Shown here: in pieces, positions 1-64,000 of the stretch
Numbering within the stretch: position 1 is the stretch's first letter
Layout of the letters: each line of letters opens with the position of its first letter
The notes under the pieces: generated by a model
Told to the model about the DNA's origin: nothing
Database searches by the model: none
Seen by the model: only the letters and a program-made list of their open reading frames with translations
Made by a program: the position numbers and the translations under genes
Assembly: GCA_020975725.1 (NCBI GenBank)
Contig: QXJR01000022.1
Coordinates: forward strand, 372,001 to 436,000
Direction: 5' to 3'
Length of the DNA stretch: 64,000 nucleotides
DNA from: Picocystis sp. L7
Lineage: Eukaryota; Chlorophyta; Picocystophyceae; Picocystales; Picocystaceae

Positions 1-1
1 G

Positions 2-202
2 GGTTCTTGTAGTGCGGATGGTTTGTTGGCATGGTCTGACGGTGTGGTCACTACTTGGGATCCCGATTCGGGCGAAGTGAAATCTTTGTTTGAGGAGCAC
101 GCAGGCCAAGAAATAAGCACGATTGCTACGCATCACGAGACAGGAATAATTGCAACGGCCACCAAGCATGGTGAGGTTGTTGTTTACAGCCTTCCGGTCT
201 GA
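2..202 (+). CDS. C-terminal end of a WD40-repeat protein (partial)
   Basis: The frame is open from the window edge to a TGA at 200-202 and gives about 66 residues. It contains a WD-type strand (TWDPDSGEV, about residues 19-27) followed by a second blade-like segment ending in GEVVVYSLPV. This spacing is typical of the last one or two blades of a WD40 beta-propeller, where the final strand closes the ring. The 5' part lies outside the window, so the protein's identity cannot be given. It converges with the minus-strand gene that ends at 288. Confidence 0.7.
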   Translation, partial: GSCSADGLLAWSDGVVTTWDPDSGEVKSLFEEHAGQEISTIATHHETGIIATATKHGEVVVYSLPV

Positions 203-287
203 TTGGCATCGGAAGGGGTCTGGGTGCGAACATGCCCAATGCCGCTGTTTTGTGTGTTTGAATGTGCAGACCCTCATGGTGCGTGCA

Positions 288-711
288 TCACTGAGCTTCG
301 TATGGGCTCAACCTTCCCAAGACCTTTTCGACGCTCGGTCTCCTCTCTTCTTCCCACATGAGCCGGTTCTTTTCCGACGTCCAGAACCCCCAGGGTTTCG
401 TCGGTTGGTTCCAGTTCTCTCTCCTGCGCGTGCGTCGTTTCTTCGTCAGCTACTCCACCGTGCATCCTTCCACGTCTGTTGACGCACCTCCACGCGCGAG
501 CTTTCGCTTCGTTGTTCGTTTCGTTCGTTCTGTCCTTCGCTGGTCTTGGTCTTTCGTGTCCGTCGGACGGCCTTCCACGTCGCGCCACGTACGCGATTCG
601 GGCATCTTCGAGGTTCTCTCTGAGCGCCTCGTTCAGTTTGATCCTCCTCGCTTCGGGATCTTCCATGCACTTGCTGATCAGGTGCTCCAAGAACTCGTAA
701 AAGAAGGACAT
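288..711 (-). CDS. 84-residue conserved-looking small protein, two exons
   Basis: Exon 1 is 593-711 (ATG at 711-709) and exon 2 is 288-423, with stop 288-290. The donor is GTACGTGG and the acceptor GCGCAG. Together they give 255 bp, exactly 85 codons, and the phase 2 junction keeps the frame. The N-terminal half is an amphipathic helix (starts MSFFYEFLEHL). The second half has an aromatic-rich stretch, ENWNQPTKPWGFW, then a charged helix ending in SPYEAQ. I do not recognise the family. The size, lack of a signal peptide and Trp/Pro cluster would fit a small organelle or respiratory accessory protein, but that is inference. A longer unspliced frame exists but loses the aromatic-rich exon. Confidence 0.55.
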
Positions 712-1280
712 CGCGACGAAGCGCGCACGTGCCACCGTCCTCGTCCGACTTAACTCGTTCGTAAACACCAGAAAGGGTGGGCCGAGGTGGTTAACTCGAA
801 CATGGTTCACGAAAGAGGGATGGTCCACCACGGACCCCATCAGATGGAGCACAGCTGTGTGGGAATGGTCGGACACAATCCGTTGCAGATGCATGGAGGA
901 CCAAACAAGGCGTGTGCTGGAAGGGAAGGAGGTCCGTGGATGAGGTCGCGGTGTGGAAGGGAAGGAAGAAGGGATGGGGGACGTGGGCCAAGCATGCTTG
1001 AACCGCGTGTTCGTATCGAGACCTCCTCTTTCCATCCTTGGAAACATCCACAACGTCCGTTCCATCCACGCCACTCGTTGCGTCTCGTCTTGGAGACGTT
1101 CCACGTGGAATCCATCCCATCCAATGGCCAATGACAAACACGAAGCGGATGGTTGTGCATGTGGAAACCATGTCGCACTTGAATCGATGCCATTTCGAAG
1201 ATATCGATGCCCATTCCACACGGTGCAAGGGACGAATTCCCATCCGAAAAGGACAGCGGATCCGAATTCGAGTCGGAGCC
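712..1280. promoter_or_regulatory. Divergent 5' spacer with two TTAACTCG motifs
   Basis: This spacer separates divergent starts at 711 (minus) and 1281 (plus). It contains TTAACTCGTTCG at 748-759 and GGTTAACTCG at 789-798. The first 12-mer recurs exactly in the CCDC12/CCDC39 divergent spacer (within 19374-19387). The frames open here show no recognisable protein. Confidence 0.4.
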
Positions 1281-1831
1281 ATGGCGAAGCGCGACGATGG
1301 CGCCACACCAAGACCATCGGAAGCGGTGGTGTCGGAAGACGTGGTCGTGTCCAGGCGTCCCATGGAGCTGGTCCAAAGGTGGTTGGGAATGACCGACGAA
1401 GAAGCCGACACCGTCCTCGAAAAGAGCGTGGACGCTGGTCTGGAAGACAGCCGACCGCCCAGGCTCGGACTAGGTGCCAAGTTCCTGTCCCACAACAAGG
1501 TGAGAATAAGACGAAACGCACGCTTCCAAGGAGGGGAAACGGAGGAGGCACCCTCGAAAGCGGTGCTGACGTCGGATTCACACGAACGCAGGCGGCTGCG
1601 GTCCTGTCCCCCGTTCAACGCAGGCTGGAGAAGAATGTCAGGCTGGCCAAGGAAAAGTCTCAAGAAGAAGCCGAAGAAGCAAAACTACAGGCACAAGACT
1701 CTTCCGAGGAAGAGGAGGAGAAAGGAAGGGGAAAGTATGCCATGGAAAGCAAGGGGAACAAGAGGACCCCCGCCGAACTCAAAGCTCTGTTGCATGGTCA
1801 ACAGGGCAGCAAGAAGAAGCGACGTAGATGA
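1281..1831 (+). CDS. Basic, probably nuclear protein with an RLGLGAK motif, two exons
   Basis: Exon 1 is 1281-1499 (73 codons, starts MAKRDDGATP) and exon 2 is 1592-1831, giving 152 residues. The intron begins GTGAGAATAAG and ends ACGCAG, phase 0. The splice joins PPRLGLGAKFLSHNK to AAAVLSPVQRRLEKN. A helix rich in K, E and Q, an acidic run (SSEEEEEK) and a terminal KKKRRR follow; the last resembles a nuclear or nucleolar localisation signal. The 'P-RLGLGAK' core followed by a conserved short helix resembles small eukaryotic nuclear or ribosome-biogenesis-type proteins, but I cannot name the family. The gene converges with membralin, whose stop is at 2029. Confidence 0.6.
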
Positions 1832-2028
1832 TGACAGCGCTCGTTTGAACTCACTGAACCTCCATCGATCCAAAGTGTACTTTTGAGAAGTAACTCGATC
1901 CTACCAGGACACCATAGGAAAGCCATACATACCAGTCTAACCGAATGTGGACTTTATTTACGGAAAACAGAATGCACAATGGGGCGGAGCTTATTTCGGC
2001 TGGGAATGCTGCGCACGAAATGCGCCAA

Positions 2029-3417
2029 TCAGTCGTCCTCGCCAAGCGGTGCTACTGCGCTTATCCTCCCAATGGTAAAAGTACTGATTGGGGGTGACCA
2101 AAAAAACAACACGGACGCGAGGTCCCCCAGCAAGGGCCTATCAACTCGAGCGATCCAAGCCCAACTCCTTGCCTGCAGTGCTTGCATGAAGGATTCAACC
2201 AAGGAGCTAGAGCTGTTGTTTGTATCCAGAGGGTCCGAAGCTCTTTGCTCACACCGGTTCCAGAACACCATCACCAGATGCACCACAGAGAACACGAGCA
2301 CTGTGCATGCAAGCCAGCTGTACCCTGCAGTGTAGGCCAGCACATAGTACAAGAACGCTGCCACGTAAAGGAAGAAGAATCGCGGGACGAATGATCTGCT
2401 TAGCTTGGACTGCATGAGAAACGCAAGGGAAAATTCCACTAGCATGGTCAGCATCTGCAGGATGAGCGCCAGGTTCCCGTCTGGCAGGAACTGAGCCACG
2501 AAGATGAGGTTGCCGACGATTCCCGGCAGGAAGATAAAGGTTTCTGACGTGTACTTGGCCAGCAATTTCAAAGAGAGCCGTTCTTCAAAGATTCGCAGCC
2601 TCACATGTATCATGAGGTTTTGCATTCTCTTGATGATTTCTCCCACGACATAGCCTACGCTGGTGGTCAACGTAGCGTGCAGCAGCAACACTTCGGCAAT
2701 GAGCACTGCTTTCTCGGACAGAACTTTTAGCAGTAGCTTTGTGTTTTTCAGCAGGGATCCTTGCGCTAGCGGGGGATAAACGGTGGACAATTCCATCGTC
2801 CTTCTATCTAAGAAGTACCCTCGTTTTCTGGCGAAGAGCACGCTGTTTTTGAGCACGACTTCTTCCCCTCCCAACCATCGGAGCATCGTCCTTTCGAGCT
2901 TGCTGTTCCCGAAGCACTTCGCATCCGTGTTCACATCTACGGTGACAACGTTGACCCCGTGCTTTTTCCACATTCCCACGTCCATGACGAGGTAGGCTTC
3001 GTGCGTGGCGAACACGTGTGTGGCGTCGAATCCGCTCACGAGCCGGTGCAGGTCGCTTTCGTCGGGTTGGTTCTCCTCGCCTTCCTCGTCGTTCCGTTTC
3101 CACGGCGTCCAGCTCTGCAGCACGTCCACCACGTTGTCCATCCATCCCCTATCGGTCTTTGGCTCGATCTCGATCGCTTCGGGACACGTTATTCCGTCCT
3201 GCATGGCCATCGCGTTTCCTGTTCCGGTCCTTGCCATTCGGATCAGCATGACGTCGGCCATCCTCGTTTTCTCGCCCGCGAACACGTCTTCAGCGCACGC
3301 TTGTCGTCCCACCACGCGTGTGTGGGACCTGGCCAAGAGCACCAGCGTTCCCAAGGCGCCCATCATGGACGCGAGCTCCGCTGCGGTCCGCGTCCAGCGC
3401 GCCATCCGCATCGCCAT
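2029..3417 (-). CDS. Membralin (TMEM259) family membrane protein
   Basis: The product is 462 residues from ATG 3417 and appears intronless. The luminal segment contains VNTDAKCFGNSKLERTML and LGGEEVVLKNSVL, which match the conserved membralin pattern around 'D-CFGDS...G.DD..LNS'. Several hydrophobic helices follow, from about residue 240 to the C-terminus, including FFFLYVAAFLYYVLAYTAGY. Membralin is an ER membrane protein linked to ER-associated degradation in animals; its role in algae is unknown. An in-frame upstream extension to 4002 is low-complexity Pro/Ser/Leu derived from a purine tract and was rejected as coding. The start is followed by a hydrophobic N-terminal segment (LASMMGALGTLVLLA). 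Confidence 0.75.
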   Translation of the reverse strand: MAMRMARWTRTAAELASMMGALGTLVLLARSHTRVVGRQACAEDVFAGEKTRMADVMLIRMARTGTGNAMAMQDGITCPEAIEIEPKTDRGWMDNVVDVLQSWTPWKRNDEEGEENQPDESDLHRLVSGFDATHVFATHEAYLVMDVGMWKKHGVNVVTVDVNTDAKCFGNSKLERTMLRWLGGEEVVLKNSVLFARKRGYFLDRRTMELSTVYPPLAQGSLLKNTKLLLKVLSEKAVLIAEVLLLHATLTTSVGYVVGEIIKRMQNLMIHVRLRIFEERLSLKLLAKYTSETFIFLPGIVGNLIFVAQFLPDGNLALILQMLTMLVEFSLAFLMQSKLSRSFVPRFFFLYVAAFLYYVLAYTAGYSWLACTVLVFSVVHLVMVFWNRCEQRASDPLDTNNSSSSLVESFMQALQARSWAWIARVDRPLLGDLASVLFFWSPPISTFTIGRISAVAPLGEDD

Positions 3418-3458
3418 GACACGTCCTCGACGTCCCTCGCCATCCAGACTCCCTCTGC

Positions 3459-3494
3459 CACAGGGGCGGTCCACGGTGCCACAGGGGCGGTAGA
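3459..3494. promoter_or_regulatory. Tandem CACAGGGGCGGT boxes upstream of membralin
   Basis: CACAGGGGCGGT occurs at 3459-3470 and again at 3480-3491, 42-74 bp upstream of the membralin ATG. The second copy extends to CACAGGGGCGGTAGA (3480-3494), a 15-mer found once more at 12775-12789 upstream of the nucleotide-sugar transporter gene in the same orientation relative to its gene. Confidence 0.5.
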
Positions 3495-3519
3495 GGAGCG
3501 GGGTGGGGTCCCATGGGAA

Positions 3520-3695
3520 AAGGGGAGAGATCGAGAGACCGGGGGAGACTCGACAGAGATGGACAGGGACAGGGATTGGGAGAGGGATCGACAGGGAGAG
3601 GGAGAGGGAGGGAGAGGGAGGGAGAGTAGGGAGAGGGAGAGAGGGAGAGTAGGGAGGGAGAGGGAGAGGGAGGGAGAGGGATTGAGTGGAGAGAT
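3520..3695. repeat. Polypurine GGGAGA-type low-complexity tract
   Basis: On the plus strand about 175 bp are almost only G and A, built from GGGAGAGG-like units and densest at 3593-3686. It lies upstream of membralin, so that gene's coding strand has a polypyrimidine tract there. No coding function is inferred. Confidence 0.8.
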
Positions 3696-4485
3696 CTTCG
3701 CCGGCACAGCAGCGAGGCACGTGGCAGTTGCGCTTCCCAGGACCTGGATCGACACGCACGTGCGGTGCGCGTCTTCCGATCCGACAAGGGCGATGGACGC
3801 GACGTGTGGACCGAGGGAGGGAGTGGACGGCCGAGAGGACGTCCACTGCGGCGAGGACGGAGGGAACGACCAGGTAGAACGACAGGTGCGACGTGCTCGG
3901 CGAGGGTGCGAACCGTGCGTGCACGTCCACGGGAGCAGTTGATCCTCGTCTTGGATCGCACGCCGCGCTCGTTGCCACGATTCCCGTTCCGAACCCTCCC
4001 ACGGGTTCCGTGGTGCACGCGCCGATCGTTGGTTCGTCCCGTGACGCGCAGGAGGAAGGGGGGGGGATCTCCTTTGCGCCGTTTCTGCGTTCTCACCGCA
4101 CGTCTTTGGACGCGAGGATCCACGTCTCTTCCTCCCCACCTGGATCGGTTCCTCCGGATCACCTCTCCATCCATGCACCGTGCGAGCCACAAGGACGCGT
4201 TGCGCCATCTCCTCCCACGTCTTCGTCTCCGTCTCGATCCCTCCCTTCCCTCGGGTTAACCCCTTCGTGAACTTCGCCCCCTCTCCCTCCCCCTTCGATC
4301 CGAGGTTCACCACCGCGTTCACCTTTCCCCTCGTCTTTCCTCCCTTCCACGGTCCTACCACGACGGTCTTGGGAGCCAGGTTCGAGGGAGGGAGGCCCTC
4401 CCCCAGCTCCATCGATCCTCGTCGGCACACGTTCCCATGGTCCGAGTCCATTCTCGTGGGGGTGTGGCGCGCATCCGCACACGCG

Positions 4486-6842
4486 ATGTTCTGGCGCGTC
4501 TCCGGCCTCGCGAAGACGAGTCCCGTGGAGGTGCGCGAGACGGATCCCAAGGACGGAGAAGAGCCAAAGGAAGAAGGTGCTGACGTGGAAACGCTCGAAA
4601 CGGAACTCGTGCTCGGGGACGGGACGCACACGGACGCGATGGACGTGGACGTGCGGACAGCTCATCTTGGACAAAGAAAGCTTCACCCTCGAAGAACTGC
4701 TGGACGAAGAAGACGTCGTGCAGGAATGCAAAGCACTCAACGGAAGACTGGTGGCCTTGTACGTGCGAAAGGAACGAAGCAAGGAGGACGAATGCCACGA
4801 CCAAGGGGGAAGCGAGGACGAAACCCAACCTTTGACGTGGAAACCGACGGAGTGGAATCCATGCGTGAGCGAACGGCTGACGCGTCGCGAACGTCGGTTC
4901 CGAAACGCAGCTTGAGGACGAAGGAGAACGTCGAAGCAATGGTCAGGTGCGGGAAGATCGAACGAGCGGTTCGGACCCAATTACCCTAGCGAATCCTGGG
5001 AAGGAAGACGCTCCGGAAACTGACGAGGCAGATCTCCACGCGACGCCATGGGTACGCAGGTATCTGGTGCAACCGCAGAACGACTCCGAGGACATGAAAG
5101 TGAGGTACAAATACGCGTTCATCGCATGCGAAATCTTCTCCTGCGAAATAGACTCCATCTACAGCACGCTCCTGGACGACGAAGAGCTCATGAAGACGCT
5201 CTTCGCCTACCTGGACAGCGAAGAGCTACCCTCGTCACTGATTTCGGGGTATTTCTCCAGGGTGGTGGGTTGCCTCTTGTTACGTAGGACACAAGACTGC
5301 ATGGAATACCTGAAGAGGAACCAATCTGTGCTGGAGAAACTCGTGATGCACATTTCATCCACGTCCATCGCCGACGTGCTGATGAGACTCGTTGGAGCAG
5401 ACGAGCAGATCATGATTTATCACCCGGACGCAGTGTATTGGCTGGCAGAGACCAGCCTGTTAGAAGAGATCATTAGCTGCTTAGCACCAGGACAGTCCGC
5501 ACAGGTGTACGCGAACGCAACAGACGTGCTCTGTGCCATCGCAAGGACTGCGCCCAGCCCACTGTCACAGCAATTGAACGAGGCACACAACGTTTCGAAG
5601 CTGATTGGCTACGCCATCGACGGGGAGGAAAAGGCCACCGGGGATTGCCTGACCGTTCTGGCCACGATGCTCGGTCCGAAGAGGATGGTGGTCATCGGGA
5701 TGGGGGGGATGATGGGGAGCATGGACATGATGGATGAGGACAGCGTGGCGGAGGTCCCACGAGCCACGATCAAAGCCGTGTGCAGTAGGTTTTCCGATTT
5801 GGTGGCCCTCTTGGCGGTCAAGGACAAATCCAAGGTCGTCTCTACCACGTACGGCATCCTGCAACCACCGCTGGGGATTGTGCGGCTGCGCGCCGTGCAG
5901 TTTTTTTCGGCGTTGTTGTACAGTGGGGAGGTCGATGCCCTGGAGGCTGCTATGAAGCACAAGTTGGTGGACAAGTGCCTGGCGCTGATGTTCCGGTACC
6001 CGTTCAATAACACGCTCCATCACGAAGTGGAGGCTATCCTTTGTTTTGCCTTGGATGGTGGCGAGTCGTATGCGTTGCAGATTTTGGATCGAAAGGGCTG
6101 CGACTTGATCGGCACGCTGGTCACGGCCAGCGAGACGGTCACCCCGGAGCCACGGCCAGGCGACTACAACGGGCGTTGCAAGCAGCCCTTGCGGGCCGGA
6201 TACATGGGTCACATCACCCGCATCGCGAATAAGTTGCTCAGCGTCACGGAGCAGTACGATTCCATCTTGGATCTCCTGGCAAAGGACGACCGTTGGCAGT
6301 CTTGGATGGAAGGCACTTTGAGGCCTCGCAACGACGTGGAGAACGTAGGTAGCTGGCAGTGTGGACGTCCAGGTGGCATGGACACCGGTTTTGATTCGGG
6401 CACCTTTCCGCCTGACTTGGGCTTGATGACGGGCATGGGCAGCGGTTTGCCCGATCGATACGAGCACGTGATAGATGAGGAGGACGAAGAGGACGAAGGC
6501 GAAGAGAAAGCATTGGTACAAGACGACTTGGATGGAGACGAGGACCAACAACCCGTGGGTGCGGCCGGTCCGCTCGATCCTACCGACACGGACGAAGACG
6601 CAGCTGCCATCTTGGCCTCGCTGGACCTGCACAGCACGGCTGCAGCGCTTGCAGCTCGCGTGTCCGCTTCGGCGGCCGTGGACGGCTCTCCCGCTCCGCT
6701 CCTGGCTTCGCGTGCGAGCGCCACCTCCACTCGCGCTCCTGAAGCCACACCGACCTCGGAGGAGCACGAGCCGGACGCTTACAATGCGCACGACTACTGG
6801 AAGATGGAGCTCGGCGGATGCGACGTTCCTGAGGACGTGTAA
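4486..6842 (+). CDS. SAPS-domain protein, PP6/Sit4 phosphatase regulatory subunit family, three exons
   Basis: Exons 4486-4530, 4661-4758 and 5060-6842 give 641 residues. Exon 1 encodes MFWRVSGLAKTSPVE and exon 2 begins LILDKESFTLEELLDEEDVV, which together are the hallmark SAPS start. The second donor (GCCTT, then GTACGTGCG) and the acceptor TACGCAG restore NGRLVALYLVQPQ, in phase. The SAPS helical region follows, with RYKYAFIACEIFSCE and LISGYFSRVVGCLLLRRT, to about residue 420. The C-terminus is acidic (DEEDEEDEGEE) and then Ala-rich. In the family these subunits target PP6-type phosphatases in cell-cycle and signalling control. The zinc-ribbon gene ends 13 bp downstream, convergently. Confidence 0.85.
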
Positions 6843-6855
6843 GCCGCGTTTCGTT

Positions 6856-7320
6856 TCATCCTCTTCCACCACCACTCTCCGCGTTTGAGAAGATGCTGGC
6901 CAACAACCGCTCCCCTTGTGCTTCGTCGAGCGGCTTCCTTGCCTTTCCTTTCCTCGTGTAGGGATCTTCTTCGCCCAGCAACGTCACGCCTTCCTCCTTG
7001 GCTGCACGTGCACACGCCTGTCGCGCCAACGCCTTGGCGTGTCGCTCGGCGACGGTCGGCGCACGCACGCGCTTGCCTTTGTGCACCGTCGGCACTTCGA
7101 CGGGCTTGTTCGCCTCTCGCTTGGGCGGTTCGCCGACCGCACTGGCGAAGCACCAGCCGCAGGACGTGCACGACCTCGTCCAAACGGGCACGGACTTCTC
7201 GCAGCGCGGACAGAGCTTCGTGTGCGCCGTGGTCTCGCCGACGCGCAGCGAAGGCGACGAAGCGGTCCCGGAGGGATGCGTGGCGCTCGTCGTGTACTGT
7301 GCGCCCGTCCTCGGCGGCAT
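6856..7320 (-). CDS. Small zinc-ribbon protein of unknown function
   Basis: The frame gives 154 residues from ATG 7320. Residues about 37-57 contain two CxxC knuckles, LCPRCEK and SCTSCGWC, separated by 11 residues, as in a rubredoxin/zinc-ribbon fold. A basic, Ala-rich helix follows (AERHAKALARQACARAAKE), then RLLASIFSNAE at the C-terminus. I do not recognise a named family. Zinc ribbons of this size are found in nuclear or ribosome-associated proteins, which fits the basic tail only loosely. The gene has a GAGAAGAAACTC element about 130 bp upstream of its start. Confidence 0.6.
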   Translation of the reverse strand: MPPRTGAQYTTSATHPSGTASSPSLRVGETTAHTKLCPRCEKSVPVWTRSCTSCGWCFASAVGEPPKREANKPVEVPTVHKGKRVRAPTVAERHAKALARQACARAAKEEGVTLLGEEDPYTRKGKARKPLDEAQGERLLASIFSNAESGGGRG

Positions 7321-7807
7321 GGTCCCCTCTCCTTCCCACCTGCTTCCAACCGGCTCTCTCGAAGCCTCGTGCGAAACCTAGGCGAAGGCGCGACGCACGT
7401 GCGACAGCAACGAACGAGGAATGGACGCGATGGGACACGCCATGGCCGAGAAGAAACTCCCCTCGAGGGACCCTCCGAAGGGGAAAGGGGGGGGCGCATG
7501 GTTGAGCTTGGAGAACAAGTGCAAGCAGGGATGGGGCCAGGACAAGGAAAGGAAGGATCCCGATCAGGATGCATGGAAGAGAGGCACAAGCGTGGGACAC
7601 ACCACACAGAGCAGCAGTGGTGGAACAAGAGGACCCTTGCTCCGTGCATGGCGTCCTGGACGGACGACGAAGCCATGCAGGAGACCCCCGGGGCCGTACA
7701 CATCCCTTCGTCCAAAGCCAGGAATGTGGAAGACACGGACAACCGCACACATGATTGGTGGCCTGGCCATCGTTGCATGCCTCGTCCAAGCCACCCGCGC
7801 AACAAAC
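7321..7807. promoter_or_regulatory. 5' spacer of the zinc-ribbon gene
   Basis: This 487 bp spacer lies between the zinc-ribbon start (7320) and the GLTP stop (7808), both on the minus strand. It contains the GAGAAGAAACTCC element at 7448-7460 and a nearby CCTCGAGGG step. No protein is recognised in the overlapping open frames. Confidence 0.45.
7448..7460 (+). promoter_or_regulatory. GAGAAGAAACTCC element (zinc-ribbon gene)
   Basis: This is an exact copy of the 12-mer GAGAAGAAACTC plus C, 128-140 bp upstream of the minus-strand start at 7320. It is one of at least six copies in this window, all in 5' spacers. Confidence 0.5.
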
Positions 7808-8485
7808 TCACACCACCGCGTCGTTCTCGATCCCATGCCTCTGGTAAAAGTCCATGGTGTGCTCCACCAACGCCCGAAGCCCGTGGATGCACGTTTCCAG
7901 GTCGTGCAGGATGTCTTCGTGGACCCGCGTGTCTCGATCCAGATCCTGGTATCCCAGCTTCTGGAAGAACTTCTTGGTGCTCGGTGCAAGTGCAATGCTG
8001 GACTTGAACACGGCGTAGAGGACCATGCCGTGGTAGTTTTTCAACGTACATTCGTAGCTGTGGGACAGCGCCTTTCCCAGCGCCACGTCATCCACGTTTC
8101 CTTGGCGGTCTTGGGCCGACGGCAAGAAATCTTCCAACGCCACCAGGAGGAAGTGGAAGGCTCTTCTCGTCCACAGGATGGCGATGGTGGCGCTGGGATC
8201 CTGCTTGGAGATCCCTTCCTCCTTCTCGTGCAGCAGCAGCTCTTCCACGTGTCGATGATTCCCGCGAAACGCCTGGATCTTGGCCACGTTGTTCTCGATG
8301 TCGGCCTGCGCCGGCGCGAAGGCCATGCCGAACCTTCGGAACACGCGCACCACGGCTTGTGCGACGGTTATCCATGCGTCCACCTCCACAAGACGTCCTT
8401 CTGGACCGTCCTTCCACGTCGTTTCGTCCAGCACCTGCGCGAGCGACGCCAATGCGCGCGGTTCCGAGCTCGTTCCCGTCTCCAT
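7808..8485 (-). CDS. Glycolipid transfer protein (GLTP) domain protein
   Basis: The single exon gives 225 residues, close to the 205-225 typical of the family. The ligand-binding signature is present: D62, N66 and K69 in ADIENNVAKI, W105 and the following Arg pair in LWTRRAFHF, and a later His in KNYHGMVLY. These residues bind the sugar or phosphate headgroup in GLTP/ACD11 proteins. The family moves glycolipids or ceramide-1-phosphate between membranes from the cytosol. ATG 8485 is the first Met in a high-quality frame; the upstream extension overlaps the isochorismatase gene and was rejected. Headgroup preference (sugar versus phosphate) is not decided here. Confidence 0.85.
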   Translation of the reverse strand: METGTSSEPRALASLAQVLDETTWKDGPEGRLVEVDAWITVAQAVVRVFRRFGMAFAPAQADIENNVAKIQAFRGNHRHVEELLLHEKEEGISKQDPSATIAILWTRRAFHFLLVALEDFLPSAQDRQGNVDDVALGKALSHSYECTLKNYHGMVLYAVFKSSIALAPSTKKFFQKLGYQDLDRDTRVHEDILHDLETCIHGLRALVEHTMDFYQRHGIENDAVV

Positions 8486-8580
8486 CTCGACGTCGGAACG
8501 CTTCGTTTGGGACCGTTTCGTGTCGAGCAGGATAAGATGGACGTGTGGCGATGGGAGGTGTCGCAATTGGATCCTGGGTT

Positions 8581-9189
8581 TCACAAACAAGCGAATTCTG
8601 CGGGACTGGGCGGCCTTTCTTCGCGCACAAGCTTGCTGATGGCTTTGAAGGTGTCGCCAGACGCTTCGCCGAGCATCTCGAAGAGCGCCATCTCCGCCGT
8701 GGTGGGGACGCATCCGGCACGCAACATGCGTCGCATGGCCACGGCACGATCCAGGCTGCGCTGGGAGGTGATGGCATCGACCAGGAGGTGCACGTCCATG
8801 CCGTCTCGCACGAGTTCGAGCGCGGTTTGCACCACGCACACGTGCGCTTCCACGCCGCACAGGAGGACCTGGGACACGCGCAGGCGACGCAGCTCCTCCC
8901 GCACGTCCTCCGTGCACATGCTGAATCGCAGCTTCTCGTGCGTCTTCGTCCCTTCCGGCAGGCATTCGCGCACTTCCGGCACGGTGCGTCCCAGCGCCTT
9001 GGGATACTGCTCCGTCACCACCACCGGCATTCCCAGTACGCTCGCGCCGCGCACCGCCAGCCTCGTGGCGGCGATGGCGGCCTCTCCACCGCACAGGATC
9101 GGTCGGAACCGTTCCTGCACGTCGCACACCAGCAGCGCCGCCTGGCGAGCGCTCAATGCCGCCTGCTTCGCCGTCGCCATCGTCGCCAT
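8581..9189 (-). CDS. Isochorismatase-fold (cysteine hydrolase) protein
   Basis: The product is 202 residues. The catalytic triad of the superfamily is visible: D23 in VCDVQERF, a Lys near 87 (HEKLRF) and the nucleophilic C118 in LCGVEAHVCVVQTAL. The 'GVEAHVCV' form matches the ISOC1/ISOC2-type eukaryotic subgroup rather than true isochorismatases. The substrate is unknown. The gene lies head-to-tail with GLTP, 95 bp upstream of that gene's start. Two in-frame Mets (9189, 9180) could start it; a longer start at 9228 adds residues without conserved features. Confidence 0.8.
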   Translation of the reverse strand: MATMATAKQAALSARQAALLVCDVQERFRPILCGGEAAIAATRLAVRGASVLGMPVVVTEQYPKALGRTVPEVRECLPEGTKTHEKLRFSMCTEDVREELRRLRVSQVLLCGVEAHVCVVQTALELVRDGMDVHLLVDAITSQRSLDRAVAMRRMLRAGCVPTTAEMALFEMLGEASGDTFKAISKLVREERPPSPAEFACL

Positions 9190-10716
9190 CACATGTGCTT
9201 CAACTCGTCCACACCATTCCCCACCCACACGGCCACCCGAAACCGTATCCGTGCCATGTCAGCAACCGGATCGAGGAACCGGCCCACATCAGGGACGATG
9301 CACGTTCGGTTGCGGAGGTGGGGGTGGAAGAGCGAACGGACAAACGACAAGGGGGAGGGGAAGAAACGAGCGTGTGTGCGCTCACGTCCGTGCGACGGAA
9401 GGAACAAGTGGACGACGAGGCGGATGGACGTAGATACGCGATGCATGAGGCGAGCGGATGATGCGGCTCCCGGAACTTGTGAGTGAGGTGCGCGTCCTAT
9501 CGCGCAGACCGTCCTCTCCGATCATCCCAATGAAGTAGGCTTGGGTGGATGTGCGCACGCTACTGTCCTTTGGGGGGCTTGGGTTTACCGCATTGCGTCG
9601 AAGAAGTGGCCGAGGAGGCCGACGCTCTTGCGCCCAACACGTCAACACGATCGTGCCCTAGCAACTCGCGCGTGCGTCAGCCCTCCTCCGCGAATCAAAG
9701 ATGCGAAAGGTCGGAAACCAAACACGCGTGGTGCAATTTGACCACCCGTCAATCACAGTGCATGGGGACATGGGGGTTACAATTCCCGTGCGCCCAATCG
9801 AAAATGCGACGGCTCGATCTCAAGGAAATGCAAAAGCGCACGGTGAAATGATTTCGTCTCGACCATGCTCTTGTCCCCAAGCGCTCCCGTCGTGCTTTTG
9901 ACTCGTGCCCATTACGTCGATCAGATTTCCCGGCCTGCACCCGTACGAGGCGACGGTGGCGCCATCGCTCCGTACAAGCAGGTCCAACTCGACGAGCAAA
10001 CACTCACTAGCGCTCAAAGCGCCATTGACATGTGAGTTTGCTTTCCGACATTGGAATTTTACGAGCAAGCGAGAAGGACGGAGGAGGCTTGAAAAGCTCA
10101 AACGCAAACCGACCTAGCTCACGTCGTGCGCTTCACTTGAACTTCGCGCCTGTTTACACCGACATCGCAATGATTTACCTCGCAAGAAGATGCTCACTAT
10201 TACACAAGTGAATAAGAAACCAGAAGCTTCAATGGGTATGGAAGGCTTGCCCCTTTTCCCCCGTTCCTTGCGTGTCCTTTGGCTTTGCGGATCCAACTCT
10301 TGCGATGCAATGTTGTTCTCGTTGGACGGCTGAATGTGCCATATTCCCGTTCCTTGCGTTTCGCCCAACCTACCTTTTCGCTTGTCTTTCCTCTCCACGT
10401 GGAAGGACGTCTTGTTACCGGAGGAAACTCGGTCGTGTTCGCTGGATCTCTCGGCACCGTTCCTTCTTCCCTGGCATCTTGGACCACCACAGGTGGTGGG
10501 GTGGACCCGGGGGGGCATGACCTGAAACGGACACAATTGCGTCAACCAGGGATCACGTGGGTGCGTGCTGCGCGCGACACCGAGGCGGGGGAGGCCACCT
10601 CAGGAGCGCACACGACGAATGCTGACGGTTTCGCGGTCCTCAACGACCACACCCGCCTCGCCACACCGTCCATCCCGACGGAAGAAGGCTTCCAGGACGT
10701 GTCGGAAGACACCGAC
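9190..10716. other. 1.5 kb divergent spacer, no gene recognised
   Basis: This spacer lies between starts at 9189 (minus) and 10717 (plus). Several short frames are open on both strands, and one plus frame runs in phase into the membrane-protein gene from 10279, but none shows a domain or credible composition. The middle (about 9.6-10.3 kb) is less GC-rich than the flanks. Confidence 0.5.
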
Positions 10717-11544
10717 ATGCGCTCCCTCGCGACTTACGTAGCATGCGCCTTCGCAGCCGTGGCCAGTGGATGTGGCCTGGGATGGGAACAGGAGGTGTAC
10801 CGACGCGAACCGGCGGCCATGGTCGCGCAGGCCGTCGCTCAAGACGCCGTGACGATCGGATGGGTCCTTCCCTTGACCTTGGTCTGCACGTGGGCCACGC
10901 ATCGAGGCTCCAAAGCCGCCAGGATGGTGCGTCTGGGATGCCTGGCGTATCTCACCTATTCCTATGTGCTAGCTTGCGTGTTGATATCGCGAAACGAGCT
11001 GTTCCTGGTCTACGTTGCGGCCTATTCCACTGCAGCGCTCGCCTTGTGGGGTGAGCTCCAGCGGGCAAATGCCAGTCGATGCAAGAAGTTCTTTACGACG
11101 AAAGGAAGGTGGAGTGCGAGCAAGTCGCTGCAGATAGCAGTGGCAGCCTACGGGCTGCTCACCAGCATGGGAGCAGGGACGGCATGGCTCATGGAGGAAA
11201 TTGCCATGTTGAAGGGCTTGACAGGTAGCCTTCTTCCACAACAATCCACGACTGCCTTGCCCGTGCAGGCATTCGACCTAGGGTTCATCATTCCGTTGCA
11301 TGTGTTTGGAGCGGTGCAGCTCCTTCGTGGAAAACCGGTGGGGTTTTTTATCGCCTCTGTTTTCCTTGTTCTCTCCTCAACGCTCGTGGTGGCAATCGCA
11401 TCCATGGCTTTCCTGATGTACAAGCGCAGTATCGTTCCACATGACGATAAGGCCCACATTGTGCTCCCTTGTGTTGCATCAATTGGAGTTCTGCTTACAA
11501 TTTGCTGGTTCCATGGAGCAAAAGAACCCAAGAAAAAACTCTAG
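10717..11544 (+). CDS. Integral membrane protein of a bacterial-type uncharacterised family
   Basis: The product is 275 residues from ATG 10717, with about seven hydrophobic segments. The opening block, WEQEVYRREPAAMVAQAVAQ then DAVTIGWVLPLTLVC and THRGSKAARMVRLGCLAYL, follows the layout 'E..Y..dP...a.Q..D.vtl..g.Pll...w...RGS..arll.lG.l.Y..Y.Y' that I associate with uncharacterised membrane proteins of actinobacteria and related bacteria. Function is unknown. The frame is open for a further 146 codons upstream, so an alternative start cannot be excluded, but the upstream part lacks conserved features. The gene converges with the transporter gene, 144 bp apart. Confidence 0.6.
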   Translation: MRSLATYVACAFAAVASGCGLGWEQEVYRREPAAMVAQAVAQDAVTIGWVLPLTLVCTWATHRGSKAARMVRLGCLAYLTYSYVLACVLISRNELFLVYVAAYSTAALALWGELQRANASRCKKFFTTKGRWSASKSLQIAVAAYGLLTSMGAGTAWLMEEIAMLKGLTGSLLPQQSTTALPVQAFDLGFIIPLHVFGAVQLLRGKPVGFFIASVFLVLSSTLVVAIASMAFLMYKRSIVPHDDKAHIVLPCVASIGVLLTICWFHGAKEPKKKL

Positions 11545-11688
11545 CAATCTGCTTGTACAAGGCACACACAACTCGACATTTTTCGCCATTGTGGAGTAGT
11601 TCGTGTGCACCCGTCCTTCAGTTGCAATGCGGAACTGTTGTATAGAAATCCCAAGCGAACCTTTCTGTGCCGGTGGCAAATTTGATAG

Positions 11689-12663
11689 CTACACTTTTGA
11701 TTGCTCACTTCCAGGTTTCGAATTGGTCTGCCTCATCGGAGCTTGCTTGTATAAAGCGCTGAATCCAATGCATGCTATCACAGAGAACAAGCGGACGAGG
11801 CTTCCCTTGTCTTCTCCAATGGTAATTTCATTCAACAAAATGCTCAGCATCTTACATGCCACCCCCACAATTGTAAATGAAGTAGCACTGATCAAACCCC
11901 TCAAAGTCAGGCCCGAGAACGAGAGGACGGTGCCGATAACGCACGAGGCACCAACCACCACCAGGGATTTGAAATCCCAGGTTTCCGACGCAATGTACAC
12001 CGCGTCTGTGGAGAAGAGAATGTCAATCAGAAGTATGACCCCGAGCCACATAGAGGCAAACCCATTCTGCAAGAGTGTACCTGCCCATCCTGACACCCCT
12101 GTCTTGTCTACGATGTGCTTGATGAAGATCATGTCCACAACAAAGGCGAGCACCCAAACACAGCACCAGAACATGAGGAGCGAGGTGCTCTCAATGACAG
12201 CGTGGGAGTCCTGGGATGATGCACGGAGGTAGGCGTAGGAAGCACCCGAGCATGCAAGACCCAGCAGTGCCCCCAGTGATCTTCTGTCAGGCAGCTGCCT
12301 CCCCAAGAAGACGAAGTCGAGGATGGCCACCAGGATGGGAGTGCTGCATCGCAGGACGATGAACAGATTAACCCCTGCGAATTGGAGCACCTTCATGTTC
12401 GCGTATATCGTGGATATGAAGAGCAGCGACACCATGGCGTATCCTTTCAGTGTCTCTCGCTTTTGCTTTTCCAGGTAGATGAGCCTGACCGTCCAAAGTG
12501 CGACAGTGATGGCGACCGAGGCCGACGTCTGGAGCATCAGCAGCATGGCCGGTTTGGGGATGAGCATCACGGCTCCTTTGTTGAAGACCAGCAAGGAGCT
12601 CGAGGACAGCGCGTAGAGCACGAGCATCAGCAGTCCTTGTCCTCCCATGGCGCCCGTCTGCAT
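11689..12663 (-). CDS. Nucleotide-sugar / triose-phosphate transporter family (DMT) protein
   Basis: The product is 324 residues with about ten transmembrane helices. It begins MQTGAMGGQGLLMLVLYALS and then SSLLVFNKGAVMLIPKP, the NK-containing first helix typical of GDP-mannose/GONST-like carriers. NLFIVLRCSTPILVAILDFVFL and SATSFTIVGVACKMLSILLN match the conserved helices 4 and 9 of that group. Members exchange nucleotide sugars for nucleoside monophosphates across Golgi membranes; the exact substrate cannot be read here. ATG 12663 is preferred because the upstream part is Pro/Ser/Arg-rich spacer. Confidence 0.75.
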   Translation of the reverse strand: MQTGAMGGQGLLMLVLYALSSSSLLVFNKGAVMLIPKPAMLLMLQTSASVAITVALWTVRLIYLEKQKRETLKGYAMVSLLFISTIYANMKVLQFAGVNLFIVLRCSTPILVAILDFVFLGRQLPDRRSLGALLGLACSGASYAYLRASSQDSHAVIESTSLLMFWCCVWVLAFVVDMIFIKHIVDKTGVSGWAGTLLQNGFASMWLGVILLIDILFSTDAVYIASETWDFKSLVVVGASCVIGTVLSFSGLTLRGLISATSFTIVGVACKMLSILLNEITIGEDKGSLVRLFSVIACIGFSALYKQAPMRQTNSKPGSEQSKV

Positions 12664-12774
12664 TGGTCTGCGGAGTGGAGCTCCACTTGTCCGCTTCGAA
12701 CACGAGGTTTGTTTCCTTGGGTGCACATGACCCTGGGGACGCGGACACCCCCTGACCCCGACCCCAAGACGGAA

Positions 12775-12789
12775 CACAGGGGCGGTAGA
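12775..12789. promoter_or_regulatory. CACAGGGGCGGTAGA box (transporter gene)
   Basis: This is an exact 15-mer match to the box at 3480-3494. It lies 112 bp upstream of the minus-strand start at 12663, in the same orientation relative to its gene as in the membralin upstream region. Confidence 0.45.
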
Positions 12790-13519
12790 AGGGGAGGGTC
12801 GGAGCAGAGGGGAAGGTGGGGTGGACGTGCGGATCACGTGTATGCACTCGATCCGACGGTCCAGATGCCATCATTGGAAGCACATCGGCACCATCCCAAC
12901 ATCGAATGATACGGATCGGAACGGATCCAAGGGGAAGCGGTCAAGCCGGAACACGCGTTTGGATACGTAAAAGAGGCGAAGGTTGGGCACGGCAAACGCG
13001 GGGTTCGTGGACGGAAAGGACTTGTTGACGGGTTCCATCCCATGGGTACGATCCTCCACATGTAATTGCTCCACTCCGATCATGGTTGCGGCTCAATCGT
13101 ATCGGTCACCGTGGCCACGTCACACTCATTGCGAATCGTTACATTGTCCGATTGGTTTGGCGTCTCGACCCCGTCCGAGCTGCTTGGATTTCGTCTTCTT
13201 CCGCAAATGTCGGTCTAGCACCGAGAGAAACACACGTTCCTCGTGTTCGTCCCATCCATTGGGATGCAGACGTTCGTCGTATCCGAATCGAACGGGCGAT
13301 TGAGCGCGTCGGAGGCACGTCGATCGGTTGGGATGGATTGGACGATGTCCTCTCGGCGAAGGACAAGACCCGAAACCGCCTTGCGCTTCACCCGCACGCA
13401 TCGTTTCCATTCCTTCCTACTTCCTCGTCGCTTGTCTTGAAGACCACCTATGGGAGAGGCATCCCACCCCGTCCGCTCCTGGCCAACGACCCCCTCCCCC
13501 CTCCCTGCCCTCCCTGGGA

Positions 13520-13532
13520 GAGAAGAAACTCC
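13520..13532 (+). promoter_or_regulatory. GAGAAGAAACTCC element (YebC gene)
   Basis: An exact copy lies 104-116 bp upstream of ATG 13636. It is followed by ATCGAGGG; the copy at 7448 is similarly followed by CCTCGAGGG. Confidence 0.5.
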
Positions 13533-13635
13533 ATCGAGGGTTTAGTGGAGGGTTGGCGCACTTCCTGGTTCGCATTCCTCGTCACTTCGGATCCATCCGA
13601 GGCGAGGACGCCACGCGTGCTGCGCGCCTGGGAGG

Positions 13636-14487
13636 ATGTTCCTGAGCCGCCTGATGCAGAGGAGCCGCGCCTGCGGACGCACCAAGGGACGAAGGACGTT
13701 CCGAGGGACGGTTCCGACGTCCATGGGACGGCGTTCGGCGAAGATCGCCACGCGAAAAGGGAAGGAAGACGGACTCCGTGCCAAGCTGTACGGCCGAATC
13801 GGCAAGCAGATCGTGTCCACAGTGAAGCGAGGTGGTCCAGACGCATCGAGCAACGAGCAGCTGGCCCACGTGCTGCGAGAGGCACGTGCGCTGCGCGTTC
13901 CCAAGGAGCTGGTGGAACGCAACATCGCACGTGCTTCGGAAGGCAACCAAGCCGACTTCCAGGAAGTCACGTACGAAGCCTACGGACATGGCGGCGTGGG
14001 CATGGTGGTGGAATCTCTCACCGACAACGTCAACCGTGCCGCTTCGTCCGTGCGATCCACAGTGCGCAAGGCGGGTGGCAAAGTGGCGGAACCTGGAAGT
14101 GTCCTGTTCCTCTTCGCCAAGCAGGGACAACTGCGCGTGTTCCTGCGAGAAGGACAAGAAGAAGACGAGCTCTTGCGCGTTGCGGCCGAAGCAGGTGCCG
14201 ACGACATGTTCCCCGACGAGTGGGACGAAAACAACGATGGTGAAGGACAACAAGGAAACGCATTCGTCGCCGCCTATCGCGTCGTCACGCCCACCGAAGC
14301 TTGGTTCGCCGTCAAATCCGCCATCGAAGACGCCGGCATGCACGTGGACAACGCCAACTCGGGACTGCGCCTGGAACCAGGAGCGCGTGTAGAATGCAGC
14401 GACGAGGAGGAAGAGGCCAACGTCGCGCTCGTCGAGCGCTTGCTCGAACTCGACGACGTCGACACCGTCACCACCAACATGGCATGA
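13636..14487 (+). CDS. YebC/TACO1-type translational activator, probably organellar
   Basis: The product is 283 residues. The first ~28 are Arg/Ser/Thr-rich and look like an organelle transit peptide. Then comes MGRRSAKIATRKGKEDGLRA and KLYGRIGKQIVSTVKRGGPD, the classic YebC/PmpR start, followed by the conserved helical domain (PKELVERNIARASEG), the EVTYEAYGHGGVGMVVE segment and the TDNVNRAASSVR motif. TACO1 helps mitochondrial ribosomes translate COX1 in animals, and YebC helps ribosomes through polyproline in bacteria. Whether this copy serves mitochondrion or plastid is not decided. No intron is seen. Confidence 0.88.
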   Translation: MFLSRLMQRSRACGRTKGRRTFRGTVPTSMGRRSAKIATRKGKEDGLRAKLYGRIGKQIVSTVKRGGPDASSNEQLAHVLREARALRVPKELVERNIARASEGNQADFQEVTYEAYGHGGVGMVVESLTDNVNRAASSVRSTVRKAGGKVAEPGSVLFLFAKQGQLRVFLREGQEEDELLRVAAEAGADDMFPDEWDENNDGEGQQGNAFVAAYRVVTPTEAWFAVKSAIEDAGMHVDNANSGLRLEPGARVECSDEEEEANVALVERLLELDDVDTVTTNMA

Positions 14488-15066
14488 TGACCCCCTCCGA
14501 ACGCTCGAGCCTAAAGCGATGCGGATGCCTGAACTTCTTCGCAAACGTGCACGAGTGGCGAATCCGAACCGCAGGCATCCAAGCATCAAGATCTTGTCGA
14601 TGTGGCGCGGTGAGATTGAGCCAGGAACGGGTGCAACCCAACCGCCGCCGCTTGGGACGATTTCTGAACTGCACACACCACAGTCCATGCAGACCCGCTG
14701 TAGGATGCTGGAGCAAGTCACACGAGCACGCACCGCCTCCAGGCACAACGACTCATTGTCACGTCGCAAACTGAAAAAGACCAAGAGGTATATTGAAATG
14801 CAGATCTGGGGGACAGGGTCCAAAAGGTCCCGGGCAACCCCGCTTCGCGTTTGCGCAAGACAAGCTGCAACGTTTCCCATCGTTTCCGCAGGCATTCTTG
14901 CCAACACGCTGCGCAATCACCACCGCCACATGCACCTGGTAGAACCACCGCGACGGAGCAGCAGACACTCTATGTGGTCAAAACTGTACACTTGCTATCG
15001 TACAACCAACCGCGATTCCCCACTGCCACCTTGCAGAGAAGAAGAACAGCAGCAGGATCTTCTTCC
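14488..15066. other. Convergent 3' spacer, no gene recognised
   Basis: This 579 bp stretch lies between the YebC stop and the stop of the small minus-strand gene. Overlapping open frames on both strands have no recognisable composition or domain. It probably includes the 3' untranslated regions of both genes. Confidence 0.4.
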
Positions 15067-15492
15067 TCATCCTTCCTCGTCTTGCCTCGTTCCTTCCTTT
15101 CGGAATTCTCTGGTCCTTCCTTCTGTGTCGGCATCGCTATCTCTGGCTTCCAGCCTGGCTCGGAAGGCATGGTTCGGCAACTCTTCTTCTTCCTCCTCCT
15201 CTTGCACTGTGAGCACCATCATCTCGTTCTCTTGCGTGAGCCTGCTCAATGCGGCTCTGGCTTGATCCAGCAGTGCCTCGAACTCGGAAGAGGCACGTGG
15301 TGCGCAGTGCGGACCGTCCAGGCTCGTGCACTCTCTCCCGAACCGCGCGTGTTGCGTGTCCATGGCCAGCAGCAGGCGGGATTCCAACAGTTCCACATGT
15401 GCTTCTCGATGGGTGGCGATGGGCGGAAGAGGTTCCATCTTTCCAAGGCCCATGGCGACCAGAAGCCAAAGCACGCGCCACGCACGCTTCAT
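15067..15492 (-). CDS. Small protein with signal-like N-terminus and acidic coiled coil
   Basis: The product is 141 residues from ATG 15492. It starts MKRAWRVLWLLVAMGLG, a plausible secretory signal peptide or anchor, then has two helical segments rich in E, L and R and a Glu run (about residues 107-112). The two Cys residues in the middle (RECTSLDGPHC) could pair. The family is not recognised. The end is uncertain, because another open frame continues past 15067 and a 3' intron could exist. It could be secreted, ER-resident or a single-pass membrane protein. Confidence 0.4.
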   Translation of the reverse strand: MKRAWRVLWLLVAMGLGKMEPLPPIATHREAHVELLESRLLLAMDTQHARFGRECTSLDGPHCAPRASSEFEALLDQARAALSRLTQENEMMVLTVQEEEEEEELPNHAFRARLEARDSDADTEGRTREFRKEGTRQDEEG

Positions 15493-16658
15493 GTCCTCTC
15501 CTCGTCCCTTCCCGCGCCTCCAGCACACGTCCTTCGCGCGCGTTTCGTCCAGCCGGGCTCCAGTCCCCTCCTTCGATACGTCTGGTTTCTCCTCCTGCCC
15601 TTGTTCGCTCGCGATCTCGATCGAACGGAGCGTGATTTGCGAGCGAATGCGCGCGATGGACGTCCGAGCGCGTCCTTGACCCTGTGATCACCTCGTGTCG
15701 TCGTGGCCCCGGGCCCACCCTCGGGCAGATCCGAACGCGATCGAAATGGAGGGACGAAACCCAGGGGTTCGGATCCGAAGATGATCCGAGGGGGGGACCG
15801 GACCCGTACGGAGGGCGTACGGGTACGGGTACGTCCCCCTTTCGTGTCTGGACCAATGGGAGGCGAGGAGAGGGAGGATTGGCAGCGAACCTGAGGGAGG
15901 GGAAGGGGTGGGCTTTCTGGACAGGAGGATGACACGATGGACGGGAAGGAGGTTCCATCCGATGGGAAAGACACGGCCGTGCATCCCCAAGGAGGTGGAG
16001 GCATGGTTGAACCCTGCACTTGCCTACCTCGTGCATCGACCCTGCCCACCTGGGTTCCTTCCTCTCCATGCTCATGGATCCATCCCCAACCCATCTCACG
16101 TCCACTGATGGAATGACAAGGCATCCGAACCCGTGGACAGTCCGATCCCATCCCCCTTCTGTTCGGACCGACCCCGGGTTCGATCCGTCCCTTTGAACCG
16201 GAGGAACTCCATCAACCACCGAGGAAACAAAGAGCCCGAATCGGGGGATCGAGACCCCCCTCTGCGATCGTCCGGTGTGGCACCAGATACGTTCGCCCGA
16301 GGGGGGTTCGAATCCCGCCCTGTGGTTCCATTGCGGGCTTGCCTTCCTGCAGCGACGACCGTTCGACATTTCGCGTCGAAGGAGGCGTCGCGCGCACCTT
16401 TCGAAGGCAGAAAAGGGGACGAAAGGACACGCAGAGAGGATCTGAGACCGTCTGGATCGCACGTGGACCGAAACGGTGCGTCGAACGAGACCAAAAATCA
16501 CCCGAAAGGAAGGCTGGAGGCGCCGGTAGTGCGCTCGGACGACTCGTGCCGAAACGAGCAAGAAGGAGAATCGAAGCACCGGACGAGGTGGCTGATGCGA
16601 ATGTCGTGATGCGAACGCATTCAGACGTGGGAGAAAGGGGAGTGAGCGAGGGTGAAGC
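15493..16658. promoter_or_regulatory. Divergent spacer upstream of the NIPA-like gene
   Basis: This 1.17 kb spacer lies between starts at 15492 (minus) and 16659 (plus). It contains nested CGTACGG/GGTACGG repeats at about 15805-15832, CCTTTCGAAGG at 16397-16407 and a T-arm-like GGTTCGAATCC at about 16305 that does not fold into a tRNA. No gene is recognised. Confidence 0.45.
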
Positions 16659-17495
16659 ATGTGGCTGGCCATCGCACTGGCCCTGTCGGCCTCCGTGTCC
16701 AGCAGCGTCGGAAAGGTGATGCAAGCACGGGCCTCCACCACCTTGCCGAGGTTCGTCATCGAGAAACGCGTGCTGGCAAGGTACCTTAGATCGTTCACTT
16801 TCGTCTGTGGAGCGGCCATCGACATCCTGGGCGGTTTGGCCATGGCCACGGCCGTGTCCATGGCACCCGTGTCCGTGGTGCAACCGATTGGTGCCTGCGG
16901 TATTGCCGTGTTCGCACTGGCAGATGCGAAGCAGATGCATGCAATCGATGCACTGGCCGTCCTTGCTGCGCTCCTAGGAGCCGCGTGTGTCGGTGTCTCC
17001 TCAGAATTGAGCGAAGTGGAAGGGCGCAATATCACCCAGGGAACGTTCGGGATTGCCATGATGGCCTTGCTCCTAGCAGCGGGGGCAGTCTATAGAAGGA
17101 AAAGCTTGACAAAAGGTGCATATGTTGCATGGGATGGTCTTCACGCGGGAATGTGCTTTGGCGTGAGTGCCGCCTGTGCACGAGCTGGATTCCTTGCCGC
17201 AAACGTTTTGAAGATGCGTGTCTTTGCTGCCCTCGGGCTACTGTCCTCTGTTGCCATGTCTGTTTCTGGTGCTGTTGGACAGGCACATGCTCTGCGCGAT
17301 GGAGGAGCTGCCGTAGGAGGGACATGCGTAGCTGTGGCAAGCGTTGCTTCTAGCGCCCTGGTGGGATCAACAGCTCTCGGAGAGACATTAGCAAAGGATG
17401 TGCTTCATTTGGCCGCCAAGGTGGTGGGTCTAGCCCTCATAGTGATTTCCACAGCTGTACTCTCCAACTCGAGGCGAGGCAAAGTACCCCATTGA
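16659..17495 (+). CDS. NIPA-like / DMT-superfamily membrane carrier
   Basis: The product is 278 residues with about nine hydrophobic helices and no soluble domain. ALALSASVSSSVGKVMQARA opens helix 1. The paired motifs 'MAPVSVVQPIGACGIAVFAL' and 'VVGLALIVISTAVL' follow the NIPA magnesium-transporter pattern, in which a conserved 'P..V..P.G' sits in helix 3 and the last helix ends in a short cytosolic tail. Plant NIPA-like proteins are ER or endosome carriers with disputed magnesium transport activity. Transport specificity here is inference. The start at 16659 is the first ATG and immediately enters a membrane helix. Confidence 0.65.
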   Translation: MWLAIALALSASVSSSVGKVMQARASTTLPRFVIEKRVLARYLRSFTFVCGAAIDILGGLAMATAVSMAPVSVVQPIGACGIAVFALADAKQMHAIDALAVLAALLGAACVGVSSELSEVEGRNITQGTFGIAMMALLLAAGAVYRRKSLTKGAYVAWDGLHAGMCFGVSAACARAGFLAANVLKMRVFAALGLLSSVAMSVSGAVGQAHALRDGGAAVGGTCVAVASVASSALVGSTALGETLAKDVLHLAAKVVGLALIVISTAVLSNSRRGKVPH

Positions 17496-18842
17496 CTTCC
17501 TACAAGGGCAGCGGCCTGGTGGACAGCAGCACAAGCAAATAGCTTTCCAGCAACCGTATCTTCAGCTTGTGCCAGAGACTAAATCATTCTTTCGGAGCAA
17601 GGGACCTAGGATTGGTAGGAGCACGTATCAGAACGGTTGTTGCCCACACAAATGCACAAGACACTGCAATATCATCTGCTTTGCCCAGCACTTCTGCTTT
17701 ATCATGCAAGAGACACTTCTCGAACCTCTCGCAACGAATCGAAAGCCAGACAGACTCTACCCCTTGGTTGGATGCGTGCCAATCGAACCAAAGGACTGCA
17801 CAAAAGCCTCATGGTACTTTCAACAACATCTTGCACGTGGAAAGGTGCTTCATGGCTTGGCCGATAACGACATGCAAGGAACGTGTTGGTCGATTGTACA
17901 GCTGTTGGCAGCCAACATGAACCGATTTCGACATTTGTCAGGCAGATGTACCTTAAGATTGGTTCAGTGGATGAAGGGCTATCCCGGCACAGTGCAGTAT
18001 GACTGTGAAAGGCAATGGCTGCCGTTGTATTTCATAAGCGACTTAGAAGATCACTGGCCTCACAAAGGAGGGAACCAATGCGTCGCCACACGTGTCAGAA
18101 CACGAGATATTGAATGCACAAAGTTGGATAGGGTGTCCGTACCTGCTAGGTTCAATCCAACCCTGACTCTGGGAAAAGGAGGAGTCCCGTATCTTTTAGC
18201 AATGTTTCGCCTCACAAGACATGTTTGAGAAACAAAGCCCGTGCCTTTCAAGGTTCTGTTCTTGGCCTGTGCCCCTGCTCCCCACTTCATCGGAATTGGG
18301 GCATGGAACCTTCCAAATTCTGGAAGTCACCCCGTCAGTTGCAGGAAGAAATCATGTGCATCGTATGTGCATTTTTGAGCACTAGCAGAAGGCTTGACCA
18401 CGATATGCAAGCTAGGCAATCCACGACAAGATCGTGAAGGCTACCAGCTCCTTTTGTTTCTCGTGAAGGCCATTTGCGACCTCGGGAGCTCGACTCGTTG
18501 GGAATCTGAGGTGGAAGGTAGGAAAGCAGCTCTCGCGTCAACGGGACAACCCATGATGCTAGGAAGGGTGAGGGATGTTTTCCTGGATCCCCTCAAGGCG
18601 GAGAAAAAGTGCGAGGCACTGTGCCGCACAAGAACGACGCACGTTGATGCAGCCGTGAGCTTGCCACGTGCGCCGAGGCAAACTGCATCGTGGACATGAA
18701 CGATTGGATCTCTTTGCATTCCTCTGCTTCAGTCGGGAAGGATGTACGTCGCATTGCTTCCTGAGGTCACCCTGCGTTGCTGCGTCTTGCTGTCCAACTC
18801 CTGCGAGGAGGGCCAAGCCATCCGGATGTCCAGATCAGGCTA
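17496..18842. other. Spacer with a probable, unresolved minus-strand gene
   Basis: This 1.35 kb stretch lies between the NIPA stop and the CCDC12 stop. A 219-codon frame is open on the plus strand from 17569 but begins at GTG and shows no known domain. Minus-strand frames contain segments of credible composition broken by possible introns; the best-supported one is listed as an exon at 17584-17795. Confidence 0.35.
17584..17795 (-). CDS. Candidate terminal exon of an unidentified minus-strand gene
   Basis: Read on the minus strand after a TGTGCAG acceptor, this segment gives about 70 residues ending at TGA 17584-17586. It includes CERFEKCLLHDKAEVLGKAD followed by DIAVSCAFVWATTVLIRAP. The 'GKADDIAV' strand followed by a hydrophobic segment is the kind of ending seen in PP2C-like and RNase-H-like folds, but the similarity is too short to assign. 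Upstream exons could not be connected. An antisense frame is open across it, so this could also be a shadow. Confidence 0.25.
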
Positions 18843-19313
18843 TCAATCTGCCTGTCCGTCTTCGTTCAGCCGCCTCGCTTCTTCCTGTCGGATGAGATCG
18901 TTCAAGGCCTCTCTTGTCTTCGGTTCCAGCACTTGGAGCTTCCTGGCGATGTCTCGTTTCATGTCCCAGTTGGCCTTTTCCGCACCCAGGTGCACGGCTT
19001 CATCCGACGTTTTGGGCGCTCCCATCGAAGGTAGGTCTGGTTCAGGCACTTTGGCTTGTGGCCTTCTCTCTTGCGCGATCGTGTCATCCCTCGGGATGTA
19101 GTTCCTGAATTGGACGTGCGTTTCGTTCCTGGATCCCATCCGCCACAGGTCAGCTCCGACCTCCGCCATCGCCATTCCTTGGCGTCGCGGCGCTTTTTTC
19201 ACGCACCCTTCCTCTTCCTCTTCCTTCTGCAGGCCTTCCACCGTCCCTCCCTCGCCTCCTGCGGCCTCTCGCATGGATCGTAGGCGCGCGCGACGCGCCT
19301 TCGCGTCGTCCAT
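18843..19313 (-). CDS. CCDC12: CCDC12 / Cwf18 spliceosome-associated protein
   Basis: The product is 156 residues. It starts MDDAKARRARLRSMREAAGG, matching the basic N-terminal helix of Cwf18. The middle has VQFRNYIPRDDTIAQER, the family's 'FRNY.P.D' motif. The C-terminus has EKANWDMKRDIARKLQVLEP followed by KTREALNDLIRQEEAR, matching 'K.NWDLKRD..KKL..LE..T..A...L'. Cwf18/CCDC12 belongs to the activated spliceosome around the Prp19-associated core. It shares a 100-bp divergent spacer with CCDC39. A second spliceosome gene, SYF1, lies at 53.3-56.1 kb. Confidence 0.85.
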   Translation of the reverse strand: MDDAKARRARLRSMREAAGGEGGTVEGLQKEEEEEGCVKKAPRRQGMAMAEVGADLWRMGSRNETHVQFRNYIPRDDTIAQERRPQAKVPEPDLPSMGAPKTSDEAVHLGAEKANWDMKRDIARKLQVLEPKTREALNDLIRQEEARRLNEDGQAD

Positions 19314-19373
19314 CGCGTCGGAAACTGCGCCGACCCTCGTGTTTTCGCTAGGGTTTATCTTCGGTGGTCTCGA

Positions 19374-19387
19374 GGTTAACTCGTTCG
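19374..19387. promoter_or_regulatory. GGTTAACTCGTTCG element in a bidirectional promoter
   Basis: The element sits in the ~100 bp between the CCDC12 start (19313) and the CCDC39 start (19416). Its last 12 bases recur exactly at 748-759 in another divergent spacer. Confidence 0.45.
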
Positions 19388-19415
19388 AAAACTCCGGTCC
19401 TTGCCGACACCGGAC

Positions 19416-22079
19416 ATGTCGCATGTGTGGTCGCATGTCCCCTCGAAGCAGGTGGCTTGGACGAAGAATGGGATCGCAGAGGCGCGAATGGACGTGGAAA
19501 GAGCAAGGGAAGGTATGGATGGCGACTGTTTCGTGGCGGGAGAGGACCTGCCCGCGTTCGCCGATCGACGATGTCACGCCATGGTGCGACGGCTGCACGA
19601 GAAGGAGGCCGAGCTGCAATCCTTGACCAAGGAAGTGGAGGACGAAAAGTACAGGAACAAGTCCATGGAACAGCACAGAAGAGTGGTGGAACAAGAAATA
19701 CGAGCCATGCAGGAGGCCGTGAACGCAAGCACCAGCGAATGGGAATCGACCAGGCAGCTCAAGCACGTTTCCGAGATGCAAATCCGAAGGCTGCGCCGCG
19801 AACACGTGGGATGCAAGAAGGAAATCGAACACGTGCAAAAGAGGAGAAGTGAAATGCACTCTCGATTGCTCGCCGGAAGAGAGAAGGCGAAGGTATTCCA
19901 GCAGGAGAAGAAGTGGAGCGCGTCGGAAGTGTCGCAATGGATGGAGGGAGCCAAAGCTCTGCTCGAGAGCAAGGAGGTGGCGATCAAGATGACGAAGAAG
20001 CAGGAACAAGAGATGCGAAAGGCGGACCTAAAAATCAAGAAGGCCTCGGAAGACCTCATGCGTAAGGAGGAAGACCTGAGACAGGAAGTCTCCAACGCGC
20101 ACTGCGCACAGGCGGAACTGAACAGCACCGCTGCCGAGCTGAGGACGCTCCAGAGGGACTGCAAATCCTTGGCCAAGCGCTGGATGGATGCAGAGGCGGC
20201 GTTCACCAACCAGGAGAAGCAGATCGAACAGCTGAAGCACGAACAAGGTGAGGAGCATCGATCCACACACGTGCACAAGGAACAGGTGGCGTCGCTCCAG
20301 GTCCAGCTGAGAGGGCTCCAACAATCCATCCAGGCCGCTTCCAAAGCTTCCAAATCCACGCAATCCGACCTGGAAACCACTGCACTATTCGTAGAACAGC
20401 ACCAGCAGAAGCTTCGGTCCTCCCAGGACGTGCTGGAAGAGATACATCACCAAAGCGACACAGTCCAGAAGGACAAGGAAGAGCTCCTGGCCAAGTTGCA
20501 CGAGGACCAAGAATTGGTGGACAAGTTGACCTTGCACCTGGACCAATTGACCAGGAGATTGAAGAAGAAGGAGAAGGCAACTTGGAAGAGGCTCAAGCAC
20601 ATGGAAGAACGCGATTTCCAGAATGCAGAGCTGGAGCAGGAGCTTGCCAAAGAGAAGGCATGTTTGCATCGCAGCCAACAGGAGCTGGAGGCCAAGAAGC
20701 AGCGGCTGCAGAAGGAGCGGCAACGTGTGGAAGGATTGGTTGTGGAACGAGAAGGTCTGGAACAAGACATCCAAGGCAATCGACGTTTGTGCAAGAACTT
20801 GGATGGAAAGATCAAGGACCTGTCCAACAAGCTACATCGACAAGAACTTCAGCTCAACAAGCTGGTAGAGAAGTTGGACCACGTGGAATGGAAGGCACTG
20901 AGAGCTCAAGGAGCGAGAACACACAGCGAAAGGCAAGGATTGCAGCAGCAGGTGGAAGGTCTGTCAACCGACTTGAAGCATGCAGAACAAGGTGTGGCTG
21001 CCATGAACAAGGACATCCGTCAGATGGAACAAGACATGAAAGCATTGACGATGCACAAGGAAGCACTTGCACAGGAGTTGGCCAAGCGCCAGACAGAATG
21101 CATGGAGGAGGAAATGTGCATCGATTCGATGCGCGCAGAAATCGATCGGTGCCAGGCAGAACGAGACAGCTTGAGCCATCAACTCAAGCTCCAAGAAGAC
21201 GATGTAATTCGATGTGCGCGAGAATTGGAAATAGAAGAAGCAAGTCTGCTCCAGAAGAGAAAACACCACCAAGACCTGCAACGCTCACTGGAAGTTTACC
21301 GCACAGAATCGGAGAAGGAGAAAAAACACAAGATGAGGCTACTCAAAGAAATCGAAGAAGAGATCCGCACGGCGAACATAGAAGTCCAAAACAAAGAGTT
21401 GAAATTTAGCAAACTGGAATCCAAGCTTGAAGTCCTGTGTCAGCGACTCCCGTTGGATGACCACACTAACCACGATGCCAATGCAGGCGTGCGTCATCCA
21501 GCTACAGTTTTGGAGGAGAGAAAGCTACTGGAGGGACAGAAAGAAGAATTGTCAAGCCAGTTGCAGAACTGTCAGGATGAAGTTGCCAAGCTGGAAGAGG
21601 CCCTGGCGGATATGGTTGCCAGCAATAGTCACTACCGCCGTATTCATTGCAGCGGGATGACCCCCGAACAACAGATAGCCCTCGGGGACAAGAAGAGGCA
21701 AGAAAATGCCCTCCAAGAGCAATTGAAAGAACTTCGAAACAGGCAGCACTCGGCTTCTCAGGAAGTTTCATTGCTTCAGCAGAAGCTCGATGGCATCCTT
21801 CAGCAGGGGCATGCGGTTGCAGAGAGCTTGGAATGCGCACTTGCAGAAAAGGAGAAGAGGGCCAAAGAAGCTTCTGCATGCCAAGTAAAAATTGATAGGG
21901 CGTGTCAGCGATTGGCGAAGGTGTTTCGCAAGGCAATTGCAACGAAAGCATCAGCTGCATACATGAAATGCTTGGGCGATCTCCACCAATCAGTCCTCCA
22001 AGAACTATCAGAGGCAGCACTACAGCACCCACAGGTTGCAGTGCAGCTTGATCAGAGGGCAGAGCTCTGTGCTTGCTAA
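19416..22079 (+). CDS. CCDC39: CCDC39, axonemal 96-nm ruler coiled-coil protein
   Basis: The single exon gives 887 residues, almost entirely coiled coil (animal CCDC39 is about 940). Beyond composition, two landmarks fit CCDC39: KKWSASEVSQWMEGAKALLE followed by a long heptad region with RTLQRDCKSLAKRWMDAE (compare 'W....LE.W.EE' and 'ERQELIKQWE'), and near the C-terminus 'SHYRRIHCSGMTPEQQ' (compare 'N.NYK.SF.KVTPS'). CCDC39 with CCDC40 sets the 96-nm repeat of ciliary doublets and anchors inner arms and the N-DRC. Its presence implies a motile flagellum. ATG 19416 is the first in-frame Met; 19488 is an alternative. Confidence 0.75.
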   Translation: MSHVWSHVPSKQVAWTKNGIAEARMDVERAREGMDGDCFVAGEDLPAFADRRCHAMVRRLHEKEAELQSLTKEVEDEKYRNKSMEQHRRVVEQEIRAMQEAVNASTSEWESTRQLKHVSEMQIRRLRREHVGCKKEIEHVQKRRSEMHSRLLAGREKAKVFQQEKKWSASEVSQWMEGAKALLESKEVAIKMTKKQEQEMRKADLKIKKASEDLMRKEEDLRQEVSNAHCAQAELNSTAAELRTLQRDCKSLAKRWMDAEAAFTNQEKQIEQLKHEQGEEHRSTHVHKEQVASLQVQLRGLQQSIQAASKASKSTQSDLETTALFVEQHQQKLRSSQDVLEEIHHQSDTVQKDKEELLAKLHEDQELVDKLTLHLDQLTRRLKKKEKATWKRLKHMEERDFQNAELEQELAKEKACLHRSQQELEAKKQRLQKERQRVEGLVVEREGLEQDIQGNRRLCKNLDGKIKDLSNKLHRQELQLNKLVEKLDHVEWKALRAQGARTHSERQGLQQQVEGLSTDLKHAEQGVAAMNKDIRQMEQDMKALTMHKEALAQELAKRQTECMEEEMCIDSMRAEIDRCQAERDSLSHQLKLQEDDVIRCARELEIEEASLLQKRKHHQDLQRSLEVYRTESEKEKKHKMRLLKEIEEEIRTANIEVQNKELKFSKLESKLEVLCQRLPLDDHTNHDANAGVRHPATVLEERKLLEGQKEELSSQLQNCQDEVAKLEEALADMVASNSHYRRIHCSGMTPEQQIALGDKKRQENALQEQLKELRNRQHSASQEVSLLQQKLDGILQQGHAVAESLECALAEKEKRAKEASACQVKIDRACQRLAKVFRKAIATKASAAYMKCLGDLHQSVLQELSEAALQHPQVAVQLDQRAELCAC

Positions 22080-22099
22080 GCATAGAAGTCTTCAATTAT

Positions 22100-23725
22100 T
22101 TACACATTGACTGCCTTAGCCTTCTGAAACATGTCCATCAAGTCTCGAAATCCATGCCCAGAGGGTCCTTTCTTCCCTCGAAGCAATTTCAACATGGCTT
22201 CGAGTTTGTCACCACCATCGTTCCCAACATGTGGGACAATTTTGTCCGGGTTTAGCCAGTCTACAAACTCCTTCATTTCGGTGAAGCTACTGTGCTCGCT
22301 GTACGGGACCTCATAAATGACCATGGTGTCTTTCTGCTGCCGGTTGGACCTTCTGCGTGCAGTTTTTGTTTGTCGCGCACCCTTCCCTGCACTCCATCCT
22401 GTTGGTCTGAAGGCCACAATCGCATTGTACCTGCCACGGTAGTACCGCAGTATGCTTTTCATCCGTTGGAAATTGATGTTCCACATGGGAACGGCGTGAA
22501 TGTTGCTCATCCTATCATTTGAAACGAGGAGGGCAGCATCCTCTGCTGATAAGTCTAGACAGGAGAGTACTCTTCTTTTCGCGACACCCACGTAGACCTT
22601 CTCGCCCAGCTGTTTTGCTAGCTCCAAAAAAATCATTTCTTTGCCTATTGTGTACGTTCCAACCAGTATGAGGGTCTTCCCATTGAACATTTCCGCCTTC
22701 ACGGCTCTTAGGACCTCCGCACAGGCTTGCTCTTGAGAAGGGAACACGTATCTGGGGTTGCAGTAGGTGGTATCCAGTATCAGGGTGCAATTTCCTCGCA
22801 CTGCATTCAAAGCTGGATAGTCTTTCATCGATGGACGGTACCTGAAATCACCCGTATGCAATACCGGGCGAGCTCCTGGGGGTTGAAAGAGGATCATGGC
22901 CGCGCCTGGGCAGTGGTTGGCATCCAGGAAGGTGACCTGCACGCCTTCGACCACAAACGGTTGGTTGAGTTCCACCACTTGCAGCTTTTCCTCGGAGATG
23001 CCCAATTTCATCTTGCAAAGGCTTGCTGTGGTTCTTGTGCAGTGAATTTTCCCTCTTTTGAACGATTTGGTGAGTCCCCCATAGTGATCCGCATGGAAGT
23101 GGGTGAGGAACCAATTCCGACAGATGATCCCGTCAGATTTCCGCCCAAACCCGTCCACAACAAACGCGGTACCAGGTATCGAAATCCACTCTGGGTTGGC
23201 AAAACTTTTCGCGGGGGGTGGTCCCTGCGCCTTGGCAACCGTGAACTCGGTGCTGCTGTGTCCCTGGAAGAAATCCGTGATCCTGTTCCTCTTTTCTTGC
23301 TCCTTCCTTTCCCCGTCTATGTCCTCTTCGACGTAAATGACCTCCCGCGTGTCTTTCTGCACCTTGGTGGTCTCCATGGCTTGTCCAGGCAGCTCCTCGA
23401 GTCCCAGCTCTTCCACGGCGTCGAAAAGTCGCTTCTGCACGTCCGGGTGCACGATGCCCAGCTTCTCCAGGTCCTCTGAGGTCAAGTATGGCAGAGCAGC
23501 CACGTCCATCTCCTCTCTGCGGAACGCTTCCACGTACTTTCCCAATCCCATGTCCATCAACCACTGGTCCAGGAAAGGCGCATCCCCACGTCCCACCGCG
23601 TCCTCCTCCCAGTCGATCTCCTCCAAGCAGCTCTGCACGTGAGATTCGCGATCCTCTGGACGCGAGAAGGAAGACGCCAGGTCCATCTCACACAAAGGAC
23701 ATCGAGCAAGCGTGCGATGCGCCAT
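22100..23725 (-). CDS. SNM1/PSO2-type DNA cross-link repair nuclease with UBZ-like finger and SAM domain
   Basis: The product is 541 residues, intronless. The N-terminus has a C2HC finger (C9, C12, H29, C33) of UBZ4 type. A SAM domain follows at about 50-107 (FLDQWLMDMGLGKYVEAFRR to the helix ending AVEEL). The metallo-beta-lactamase core has THFHADHYG at about 208-216, DANHCPGAAM and HTGDFRY. A beta-CASP/DRMBL tail includes YEVPYSEHSSFTEMKEFV. The SAM plus SNM1 combination is known from plant proteins. The family trims DNA at interstrand cross-links. It converges with CCDC39; stops are about 20 bp apart. Confidence 0.9.
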   Translation of the reverse strand: MAHRTLARCPLCEMDLASSFSRPEDRESHVQSCLEEIDWEEDAVGRGDAPFLDQWLMDMGLGKYVEAFRREEMDVAALPYLTSEDLEKLGIVHPDVQKRLFDAVEELGLEELPGQAMETTKVQKDTREVIYVEEDIDGERKEQEKRNRITDFFQGHSSTEFTVAKAQGPPPAKSFANPEWISIPGTAFVVDGFGRKSDGIICRNWFLTHFHADHYGGLTKSFKRGKIHCTRTTASLCKMKLGISEEKLQVVELNQPFVVEGVQVTFLDANHCPGAAMILFQPPGARPVLHTGDFRYRPSMKDYPALNAVRGNCTLILDTTYCNPRYVFPSQEQACAEVLRAVKAEMFNGKTLILVGTYTIGKEMIFLELAKQLGEKVYVGVAKRRVLSCLDLSAEDAALLVSNDRMSNIHAVPMWNINFQRMKSILRYYRGRYNAIVAFRPTGWSAGKGARQTKTARRRSNRQQKDTMVIYEVPYSEHSSFTEMKEFVDWLNPDKIVPHVGNDGGDKLEAMLKLLRGKKGPSGHGFRDLMDMFQKAKAVNV

Positions 23726-25408
23726 CGTCGACGCGACGCGACGCGTCGACGTCGATTCGCAGTGGGAGGATTTCAGGTTCCAACAGGTACAAGCAATTGT
23801 GTGCCCAACGGGGATGAAACGTATATGGATGGCGATGGAGTGGTACCCTACATGAAGCACAAGCACGTCCAACCACGTGGTCGAATGGCATCCAACGCAC
23901 GTGCGTGCGAGACCGGGTGTGGCACATGAAGCGGCGGCGGCGAGATGTCTTCAAGGTTGCTGTGCAAATGGTCAAATAGGAAGAGATCGGCGTTCTTCCT
24001 CCGAACTTGTCAAGGATACAACGGAGGAGGAAGAGTGGATGCGCTAAGGACTCGCTGAAGCATGGAAACCGCAAGATGCGTCACATGTCCACATTGGCAT
24101 GCAAGTTGAGAATTATGACCTTTGAGAGTGCGTTAGCACGAACCGATGCGTTTTCCCGTTTCATTGGACGCTTGAATCTCATTTCCCTTTGCTACACCTT
24201 TCCGCTAGAGGCTTGAGTCTGTGTTCTCGCACGCTTTGCTTCCTCTCCAATTCAAGGCATCCCATGCGAAGCGCTAATCTTTCACAAGCATCAAGAGAAA
24301 TCGTCCACCATGTCATACTACAAGCAATGCTGTTCGAATCGAGTACGCCTTTCCAAGCCCGAAGGAAAACATGGAATGTCAATTCTGCGTCCAAGGCAAA
24401 CGTACACCGCCTTGGAAATGCCCGCCTAAGCTTGCAACGGACACAATAACAACATGAAAGAGAAAACATGGATCACAGGTGCATTCGCCAAGCCATGGGG
24501 GTTGAAGTTGGCGTCCTACAATGTGCCGTTGGTGGCTTTCATCAAGAAATTGACGGGGCGAAAGAGATGCTTCAACGCTCAAGCTTGTCGACACATGTTC
24601 GTCCATGGTTGGAAGGAAGAACATCCGAAGAATGCACCGATTTTGCAACCAAAACAGCTAAAAAACCACTGCACCACACATATCTATCATCTCATTGCTG
24701 CAAAAGCGCGTTGTATAGCTTATACCCTAGCCCGAGCAACGATGAAATCGCAAATTACGTGATCGTCATTAGCAAAACGCCGCAATTGACATCCAAGCAC
24801 ACCTCCATCAAGTTTGATCACAACAATCACCAACGACAAACCATGGACACACAAATGCATCGAGCGGAACAAATGTCCACAAGCCACTTCCCTTTCGCAT
24901 CAAGGAATGACGTAGGAATCACGTTGGTCTTCCATCGCATGTATGGAGCGAGGAAACTTGGGCCAAGATGGAACACTTGATTTCCATTTGTGTGTACCTT
25001 CTTGGAGCGACACATGTGGCCTCGCTTATCGCGGTCGACTTTGAAGCACGTACTCAGCTGATCAAAGATTCCGCATTTTCACTTTCCGCTCGACGTGGCA
25101 ACGACCGGTGGCATGCTCGATGGCGTCTCGCCAGCGCCATCCATCATCCGTTGGGATACGAGTTGACGTCTTTCGCACCGACTTCAACCGATCGAAAACT
25201 CCAGGGCTGTCTTCGCCCGTTTCGGACCGTTGGGGCCTCCATCTCCGGTTCGCTTCCTACCGTACCCGACGAGGATTTCTCTCGGTAGCTCTTCATCCTC
25301 GGCGGGGTATGGTCCTTGGGTCCCCGGGTTCCTCTTGGGTTCGAACCCTTTTCGAATTTCGAATTCGCACGAGCATTTCGAGCCACGTTGGAGCGCATCT
25401 CGACCACG
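23726..25408. other. 1.7 kb divergent spacer, no gene recognised
   Basis: This spacer lies between starts at 23725 (minus) and 25409 (plus). The middle (about 24.0-25.0 kb) is AT-richer and has several 60-170 codon frames on both strands without known domains. The SPC25-proximal end carries TTCGAACCCTTTTCGAA (25341-25356). Confidence 0.45.
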
Positions 25409-26290
25409 ATGGCGCCGGCCGAGAAGGGTTTCGTGGATGCGTCTCTGGAAGAACTGAACGAGGAGCTGTCCTCCATGCGGATGCAGTTCGACCGATGGGC
25501 GGAGGCGCGCGAACAGGGCGTGCTCGACATCAAGGCGAACCACGACGAAAAGTTCCAGGAGACCAAAGGTGAGATCCATGGAAGCGAAGCGGACAGCGAG
25601 GCGGACGAAACGAAAACGGGAGCCGTGACTGATGCGGGGATGGAACTGTCCCTTTGTGCAGGAAAACTGTCCAAGCTGAAGAGCGACGAAAAGAAGTACA
25701 AGAAATTAGGCATCGAGCTGATGGAGCGGCTCGAAATGGAGAAAGCAGAGGAATACCGGGCCCAGCACGAAATTCATCTGCTGAAGCAACAAGAATATGC
25801 GATACCGCAGAGGATCGAAGAGCTGCGAACAATCATCGACAGGGATCTGCAAATTGCGAACAAAGCCGGGGAAGGTAGGTAGCGAGGCCCTATGCAGCAC
25901 TTTGAATCGCAACCGTGGACAAGGAATCACTGGGCTGACGAAATGTTCATCAACGCTGTAGAAATGGCAAAGTCCAGCTCCACGGCCTACAAGAAGCTAG
26001 AGGCGCTGCGTCATGCAGTGGAAGTTTATCGGGAACGGTTGGGACTGGCTTTCGAAACTGTATCTGGCTCAGAGAACTTGAAGGTATCCATGAAGTACAT
26101 TGATCCAGAGGATCCAGAGAAATGGTTCTTCTTCTCTGTCCGTGTTGGATCAGATGGAAAATATTCCATTGCAAGCTGTGAGCCGAGGGTAGGTGAAGTA
26201 GATGCTCTGCTGATGGAGCTCAATAGGAGCAACAGCTTTTGCAGCTTTGTACGAAGCATGAGAAGAAAATTCAAGGAGTCTATCCAATAG
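25409..26290 (+). CDS. SPC25: SPC25, Ndc80 kinetochore complex subunit, three exons
   Basis: Exons 25409-25568, 25662-25874 and 25962-26290 give 233 residues. The introns are 93 and 87 bp, with donors GTGAGATCC and GTAGGTAGC. The N-terminal two thirds are coiled coil. The C-terminal globular domain has LKVSMKYIDPEDPEKWFFFS, GKYSIASCEP and LMELNRSNSFCSFVRSMRRK, matching the Spc25 RWD fold ('F.F..ID..dP...f.f...Y.V..C.P', 'LN..n.f..Fv..mR'). SPC25 pairs with SPC24 and anchors the Ndc80 complex to the inner kinetochore. A CCCTTTTCGAA element lies about 55 bp upstream. The joins keep the frame throughout. Confidence 0.85.
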
Positions 26291-26398
26291 CTTTGACCAA
26301 GTCCAGCTGGTTCTTGCTCGTGGCCGCACTGCACCCTTCCAGCATAGGAAGAGATTTGACATACATTTGAGAAAGTCACGTCCGTTGGCCGCATTTAT

Positions 26399-27034
26399 TC
26401 AGGTGCGCTCCACAACGAGTAGGTCCCCACGGCTGTCCAACGAGAGCCGAATCGTATCGTCCACGTAGATGTTCTCGAACCACCCTTTTCCGAAAGGAGG
26501 CAATGGAATGCTTCCGAATTTGGTTTGTATGCGAGCTCCTTCGAACCTGAAATCGACTCGTGTGGGGGAGGTGATGCTTATTACCGAGTCCACGGTGAAG
26601 GCTCCATCCGGCGGGAATTCGATGATGTTTTGCAGAGTCGACTCCTGCACATCGATCACCTGGTATGCTTCCCCCGCCGAAGGGAATTTCTCAAAAATGA
26701 ACAGGGTCTCCTTTTCCGTGGTCCACAGCAGCTTCCACTTGGCACTGAGCACCTCCGTTGCGGTGTTTGTGGAGTCTGCGCCCAACTCTCCGAGCTCCGT
26801 GGCGCATCGAAGGATGTCTTCCTTTCGGTTCCCATCCACGCCTCGTTTCGTGCCTTGGATCAGCTGCAGGAGCTCCCGTTTCTTCTTCTGCACTTGAGGA
26901 CCGTCCTTCAGGTCCTTCCACGTCCCTTCCCACGTCTTCCACCATCCCGGAGCACTCGCACGCGTCCGAAGAGACCTCGTATGTCGCGCAATGCGCCTGG
27001 CGCCGAAACGACACGATGCCACGCGAGCATCCAT
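26399..27034 (-). CDS. PAP/fibrillin (plastid lipid-associated) protein
   Basis: The product is 211 residues. The first ~30 are Arg/Ala/Ser-rich with no acidic cluster, as in a transit peptide. Then KRELLQLIQGTKRGVDGNRK matches the opening 'K..LL.l...t.RG', SAKWKLLWTTEKETLFI matches 'G.W.LlyTT..e', and the end DDTIRLSLDSRGDLLVVERT matches the family's terminal 'd.lRi.r...G.lfVl.r'. Fibrillins bind lipids at plastoglobules and thylakoids. A minus-strand AATAAA overlaps the stop (26394-26399). It converges with SPC25, 108 bp apart. Confidence 0.85.
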   Translation of the reverse strand: MDARVASCRFGARRIARHTRSLRTRASAPGWWKTWEGTWKDLKDGPQVQKKKRELLQLIQGTKRGVDGNRKEDILRCATELGELGADSTNTATEVLSAKWKLLWTTEKETLFIFEKFPSAGEAYQVIDVQESTLQNIIEFPPDGAFTVDSVISITSPTRVDFRFEGARIQTKFGSIPLPPFGKGWFENIYVDDTIRLSLDSRGDLLVVERT

Positions 27035-27590
27035 GCTCGCTCGAATCCCATCCCAAGGGGCCGTTTTTCCCTATGGAAGGGTCCTACTCTTGCCATACGC
27101 GCAGAGGACGCCGTTTCGCACCTCTCATGCCTGGGTCGTACGTCCGATCGCCGCGGAGGATCGATGCAGTGACCGTTGGTCCGAGGGGTCCTTGAAGGTA
27201 TCGATGATGGTTGTCCCAAACGCATCGATATGTTCGATCCGTAGATCGATATCCAGGTGGGGGAGGTGGGCGCCATCCCACCGGTTTTGAATGGTTCCTC
27301 CCGACAGACGACTCATCGCGAGTCAATACACGCCGAGGACACCCATACCGGCGTGCCTCGATTCCTCGACGGTGATGATCCCCCGTTCCCCCGGGACCCC
27401 GGACCCCGATCCGGGTTCCCGAACGTCACCCGCAGAGGAGCTCCATTTCTCCCAGGTGATCGAAGATGCACTTCGCCCGTCCTCGTCGTGCGTTGGTCCT
27501 CTGCCGGACGTGGGAGGCGGTTCTCCCTGAGGACTGGCAGCACGTGCGCGCGAAGGCGAGATTCGAGATCGCGTTTGGTTTCGAGTCGCG
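27035..27590. promoter_or_regulatory. Divergent spacer between fibrillin and Csm1-like genes
   Basis: This 556 bp spacer lies between starts at 27034 (minus) and 27591 (plus). It is rich in GATCGAT-type palindromes (27160-27260) and runs of C/G. None of the longer recurrent motif families was found here by eye. Confidence 0.4.
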
Positions 27591-28915
27591 ATGTCGAGGC
27601 GAAGCTTACGAGCACGCGCCGAGGTGAACTATGACACCCACGACCAGAACATGGGATCCAAGACACCTGCCTGGCTCAAGGTGCGTGTGCGTGGGATACG
27701 AATGGGACGAGGGAAGGATCGGCGGACGGCTGACCGACCGACGCCTCGACACGCGTGCTGCGCTGTTTTCGACGGCGGGATGGGACGACGTAGAGCACGA
27801 AACGGTTCACGAAGACACCGGAACGGAAGCCTCGTGCCCCTCGGACGAAGAAAACTGCGCCTCAAGAGGTGATGAAAGACGTGACCAACGACTACGTGGA
27901 CACGACGAAGGAGAAGAAAACCGCCGAACCACCGAAGATCCCTGCTCCCAGGCCCAAGGAACAGAAGCCGAAGGCTCGGACGTCCAAAACCGTCGCCAAA
28001 CGTCCCGTGCCGAAGCCGAAGGCCTCCTCCCCGCCACCCACGCCGGATACCGTGTCCTTGGGAGATGGTTTCGAGGTGGAAGAAGCGATTCCCATACACA
28101 CGGATCCCACTCCGCCCACCAAGAAGCAAAGGGTGGAGAATGGCAGGCCAAGCAACGCATACACGCAGCAGACCGTTCCACCCACGGCTTGCCCTGCACC
28201 TGCGCCGGCCGCTCTGCCCGTTCCGTCCACGAAGAGCACCAAGGATGTGGGTCCTTACTCTGCCGCCTACAAGAAGCTCAAGGAAGGGCACGAGAAGCTG
28301 CAGAAGAAATACAAGGAAATCAAGGCCATGAAACTCTCCGAAGTGGAAAAGATGCTCAAGGAACAGAGCAGCCACGTCAAGGAGCAGGGGAAAATCGCCA
28401 ACAAGCTTGTCCAGGAATACAAGAAAATCGCCGAGCAAGCGGAAGCATCAGCCAGGGGTCTGTCCACAGACCTGAAGGCCAGGATCGACTCGCTGAATGC
28501 TGAAAACGCCGAGTTGAAGAAGACGTTAACCGAGAAGGAGGGTCGGTTGATGTACTTGGAGCAGCATGCAAGGGAAATGGAAGGTCGAGTCAATTCCCAG
28601 ATTGCAGCCACGAGCAGCGGCGCAGTAGCCGCTTTAGAGTTCATGACAGGGCTGAGGCCAGTAGGAGCACCTAGCGACGGCAGAGTCACACTCACACACC
28701 CAGGTACTGGATTCAGATTTCAGCTGGGTGCCGCAGATCCTCCTTCTGACGACGAGGAGGACGACAATGGGGAAGATCAGGAGTTGGCGTATTACCCACT
28801 CAAGCTGGGTCGTGCGCGTGGCGTGCTGCCCGCTTTTCTGGAGGAAGAGATCACGTTCGGGCGCTCCCAGCTTCCCACGCTCATCAGCAAGCTCCTCAGC
28901 GCATTGCCCAGCTGA
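27591..28915 (+). CDS. Coiled-coil protein with RWD-like C-terminus, Csm1/Pcs1/TITAN9-like
   Basis: Exon 1 is 27591-27680 (30 codons) and exon 2 is 27869-28915, phase 0, 378 residues in all. The N-terminus MSRRSLRARAEVNYDTHDQN then GSKTPAWLK is basic. A Pro/Lys-rich linker precedes a coiled coil at about 150-270. The C-terminal globular part has LEFMTGLRPV, GFRFQL, ELAYYPLKLG, LPAFLEEEITFGRSQLPTLI, the strand order and 'LP..L.eeitF' of Csm1-type RWD domains; the plant DUF7806 group has a similar end. Csm1/Pcs1 clamps kinetochore microtubule sites or rDNA in yeasts. Function here is inference, supported by neighbours SPC25 and SMC1. Confidence 0.5.
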
Positions 28916-29119
28916 TCCTTTTCACTCTGCACATCTCTAGTTCTGCAATCCACAACTCCTCCCTTGGACCTCACTCGAAGCCCCTCTTGCCTTGCTCTTT
29001 CTTGGACCGTCCGACCCCATCCCGTGCTCAGGTCGTGCTTTGGCCGTGCTACAGCCGTGCTGCTGCGCGTGCTGCGCTCTCTGGACCGTCCATTTCTTGG
29101 TTCGCGCGCACGTGCTTCC

Positions 29120-29557
29120 ATGGCGGAGCGGAACGGGCACGTTCGCGGACGGAGCCACGAGAAGAGCGCCAAGGACCACCTGTGGTCCCTGCTGGCGCAG
29201 AACGAACGGGAAAGCGATGCCTTGCGAACCGCAGCCGAGAACGCAGCGAACAGGAAAGAACAGCTGCAAAACGAGGTCCTGGAGGAAGAGGCAAAGCTCG
29301 AAGACGAAAGCGAGAAGAAGAAAGAGCTGCAGGTGGAGCTCGAAGGTCTGCAAGCGGAGCTCAAATCCCTGCAAGATGCGGAACGACAAGCCCAGCAGGA
29401 GCTGCACCTGGAAGAAGAGAAGGGCGAGGAATGGCAGAGAGAGATCCAGAAGCTCCAAGAAGAAACGGAACGAGTGAAACGCAGCTTCGTAGCAAGAAGT
29501 CACCAAGCCGTTGCAGAGTTGGATCGGCTCGTATTCGGGACCATGACCATGGACTGA
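29120..29557 (+). CDS. Short orphan coiled-coil protein
   Basis: The product is 145 residues, from about residue 15 onward a near-continuous charged heptad repeat (NERESDALRTAAENAANRKE to RVKRSFVARSHQAV), ending LDRLVFGTMTMD. No globular domain is present. It sits between the Csm1-like gene (204 bp upstream, same strand) and SMC1 (convergent, about 80 bp). Coiled coils of this size occur in kinetochore, HAUS or tether complexes, but the sequence alone does not choose between them. Upstream in-frame codons to 28964 exist; ATG 29120 is preferred because it starts a hydrophilic helix without low-complexity sequence. Confidence 0.55.
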   Translation: MAERNGHVRGRSHEKSAKDHLWSLLAQNERESDALRTAAENAANRKEQLQNEVLEEEAKLEDESEKKKELQVELEGLQAELKSLQDAERQAQQELHLEEEKGEEWQREIQKLQEETERVKRSFVARSHQAVAELDRLVFGTMTMD

Positions 29558-29639
29558 AGATGAAAAAGAACTGACCTTGTGCAAAGTAAATGTGAGAAGC
29601 GTGGTGATTCTGTGCTGTTACAGGGAGAGAAGGCGCCTA

Positions 29640-32600
29640 TCAGACGGCTGATCCATACTTATTGAGGTCGAATGTCAGCGTCCTACTACTCAGCATCTCC
29701 GAGTCCCGACAGACACCCACCAGCGCATCGGCTTTGTCGAAGAATGTATCCTTCAACGAGATGACAATGCTTTGGAAGGGGATGTCCGCTCCCTCTCGTG
29801 TACGACTTCTAATGTAACTTGCTACCTTGCCTACATTGACGTTGTCCAATGCTGCATCTACCTCATCAAGAACAAAGAATGGTGTGGGCTTGAAACTGTG
29901 GATAGCAAACAAGAGGGCAAGTGCTGCCACGGTCTTTTCTCCGCCAGAAAGTTGCTCCATGTCCCTGAAACGTTTGGTGGGAGGCATGGCCGTGTACTTG
30001 ATGCCATGCAGAAAAGGCTCATCTGGATTCTCAAGAGAAAGGTATGCTGTACCTCCCAGAGGGTGTGTCGGACTCTTGGTGAGTTCCTTGTATATTGGAT
30101 CAATCACAGATGAAATGTGATTGAAGGCATCCATGTACAACTCGAGCCTGTCTTGGCGCTTGACAAAAAACTGCTCAGCAATGACTCTAGCGTCGTTCTT
30201 TGCACTGTCAAGTTCCTCCAGGACCTCATTCTCCTTCTCTTTCACGTGTTCAAATTGCTCTGCGGCCTTCATGTTTGGAGCAGCTTTCTCCAAAGCAACG
30301 GCCTTGTCGTCAATTTCAAGCCTGTACTCTTCATCCACCCGCCCACGCTCCTTCTCTGTCAGCGGGGATTGCTTGGAACGTGGGACCCTCGAAAAGTCAA
30401 AGTCAGGCAAAGCAAAAGGCGCATCTTCTTCATTGTCTACCTGCATGGGTACGAATGGGGACCCACTGGACGTGGGAAGCTCAACCTGCTCCAGCTCCGA
30501 TGTTTGCAATACATCCTTGATTCTTGCCTTGTATTGTTCGGCCTCTGTTTCCTTCACAGAGAGCTTCTTCTTGATCTTCCCTACTTCTTGCGTCTGTCCG
30601 TGGGAACGCTTGCTTAGTTCCTTGATTTCCAACTCCAGCTCTTCCATTCTGGACCGCGCAGAATTGGCATCTTTCTTGAGCCTCTCCAGCTCCTCCATGT
30701 CCTTGGTAGTGGCCAGTCGAAGATCTTCCTCTTGCTTTTGCAGCTTGGCCAGCAGGTCCTTGTCTTTCTGGATCTTCTCTTCAGCCTCTTGGACCTTTCG
30801 AAACGTGTCCCTGTTTTCTTCGAATTGCAGCTGGTTCTTCAGCTTGGCAATATGCGTGTTGAAAGTCATCCTCTGCTCAGCTGTTTCTTCCGCCCGTCTC
30901 AACTGGTTCTCCTCATACTCTCGGATATTTTGCACCCCTACTGATTTACTGAAGCCAGAAAAGACCTTGTCTGTCTCCTTGTTCAGCACATCCCTCAAAG
31001 CCTGCATCTCCTGCTCTCGAACCGCGATGGCTTGCCTGACCTTGTTCAGGTCTGGCAATAGCTTTTTCCTCTCCTCGTTCAGCGTCTTGGCTTCACTCTT
31101 GACCTTTTCTATCTTCTCCTGCGTGACTTTGTAATCGACTTCAATGTATTGGATTTTTTTCTCCAGGCCATCAATCCTTGTGTTCAGCTCCTGCTCTTGA
31201 ACCTGCACCACCCGGCCTCCAGAGATCTCTTGCAGCTCCTTGGCATATCGTGCCCTTTCCTTTTGTATGCCTTCCACCGCTTGTGCGTTGAATCTGGAGG
31301 CTCTCGCCTCAAGACCTCCCGTCACACCACCAGTGATCATTCCCGACTTGTGTATCAGGGTCCCATCAATGGACACCACCTTCAGACGTTCGGGTCCAGA
31401 GAAGCCAAGCCTCTTGGCTTCCTCAATGCGATCACAGACAATAGTGCCGCCGCAGGCATATATCATGGCACGCTCGTACTGAGGGTCATAATCCAGGACA
31501 TCCAGTACCAACCTTGAGGTACCCCCCAGGCTTCTGAGTCGTTCGTTCACGGGCTTGGTCAAAATTGTGGCCAATGGTAGGAAGGTCATGGGAGGGATCC
31601 GTTGCTCCTTCAGATAGCGGATGCATTCCTTAGCTGTCTTTTCATCGTTGGTAACAACGGCATCCATGTTCTTGCCCATGACTACGCTTACTGCAAGGTT
31701 ATACTTGCGCTGACGAACTTTGCAGAGATCAAAAACACGGCCATGCACGCCAGGCATTAGTCGCTTGAGAGCACCTACAGCTTCTCGCATGCGAGAATCT
31801 CGCTCGTGCTCCTTCTTATCGTACTTTGCCTCTCGCAGGCTGCCTTCAATCTCATCTAGCTTTTGCTGGACGTGCTCCTTCCGTGCAAGATCTCGTCTGA
31901 CCTTCTCAATCAGTTGCTCTTTGTCCTTCTTGGCAGTGCTGAGTTGCTCTTCGGCCTCTGTACGAGAGTTCAGCAGCTTCTCTGCACGCGCTTTTGATTC
32001 TTCGAGCTGAACCTCAAGCTGCTGAATGCGGCTGTCGAGTTCTCTGACGTTTTCCTCCAGAGAAACACGAAGCCCGTTGTCTGCCTGATGGTCCCTGTCT
32101 TTGGTGGCAAGATCCTGCTTTATCTTGAAGTTTTTGGCCCCTGCCTGTTCCTTGAGTTTGTTGTACTCGCTGAGCTGGCTATCAAGCAGTTTCACACTGT
32201 CATCTTCCTTTGCTGCCTGTTTAAGCTGCTCTTCAAACTCTTCTTTCGCTGCAACCACGTTTTCCAGGTCTTGCCGGAGCTTTTGTTTGTCCGTTTCCTG
32301 CTGCTCGGCTTCTTGTCTCATCTTCTCCAGGTTCTTTTCCCCACCTTTCAGCCTCTTGTTTGTCCGTTGTATTTCTTCTTTGACCTTAACTTCCTCGGGC
32401 TTTTTCTTGTCCAATTCTTTCTTCTTGAGGGCCAGTTTTTTCTCCACTACCAAGACGTCCTTGTGCGATTTCGCTTTCTCTTTTTTCTTTTGCTCGATTT
32501 CCTTTTGGATCACCCCTTCCGTCTTTGACAGCTCTACAAGCTCTGCACTCAGTTTTGCTACCTCGGACTCTGCCTTGTTCATGTCTTCCTGCTGGTGGAA

Positions 32601-33469
32601 TATCTGCCAGAGAAAGTATTCTGCTTTGAGTGTTTTGAGTTCTTCCTGCAACTTCTGGTACCTTTCTGCTTCGTTCTTTTGCTCCTGCTTCTGTTTCCGT
32701 TCCGCTTGGAGACCCTTCCGCTTGGTGAAGGCAAAGCTCGTTTTCTCCTCGGCTCTGATTTTGCTGGCTTCGAGCTCTTCGTATTCCTTTTTGTGGGCTT
32801 CGGAGCCCGAGATTTGTTCGATGAGCTGCGTGAGCTCCTTGGGTCCCTTGGCAGCGATGGACTCGATGTCTCCCTGGAACACGAGAGCGTTCCTGGCCTT
32901 GGTCATGATTCCGAAGGACTTGAGTTTTTCGCTGTAGGCTTCCCATCCGACGGTCCGGTTGTCGATCTTGTATTCCGAGGTTCCATGTGCGTTGATGGTC
33001 CTTGTGAAGTGCACTTCTTTTCCTTCTGCCATTTCGTATGCCAGTCTAACGTAGGACTTGGATCCTTGTCCACCGCTTCCTTCCTCGCCACTGTACACGA
33101 GATCCTTCAAGGCTGCACCGCGCAACTGGCTCGACTTCACGCCAAGGACGAAGCTGATGGCGTCCATCAGGTTGGACTTGCCCGATCCGTTCGGTCCCAC
33201 GATGGCGGTGAAGTTTCGGAACGGACCGATTACATGATTTCCACGGTACGACCTTTCGTTTCCGGCGTTTTCAAGTCCACGGGTCGTCAGCCGCGGTCGT
33301 CTTTTCGTGCACCTCTGCCTCCTGCGTTCGCTTTTTTCCCGCCTCGGTTCCTCGTCGGTTCGCCCCTCGTTCCTTCCTCGCGCTTTGTTTCCTCCCCCAC
33401 GCACTTGAAATTGCACAGCTCGATGCGATCGATGCGTCCTTGCGCCTCGCGAGGCGAGGCAACGGCCAT
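29640..33469 (-). CDS. SMC1: SMC1, cohesin ATPase subunit, two exons
   Basis: Exon 1 is 33405-33469 and exon 2 is 29640-33252. The junction (donor A-A, then GTGCGTGGG; acceptor CGAAAG) gives IELCNFKSYRGNHVIGPF in frame, exactly the SMC1 N-terminus. The product is 1225 residues (animal SMC1A is 1233). Walker A GPNGSGKS is at 41-48, two long coiled coils flank a hinge (PGVHGRVFDL to SGMITGGVTGG, about 520-660), and near the end are the signature LSGGEKT and Walker B FFVLDEVDAALD. SMC1 pairs with SMC3 in the cohesin ring for sister-chromatid cohesion. The intron is 152 bp. Confidence 0.95.
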
Positions 33470-33585
33470 CGCGCGTGCGATGCGGATGGCGCGAAACGTG
33501 CTTTGGTCGAATGGAATGGAACCCAGCTGGGTGGATCCCATGGGGGGGAAATCCAGGGGAGGACGCAGAGGAGGGACGAACAGGG

Positions 33586-33669
33586 ACGTCGATCGAAGAG
33601 GAGCATTCATGATCCCCAGGACCTCCGCGGGGAACGGAGGAAAAGCACGTTTCCATGGGGTCACAACCG
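33586..33669. repeat. 84-bp direct repeat, copy 1
   Basis: This 84-bp unit starts ACGTCGATCGAAGAGG and ends GTCACAACCG. It is repeated with some substitutions and no length change at 33720-33803, 134 bp away, in the SMC1 upstream region. Confidence 0.75.
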
Positions 33670-33719
33670 GGTGGTTCCCTCGGTCGGGGACAATCGCGGC
33701 CCGGGGCGGGCGCGGAGGA

Positions 33720-33803
33720 ACGTCGATCGAAGAGGACCTTTCATGACCCCCATGACCTCCGGGGGGAACGGAGGAAAGGCACGTCCCCATGGAGTCACAA
33801 CCG
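33720..33803. repeat. 84-bp direct repeat, copy 2
   Basis: The second copy has the same length and orientation as 33586-33669. Both copies include a CTCCG-GGGGAACGGAGG stem-like block and GGAAA-GCACGT. The roughly 50-bp segment between them is not part of the repeat. Confidence 0.75.
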
Positions 33804-34759
33804 TGTGGGCCTGTCGGATTCGCGTCGAGGGACGGGTGGGTTTCCGAAGAGGACCGCTTCGAGTGGAAGGACAGACGAACGACAAGCACGGAGAAAGACC
33901 GCGTCCGATCGAACGGAATTATTCATTGCAGCGCGAGGAAAGGCACGTCTACACGCGTCCTTCCCAGATGCAGTCTTGATAAGCACGATAGGTTCGGCTT
34001 TCAAGGAGAGCCTTGACCCGCGGAGGTGGATCCAGGCCGAGCTTCTCCGCGCGTTCCCAGCGTTCGATGCGGGTCAAGCCCATGCAAGGACCGAAACGGG
34101 AGTCCAAGTCGAATTCCCGCAGGCACGCCAGTGCTTCGTCCTTTCCCCCCCCTTCGTCGTCTGTTCACCATCGTTTGACCCGTCGTCCGTCAGCTCGTGT
34201 CCTTGGAACGGTGCTCTTGTTTCGTCCGTCCCTGGACCAGCGCCTCACCTCCGTTCCGCGCATCCGTTCGCATCTCCTTCTCCTTCTTGGTCCTCGCACG
34301 TCCTGGCTTGATGCCAGGGTAAGCGTCGACGACCGTCCCGCGTGCTGCCATCCCGACGTATCGTTCCTTCTGCTCCTCCTGCTGCGCGTGCTTTGCTCTC
34401 GTGTTCCGTGATCTTGGCGACCGTTTGCCACCGACCCCCTCACCCCTCGTTCCCCCTTTTACGCACCATCGCCCGACGAGCTTCTCCTCTCGTCTTCCTT
34501 CTCATCCTCCGCGCCAACCGGCATCCACGAACCTCCTCTCTCCCCCTCTTGCGGCGATTTCGAACCCACCTTCTTTCTCGTCGATTTTACCCCGTGGATC
34601 CGAACCGAGCCCTCCCGGTTCGCACCCTCCTCGCGTCTCGGACACGGGGTTAACTTCGGATGAACTTCGGGTGCCTGGGGTTCGGAAGGGGGGAAGGAAG
34701 GGGATGAACTCGATGTTAAATAAAAGGAGGGCGTTGGACGTGGTCCCGTTGCATCGGCG

Positions 34760-35437
34760 ATGGCCATGGCGACCAAGCCACGCCTGGTGGCGGAATCGTG
34801 CGTGTCGATGCTCGTGGCCGAGGCCGCCAGGAGCGCGTGCGAGATGCGTGGGGAAGACAGGGATCCTGCAGAAGCCATCGGATGCCGCCTGGGGGCTCGT
34901 TTGGCCGCACGTGTGGCCTGTGGACGCGCCTATTCCAACGACGCCTTGGACGTGGTCAAGGTGCTCTGCAAGGAAGTGTGGCCCGTGGCGTTCGGAAAAC
35001 CCGTGGACAACCTCAAGACCAACCATCGAGGCGTGTTCGTGCTGCACGACTCGAAGCTCAGGTGGCTCGTGCGCGCCTCGGCGCGAGAACACGACCCAAC
35101 CGTCCAACGCGAGCTCGCGTCCATCGCCGCCGTGGCGTGCGGATTGATCCGTGGAGCGCTCGAATCCATGGGCGTGCCGTGCACCGTGCAATCCGACGTG
35201 TCCCAAACCCCTGCATGTGCGTCCGTGCGACGAGAGAAAGGCGCGAAACGAGGCGCAGGAAGGCGTTCCACTGACCGCGAAGAGCGCGCACGTGCTCCCC
35301 TGCACGTCCTTCCGCGTTCGAATCGACAGGCACGTTCACGGTGCGATCGGTGCGCAGCAAGGAACAGCACGAGCTGGCTTGAACCGCACGTCTCCCGTGG
35401 ATGTATGGCGCACGTACACCACGTCCAGGTCCGATAG
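34760..35437 (+). CDS. TRAPPC6: TRAPPC6/Trs33, TRAPP vesicle-tethering subunit (C-terminus uncertain)
   Basis: The first ~150 residues fit Bet3-family Trs33: AIGCRLGARLAARV, VVKVLCKEVWPVAFGKPVDN, LKTNHRGVFVLHDSKLRWLV, CGLIRGALESMGVPCTVQSD. Family members are about 160 residues and end soon after 'S.lPAC.F.v', so the unspliced frame to 35437 (225 residues) has about 70 extra basic residues. A phase-changing intron beginning GTGCGT at 35217, or splicing to SFRVRI at about 35313, could give the true end; neither model closes cleanly. TRAPP tethers COPII and Golgi vesicles and activates Rab GTPases. A scramblase gene starts just downstream on the same strand. Confidence 0.75.
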   Translation: MAMATKPRLVAESCVSMLVAEAARSACEMRGEDRDPAEAIGCRLGARLAARVACGRAYSNDALDVVKVLCKEVWPVAFGKPVDNLKTNHRGVFVLHDSKLRWLVRASAREHDPTVQRELASIAAVACGLIRGALESMGVPCTVQSDVSQTPACASVRREKGAKRGAGRRSTDREERARAPLHVLPRSNRQARSRCDRCAARNSTSWLEPHVSRGCMAHVHHVQVR

Positions 35438-35546
35438 ACGTGCCACTGCGCCCAAGGTTTCGACGCCAGAACGCGGTGCGAAGGCGTCGCGCGAAACACG
35501 CGCGTGGGAATCTCGAAAGGCGAAAAGGTCCTCCATCCTTCCGAAG

Positions 35547-36677
35547 ATGCGCTCGTTGCTCGCCAGGAAATCCTTGGTGGTGTCTCGTGCGGTGGAATGG
35601 GCCAACGTGGCGGTGGGATTCGAAACAAGACGACAATTCGAGCTGTTGGACGCCGTCGACGGCACAACTGCGGGACGACTCGTCGAAGAGACAGGATCCC
35701 AAGTCGCCAGACAGCTGCTGAAAGCGCGCCGAGGCTTCCAAGCCGAAGCCACGGACGGCGAAGGGACGACGGCGCTGCGGATGGGACGGCCGCCCAGAGC
35801 CCTGCGCAGCCACGTGCACGTGTCGGACGCGTCCGGTCGCGTGTTCGGAGAAACAGTGACGCAGTGGCACCCTTGGAGACGCCAATACGACCTGCTCGTG
35901 CATGGCAGGCCGTTCGCGTACGTGCGCGCGCCCGCACTCGCCTGGGACTTCGTGGTGGAAGACCAACAAGGAAGGCCACTGGCCGTCATCGGGAGGAACT
36001 TCCAAGGACTGGGACTGGAAATGTTCACCGACAAAGGCGTGTATGCAGTGGCCTTTGGTAGCGACGTGCCGGCGTCCGGAATGCTGGACGCAGGAGCGAC
36101 ATCGTCTAGATTAGAGTCACATTGCGAGGAGGTGGAAGAGGGACCTCGTGATGTGGCAGGACAGCTGCAACTGCCCGATGGACTGGTGCCGTTGGAACGC
36201 TCTCTCTCTCTAGAAGAGAGAGCCGTGGTGCTGGCCACGGCCGTTTCCGTGGACTTTGACTACTTTTCCCGCCACTCTCAACATAACGCGTTCTCGCCGC
36301 TTTGGTTCTTGCCGATGCCCGGAGCAGATCCTGCAGATGCACCGACAGAGGCAGGGGGTGGCTCTGCCAGCGCAGGGGGTCCGGAGCCTGGCCCTCCGAA
36401 TCCAGTTCCCACCTCCTCGAACGGAGTGTCGGGAGAAGACCTGGGCGGCGATGAGTTTCCAGCCAACAATGGAACATTCGGAGGGCGTGAGGGCAGTTTT
36501 GGCGAACAAGATCCTTCCGATGCAACACAGCCACCCCAAGATGGGGACTGGGGTAGAGATTCACCTCACTCAGGAGATGCACAAGACTTGGGCGGCGACG
36601 CGTTCGACGAAGACGGCAGTGGGAGCTGGGACGGTCTCTTTGGTCAGATGACGGACTTTTTTGGAGACGACGAATGA
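35547..36677 (+). CDS. Phospholipid scramblase / LURP-fold family protein
   Basis: The product is 376 residues from ATG 35547. LLARKSLVVSRAVEWANVAV then GFETRRQFELLDAVDGTTAG matches the scramblase start ('L....l.v.r..E..n...GfE..n.y.v.d..G'). Further on are VSDASGRVFGETVTQWHPWR, RQYDLLV and LGLEMFTDKGVYAVAF, the 12-strand barrel pattern. The C-terminal ~130 residues are disordered, rich in G, D and P. An ORF upstream is open in phase to 35151, so an N-terminal exon or read-through from TRAPPC6 is possible. Some scramblase-like proteins are mitochondrial; targeting is not decided here. Confidence 0.7.
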   Translation: MRSLLARKSLVVSRAVEWANVAVGFETRRQFELLDAVDGTTAGRLVEETGSQVARQLLKARRGFQAEATDGEGTTALRMGRPPRALRSHVHVSDASGRVFGETVTQWHPWRRQYDLLVHGRPFAYVRAPALAWDFVVEDQQGRPLAVIGRNFQGLGLEMFTDKGVYAVAFGSDVPASGMLDAGATSSRLESHCEEVEEGPRDVAGQLQLPDGLVPLERSLSLEERAVVLATAVSVDFDYFSRHSQHNAFSPLWFLPMPGADPADAPTEAGGGSASAGGPEPGPPNPVPTSSNGVSGEDLGGDEFPANNGTFGGREGSFGEQDPSDATQPPQDGDWGRDSPHSGDAQDLGGDAFDEDGSGSWDGLFGQMTDFFGDDE

Positions 36678-37263
36678 TAGAAATGTGTCAAGCGTGGCAT
36701 CCTGAACCGAGTGAACCGTATCTCGGGGTCCAACGACACCCTTTCTGTTTCTTCTCCCTTACGCCTTTCTGGCGAGGAGTACGGATTTCACCTTCAAGCT
36801 CGATGCTTTTCAACGGAGCCAACGACATGTGCTGAAGCTGGCCCCCTCGCGGAATGGTTGCTGTGCGATTTGGAGTGCTTCAGGCGTCTGGACCCCGATG
36901 GAGAGGGTCCATTTCAGGCGTTGCAGGTTTCCTGTTCGGCCCACACATCTTCCCCTGGAGCAGTTCTTCAGCGGCTTGGCCTCTTCACGGAAGATGCATC
37001 AGGTAAGGTTTGCCTGTTCCACAGCTCTTGTTCAATTCAGGCATGCACCTACCGCACACGAAACCCACCCCTTGGGATCGCCTCTGTCTCTCTGTCCTTT
37101 GGGATCGGGGTTGGTTCTATTCCTCTCCCGATCGGGGATCGCCTTTCCTTTGGAAAGGCGGATCGGATCGGGATCGATTCCGAAACGAAAGGAGGATCGG
37201 ATCCGAAACGTAAGGACGAGGATCCACCAACGTGGCGACACGATAAGACCTGGGATACGCGCC
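36678..37263. promoter_or_regulatory. 5' spacer of the thioredoxin/NHL gene
   Basis: This 586 bp spacer contains CCTTTGGAAAGG at 37148-37159, 105 bp upstream of ATG 37264, inside a GATCGGATC-rich block. No gene is recognised. Confidence 0.45.
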
Positions 37264-39483
37264 ATGGAGGCGAAGTTGGCGATGGCCAGACGCGTACGAG
37301 GACCGCCTGCGACGCGTGCGATGGCTCAAGAAGACGCATGGACCTCTGCCACGAGGCGTGCGGCCCTGCTGGGGATGCTGGCGAGCGGTGGCATCGCGGT
37401 GCGGCCGTCGGAAGGTGCAGGAACGGGAAGCGAGAGCCAAGTGGCGGCCTTCAAGCGACTCATCGCACAAGGAGAGAAATCCAGGAACGGTCTGCAAGTG
37501 CCGGAATTCAGATCGGGACTGGACTGGATGAACGTCAGCCGACCGCTGCAGCTGGAAAAAGATCTGCGTGGAAGGGTCGTGGTGCTGGACTTCTGGACGT
37601 ATTGCTGCATCAATTGCATGCACATCCTGCCAGACCTGGCAAAGCTGGAAGAAAAGTACAAGGATGATCCCGTGACAGTGGTGGGTGTTCACTCTGCCAA
37701 GTTTGACAACGAGAAAGACACCGAGGCCATCCGACAGGCCGTGCTTCGCTATGGGATCCAGCATCCCGTAGTGAACGACGGATCCATGACCATGTGGCGT
37801 GAACTGGGCGTTTCCAGCTGGCCAACTCTGGCTATTGTGTCGCCGCAAGGGAAGCTGTTAACCCTGGTACCAGGGGAAGGAAACCGACAGGATGTGGACG
37901 ACATCGTCGCTGCTGCGCTTGAATACTACGGGGAACGGGGCTTGCTCAGAGGAACCCCCCTGCCGATCGCCTTGGAGGCAGAGAAGCCAGGACAGGTGCT
38001 TGATTCCCCTTTCAAGTACCCTGGGAAGCTTGCGATTGATGCTGAGGGGCACCGACTTTTTATTTCGGATTCCAGCAACCACCGTATCGTGGTCACGAAC
38101 CTCGACGGGCAGTTTGTGAGCCAAGTCGGGGATGGGACTCCCGGCTTTGCGGATGGAACGATATCGGAGGCAAAGTTTTGCCGCCCCCAAGGAATCGCAT
38201 ATGATCCAAATAGGTCAGCACTGTATGTTGCAGACACCGAAAACCACGCATTGCGACAGGTGGACTTCTCAACGGGACAGGTGGTGACGCTATCGGGCGA
38301 TGGCACCAAAGGAAGGGACTACGTGGGTGGAAAGAAAGGTGGCAACCAGCAGCTCAATTCGCCATGGGATGTGAACCTCCTTGAGAGCGGGACTATTTTA
38401 CTCATGGCCATGGCAGGCATTCATCAAATCTGGACCTACAATTTTGCGGATCAGGTGGCGGTGGCATTTTCTGGGAACGGATACGAAAGGAACAGCAACG
38501 GGACGAATGGAAAGCTCAGCTCCTGGGCACAGCCTAGCGGTATCGCTTTGTCTACGGACAAGAAGACAGCCTACATTGCAGACAGTGAGAGCAGCTCCAT
38601 CCGCGAACTTGATGTAACCACAGGTGGCTCCAAACTTCTGGCTGGAGGGGACGCATTTGTTTCCGACAATCTTTTCCAGTTTGGAGATGTCGACGGTGAT
38701 TTGAAATCGGTAAGGCTGCAGCACCCACTCGGAATCTGCACGGCCGCTGATCCCAATCTACTTTACATTGCAGACAGTTACAACCATAAAATCAAGGTGC
38801 TGGACCTTTCCTCTCGAACAGTTCGGACTGTTGCAGGCTCGGGTTCAGCAGGGCTCGTCGACGGCAAGGGACGAGGTGCGCGCTTTTCTGAGCCTGCAGG
38901 TATCATGCTCGGGCCAGAAAATCTGCTGTACGTCGCAGACACCAACAATAACGCCGTTCGTGTGCTTGATCTTGTGACAGGTTCGGTCACAACCATGGAT
39001 GTCTCCTCTGTGCCCAAAGGCAGGAGGGAGCGGGAAGAAGAACCGCAAGGGGAGGCTGTTGGCGCTCCACCGGGTGCAAAAGTTGTTCGCCTTTCCCCAG
39101 TCGGTTCCTTATCAGGAGAACTGAAGGTTTCGGTTGCATGTCCACCTGGTTATCACTATACAAAAGGGGCAAAGAGCCAGTTTGAGGTAGTTGCCGAGCC
39201 AACGATGCAAGGGTTTGTTGCATCGCCACAGTCGGGCCAATTGCGGGAGGGGAAGGAATCTACAATCAAGTACGCATTGAAGGATTTGCCAGGGGGCGGG
39301 GCACTGGTGCGGATAAATGCCAAGGTGTACTACTGTCAAGAAGGGGATGTTTGTTTGTTTGATTTGGTATCTTTTGAAGTGCCAATAGCCTCGGATGCTA
39401 CAGGTTCGGCATCTGCACCGATGGAATTGCAGTACACCGTCCATCCACGGGGGCAGCGCAGCACCTCTGCGATTTTGTTTTGA
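37264..39483 (+). CDS. Thioredoxin-like plus NHL beta-propeller protein, NHLRC2/SOQ1-like, probably thylakoid lumen
   Basis: The product is 739 residues. Residues 1-45 are Arg/Ala/Ser-rich and end TSATRRAALLGMLASGGIAV, a twin-arginine signal, suggesting plastid import then Tat export to the lumen. A thioredoxin-like domain (about 80-230) has WTYCCINC at 111-118, the CCINC active site seen in NHLRC2 and SOQ1. Six NHL repeats follow (SPFKYPGKLAIDAEGHRLFI, RPQGIAYDPNRSALYVADTE and so on), then a beta-rich C-terminal domain with YYCQEGDVC. Plant SOQ1 has an extra HAD domain before the thioredoxin fold and limits a slow photoprotective quenching; this protein lacks HAD. Lumen placement is inference. 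Confidence 0.85.
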   Translation: MEAKLAMARRVRGPPATRAMAQEDAWTSATRRAALLGMLASGGIAVRPSEGAGTGSESQVAAFKRLIAQGEKSRNGLQVPEFRSGLDWMNVSRPLQLEKDLRGRVVVLDFWTYCCINCMHILPDLAKLEEKYKDDPVTVVGVHSAKFDNEKDTEAIRQAVLRYGIQHPVVNDGSMTMWRELGVSSWPTLAIVSPQGKLLTLVPGEGNRQDVDDIVAAALEYYGERGLLRGTPLPIALEAEKPGQVLDSPFKYPGKLAIDAEGHRLFISDSSNHRIVVTNLDGQFVSQVGDGTPGFADGTISEAKFCRPQGIAYDPNRSALYVADTENHALRQVDFSTGQVVTLSGDGTKGRDYVGGKKGGNQQLNSPWDVNLLESGTILLMAMAGIHQIWTYNFADQVAVAFSGNGYERNSNGTNGKLSSWAQPSGIALSTDKKTAYIADSESSSIRELDVTTGGSKLLAGGDAFVSDNLFQFGDVDGDLKSVRLQHPLGICTAADPNLLYIADSYNHKIKVLDLSSRTVRTVAGSGSAGLVDGKGRGARFSEPAGIMLGPENLLYVADTNNNAVRVLDLVTGSVTTMDVSSVPKGRREREEEPQGEAVGAPPGAKVVRLSPVGSLSGELKVSVACPPGYHYTKGAKSQFEVVAEPTMQGFVASPQSGQLREGKESTIKYALKDLPGGGALVRINAKVYYCQEGDVCLFDLVSFEVPIASDATGSASAPMELQYTVHPRGQRSTSAILF

Positions 39484-40164
39484 TGCTCCTCCTTTGCACA
39501 ATGGGAGCACCGGTACTGAGCTGCCGGTGGTCGGCGCAAGGTTTTTCTCATTGCACACTTCTAAACTTTGGCCGTGCCTTGAATGCATTGTTCGCGACCT
39601 GTGTTTGCTTGTTGTGGCGGCGATTTTGCTACCGGTGCCAACTGGTGGAAGAAGGGATCCACAAGGTGGCTGTGATTGCTTTGCTTGACGTTTGTCTTGT
39701 CTCTTCTTCCCCGTCCTCGGCATCGGCAACCTTGCGGCAAAGCCGCAAGGTCCTGTTCTCCCCGGCTCACGGTGAATGCATGGCACGTGATACTCCTCCT
39801 CTGTACCAACGAATGCTACAGAACGGAAGCGCACGTGGATCCGCCTCCATCCAACTGTGGCCACTTTTGTTTCGCAGCTTTATCATCCCATCGTGCACGC
39901 TGACATCGGTCGGGCTCTGTGCATTTCTCCTCTCCCTCATCGTGCTGGGCATACGCATTCGTGCTTCCCTTTCCATCCACCTGGGATCCAGCATCGGCCG
40001 CCCTCGCCCCCGGCACACCACGCCCCATATTCGCCCCGGGGCGAGTGCCAACACCACCCAGCACAACACGGCACACCACCAGGTGGTTGGGTTGGGGCGA
40101 CCACGACCTCGACCTTTTCATGGGGACGAGTCCACCACCACTTCGCCCTGGTCCAGGTGGGGAC
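39484..40164. promoter_or_regulatory. 5' spacer of the LOG gene
   Basis: This 681 bp spacer lies between the thioredoxin/NHL stop and the LOG start. Overlapping open frames on both strands (for example 39480-40472) lack domains. It contains a CTTGCGGCAAAGCCGCAAG hairpin at 39730-39748. Confidence 0.4.
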
Positions 40165-40815
40165 ATGGCGCATCCTGTCGCGCGCTCCGCCGCCTCGCCA
40201 TCGCCGATCCGATCGGTTTGCGTGTTCTGCGGATCCAGCCTGGGCACGAGGGAGGGATACCTGGAAGCTGCACGGCAGCTGGGCGTGGCCATCGCCCGTC
40301 GCGAGCAAAGGCTAGTGTATGGCGGCGGAAGCATCGGACTGATGGGAGAAGTGGCGAGGTCGGCTTATGCCAACGGGGGAAAGGTGCTGGGCATCATTCC
40401 AGAAGCTTTGGTAGGCGTGGAGCTGTGCGGTTCGCCGGTGGACGAGGAGATGGTGGTCAAAGATATGCATGAAAGGAAAGCTGCCATGCAAAAAAATTGC
40501 GACGCGTTCGTGGCCTTGCCTGGTGGATTCGGCACCATGGAAGAGCTGCTGGAGATGGTCACCTGGCAGCAACTGGGGTATCACACCAAACCAATCGGAC
40601 TTCTGGATTGCGAAGGATTCTTCGATCTGTTTCTGAAGTTCCTGGACCACATGGTGGCAGAAGGCTTTGTCAGGGAAGAAGCCAGGAAAATTGTGGTCCA
40701 TGGAACCACGCCCGACGAACTCCTGGACAAACTTGAGGTTTACCAACCACCAGAAAGCGTCATCAGTCTGGCAAACCGCGGCGCATTCCACTCGAGAGGA
40801 AGCATGGGACCGTGA
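40165..40815 (+). CDS. LOG: LOG-type cytokinin riboside 5'-monophosphate phosphoribohydrolase
   Basis: The product is 216 residues. RSVCVFCGSSLGTREGYLEA opens the Rossmann fold, GGGSIGLMGEVA binds the substrate phosphate, MHERKAAM is at 101-108 and the signature PGGFGTMEELLEMVTWQQLG at 119-138. This set (R in MHERK, E in GTMEE) is shared by active LOG enzymes, which release free cytokinin bases from riboside monophosphates. A related activity is nucleotide salvage, so a hormone role in an alga is not certain. The start is the first ATG; residues 1-15 are hydrophilic. It converges with lpxB, stops about 95 bp apart. Confidence 0.88.
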   Translation: MAHPVARSAASPSPIRSVCVFCGSSLGTREGYLEAARQLGVAIARREQRLVYGGGSIGLMGEVARSAYANGGKVLGIIPEALVGVELCGSPVDEEMVVKDMHERKAAMQKNCDAFVALPGGFGTMEELLEMVTWQQLGYHTKPIGLLDCEGFFDLFLKFLDHMVAEGFVREEARKIVVHGTTPDELLDKLEVYQPPESVISLANRGAFHSRGSMGP

Positions 40816-40849
40816 GCATGCCTTTGGAACGGCCGTGTGACACGGATGC

Positions 40850-40855
40850 AATAAA
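40850..40855 (+). terminator. AATAAA poly(A) signal of LOG
   Basis: AATAAA lies 35 bp after the LOG stop. Confidence 0.45.
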
Positions 40856-40911
40856 AAACCATCGTTGCAGCGGCCTGGTCCAGGCAGGTTCTGGTTTTGA
40901 GCACGATGATG

Positions 40912-42177
40912 CTATCTGCACAAAGCAAGCACCTCCGCCGCCGCGCGATCGGATGCCCCGGGGCCACCCAACTCTGTTTCCAGCCTGCGATACCCCTCTA
41001 GCTGCTTCTGCAAGGCACCAGGTTCAAACACCCTCGAACCAGGAAGAAGCTTCAGGGCCGCATCGGCGATGCATTGAGCATCTGCATTTTCCTGGATGTA
41101 CTCTGGTACAATCCTCTCCCCCATAATCACGTTCACCAAGGAAACATGCTCAAATTCGATGCGGAGCAGTTTCGCAATGTTTGCAGTCACCTGATCTAAG
41201 CGATACGCTACCACCTGGGGAACGCCCAGCAATGCCAGTTCCACGTTTACGCTTCCGGATTTAGTAAGGGCCAGGTCAGCAGCAGAGAGTGCCACCCGAG
41301 AGTCCCCCCTCCAGAACACGACATGTTGGAGATCCAAACCGACCTCCTTGGCTATCAGCTTCATCCTTTCCTCAAACTCTACATTTACGATAGGTATGAC
41401 AAAGGTCGGAACTTGCTCTACTCCCATTCCTTGCATGACGATGGCTGCTGCACGTGCTAATATTGGCCAGACGTACTTGACCTCCTGCTTCCGGGATGCT
41501 GGCAACAGCACAAGGACAGGTCCATCTGTTTGGATTTCCATCAGCATTCTTGCCTCCGTTTTCGAGGGGGAATCCTTGACCTGATCCACCAGCGGATGTC
41601 CCACGAAGCCAACGTTCCCTCCATGGTCCGCAAAGTGTCGCGATTCTGCAGGAAACACGGAAAGGATCCTGTCCGAATAGTGGCACACAGACCTGGTCCT
41701 GGAATCGCTCCACATCCATTCGTTGGGAGGAATGTAATAGATGCAAGCCACTTTCATTTCCTCCTTTAAGAACTTTTGGAACGGGATGTTGACACCAGGA
41801 TAGTCGATGAGCACGGCCACGTCGGGCCGTTCCTGCTTCACGTGGTCCCGCACAACCCTCTGCAGCTGCAACGAAGGCCAAACGAGAGGAAGGGCCTCCC
41901 ACAAGCCGATCGAAGACATCGAAGCGGTGTCTCCGAGCAGTTTCGCGCCAGCTTCTTCGGCTCGTTTCCCCGCCAGTGCGTCGATGTGCAGCTCCACACC
42001 GCGCTTGCGAGCCAGCTTGCGCAAGGAGCGCACCAAAGAGGCCGCATGTATGTCCGCCATGGTATCTCCCGTGCTAACGAACACCCTTGCGACGCGTTTT
42101 CCCGTCCATTCGCGCGTCGTGGAAGCACGCGCTTTCGTGCGCCATGACAGCTTCGCCTGCGCCATCGCCATCCCCAT
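40912..42177 (-). CDS. lpxB: LpxB-type lipid-A-disaccharide synthase homologue
   Basis: The product is 421 residues from ATG 42177 (in-frame Mets also at 42171 and 42165). RVFVSTGDTMADIHAASLVR matches the LpxB start ('f..aGE.SGD.hga.Li..l'), DVAVLIDYPGVNIPFQKFLK the second block, YYIPPNEWMWSDSR a substrate loop, FVGHPLVDQV, LPASRKQEVKYVWPILARAA, and ALTKSGSVNVELALLGVPQV the C-terminal GT-B motif. LpxB joins two acyl-glucosamines in lipid A synthesis; plants and many algae keep the pathway, probably in mitochondria. The first 30 residues are basic and could be a transit peptide. CCTTTCCAAAGG lies 22-33 bp upstream. Confidence 0.9.
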   Translation of the reverse strand: MGMAMAQAKLSWRTKARASTTREWTGKRVARVFVSTGDTMADIHAASLVRSLRKLARKRGVELHIDALAGKRAEEAGAKLLGDTASMSSIGLWEALPLVWPSLQLQRVVRDHVKQERPDVAVLIDYPGVNIPFQKFLKEEMKVACIYYIPPNEWMWSDSRTRSVCHYSDRILSVFPAESRHFADHGGNVGFVGHPLVDQVKDSPSKTEARMLMEIQTDGPVLVLLPASRKQEVKYVWPILARAAAIVMQGMGVEQVPTFVIPIVNVEFEERMKLIAKEVGLDLQHVVFWRGDSRVALSAADLALTKSGSVNVELALLGVPQVVAYRLDQVTANIAKLLRIEFEHVSLVNVIMGERIVPEYIQENADAQCIADAALKLLPGSRVFEPGALQKQLEGYRRLETELGGPGASDRAAAEVLALCR

Positions 42178-43048
42178 CGGACTGTCCCGATCGATCTTCC
42201 TTTCCAAAGGAAGGATCGATCCAATCGAACCCGCACGGTCTCCCCTTTCCACTTCCCCATGAATTCCTGCTCAAAGACCGCTCAAGGACCGTCGAAAGAC
42301 CGTGTCTGGACAGGACTGGAACCAACATGGAGAGACAAATCTTGGATCGCGAGAACCGCGCTCGTTGAGGTGCAAGGAGAAGCTGGCAGTACCCAGAGGA
42401 AGGTGCGGCGTTGATTCCTCGGTTTCTTGCCGTTGGACGCGGATGGAAGCCACGCCTTACAGAACGCGCGGCGTTTTCCCCCGAGATCGGTGGGGACATG
42501 GCACGATGGAGATGGATTCGTGGACGGCCTACCGTTTCGATGGGAAGGAAGCCGTTCGTTGGCCGGAAGAGAACGGAGTGGTAAAGGCACCTTGGTGCTT
42601 GTGGTTTCTACGTCCTGGTCCGACCCTATCCCTACCAGAGCAGAATTGACAGGACATGGCACCACCATCCACATAGACCAATCTTGGTGCAGGATGCATG
42701 ACACGCCACGTATTCGCCCGTGTGCACGGCGATGCGCGATGCTTCGCCCGATCGCTTCTCAAGCGGGTGAATCAAGCTCGCGTGTGGTTGCGTTCCGTTC
42801 TCCTCGCTCGGTGTCCTCGCGCCTTATCCGGAGGCGACCTCCACGCACCTCTTTCCGACACGAAATCCTAAACTCGAGGTTAACCCGATCCCTTTCCCTT
42901 TCCCTCTCCCGATTCGTGGATGGTTTCTTTCGATTAACTTCGGGACCCGAAGCCCAGGCCCCCTCCTCCACCCACCCGGGCCATGAAATTAACCGACGAG
43001 TTAAGTTATCCGAAGGATCTGGGAAGACGCCATTTCGCGCGTTCGGCG
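42178..43048. promoter_or_regulatory. Divergent spacer with CCTTTCCAAAGG and TTAAC motifs
   Basis: This spacer lies between starts at 42177 (minus) and 43049 (plus). CCTTTCCAAAGG at 42199-42210 is close to lpxB. GGTTAACCCG at 42878-42887 and two further TTAAC copies (about 42934 and 42990) precede the plus gene. Confidence 0.5.
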
Positions 43049-45267
43049 ATGGCGCATGCGCGCGCTTCTTCGCGCGTTTTCGCTTCGAAACCCGCGGAGG
43101 AGTCCGTCTCGAGGAAGCAGAAGAGACCGAACCAGGCGTGGAAGGCAGCCTTGGCCGCTGCGATGTCGATGGTGCGTCGCCAAGGAAGGAAACGGCGAGG
43201 ACGAAGACGACACGTGACGAGGCGAAACGCGTGCTGCGATGGCGGAAGCGCAGCACGAGGGTTTTCTGACGATGGAAACGAAACGTACGCGACGGGAACG
43301 ATCCGACGGATCCGACGGATGCCTCCACGAACGCGACACGTCGAGACGAACAGGCCGTGCAGACCCAACGTGGACTGCCGGCGGATGCCGCGACGGCCTT
43401 GATCAGGCCTTACGACGAGAGCCAGCAGCTGGAACGCGCCATGCGAGACGAACTCAGGCGAGAGACAGGCAAAGACATCGAAATTGCCGTGCGAAAGACC
43501 GCACCGCGCACCAAGGCCACCGTCGGGAAGTCGAAGCCGATGGAGAACGGAGACGATGAAGCCAAGCTTCAAGCCATGCAAAAGGCACTCGACGAGGCCG
43601 AAGCCAAACTGCGAGCGCAAGAGAAAGCTACGACCGTGGTGGAAGGAACGAAACCAGAGGTGGAGAGCGAAGAAACGTCGCCAGTGGGAGTGGTGAACAG
43701 CATTGGGATCGTAGGCATTGGACTGGTGGGAGGAGCCTATTTCCTGCAACGCAATGAAAAGGAGGAGACGGTCAGATCATTGGAAGAAGAAAAGTCCCTC
43801 GTCATGAAAGCTGTGGAGGCCGAGAAAAAGTCCAGCGAGTCGCTACAGGCAGCTCTTGCCAAGGAAAGAGATCTCTCTCAGAAGCTCCGAGACGAATCCG
43901 CGGCAGCGTTGCAGGCCTCTCAGAGGTCCATCCAAGCAGAGAGGCAAAACGCTGAGGCCATCAAAAGGGAGAAAGAAGCTACTGCACGTGCTCTTTCGGC
44001 AGAGCAGGCGCTAGCAGAGGCCTTGGCCAAGGAACGGGACGCGAATCGGAATGCCCTCGAAGCGGAAAAAATTGCGAGGTATGCCGCTGAGGCTGAAGCA
44101 AAGGAAAACAACCGTGAAATCGAAAGCATCATGCAAACTTTGGAGCAAGAGCGAGGTTTGATACGTAAAGTGGGCACCAAGGCCATGGAAGAGAAGGCAG
44201 CAGCGGATGAGCAGAAAATGGCTGCTGCCGAAGCGAACGTAAAAGCGGCCAAATCAGAAATGGAAGCCAAAGAACTTTCTGCAGCCATCGAGGAAGCCCG
44301 TGAGACAAACAATGATCTGGAAAAGAAGCTCAACACGGCAGAAGCACAAGCCAATCTTGTAGTGAAGGTGGGTGAACGCACCATCCAAGTACAGGAAGCG
44401 ATGGCTGAAATGAGACGTAGAGCTGGAGAGCAAGCCCTGGAAACTGCTCGCATTGCCAGGGAAGCTCAAGAACAAAGGGAGAAGGCTGATCGAGAGCTTG
44501 AAGCTGCTACTCAGGTTTTGGAAGCTGAACGCTCGCTCATTGCAAGGTTGAACGCGGAAGTCGAGGACGGACACAAGAAGATCGAGGAACAGAGAGCCAT
44601 TGCACAGAAGCTGGCGGCGGAGCTTGACGATGCTAAAGCAAAAGCCAGAGAAGAACAGGTCGCTGCTGAAAAATCTATTGCCAATGCCAACAGTAGGCTT
44701 GCAGAGATGGAGTCTGAACTGGCGACGGAGAAAAACAAGTCAGAGGGACTTCAATCAGATATTGCGCAGATGAGAGCACATATGGAGTCTTTGAAAGAGC
44801 AGCTTCACCGAGCAAGCGATGACTTGGAAGTTGAGCAAGATCGTACGAGACAAGCCATGGAAGGCTTGCAGAAATCCCTTTCAGAAGAGAAGAGATCTGC
44901 CCAGACTGCAAAGCTATTGGCCCAAAAGGCTCAGGAAGAAGTGTCTAATCTGCGCAGAGAGCTTGCTACGGTCACTGCAGAGGTTGGGGAACTGCAGAGA
45001 GAGAAGCAGGTTCAAGATGAAGAGCTTGACCGCGAGAGGAAGAGCAGGGCAAGCGCAGAAGAGGCTCAGGAGAAGGCTGAGGTTGCCCTAGCGAAGATGA
45101 TGAAAGCTGCAACGGAGGCCACCAAACGTGCCAGTGCCGTTGCTGAGAGGGCAAACATGGTGGAGAAGGATGTGAAAAAATACTTGGAAGCAATGGAATC
45201 CAAAAGCGGCATAGACAAAGATACCATTCCAGAGCCAATGAAACCAAATGCACCTTCCCGTTCTTGA
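43049..45267 (+). CDS. Membrane-tethered long coiled-coil protein, two exons
   Basis: Exon 1 is 43049-43171 (41 codons) and exon 2 is 43363-45267, phase 0, 675 residues. The N-terminus MAHARASSRVFASKPAEESV is rich in A, R, S and K and leads to WKAALAAAMSM, resembling a transit or signal region. One hydrophobic helix, VGVVNSIGIVGIGLVGGAYF, lies at about residues 149-169. The remaining 500 residues are an uninterrupted coiled coil rich in E, K, A and Q. This layout (one anchor and a long rod) recalls tethers such as MFP1 or golgins, but I see no family-specific motif. Which membrane holds it is unknown; the plastid is a guess from the N-terminus. Confidence 0.6.
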
Positions 45268-45492
45268 TCGAGGTTGATTTGATGTGCTTTGGGTGCAGGT
45301 ACGTTGCAGAAGCTTTGTAGAGCTGCTATATTCAAAGCTCTGTAGGGCATCTGCTAGTTTTATCAATCGGAAAAAACCACATATGTAAAGGAAGTTCCAC
45401 TGCATCATGGCCGCCTCGTAGAAAAATCTCGCCATGCAGTAGTGCTCTGGCAGAGGGAAATGGTCCTGGAACATCTCTGATGCGAGTGCAGA

Positions 45493-46983
45493 TTAGTGTG
45501 ACTCGCGGGATCCTGGCTCGTGCTGATAAAGTGCTGCACGTCCCGAGAGGCCTTCCTTTATTTCGTGGTTTGGGTCCTCGGGCCCATCCAAAATAAGGCC
45601 CTTGTATGTGCGCATGCTCAAAAACTCAGCAGCATTTGCAGCTTGTATTCCTCTGTTCCCAGTGAGCGAGAGTCCCCTGTCCTTCACAACCGACTGAAGT
45701 TTAGTCTCCATGTCAAGCTGAGCTAGTTCTTGCGGCGCTGGTTCCATCAGCTCCCTACCTGACGATTCATGATGGCTTGCTCTTTCTCCTGCACTGCCCT
45801 CTTGGTCGGCTTCGTTGACCAGACTAAGCCCAAACCTATATTTGCCTGTCCAGACCGTGTCTGTGAATGCCAGTTCTGCTTCGTACGTGGTGATGACGGG
45901 TGCGTAGTACTGTTTGCTGTCCACCAGACAGGTGTACGGGCATGCCACGAGCACGAACACGTCTACTTCGGGGAAATTGGCCAGTTTCGCCGGAGCCACA
46001 CGACTCATGACGAACACATACACGGTTTTGTTTGCGTTTTGGGCCATCTTTTCCACCCTCTTCACCGTGCTTCTGGTTTCAGCATCTGCCACGCTTTCGA
46101 CCGCCACGCCCACCACTTGGGCAAGTTTGGCCTTTTCCACGAAGAAGTGCCGCCTTCGTACAGCCTGAGTGGCGTCTGCAGGCATTCGAGTCACTTGATC
46201 TTCCTTTGGATCCCATCTCCACGCACTCTGAAAGGTATACTGCATCTGCAACGCACGCAGTTCTTCGTCTTCCTCTCCCAACCAGACCAGGTGGCCATTT
46301 TCCGTGCCATCGTCCCCGTCGTCCATCGTCCAAGACAGGCTTCCGCTGCTCTTCCAATGTGGCTCTCCGTTTCGATCGACGTGTCTCTTCATAATGATTG
46401 CGCGAAGGCTGTGCAGCTTCTCTTCGAGCATCGTCGCGACGCGCATCCAACGCCAGCCGACGCCCACCACGATGGGCCTTGGTTCGGCACTGCCTTGGTC
46501 GACCTCCTGCGCTCGGACGCGCTCGCAGGCGCATCGTGCGGCCTCCAGGAGCCTCTCATGCCAACTGGCAGACAGAGGAGGTGCCACGTGGATCACGTGG
46601 ATGCCACGTGGACGCGTGCGACAGGACGGTCCCACGTGGACCAGCAGTTCGCTGTCGGCGTGGTCGGCCGCCAAGGCGTCTTCGCAGCACCTGGATCGCG
46701 TGGATGAGAGCAAGAGGAACACCTGCGCGTCCGGGACTCCCTTTCCGACCATCTGACGCGTGATGCGACGCGCCAGGGATGCGCTCCTCGGCCACAGCTC
46801 GCGCGGCAGCTGCACGGACACCCGTCGGCGATCCAGCTCCCAGGCCCGTGCGGCCACTTCCGCCGCGAATTCGTCTTCTTCGTTCGTCCGACCGTCTTCT
46901 CCCTTCGTCTCCTCCTTCGCGAGGACCGTCGACGTGGCCATGGCGTCCTCGTTTGTGCGTGGTTCCGCCTCCATCGCGTCCAT
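45493..46983 (-). CDS. DPH2: DPH2, diphthamide biosynthesis radical enzyme subunit
   Basis: The product is 496 residues. The first cluster region RCCEDALAADHADSELLVHV then GPSCR matches 'CC.D..aA.H...d.vVHyG..C'. The second block has VYVFVMSRVAPAKLANFPEV, and the third FVLVACPYTCLVDSKQYYAP then VITTYEAELAF, the characteristic Dph2 'CP....d...y..PviT.yEl..a'. Dph1-Dph2 transfers an aminocarboxypropyl group to a histidine of elongation factor 2 using a 4Fe-4S cluster. ATG 46983 is preferred; an upstream Met at 47025 lies in GC-rich spacer. It faces RPN6 divergently across about 1.05 kb. Confidence 0.85.
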   Translation of the reverse strand: MDAMEAEPRTNEDAMATSTVLAKEETKGEDGRTNEEDEFAAEVAARAWELDRRRVSVQLPRELWPRSASLARRITRQMVGKGVPDAQVFLLLSSTRSRCCEDALAADHADSELLVHVGPSCRTRPRGIHVIHVAPPLSASWHERLLEAARCACERVRAQEVDQGSAEPRPIVVGVGWRWMRVATMLEEKLHSLRAIIMKRHVDRNGEPHWKSSGSLSWTMDDGDDGTENGHLVWLGEEDEELRALQMQYTFQSAWRWDPKEDQVTRMPADATQAVRRRHFFVEKAKLAQVVGVAVESVADAETRSTVKRVEKMAQNANKTVYVFVMSRVAPAKLANFPEVDVFVLVACPYTCLVDSKQYYAPVITTYEAELAFTDTVWTGKYRFGLSLVNEADQEGSAGERASHHESSGRELMEPAPQELAQLDMETKLQSVVKDRGLSLTGNRGIQAANAAEFLSMRTYKGLILDGPEDPNHEIKEGLSGRAALYQHEPGSRESH

Positions 46984-47546
46984 GCCCACGCTTCTCGCAC
47001 CGTTTCCTTTCGGGCTCCAACACAAGGGCTTCGTCCTCGGTTTCGATCCCGACTCGCTCCCGGGTCTCCGGTTCCATTACCCCCGAGGGATGCGAAATCG
47101 AACCGGGAACGGCGGGGAGGTCCTCCGGTCCACCCGGTTTGGAGAAGATACTCCCATCCATGCGAGGAGGTTGGGAGTCTGGGAGGGCATCCGAATGGGT
47201 CATCCCTGTGCAGGTTGAAGTGTGGCGCATGAAATGCATGGGACACGGCAGCACTGCCTCACCCGGACGGACGTGTTCCACGGGAGGGTCAGAAAGGTGT
47301 GGGAGAGACGAGCGTGGACGCTCGCTGCTGCTTTTTCGGATTCGTGGGACCGCCAGGGATCTTCGGAGCACGGCCAGCTGTGGCACCCATGCACTTCCCA
47401 TTGGGACCTGTTGCGGCGACTCGCCTGCGGTTCCGTTTGGAAGGGTCGTCCCAGGCAGCAGTGCATTGCCGCTTGATCTCGATCCATCTCAAACCACCCC
47501 AGGAAGGAAGATATTGAGAGACCTGGGTCCAGGGATCCCTCTGTGG

Positions 47547-47576
47547 GAGTTTCTTCTCTATTGGGAGAAGAAACTC
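47547..47576. repeat. Perfect 12-bp inverted repeat of the GAGAAGAAACTC element
   Basis: GAGTTTCTTCTC at 47547-47558 and GAGAAGAAACTC at 47565-47576 are perfect reverse complements separated by 6 bp (TATTGG). They could form a hairpin or bind a dimeric factor. Confidence 0.7.
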
Positions 47577-47884
47577 TATCATGCAGGCAGGCAGGGACGA
47601 CGGTCCCGAACGGACCGGCTGGTGCCGGACTCTTGATAGGTCGCACGAATGCGACCTCGGATACTTCACATGCAGGAGTGAATCGATCGATTACATGCTC
47701 AAAAGCCGCCACCAAGCACCCCCGCCATCAAGACGCTCGTCCATTGGATCCATCGGCCGAACCCTGTCGGTTCAGACCGACCCACCAGCCCAAGGGAATC
47801 CTCACTCCATTGAGGATCATCTGTTTTTAGAAGACGATTCGGTCCAAGGTCCGTCCCGACCCTCCCCCTGGGCCCATGATCCAG

Positions 47885-47897
47885 GGAGTTTCTTCTC
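47885..47897 (-). promoter_or_regulatory. GAGAAGAAACTCC element (RPN6 gene)
   Basis: GGAGTTTCTTCTC on the plus strand is the reverse complement of the element, 140-152 bp upstream of ATG 48037. Confidence 0.5.
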
Positions 47898-48036
47898 CAA
47901 GGATTTCCCCTGAGGACCCAGGAGCAGGCGGTGGCCGATCGCGAACCAAAGCACGTGCGCGCGATCGTGCCAAGGCCACGCCTGGACGCGGATCGGAAGC
48001 GCAGCAGGACGAGTCCCAGGGTGGGAGACGGAGACG

Positions 48037-49429
48037 ATGGAAGAGAGGGTGGACGAGGCGATGCAGGTGGGAAAAGAAAGACCGGTGGAAGCCGAAGAGG
48101 AACTGCGAGCCTTGGCCATCGACGGTGAAGCAGGGGATGCCGACGCGATCAAGGCCAAAGAACAAGCCATCGCCGCGATCGTCGAGTCCCTCGCCGAAAG
48201 AGGGGATGCAGATGGACTTCGAAAACTCATGCACGACCTCAGGCCGCTCTACGCCAAGATCGCGAAAGCGAAGACCGCGAAGATCGTGCGACAAGTCATC
48301 GACGCCATCGCCAAAGTTCCAGGAACCAAACCACTGCAGGTGCGCCTTCGGAGATGCGATCGAACGAAGCGAGGGAGGAACGTTGAGAACAGGGAAATAG
48401 ATGGGAGCGTGAGGAAGAAAACGGAAGCGGAACGGAGGGACTGACCGTGGATGCGGACGGAAACGAACGCACGTGCAGGTGGAAGTGTGCAAGGAACAAG
48501 CGGAGTGGGCGAGGAGCGAGAAGAGAACCTTCCTACGACAGAGGATCGAGGCGAGGCTTGTCAACCTGTACCTGGAAACCAAGGAGTTCACGGCCGCATT
48601 GGAACTCATCCAAAAGCTGCTCACGGAAGTGAAGCGACTCGACGACAAGCTCCTGTTGGTGGACATCCATCTGCTCGAAAGCAGGATCCACCACGCCTTG
48701 AGGAACCTACCCAAGGCCAAAGCCGCGCTCACAGCAGCACGAACCGCTGCAAACTCGATCTACGTACCGCCGGCCACGCAGTCCTCCATCGACAGCCAAT
48801 CGGGTGTGCTCCACGCCGAGGAGAAGGATTACAAGACGGCGTACAGCTACTTTTTCGAAGCGTTCGAGCAGCAGAGCTCCCTGGACGATCCCAGGGCCAT
48901 CTTGTCCTTGAAGTACATGCTCCTCTCCAAGATCATGTGCAATCAAGCGGACGATGTAGCCAACATCATCAGTTCCAAGGGGGGTCTCAAGTACCAAGGG
49001 GTGGATGTGGAAGCCATGCAAGCCGTGGCTACTTCCTACACGAAACGGAGCTTGCACGAGTTCGAAAAGTCACTCAAGGACTACGAGGCACAGCTAGGGG
49101 AGGATCCCATCATCCACAATCACCTGAACTCTCTGTATAACACACTCCTAGAGCAGAACCTGTGTCGCTTGATTGAGCCGTACTCGAGGGTGGAGATCGC
49201 GCACCTTGCACAGAGGATCGAGCTTCCTGAGAAGCAGGTGGAGGTCAAGCTGTCTCAGATGATCCTGGACAAGGTCATCGACGGGACTTTGGATCAAGGC
49301 GCAGGTTGCTTGATCATATTCGACGAAATTCCGCCCAACAGCTTGTACCCGGAGGCGATCGATACGATGAAGAACATGGAGGGCGTGGTCGCAAGTTTAT
49401 TCCGGAAGAGTGAGAAGTTGGCCGCATGA
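48037..49429 (+). CDS. PSMD11: RPN6/PSMD11, 26S proteasome lid subunit, two exons
   Basis: Exon 1 is 48037-48339 and exon 2 is 48479-49429, phase 0, 417 residues (animal PSMD11 is 422). After an acidic start come the helical repeats, including LLLVDIHLLESRIHHALRNL, PKAKAALTAARTAANSIYVP and LHAEEKDYKTAYSYFFEAFE, which are diagnostic of Rpn6. The PCI domain ends with RVEIAHLAQRIELPEKQVEV then KLSQMILDKVIDGTLDQGAG. Rpn6 clamps the lid to the core particle. Exon 1 carries the 'EE.L..L' helix and exon 2 begins VEVCKEQAEWARSEKRTFLR. The downstream minus gene ends 52 bp away. Confidence 0.93.
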
Positions 49430-49481
49430 GTCGTGAGAGAGGGAGGTCAAGCCTGCCATCTCTCGGGTAGGTTGCGTCCAT

Positions 49482-50156
49482 TTATGACAGGATCTTTTCG
49501 AGTTCTTGGTACTTCTCGGATTCTTTCGTTTCCGCGCCATCTACATCGCTGCCTGCTTGTTTTAGCACCGCGACGACCTCTTTGGATTTTTCCAGCACGT
49601 CCTCCGGCACGGCGTCCAGCACCTGGTTCAGGTTGTCCCGTCCCTGGAGGATTGCATCCACGGCCTTGGGCGAGGCTCCTTGTTCCGGTGTTTTTCGTAT
49701 GTCTCGCAGCATTTCCGAGTCTGCTTTGTCCACCGCACGCAAGGCTTGTTCCACGAGATCGTCCACTTCGCTTCTCCCGTTCGCCTGTCCGAACTCGGCG
49801 ACGGCTCGCAGGTCGTCTCGCAAGGTGGCGAAGGGCCCTTCCCTGAGCTGCGCTCGACCCAGCACGAGCCTCTCGTGATCTTCCTGCACGAACTCGGCCA
49901 GCAGGTCCATCTGTTCCACGCAAAGCAGCAACGGCACCACGTAGCTGTCCAGCGGATCGCGCGGTTTGCGCCGGATGAACCTCGACATCCCACGTTCCAC
50001 GTCGAACACCGGCTTCGCAGGTGCGCCTGGTGCCCACAGGACGGACCATGCGCCCAACGAGAGCTTCATCATGTCCCTTCGACGTGCATGGACGGTCCCA
50101 GCAGCGCTCGTGGGACGCATCCGTGCGGCCATTCGCGTGGCCACGCGCGACGTCAT
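49482..50156 (-). CDS. DUF7880-like helical protein, probably plastid
   Basis: The product is 224 residues. The first ~50 are Arg/Ala/Ser-rich with a hydrophobic stretch (MMKLSLGAWSVLWAPGAPA), resembling a bipartite transit peptide. The mature part begins FDVERGMSRFIRRKPRDPLD and continues SYVVPLLLCVEQMDLLAEFV and REGPFATLRDDLRAVAEFGQ; it is all-helical. I relate it to the plant DUF7880 group of thylakoid proteins on this 'RRKPRDPLDSYV.pll' block, from memory and unconfirmed. Function is unknown. A CCTTTTTGAAAAGG element lies 34-47 bp upstream, and the 5S rRNA gene starts 218 bp upstream on the other strand. Confidence 0.55.
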   Translation of the reverse strand: MTSRVATRMAARMRPTSAAGTVHARRRDMMKLSLGAWSVLWAPGAPAKPVFDVERGMSRFIRRKPRDPLDSYVVPLLLCVEQMDLLAEFVQEDHERLVLGRAQLREGPFATLRDDLRAVAEFGQANGRSEVDDLVEQALRAVDKADSEMLRDIRKTPEQGASPKAVDAILQGRDNLNQVLDAVPEDVLEKSKEVVAVLKQAGSDVDGAETKESEKYQELEKILS

Positions 50157-50373
50157 GGCGGTTCGCTGGTGTGTCGATCGGTTCTCTTCCCTTTTTGAAA
50201 AGGAAAGGTTCCCGGTTCGTTTGGGGATCGAACCCGAGGAATGCCCGGGAGGTCCGATCGGAACCCACCACCCCTTCCTTCTCCGTCGATGGTTCACTCG
50301 CGACGAAACGGACCAGGGCCATCCTCCCGACCCTCTGCTGAGATCTAAATTGCCCGGGATTTCAATCTTCGTC

Positions 50374-50493
50374 ATGGTTCGGTCATATCACGGCGAAAGC
50401 ACCCGATCCCATCAGAACTCGGAAGTTAAACGCCGTTGAGCCGGATTAGTACTGGCTTGGGTGACCAGCTGGGAATCCCCGGTGCCGAACTGT
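50374..50493 (+). rRNA. 5S ribosomal RNA
   Basis: Exactly 120 nt with the eukaryotic 5S core: CGATCCCATCAGAACTCGGA, AGTTAAACGCC, GGATTAGTACTGGCTTGGGT and GACCAGCTGGGAA. The ends pair (GGTTCGG near the 5' end with CCGAACT near the 3' end) to form helix I. The A-box/IE/C-box internal control region for TFIIIA and Pol III is intact by eye. A T-run follows at 50502-50506. Only one copy is present in the window, in a 5' spacer between two protein genes. Confidence 0.95.
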
Positions 50494-50501
50494 CCCTTCT
50501 C

Positions 50502-50506
50502 TTTTT
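50502..50506 (+). terminator. Pol III T-run terminator of 5S rRNA
   Basis: TTTTT lies 9 bp after the 3' end of the 5S gene, as expected for RNA polymerase III termination. Confidence 0.75.
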
Positions 50507-50655
50507 CCGCGTTCGGGTGCCCCAAAAAACGTTTTTCCACGTTGGGAGGGATCGACATCGCACATCCCACAACCAAACGCGGCCACCAAGCGCTTCGTTG
50601 CGAGCGCGAACGCGCTCGTTCGTGCCACGTCGGGCGGTGCTGGGACGCTTCCGGG

Positions 50656-51192
50656 ATGACGTCTTACCGACGGTTCACGTGCGACGATCTGCTGCGATTC
50701 AACCGCGTGAATCTGGACGTCCTCACCGAGACCTACCACCTCCCTTTTTACTGGCAATACTTGGCGCGTTGGCCGGAATATTGCGTGGTCGCCGAAGGTC
50801 CTGCGAAGCAATGCATGGGATACATACTGGGAAAAGCAGAAGGGAGAGGAAAGAACTGGCACGGACACGTCACAGCCGTCACCGTCGCACCCGAGTATCG
50901 GAGGCAGAAGCTGGCCACCAAGCTCATGGAAGCGCTGGAACAAGTCACCGAAAAGATACACGATGGGTACTTCGTCGATCTGTTCGTACGCAAGTCCAAC
51001 CACTTGGCCATAGGATGGTACAAGAAAATGGGCTATTCGGTGTACAGGAGGGTGCTGGGGTACTACAGCGGGGAAGAAGATGCGCTGGACATGAGGAAAG
51101 CCATGCCCAGGGACATGGAAAAGCGGTCCGTCCGACCCTTGTCCAAACCCGTGCGTCCGTGGGAGCTGGAAGAAGATGGAGCAGAATTTTAG
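50656..51192 (+). CDS. NAA20: NAA20, catalytic subunit of the NatB N-terminal acetyltransferase
   Basis: The product is 178 residues, the same size as animal NAA20. MTSYRRFTCDDLLRFNRVNL then DVLTETYHLPFYWQYLARWP and EYCVVAEG match NAA20 closely. WHGHVTAVTVAPEYRRQKLA is the acetyl-CoA region; the usual Gly of 'RRxGxA' is Lys here (RRQKLA). DLFVRKSNHLAIGWYKKMGY and YYSGEEDALDMRKAMPRD follow. NatB acetylates proteins starting Met-Asp/Glu/Asn co-translationally. The start is the family's first Met. The gene lies 163 bp after the 5S gene and converges with the kinase gene (about 53 bp apart). Confidence 0.93.
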   Translation: MTSYRRFTCDDLLRFNRVNLDVLTETYHLPFYWQYLARWPEYCVVAEGPAKQCMGYILGKAEGRGKNWHGHVTAVTVAPEYRRQKLATKLMEALEQVTEKIHDGYFVDLFVRKSNHLAIGWYKKMGYSVYRRVLGYYSGEEDALDMRKAMPRDMEKRSVRPLSKPVRPWELEEDGAEF

Positions 51193-51245
51193 TTTATTGG
51201 ATGGAACAGAGGCGGTGTAAGCAAAGGGAATGAAGACGATTCTGT

Positions 51246-52763
51246 CTAGACGAAGAGCACATCGAGCGCCTTCTCCAGGTTCCCATCCTTGACCGCAAGG
51301 GCTTCCTCAGCTTCCTTGCGTCCAAAGCCCAGCCCGAGAAGAACTTCCATGCTTTCGCGCAACCTGGAAGCCGCCCGGGTCTTCCGTCTGCCCACGGGCG
51401 TGCACATGACATCATCCACTGGCTCTTCCTCGACATCTTTCTCTTCATCTTCGATCTTTCCGTCGTCCTCGGCAAGGACGCTGAGCTTCCGGACAACGCG
51501 ACCCTTTGGTTTCACCTTGCGCTGTTCTTGCATCATGCGCATGTCTTCCGGGGCGATGACGCTAGCCCTCCTGCTGCTTGGGGTCTCTGGTACAACATCC
51601 TCGACATGATCGGGGGGCATTTTACCTTTGTCTGCGCAGGTCGGAGGGGTGCACAGTGGTTCTTCAGGAGAGGGAGGTGCGGCCTTGGCCACTATCAACC
51701 GCCTTCTGCCGTTTCGGGTTCGAAGAGGTTGCAAGGGGCCGCTTTCGGCGGCGAGGAAGGACTCAAGCTCTCTCAAAGCCTCCTCGCAGGACCAGCGCTT
51801 GTTGGGATCCACCCAAGGACGGCTCGTCAAGGCTTTCCACAACCTCCAGCAGTCGGGGAGCACCTGATCCTCCACCTCGCTCAAGATTTGCTTCACTTGT
51901 GCTTCCTGCTTGTGGTATGCCGTGAACTTCTTCTGCAGCTGCAGATCTTCCAGTCGCCAGTCCAGGGGTGGATTGCTCTCGTTTTCCGGCACCATATCGG
52001 GCGGGAGGCACATGGTGGCTGCCCACACGTTGAAGGCCCACATGTCCGCCTGGTAGCTGTAGGTGCATGTTCGGGTGTCGGGCGCAATGAACCCGATGGT
52101 CCCAGGACCATGCAGTGTCATCCTTCTCTCTCCGTCTTCGGGAAGGAAGGCTGCCGTTCCCCAGTCGTTCAGGAGCACCTTGACCTTGGTGACCTGTCCC
52201 CTTCCGTCCCTTTCCACGGATTCCACCAGCATGTTGTGTCCCTTCAGGTCCCTCCAGACCACTCTTTGTTTCTTCAACTCCACGAGTCCCCGGAGGCACT
52301 GGCACATCACGTCGACCTTTGCCAGCATGAGCACCTTTTCCATCTGCAGGAAGGTGAAGAGGTCGGCGTGCTCGCAGAACTGGTTGACTACGCACACGTA
52401 GTAGCGTCCGTCCTTGCCTTCGCAGTAGGAGTATCCGTATTGAGGGAGGGTGACACCATCAATGTCCACGGTTTTGAGTTCCTTGACCACTTCCTTGGGC
52501 TTGGTTTCCTGCACGAGCTTCGCGCACACCTTTTTTTCTCCGTCCAACCGGGCTTGAAACGCCACGGAGTATCCACCTTCGTATTCCCGTCTCGTCAGTC
52601 CCTCCGTTTGCGGACGTTCGTCACCACCACGCGCGGCTCTCGCCTCACCTTCTCCCAGTATCCCTTCCTGGTCCACCACCAACCTCTCTGGATCGATGTT
52701 TGGCAGTTGGCATCCCACTTTTTTGACGTGCAGCAAGGTACGTCGCAGTCCTTCGGCATCCAT
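51246..52763 (-). CDS. Divergent protein kinase with C-terminal UBA domain
   Basis: The product is 505 residues. Kinase landmarks: Lys at about 82 (VCAKLV), helix C Glu in VVKELKTV, catalytic loop VVWRDLKGHNML at 168-179 (Trp in place of the usual His of HRD) and metal loop LLNDWGTAAF at 197-206 (DWG rather than DFG). GTIGFIAPDTRT ends the activation segment. All residues needed for phosphotransfer (K, D, N, D) are present, so it may be active. A basic/acidic linker leads to a UBA domain at about 467-505 (SMEVLLGLGFGRKEAEEALA then VKDGNLEKALDVL). The family is not recognised. In-frame sequence upstream of ATG 52763 is GC-rich spacer. Confidence 0.7.
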   Translation of the reverse strand: MDAEGLRRTLLHVKKVGCQLPNIDPERLVVDQEGILGEGEARAARGGDERPQTEGLTRREYEGGYSVAFQARLDGEKKVCAKLVQETKPKEVVKELKTVDIDGVTLPQYGYSYCEGKDGRYYVCVVNQFCEHADLFTFLQMEKVLMLAKVDVMCQCLRGLVELKKQRVVWRDLKGHNMLVESVERDGRGQVTKVKVLLNDWGTAAFLPEDGERRMTLHGPGTIGFIAPDTRTCTYSYQADMWAFNVWAATMCLPPDMVPENESNPPLDWRLEDLQLQKKFTAYHKQEAQVKQILSEVEDQVLPDCWRLWKALTSRPWVDPNKRWSCEEALRELESFLAAESGPLQPLRTRNGRRRLIVAKAAPPSPEEPLCTPPTCADKGKMPPDHVEDVVPETPSSRRASVIAPEDMRMMQEQRKVKPKGRVVRKLSVLAEDDGKIEDEEKDVEEEPVDDVMCTPVGRRKTRAASRLRESMEVLLGLGFGRKEAEEALAVKDGNLEKALDVLFV

Positions 52764-53327
52764 CCCCTCTTCCTTCCTCGGTCTTCCGACCTCCCCCGCA
52801 CCACCTCTCCCTCTCGCCGCCTTCTCGTCCTCCTGGTGCGTTCGCCGACGTTCTCGACCGTCCAACCCTCGTGCTTTGGTTCCAGCTGTGCAACAAATGC
52901 GCCTGTGTGTGTGTGGAAGAAAAGCGATGGAATGGAGATGGACCACGTCGGATCTGTCGAAGGTCGGTTTCGAACGTCCATCCTTCCCCCTGGAACCCCC
53001 CGTCCACGAAGGAAACGGATGGCGAAGAGGACGAGGGAGGATCGACGGAGGTCCTCCGCGGCGATCGGAGAGCGAGGGGGGACGGGACGCGAACGGGTGA
53101 TCCTCTGCGGGGTATGCGCACGAGACGCCCGATCTTCGGAAGCAGACCTGGGACGAAAGGGGATGCGATCCTCCCATCCCGTCGAGGTTCGGTATTTGAT
53201 CCCCCCTCCTTCTGAAATCTCAAACCAGGGGGTTCCTTTTCCCCTTTGAAAAGGGATATCGACCCCCTCCCTATCGTTTCTCCTCTCAGGGGTACCTTTC
53301 TTTCGGGAGGGTGGCGCCGACGGTGCC
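52764..53327. promoter_or_regulatory. Divergent kinase/SYF1 spacer
   Basis: This spacer lies between starts at 52763 (minus) and 53328 (plus). CCCTTTGAAAAGGG at 53242-53255 is 73-86 bp upstream of SYF1. No gene is recognised. Confidence 0.5.
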
Positions 53328-56071
53328 ATGGCGAAGGACATTCGCTCGTCGCCACGAGTTGCTTGCGTTTGCACGAGGATGGCGATGTCGACGGTGATGG
53401 AGGAAGACCTGGAGCACGAAGAAGAGGTGCTGCATGCGCCACACGACGTGCGAACGTGGTGGAAGTACCTGCAGGACCGACGCGACGCGACGCGACACCT
53501 AAGACACGTGCTCTTCGAAAGAGGACTGCACGCCTTGCCTGGAAGCTACAAGGTGAGGCGCACGTCGAACGAGAGACGCGTGAAGGAAAGGAGAGCGATT
53601 TCGGAGGAGATGGGAACGAAACTGACCACGTGGATGCGTCGCTGGAACACGGGGACACGCACAACCAACGCCACTGCCGTTGGAATGATGGACCGGGGTC
53701 TGCGACTGCGTGTCATGTGATGATCGGATGGGTCATGCAACAGCTCTGGCACGCCTACCTGCAGGAAAGGAGCCAAGCCTTGCGTGGATGCGCGCCGCAC
53801 CATCCGGGATACGAGGCCATGAATTCCACCTACGAACGTGCGCTGGTCAACCTGCATAAAATGCCCAGGATATGGATGGAATACTTGCAGTTCCTGGTCA
53901 AGCAGAAGAGGATCACCAAGGCCAGGCATGCGTTCGATCGAGCGCTGTGCGCACTCCCCATCACCCAGCACAACAGAATTTGGGAAATGTACCTGGACTT
54001 TGCGAAGATGGAAGGCGTTCCTGCAGAAACGTCGGTTAGGATCTATCGGAGGTACTTGAAACTAGAGCCAACACACGTAGAAGAATTTGTGGGCCACCTG
54101 CTGCGCGTGGAAAGGTGGGGAGAAGCCGCCAGCCTGATGGCGGATGCACTCAGCGACCCCGGGTTTCGATCTTCCGAAGGGAAAAGCAGGCACCAGCTTT
54201 GGTTCGAGCTGTGCGACGTGATCACCAAGCACCCAGACGATGTCCGAAACCTGAATGTAGAAGGTATCATTCGCAGTGGGATGGTCATCTTTCGCGACGA
54301 GGTGGGACGGCTTTGGGCGTCGCTGGCAGACTACTACATAAGAAAGGGCATGTTCGAGAGGGCTAGGAGCATCTATGAAGAAGCAATGGAAAAGGTATCC
54401 ACAGTGCACGACTTCAGCCTTGTTTTTGATGCCTACTCTCAGTTTGAAGAAAGCATCGTCACCGCTAGAATAGAGATGGTTGAGGAAGAAGGGGATCAGG
54501 AAGTGGACGAAGATGGGAGGGAGTTTTGGCTGAAGGACACAAACAACGACCTGGACTTGCGCTTGGCCCGGTTGGAGGACCTCATGAACCGTAGGCCGGT
54601 GATGCTTAGCAGTGTGTTGCTTCGTCAGAATCCTCACAATGTTCACGAGTGGCACAAGAGGGTTAGGCTATTTGAGGGCGATCCAGTGAAGCAGATCGAA
54701 ACCTACGGCGAAGCCGTGAGAACGGTAGATCCAAAAAAGGCGGTTGGGCGGCCTCACTCGCTCTGGTGTGCTTTTGCCAAATTTTATGAGCGCCATGCAG
54801 ATATCGACAACGCAAGGATGGTTTTCAAGAAAGGTACCGATGCAGATTTCAAGACCACGGATGATCTGGCCAGTGTTTGGTGTGAGTGGGCTGAGATGGA
54901 ACTGCGGCAAAAAAATTACCAGGGTGCATTAGACTTGATGAAGAAAGCAACTTCCAACGGAAGTTCTGGGCAAATAGGAAGTAGAAGCTTTGTACCCCAG
55001 CAGCACTTGCACAAAAGCCTGAAGCTGTGGAGCTTTTACTGTGATTTAGAGGAAAGTCTAGGAACTCTAGAAGGCGCACGAGTAGTGTATGAGAAAATGC
55101 TAGACATCAAGGTCGCAACGCCCCAGATCATTCTAAACTATGCTCTATTGCTGCAGGAACACCGCTACTTTGAGGACTCCTTCAGAGTTTACGAGCGTGG
55201 CATCAATCTGTTCAATTTTCCGCACGTGAAGGATATCTGGCAAGCTTACCTGGCTCAGTTTGTTGATAGGTTCAAGGGCTCGAAGCTAGAGCGGGCTCGG
55301 GACCTGTTTGAACAGGTCCTTGATGTAGTTCCACCTGACGATGCATGTGTTTTTTTTCTGCAGTACGCTAAGTTCGAAGAGGATTATGGTCTAACGCGGC
55401 ATGCAATGGAAATTTACGAGAGGGCAGCCCAGAGGGTGCCAGTGAAGGAAAAACGGAAGGTGTACACCATCTACATCCACAGTGCAATGGAGTACTTTGG
55501 AGTGGCACGCACACGGCATGCGTATGAGCATTGCATAAATGCAGACCTACTTGAGGACGACGCACGAGCCTTCTGCCTAGACTACTCGAGGTTTGAGCAG
55601 AAAATTGGAGAAATCGATCGAGCAAGAGCAATTCTTATACATGGATCGCAGTTCGCAGACCCAAGACGGCACCCTGAATACTGGAAGCAATGGAAGCAAT
55701 TTGAGATAGACTATGGCAACGAGGATACTTTTCGAGAAATGCTCAGGATCAAGCGATCAGTTGCAGCAGCCTTTGCACAGCAATACTACAACTTTACAGC
55801 AGCTTCTGCTGTTGAGAAGTCGGAGGCCAATGAAACTGCTATGGCTGCCTTGGAGAAGGCTCAAGGTGAGGGCACAGATGGTATCACAGGCTTTGTACCA
55901 GCAACAGCTGCCGATGGAGGCGGAAAGCTTGAGCAGAACAATCCTGATGAGATCGACCTTGGCGAGGACGAGGGCGAAGAAGACGCGCACCAAGAAAAAG
56001 AGGATGTCCATCTTGAAGAACAACCAGTGCCTCGTGCAGTTTACGGTAGCCTTCAAGGAAGGGAACCCTGA
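53328..56071 (+). CDS. SYF1: SYF1/XAB2, TPR/HAT spliceosome scaffold, two exons
   Basis: Exon 1 is 53328-53552 and exon 2 is 53744-56071, phase 0, 850 residues (XAB2 is 855). The junction gives LPGSYKLWHAYLQERSQ, as in the family. HAT repeats run through the protein, including MPRIWMEYLQFLVKQKRITK, ARHAFDRALCALPITQHNRI, YYIRKGMFERARSIYEEAME and KLWSFYCDLEESLGTLEGAR, and the acidic C-terminus includes DEIDLGEDEGEEDAHQEKED. Syf1 is a core member of the Prp19/NTC-associated complex that remodels the active spliceosome. CCDC12/Cwf18, another NTC-related factor, is also in this window. AATAAA lies about 80 bp after the stop. Confidence 0.95.
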
Positions 56072-59000
56072 TTATGGGTAAATGGCTGGCAATAGACGAT
56101 TTGACCAAATCTATACCTATCGGCATTTGGGAAGATCATCGGAACAATAATAAAGGATTTCCTTTACCAGGAGCTAGGCCTTGCACTTTCTCTTCTGCAA
56201 TACACGAGAGGAAATTTGTGTACATACCTAGAGATCACCGGAGCAACCCAGCCGGTGCACCATTTCCTTTCTGCGCAAGAGGCTTGGTGTCACATGCATT
56301 GGACTCGTGCCTAACAGTGCGTCGTGCCCCGGATCGGCAGTGGACGCGTGGGTCCGCAAGTTGCCAGGGAGGAAGACAACAATGGACAATCGCTTTGTGG
56401 TGCTATCCTGATAGGTCGCTTGGGGCTTGTCCGACCCTTTGTGATCTGGACATCGTGAACTGATTCCTAATTTATTGAGGACCAGAGCAGCCATCTTCAG
56501 GCCAACACCCGAAGCAGTTGTGTGATTGGTGTGATGCAACACCACGAGCCTGGTACAATTCTGCTACCGAAGGCCTTGACGATCTGCACGCCCTCTCTCG
56601 TTGGTGTCGGACCCATTTCCTTGTTCCTAGATCCACTTCTGCTCGAATCATGTCGCATCGCTCTATTTCCATAAGGTAAGCCACTCACCAACTCATCCGT
56701 ACCCTGACACTCCGCGCCGTTCGTTGTGTTTCGGTGTGACTCCGCTACCCATAGGAACTGGACACCGTCCTTCGGGAGAGGCACGTCTTGCAGCTCTGCC
56801 ACTCAGGCAATATGTTGGCTTCTATTTACTTCTGACCTTGGACTAAAACAAATATCCGTGCTTAGGGTGGAACCCTGACCCTGTCTCAAGAATGGCCTAG
56901 CCCGTTTTTAGCTATCATTAGCTCACATGGATTTCGAAAATTACACAGGAGAGAATGTACCCAGGATTCGCGACACTTGCCTTTACGACCGATCCCACTG
57001 GTTGCGTAAGCACAGATATGACACGATGATTGTGTTGTGCAATGGACTTCTTGTCCAATTGTTTGAAGATGATTTTGTCGCCTTTGCCTTCGCCACACTC
57101 GCATCGGAGTGATGCATAACCTCCTTGTCCATTACATACAACCCTTGTACTTGACCCTTTTGAACAAACGAGGTAGATGTAATTGGATCGGTGTCACGGA
57201 TCCTTCCGACAAGCACGAGGTGTATCCCGCACGCGTTGCTCCGCAATCAATTCAAAGAAGCACGTCGCACGGTGCCCATCTTTGCCCTCAATGCCACTCA
57301 ACTCTTGTGTGCATGTCCCACTTATGTTGCTCATAGTTTGCAGGATTGCGAAGCAATGCTATTTGCAAGTATTCTCCCTTGCTTGAACTCTTGTAAGAAC
57401 TGGAGGCATGGCACACACCCACACAACAATCTCGTGTTCCATCCTAGCTCTATCGCCACCATCCTTGACACGTTGGCCAAGCAAGTTCCTCCACCACAAA
57501 GGTGCGCCAACAAGAAGATCGGCCTTGACCATGTAGAGTAATAGTTCCTTGCATGCTAAGGGCACACATAGAAAGTTCACGACGTGTATAAGATAGAGAG
57601 AAAGGCCCCGTTTAGTGACCCTTGCAGTCGCCTAGCACTCGCGCGAACAGACGTTGGCCTTGTGATAAAGGGCTTTCGCCTAAGTGGGGCTATCAAGATA
57701 TCGCACACTTGTCCAATCTTGTATTACCGTGTCGGGTACAAATTTCAATGGTGGCCCGTGACGCATAGGAAGCAAGGTAGATGCGAAGATGCTTATGTTG
57801 GCTTGAAGACTATATGCTTCTGGACCGAGAGAGTGCAAAGCAGGCACCGAAGCTAAAAGCTGCATCTAGTATACACACACAAACAACAATATCGCAATCA
57901 TCGATTGCGTTGCTCGGCCCCTTCGTGGCTATAGACCCATGCGCACCACGCGCTAGCGAGATCGCTCTCACAAGGTAGACAATGCTTTTGTATTTGAAGG
58001 TTGTGTAATGGCCGGCAAGCAATTTTTCAACACCACAATTTCGTGCGACGGTGAGTTGCCCGTCTTAGTAGAAAGCCCCCGAAAAACCTTTTTGGAGAAG
58101 TACGACGTATTCATACACATGGCGGGAACACTGGTCGATTGCCGACCGCGTTTAGCATGACTTCGACCCACCCCATTCCACATGTCTATTGAACGTATGT
58201 GTTGCACCGTGGGATTCTCATGCGTAGCAACATGCTTAATCAAAGGTTGAACGCCCACAGCTTTATGGCCGTTGCAAGCTCGCGAGCTTTCTTGGGTATC
58301 AGAGCAGCGTTGTGGCATTCCTTGAAGGATGTGCCTCGAGCTCCACGGCTCCGCCGGCACTTGGATCACTCAGCAAGGCATGCAAAATAACGTTTTTGAG
58401 ATAACCTCGGGGTCAAGGTCCGGATGACAACGAATGCAAAATGGCTTGAGAAAAGATATGGGACTTGCAAAAAATCGCACACGGCGCCATGTAGCACCTG
58501 CCGAATGTTGGATGGGGCAAGGTGGACGAGAGCAAACTCTACTGCCGTCTTTTTGGCTTCCCATCCAAACGTAGCTCACATTCGTGGAATCGATGATCTT
58601 CACGTGAATATACGCTTCAACCACTCCTCTTGTCGCACGGAGTTTGTCAATGTCCGCAAACAGGAGCTTGGCATGCTTTGTAACCCCGTCAAAATCGGAC
58701 AGGGTCTCTTTCTTTCACACGTTTATAATTTGGAGGCTCGCTAGCCGTCAACAACTCCCCATTCCTACTACCAACCATTGCATTGTACGTAAGTTTCCGG
58801 TACTGGCACTTGAGGTGGCAAACGCTTCGTGGGGACATCACTCACTCTAGGATTGCTAGCCCCCTCGTGGCAAAGATTAGCCTATGGGGGCATGTCCCCG
58901 CACAATTTGCCTCAACTTGTCCTTCCATGACACCGGCATAGCGGTGGAGGGTCGCCGCCATCACGCCACCAAGCTTGTTCGCTTCTGCATTGTATGCAAA

Positions 59001-60986
59001 AATTTGCACTGTGGGTTGTCAGAACCGCTAGGTTGAGTGGTGGAGCTTCTATACAGTGCACGAGCCCCGTCCTTCACGTCGCTTGACTCCTTCGGGAAAC
59101 TTGCTCCGGGTCGAACCCCATAATCATCCGTTAAATCAACCACAGAACCCTTGTAATGAAGGGACACCGGCTAGTACCCATTCGAGTCCGGATGGGGCCT
59201 TGAATTCACTTAGGCATATATCTTAGTAGAACATACAACCGAACAACGGAATACTATAATTTATCAATTGTAGACTCGATAGACATGTCTCCGATCGATC
59301 AAATGATGTGCGCTTGGCGCATGTACTCCTTGGTTCCAAGCTTTTGAAAAGTGGCTCTTCTCATGTGTGCAAGTTCTTCCACCGCGCATCGTTGGATTCG
59401 CAATCCACAACGAAAACCGTACGTTAGGACTTCCTCATCCAAGTGCAATGCGATGAACGACACGGTGCGCACTCGTGGCGAGCGATCCGTTCAATCCCCT
59501 CCTCCCTCGGGGAATCCACCACGGGTGTTCCTAGGCAAGGGACTGCCTCTCGGATCTCCTCCACACAAGGGAGGCCTCTCTACTTGTGAAGTACGAACCA
59601 CTTCTTTGAACACATGCTTGCCCACGCGCCTCTCACGTGCGCTTGGAGCCGTCTCCTCGCTCGTTCGCACCTCCTCATCGTGGGCAACCACGTTTGATCT
59701 ACCTTTGAGACCACCCCCTACATGCTTTTCAGGCGTGGACACAAGAACGTGGACCCCGGCTACGTCTTGGAACCACTGGTCCACGAAAAGCGAAAACGTT
59801 TGAATCGCATTGGAAAGAGCGAAGATCGGAAGACCACGCAAGAAACCGTCGTCAAGTACACCTTGGGTGGTTTCCTTCTTGGGGATGATCCTTGCAAAGA
59901 AAACTTCAAACGGGCTTTTCAAAAACCGGTCATCGCGTTCTCGAAACGCATGCATTTGGCCAGCGTATGTTTGAATCTATTCCTTCGCGAAACCTTTCCC
60001 GGCCTAGACACACACGATTTAAACGACGCAAACATTCCCAACAAGTTGGATCAAACCCTCCTCCACCCACTGATGCTTGGTGTCAACAGGACACATGAAC
60101 CGTCCGAGATCGTTGTGTTCCTTAAGAGACACCCCGATATGTGCGCCAGGGTCGATGCGTGCGAACGGTATGCGGGAGTCAGCAACATGCACTAGTTTGG
60201 TGCCATCAAATACTGGACCAACCTCAAAACCTCAACCACGAAGTGGCGGGATCACGCGTTGGATCAGACGGTGGATCTATTCCTCGGCGGTCAAGCAACG
60301 ATTGGAAACAATGTTGCCTTCCTCGGAACACAAAAAAAACGACCAAGGCATTGTTGTATCATTTCCACAACTGGCCCTCTTTCGGACGATTCCCTTGTCG
60401 TTCTCGATGCCATGCCTTCCGAACATGCATCGGGGATTCGAATTCAAAAAGGATTGAACGGTGAATTCCCAAGCCGTACAAATGTCGTGGGAACGGAAGC
60501 AAAAGCAGTGAGGGCTTTCCTCATGTGAAGTCCATGATGCAGGAATGTCGAACCCAAGGGTTACAGGTTTGGGTAACGCGTGCGTGTTTCCTCTTCATTC
60601 CATGCTCGAACTGTCAAGGGGAGGGGTGTCCCATGATTCCCTTGGCCGAGTGTAGGAGAACATTGTAGGGAGTAGACGTGGTGGAGCGCGTGCTCAAGCA
60701 AGTCGCACACAAGATGCCAAGTGACAGTTGTAGTCCGGCTACGCAGTGACTTTGGAGCAAGCAGCAACTCACCCTGAACAATTGCGATCCTTTGGCCCAC
60801 AAAGAACGTGCTCGTATTTTCCGCTGATTGGCATTTCTTTTCGAAACGACAGCATCAATCATACTCCTTTCCAAGAGGGGCGAAGGTTGAGTCGCTTACG
60901 TGTTCCACAAGAGATTGAAATCGAAGAAACTTCACTCAAAGAAAACCGGGCAGATCACTTTGATTATTGACGAGGATTCTTGTGGA
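56072..60986. other. 4.9 kb island without a recognised gene
   Basis: This is the longest gene-poor stretch. It is more AT-rich and less patterned than the 5' spacers. Open frames of 60-157 codons occur on both strands, for example plus 59722-60195 and 60259-60528 and minus 59491-59955 and 56983-57246. Some have credible amino-acid composition, but none shows a motif I can name. No terminal or target-site repeats were found by eye. It could be decayed coding DNA, a degraded mobile element of unknown type, or unrecognised lineage-specific genes with introns. Confidence 0.5.
56149..56154 (+). terminator. AATAAA poly(A) signal of SYF1
   Basis: AATAAA lies 78 bp past the SYF1 stop codon in AT-richer sequence. 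Confidence 0.4.
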
Positions 60987-63590
60987 TTAGTTTCCAGCAG
61001 AAAGTGAGGCAAGTTCTGCCTTCTTGCTATCTGCCCCTGGTGCTGTTGCAGGCTGTGAATCCCTCTTTCCAGGGCTTTGCGGAAGAGCCTTGGGGGTCCC
61101 CTCCTTCTGTAAATGAGCCTGGACCCCCGGTTCTTGCTCGTTGGCTTCAGCATCGTCGTCCGCCAGTTCCATCACCGGAACTCGCCAAAAATTGACATCT
61201 CCAAACTCCTCATGCAGGCTCTTTTCTCCTAACATGCATGGAAACATGTGGTCAACGAACGTGTTTATGCTACTGAAACTCGACCATGCTGCCCCCTTGA
61301 CAGTGGATGCAGCAGATACCATTTCACTCTTAGAATTTATTGTGAAAATTCTTACTCGCGGAATACCAACTGATTCATACGAAAGCTGGTCTGTTGGCCT
61401 GTTTCCAAACCCAGCGTAAAAAGGGCTCCAATCATCTGGAAAAAGAGATTTGACATTCTGCAAGCAATTGATTTTGAACTCATGAGGCCTCTTTAATACG
61501 ACTTCCCGATAGAGACTAGGAAAAATTCCATCAGGAGAGATCAGAACAGGTCCATACGGCAAGTATTCTCCATCTTGTATCACATTCATGAGATAGTCCC
61601 TTGTCCTAGAGGCTTGTCCAATTGAGCGGGAGGACAAGTAGACTACCACGTATCCGTTTTCCTTGATGTTTGTGAAAAGGTTGGCAACCCCACTGTGGCT
61701 CCAGTCCTTCCCCACTATAGGCATGAGATGCCCAAGCATGTCACTTTTGGTAATGGTACCATCTACGTCTGTGACCACAAGCTTGCTGTCCCAGTTGATT
61801 AGATACAAATAACATTGCACTTGCTGAATACCCCACATACTTGTTTTGAAAGTAAATGTTATGAGATTTCGCCCGTCCTGTAGACCCATACTCGCCAGTT
61901 GCTCACTGGTGGGAGTCAGGCTTCGTCGATATCGATGGGAGTTCCCTTGAAAAAGGTTCCTTGGTTTGAGCACCACCTGCTGGGCTTCCACCTTTTCCCT
62001 CTCTCTCTCGATGCTTTCAGCAATATCTTCTACTGGTTGCTTTTTCTGCTTTCCTCTCCCAGAGGAGTTGCGATTAAATGGCCAAAAGATCTTAGACCAC
62101 CCTTCCGACTTTTGTTGCTCTTTGGACAGCACCATACCTTGTTCAACAGATGCTGCTGGTAAGGCCAAGCTACCATTGCCCGGGAGAGTCACTGGAAGAT
62201 TGTATGCGAGGCCACCAACTAGTGCGGGCAGGAACATCTGGAATGGAACAACTTGCCCTTGGATCCTGCAGACAAGATTAGGTGACTGAAGGATCGATGC
62301 CATGTCCTCTTTGAATGCAGCTTCCGGTACAATATGCGCAGAAAAGATGCTACTGATGGTAGCTTCATCGAGTGTTGCTTCGAGAAGGTGGCCACACAGG
62401 GAAAGCTCAAGCCCAGTGGCTGCAAGCTCCTTCCAATCAAGTTGGAAAGCTTCATCCTTGGATGGTGTCCTTGGTTCCACTCCTTTTCTCATTTTCTCCC
62501 CGTCGAATAAGGTTGTGCTGCCATATACGCTCTCAGTACTACGGCTTTGTGTACAGTCGCTTTCTTCTGAACTTCCCCCTATACCTTCGCGGCGAGAGGA
62601 GGCAAACAGTTCTCCATCCTCCCCCATGGATGCTACCGACTCTTCAGGGATGCTTTCGTGTTCTTGAAACATCCGCTGGTTTGTCTTGGACCTCCATACC
62701 TCTTCTGCTGAACCCTTTCGTGCATCCGTGCCGATGTCCTGTATCCTGATACCAGGCACTTCTACCCTCACCTGTTCACTTGGAACTACCCACAAGTTGA
62801 TCTTGCAGAAACCTTCCAGCACTATCAGATCTAATTGCACTTGCTCAAAATTTCGATGACCTTTGACCCCTGCGTTTACATTTGTACCTGTTGATTCCAG
62901 TTCAGGGGGGTGATCTGCAGAGGAAGTCTCATGCAGGCCGTCCGTCCGCCTTTCCTCAGCTTGTTGCAAGGCTCTTTGAGCTGCTATAGCTCGGGGTGAC
63001 ACGGCTGCATTGAAAATTCCATTGGCATGGCTTTGCTTGGTGGCTTCTAATACAGCATTCGCTTCTGCTTGGCTGATAGGTCCAGCGTGTGCGGTGGTGG
63101 CATAAGGTGGTTCTTCACCGGAGGAATATCCGCTGGTCGGCGACAGTATGCCGTCCATTTCTTCCATGGCTTCGTATGCGTCCAATTCCATGGCGATTTC
63201 TTCGTCTTGAATCCTCATCCATTCGTCCAACATCCTGGCCTCCTCTTCCTCTTGTTCACTGCCTGCTGGTGTTGGATCCCTGTCTGGTGGGGTCCCATGG
63301 GCGTCCCTTGCAGCCACGAAGTACGCTTCTCCGCTCCTTCCCAGCTGCATGGTGACGTCCACTTTCTTCCCTCCCACTTGCAACCTCACTCTTTTCTCTC
63401 TGCTGCGAAGCAATCCTTGGTACTTGCCAAACCTCACGTAAAAGGGCGAGCACCGCATGCTCCCGTCCGGCTGTCGCACCGCCAGCACGTCCACTGCTCC
63501 TCCCAGGGCAGGCATGGCGAACGACGATGCGGACAGCACCGCATTGCCGACGTCTTTCACCTTGCTTCCCACGTATCGCGCACGTCGCAT
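60987..63590 (-). CDS. Lipin / phosphatidate phosphatase (P AH-type)
   Basis: The product is 867 residues, one exon. The N-LIP domain has YVGSKVKDVGNAVLSASSF, ALGGAVDVLAVRQPDGSMRC then SPFYVRFGKYQGLLR. The catalytic LNS2 domain has the DxDxT motif KLVVTDVDGTITKSDMLGHL (DVDGT at 608-612), YLSSRSIGQASRTRDYL, PDGIFPSLYREVVLKRPHEF and PFYAGFGNRPTDQLSYESVG. A long acidic/Ser-rich linker separates them. Lipins dephosphorylate phosphatidic acid to diacylglycerol for membrane and storage lipids and shuttle between cytosol and membranes. CCCTTTCGAAAAGG and GAGAAGAAACTC elements lie upstream. Confidence 0.93.
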   Translation of the reverse strand: MRRARYVGSKVKDVGNAVLSASSFAMPALGGAVDVLAVRQPDGSMRCSPFYVRFGKYQGLLRSREKRVRLQVGGKKVDVTMQLGRSGEAYFVAARDAHGTPPDRDPTPAGSEQEEEEARMLDEWMRIQDEEIAMELDAYEAMEEMDGILSPTSGYSSGEEPPYATTAHAGPISQAEANAVLEATKQSHANGIFNAAVSPRAIAAQRALQQAEERRTDGLHETSSADHPPELESTGTNVNAGVKGHRNFEQVQLDLIVLEGFCKINLWVVPSEQVRVEVPGIRIQDIGTDARKGSAEEVWRSKTNQRMFQEHESIPEESVASMGEDGELFASSRREGIGGSSEESDCTQSRSTESVYGSTTLFDGEKMRKGVEPRTPSKDEAFQLDWKELAATGLELSLCGHLLEATLDEATISSIFSAHIVPEAAFKEDMASILQSPNLVCRIQGQVVPFQMFLPALVGGLAYNLPVTLPGNGSLALPAASVEQGMVLSKEQQKSEGWSKIFWPFNRNSSGRGKQKKQPVEDIAESIEREREKVEAQQVVLKPRNLFQGNSHRYRRSLTPTSEQLASMGLQDGRNLITFTFKTSMWGIQQVQCYLYLINWDSKLVVTDVDGTITKSDMLGHLMPIVGKDWSHSGVANLFTNIKENGYVVVYLSSRSIGQASRTRDYLMNVIQDGEYLPYGPVLISPDGIFPSLYREVVLKRPHEFKINCLQNVKSLFPDDWSPFYAGFGNRPTDQLSYESVGIPRVRIFTINSKSEMVSAASTVKGAAWSSFSSINTFVDHMFPCMLGEKSLHEEFGDVNFWRVPVMELADDDAEANEQEPGVQAHLQKEGTPKALPQSPGKRDSQPATAPGADSKKAELASLSAGN

Positions 63591-64000
63591 CGCGCTCGGT
63601 GCGTGTCGGATTCGCGACCAGGAATCGCTTCGGCACGGTTTCGAACCCGAAGGCCTTCCCTTTCGAAAAGGAAGGAAGTTTCCGATCGATCGGACGAGGA
63701 ACCGCCTTTCGAAACCCGAAGGAGGAGGGGTGCGGTGCCAGGGGACCTTGGCGCATCAGAGAAGAAACTCCCTGGGAAGGGGAGGGATGAGGAGGTGGCA
63801 GGATCCAAACCAGCTGGCTTCCACGAGATCCGAAGCCCACGGCGAGACGTACCGTCCGTGGGAGGGTGATCCGGAGGTAAGGGATGCACCAGGAGGGTGT
63901 TCGATCCGGTGCCCTCTCCTGTGCGAGATCATGAAAAGGTGCAGGACATCCTGGTGCAATTGCCCTTCCAAGCGAAGGTGCTGCATGCTTCCAAGGGAAA
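63591..64000. promoter_or_regulatory. Upstream region of lipin (to window end)
   Basis: CCCTTTCGAAAAGG is at 63658-63671 (68-81 bp upstream of ATG 63590) and GAGAAGAAACTCC at 63759-63771 (169-181 bp upstream). This is the only spacer seen with both motif families near one start. No gene is recognised to the window end. Confidence 0.5.
63759..63771 (+). promoter_or_regulatory. GAGAAGAAACTCC element (lipin gene)
   Basis: An exact copy, followed by CTGGGA; the copy at 13520 is preceded by CCCTGGGA. Confidence 0.5.

Follow-up and report, generated by a model that had tools for sequence, protein, structure and literature searches.

In the green lineage, the promoters of housekeeping genes carry short words such as the plant telo-box (AAACCCTA) and site II (TGGGCC); to our knowledge, little has been catalogued of algal promoter words beyond the model species. 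Three other described systems serve here as terms of comparison. The mammalian M4 motif, bound by Ronin (THAP11), corresponds to CTGGGARWTGTAGTY and is located on average at −81 bp from starts (PMC10329844, in the part cited here). In Drosophila, the Motif 1/M1BP system places one factor at the promoters of at least 2000 active genes (PMC11229372, cited part). The ZYRE word of Chlamydomonas, YGACAYGAC, reaches its enrichment peak 51–100 bp upstream of starts with no strand bias and is tied to zygote genes and GSP1 (PMC4889651, cited part).

The word described in this work, the 12-mer GAGAAGAAACTC, recurs in the window, that is, the whole 64 kb stretch of DNA that was analysed, and has GGGAGTTTCTTCTCY as its working consensus. 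It resembles M4/Ronin in being a long and sharply defined word just upstream of housekeeping-type genes; however, Ronin is an animal factor and both GGGAGTTTCTTCTCY and its complement, when compared by eye, differ from CTGGGARWTGTAGTY as given in the cited part of that paper (PMC10329844). Motif 1/M1BP, also based on an animal factor, can be likened to it by role (a word at many promoters). By analogy, GAGAAGAAACTC may work like these long housekeeping promoter words. It shares with ZYRE the position and the freedom of orientation, but ZYRE, in the cited part of PMC4889651, belongs to zygote genes and GSP1, whereas the genes carrying GAGAAGAAACTC look everyday, and YGACAYGAC is, by eye, a different word. 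Since the sequence differs from both, GAGAAGAAACTC was assigned neither to M4 nor to ZYRE. The telo-box and site II also differ from it in sequence, and in the window TGGGCC is found both inside and outside modelled genes, while AAACCCTA occurs once. A literature search with the word, its shortened and complementary forms and algal promoter words revealed no title describing GAGAAGAAACTC among the matches listed; those listed for the word and its variant forms deal, judging by their titles, with subjects other than algal promoters.

The window is eukaryotic nuclear DNA, as indicated by a 5S rRNA gene and by the Pfam families matched, which include SAPS, GLTP, isochorismatase, YebC/TACO1 (PF01709, PF20772), cwf18, CCDC39, a DNA-repair metallo-beta-lactamase with a SAM domain, PAP/fibrillin, SMC, scramblase, NHL/thioredoxin, lysine-decarboxylase-like (LOG), LpxB, diphthamide synthesis, RPN6 (PF18055, PF01399), GNAT, kinase, SYF1 and lipin (PF08235, PF04571). 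The diphthamide-synthesis family (PF01866) cannot separate DPH1 from DPH2, and the name DPH2 is that of the preliminary description; the zinc-ribbon label rests on Cys pairs in the translation and not on a family match. A plastid is suggested by PAP/fibrillin and a flagellum by CCDC39; the host would thus be a photosynthetic, flagellated eukaryote, probably a green alga whose genome is compact. Among solved structures, SYF1 and CCDC39 matched best 8xi2_I and 7ju4_A (“Flagellar-associated protein 59”), respectively, both of which we take to be from Chlamydomonas. Overall, 29 genes were modelled, their spans covering 58.7% of the window, with starts inferred from open reading frames (ORFs) and not from transcripts; coding potential was judged with a codon model, in place of a hexamer version that retained no more than ten ORFs. 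The starts used for SAPS, g3, GLTP and DUF7880 are rough, and stretches with no clear gene (e.g., 56–61 kb) contain no modelled gene.

Some other features of the window may be reported here. The single 5S rRNA gene (50375–50493) lies amid protein-coding genes, between DUF7880 and GNAT, and is the sole gathering-level Rfam match in the window; a tRNA search with ARAGORN under the bacterial code found none. Nearly five kb (56072–60986) of this otherwise gene-dense window lack any ORF of at least 180 aa and gave no Pfam match in six frames (stops as X), and the G+C content is lower, 0.502, at 56001–60000. Around the inferred SMC start, at 33582–33817, there are two copies of a 102-nt direct repeat, 85% alike and 134 bp apart from start to start. 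Searches for relatives in viral contigs through SYF1, RPN6 (second exon), SMC, lipin and DPH2, and in genome contigs through SYF1 and RPN6, found none. The 15-mer GGGAGTTTCTTCTCC gave 84 stretches in viral contigs, with one match in each of the 80 listed, and the 12-mer occurs once in 83 of these 84 loci and twice in the remaining one; these were read as probable chance matches.

The copies of the word, together with its degenerate forms, are the following:

1885–1896, plus strand: one-mismatch copy GAGAAGTAACTC, not upstream of a modelled gene.
7448–7459, plus strand: exact copy, reading GAGTTTCTTCTC toward the zinc-ribbon gene (minus strand), 127 bp before the inferred ATG at 7320.
13520–13531, plus strand: exact copy, reading GAGAAGAAACTC toward YebC/TACO1 (plus strand), 104 bp before the inferred ATG at 13636.
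36745–36756, minus strand: possible degenerate copy CTGTTTCTTCTC with two mismatches, 141 bp before the inferred ATG at 36898 of the NHL/thioredoxin-like gene (plus strand).
47142–47153, plus strand: one-mismatch copy GAGAAGATACTC, located 158 bp upstream of the inferred ATG at 46983 of the diphthamide-synthesis gene (minus strand).
47547–47558, minus strand: exact copy, left arm of an inverted pair, 563 bp from the DPH2 ATG and 478 bp from the RPN6 ATG.
47565–47576, plus strand: exact copy, right arm of the inverted pair, 581 bp from the DPH2 ATG and 460 bp from the RPN6 ATG.
47886–47897, minus strand: exact copy, reading GAGTTTCTTCTC toward RPN6 (plus strand), 139 bp before the inferred ATG at 48037.
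63759–63770, plus strand: exact copy, reading GAGTTTCTTCTC toward lipin (minus strand), 168 bp before the inferred ATG at 63590.

Recurrence above chance is expected of a proximal promoter element, and this is what was observed: the six exact copies have to be compared with a mean of 0.00 and a maximum of 0 in 100 dinucleotide-preserving shuffles. Allowing one mismatch, GAGAAGAAACTC has eight places in the window (shuffle mean 0.53, largest 4), those gained being 1885–1896 and 47142–47153; the latter is absent from the list in the preliminary description. The word shares the rank of commonest 12-mer of the window with AGGGAGAGGGAG, a simple repeat also present in six copies. As GAGAAGAAACTC had been picked for recurring, its count was also set against that of the commonest 12-mer, whichever it was, in each of 80 Markov simulations (40 of order 3 and 40 of order 5). 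The unfiltered top 12-mer reached at most five copies, in one run out of 80; after a crude low-complexity filter (at least eight distinct 3-mers, GAGAAGAAACTC having exactly eight), the top 12-mer had three copies in 75 runs and four in the other five. Degenerate copies are few, which makes the word sharper than a usual factor site, even though a word picked for its exactness is expected to look so; for the same reason, i.e., because exact copies were sought, the core columns of the alignment are invariant mostly by construction.

With respect to the modelled genes, none of the six exact copies falls within a gene span (binomial P 0.0049, or 0.012 if the inverted pair is taken as one), and four of them are found in the 300 bp preceding a modelled start, a zone corresponding to 12.1% of the window (P 0.0027, or 0.00098 with the pair taken as one). 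These four are located within 90–180 bp, i.e., in 4.0% of the window (P 3.7e-5, or 1.3e-5 with the pair taken as one), but this interval was chosen after the distances were known, so that the value for 300 bp gives the fairer comparison. With one mismatch allowed, eight out of eight copies are outside modelled genes and five lie within 300 bp before a start (P 0.0011), the spacing of these five, one of them mismatched, being 104–168 bp. The concentration upstream of starts expected of a proximal promoter element is therefore found, in one window and with ORF-inferred starts. The preliminary description, which had reported six exact copies, an expectation far below one, a location in 5′ spacers only and four copies 100–180 bp from an ATG, is borne out on all these points, the second of them by the shuffle mean of 0.00, the third for the six exact copies and as far as genes were modelled, and the last by inferred ATGs at 104 (YebC), 127 (zinc ribbon), 139 (RPN6) and 168 bp (lipin).

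An exception to the 5′-spacer rule is the one-mismatch copy at 1885, which lies about 54 bp past the stop of a plus-strand ORF, with the nearest suitably directed modelled start 2984 bp away, and is probably a chance match. The two-mismatch copy at 36745 before the NHL gene is suggestive of membership and not more, since matches with two mismatches are found in coding DNA too. Matches with three mismatches, seen upstream of ISOCH, LOG, LpxB, DUF4200 and the kinase in a set of 25 regions of 300 bp preceding genes, were attributed to chance and left out of the count. Five of the 29 modelled genes carry the word (six with the weak NHL match), and for this reason GAGAAGAAACTC is not a universal promoter element.

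As regards orientation, four of the five gene-proximal copies read in the GAGTTTCTTCTC sense toward their gene (as GAGTATCTTCTC at DPH2) and the fifth, that of YebC at 13520, is reversed; the occurrence in both orientations is what would be expected of a proximal promoter element. Among seven aligned copies, DPH2 included, a G precedes GAGTTTCTTCTC at position −1 in six and at −2 in five, and C or T follows in six. On this basis GGGAGTTTCTTCTCY was adopted as consensus, but its extension beyond the core is uncertain, since the flank columns −9, +18 and +23 are equally biased (1.07–1.30 bits) on these seven sequences, and the GG extension may be due to chance; in the same seven-sequence table, the arms of the inverted pair share flanks with each other. 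The flanks are shared in part, as the preliminary description had stated: CTCGA adjoins two copies (7448 and 13520) and CCTGGGA also two (13520 and 63759), although on opposite sides of the word, with CCTGG adjoining the copy at 47886. In a search for direct repeats of at least 18 nt (largest 20 of 50 families), the word appears as a 21-nt family joining the copies at 7448 and 13520 (86%) and an unrelated place with two mismatches.

The copies at 47547 and 47565 are the 12-bp arms of a perfect inverted repeat with a 6-bp centre, which lies between DPH2 and RPN6 and at least 460 bp from either modelled start. An Rfam search up to E 1 over this spacer (46980–48060) gave no match. Just past the pair begins a 110-aa ORF (47581–47913) that includes the copy at 47886 and is probably a chance ORF.

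The word is not alone in its distribution. The five occurrences of GCACGTGCGCGC (721, 27540, 29104, 35284 and 47951) all fall outside modelled genes, 16–561 bp before a modelled start, and this word, with its CACGTG core, is a second candidate promoter word. Likewise, ACGCGTGCTGCG is found at 13613, 27751 and 43227, in all three cases outside modelled genes, on the coding strand and 23, 121 and 214 bp before inferred starts; its shorter part CGTGCTGCGC has one further occurrence within the g3 span. Given that both words, like GAGAAGAAACTC, lie outside modelled genes and before starts, several word-like promoter elements seem to be in use in this genome. TATAAA occurs twice in the window, in neither case within 800 bp before a modelled start. 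Moreover, TTAACTCGTTCG (754 and 19380) is common to the region before g1 and to the cwf18/CCDC39 spacer, which also harbors, at 19349, the telo-box-like AAACCCTA.

On the whole, we suggest, with a probability of about 0.75, that GAGAAGAAACTC forms the core of an element of proximal promoters, with working consensus GGGAGTTTCTTCTCY, predicted to be bound as double-stranded DNA by a sequence-specific protein. A promoter site usable either way is preferred because it best accounts for the position, the orientation and the missing long shared flank of the copies. According to this model, a DNA-binding protein would recognise GGGAGTTTCTTCTCY in either orientation near the transcription start, the word lying upstream of the transcript and not inside it, and the bound protein would help to open or recruit transcription at an everyday subset of genes: the diphthamide-synthesis gene, RPN6, YebC/TACO1, lipin, the zinc-ribbon gene and perhaps the NHL gene. 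The inverted pair would supply the divergent DPH2/RPN6 region with additional sites. We infer these steps, i.e., the upstream position, the binding, the activation and the role of the pair, from the arrangement of the copies. Some observations weigh against the model: the evidence comes from one 64 kb window; five genes out of 29 are concerned; the inverted pair lies far from the starts and the copy at 1885 behind a gene; and the putative 110-aa ORF, whose reality is doubtful, would contain the copy at 47886. In particular, a promoter site does not explain the inverted pair well, which may be either an extra site of the divergent region or part of an unseen transcript.

The preliminary description had left the choice between a promoter and a leader element. 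The position before inferred ATGs, the absence from modelled genes, the presence of both orientations and the one-mismatch copy at DPH2 speak for the former. An element inside the 5′ UTR, acting on translation or stability of the mRNA, appears unlikely: a distance of 104–168 bp to the ATG could fall within the transcript, and one orientation is indeed common to four of the five gene-proximal copies, but the leader is disfavoured by the reversed YebC copy, to which the two orientations of the inverted pair have to be added. RNA folding points in the same direction, since in four of the five single-copy stretches the fold does not surpass that of shuffles (z −0.75 to +1.42). The one at YebC has a fairly good fold (z −1.81, nine of 200 shuffles being as good), and the inverted pair outdoes most shuffles (z −2.40, four of 200 as good), as follows from its being an inverted repeat. 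It is quite unlikely that the word is instead a chromatin, boundary or replication-related protein site placed in open 5′ spacers and leaving the neighbouring gene unregulated; such a site would suit the five genes out of 29 and the isolated pair far from starts, but would not be expected to keep a narrow spacing to five inferred ATGs, and nothing positive turned up for it in our analyses.

The near-identity of the copies, the perfect inverted pair and the few bits of flank common to two or three copies might also recall a dispersed short repeat or the remnant of a mobile element, e.g., the end of a small inverted-repeat transposon. A repeat of this type would be expected to share a long sequence beyond the word; none was found in the flank table or among the direct repeats of at least 18 nt (largest 20 of 50 families), which disfavours a mobile repeat, and the six exact copies avoid modelled genes, four of them lying close before starts, so that this origin seems very improbable. 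Finally, chance combined with the reader's selection is hardly credible: GAGAAGAAACTC was selected because it is recurrent, and other repeated 12-mers do arise from composition, but shuffles yield 0.00 copies of it and the simulated maximum for any 12-mer was five, reached once in 80 runs, or four after filtering.

In conclusion, the recurrence of GAGAAGAAACTC is real, and as a proximal promoter site the word would be a believable element of an ordinary kind, a new example of a known one; taken alone it alters no established idea. It is doubtful that it is bound by a highly selective factor, not described so far, which would mark a class of housekeeping promoters across this algal lineage, as a counterpart, independent of them, to the M4/Ronin or Motif 1 systems of animals. 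If genome-wide counts hold, however, a near-invariant word of 12–14 bp would be of use in predicting start sites, would offer a means of isolating the factor and might provide a short element for algal expression constructs.
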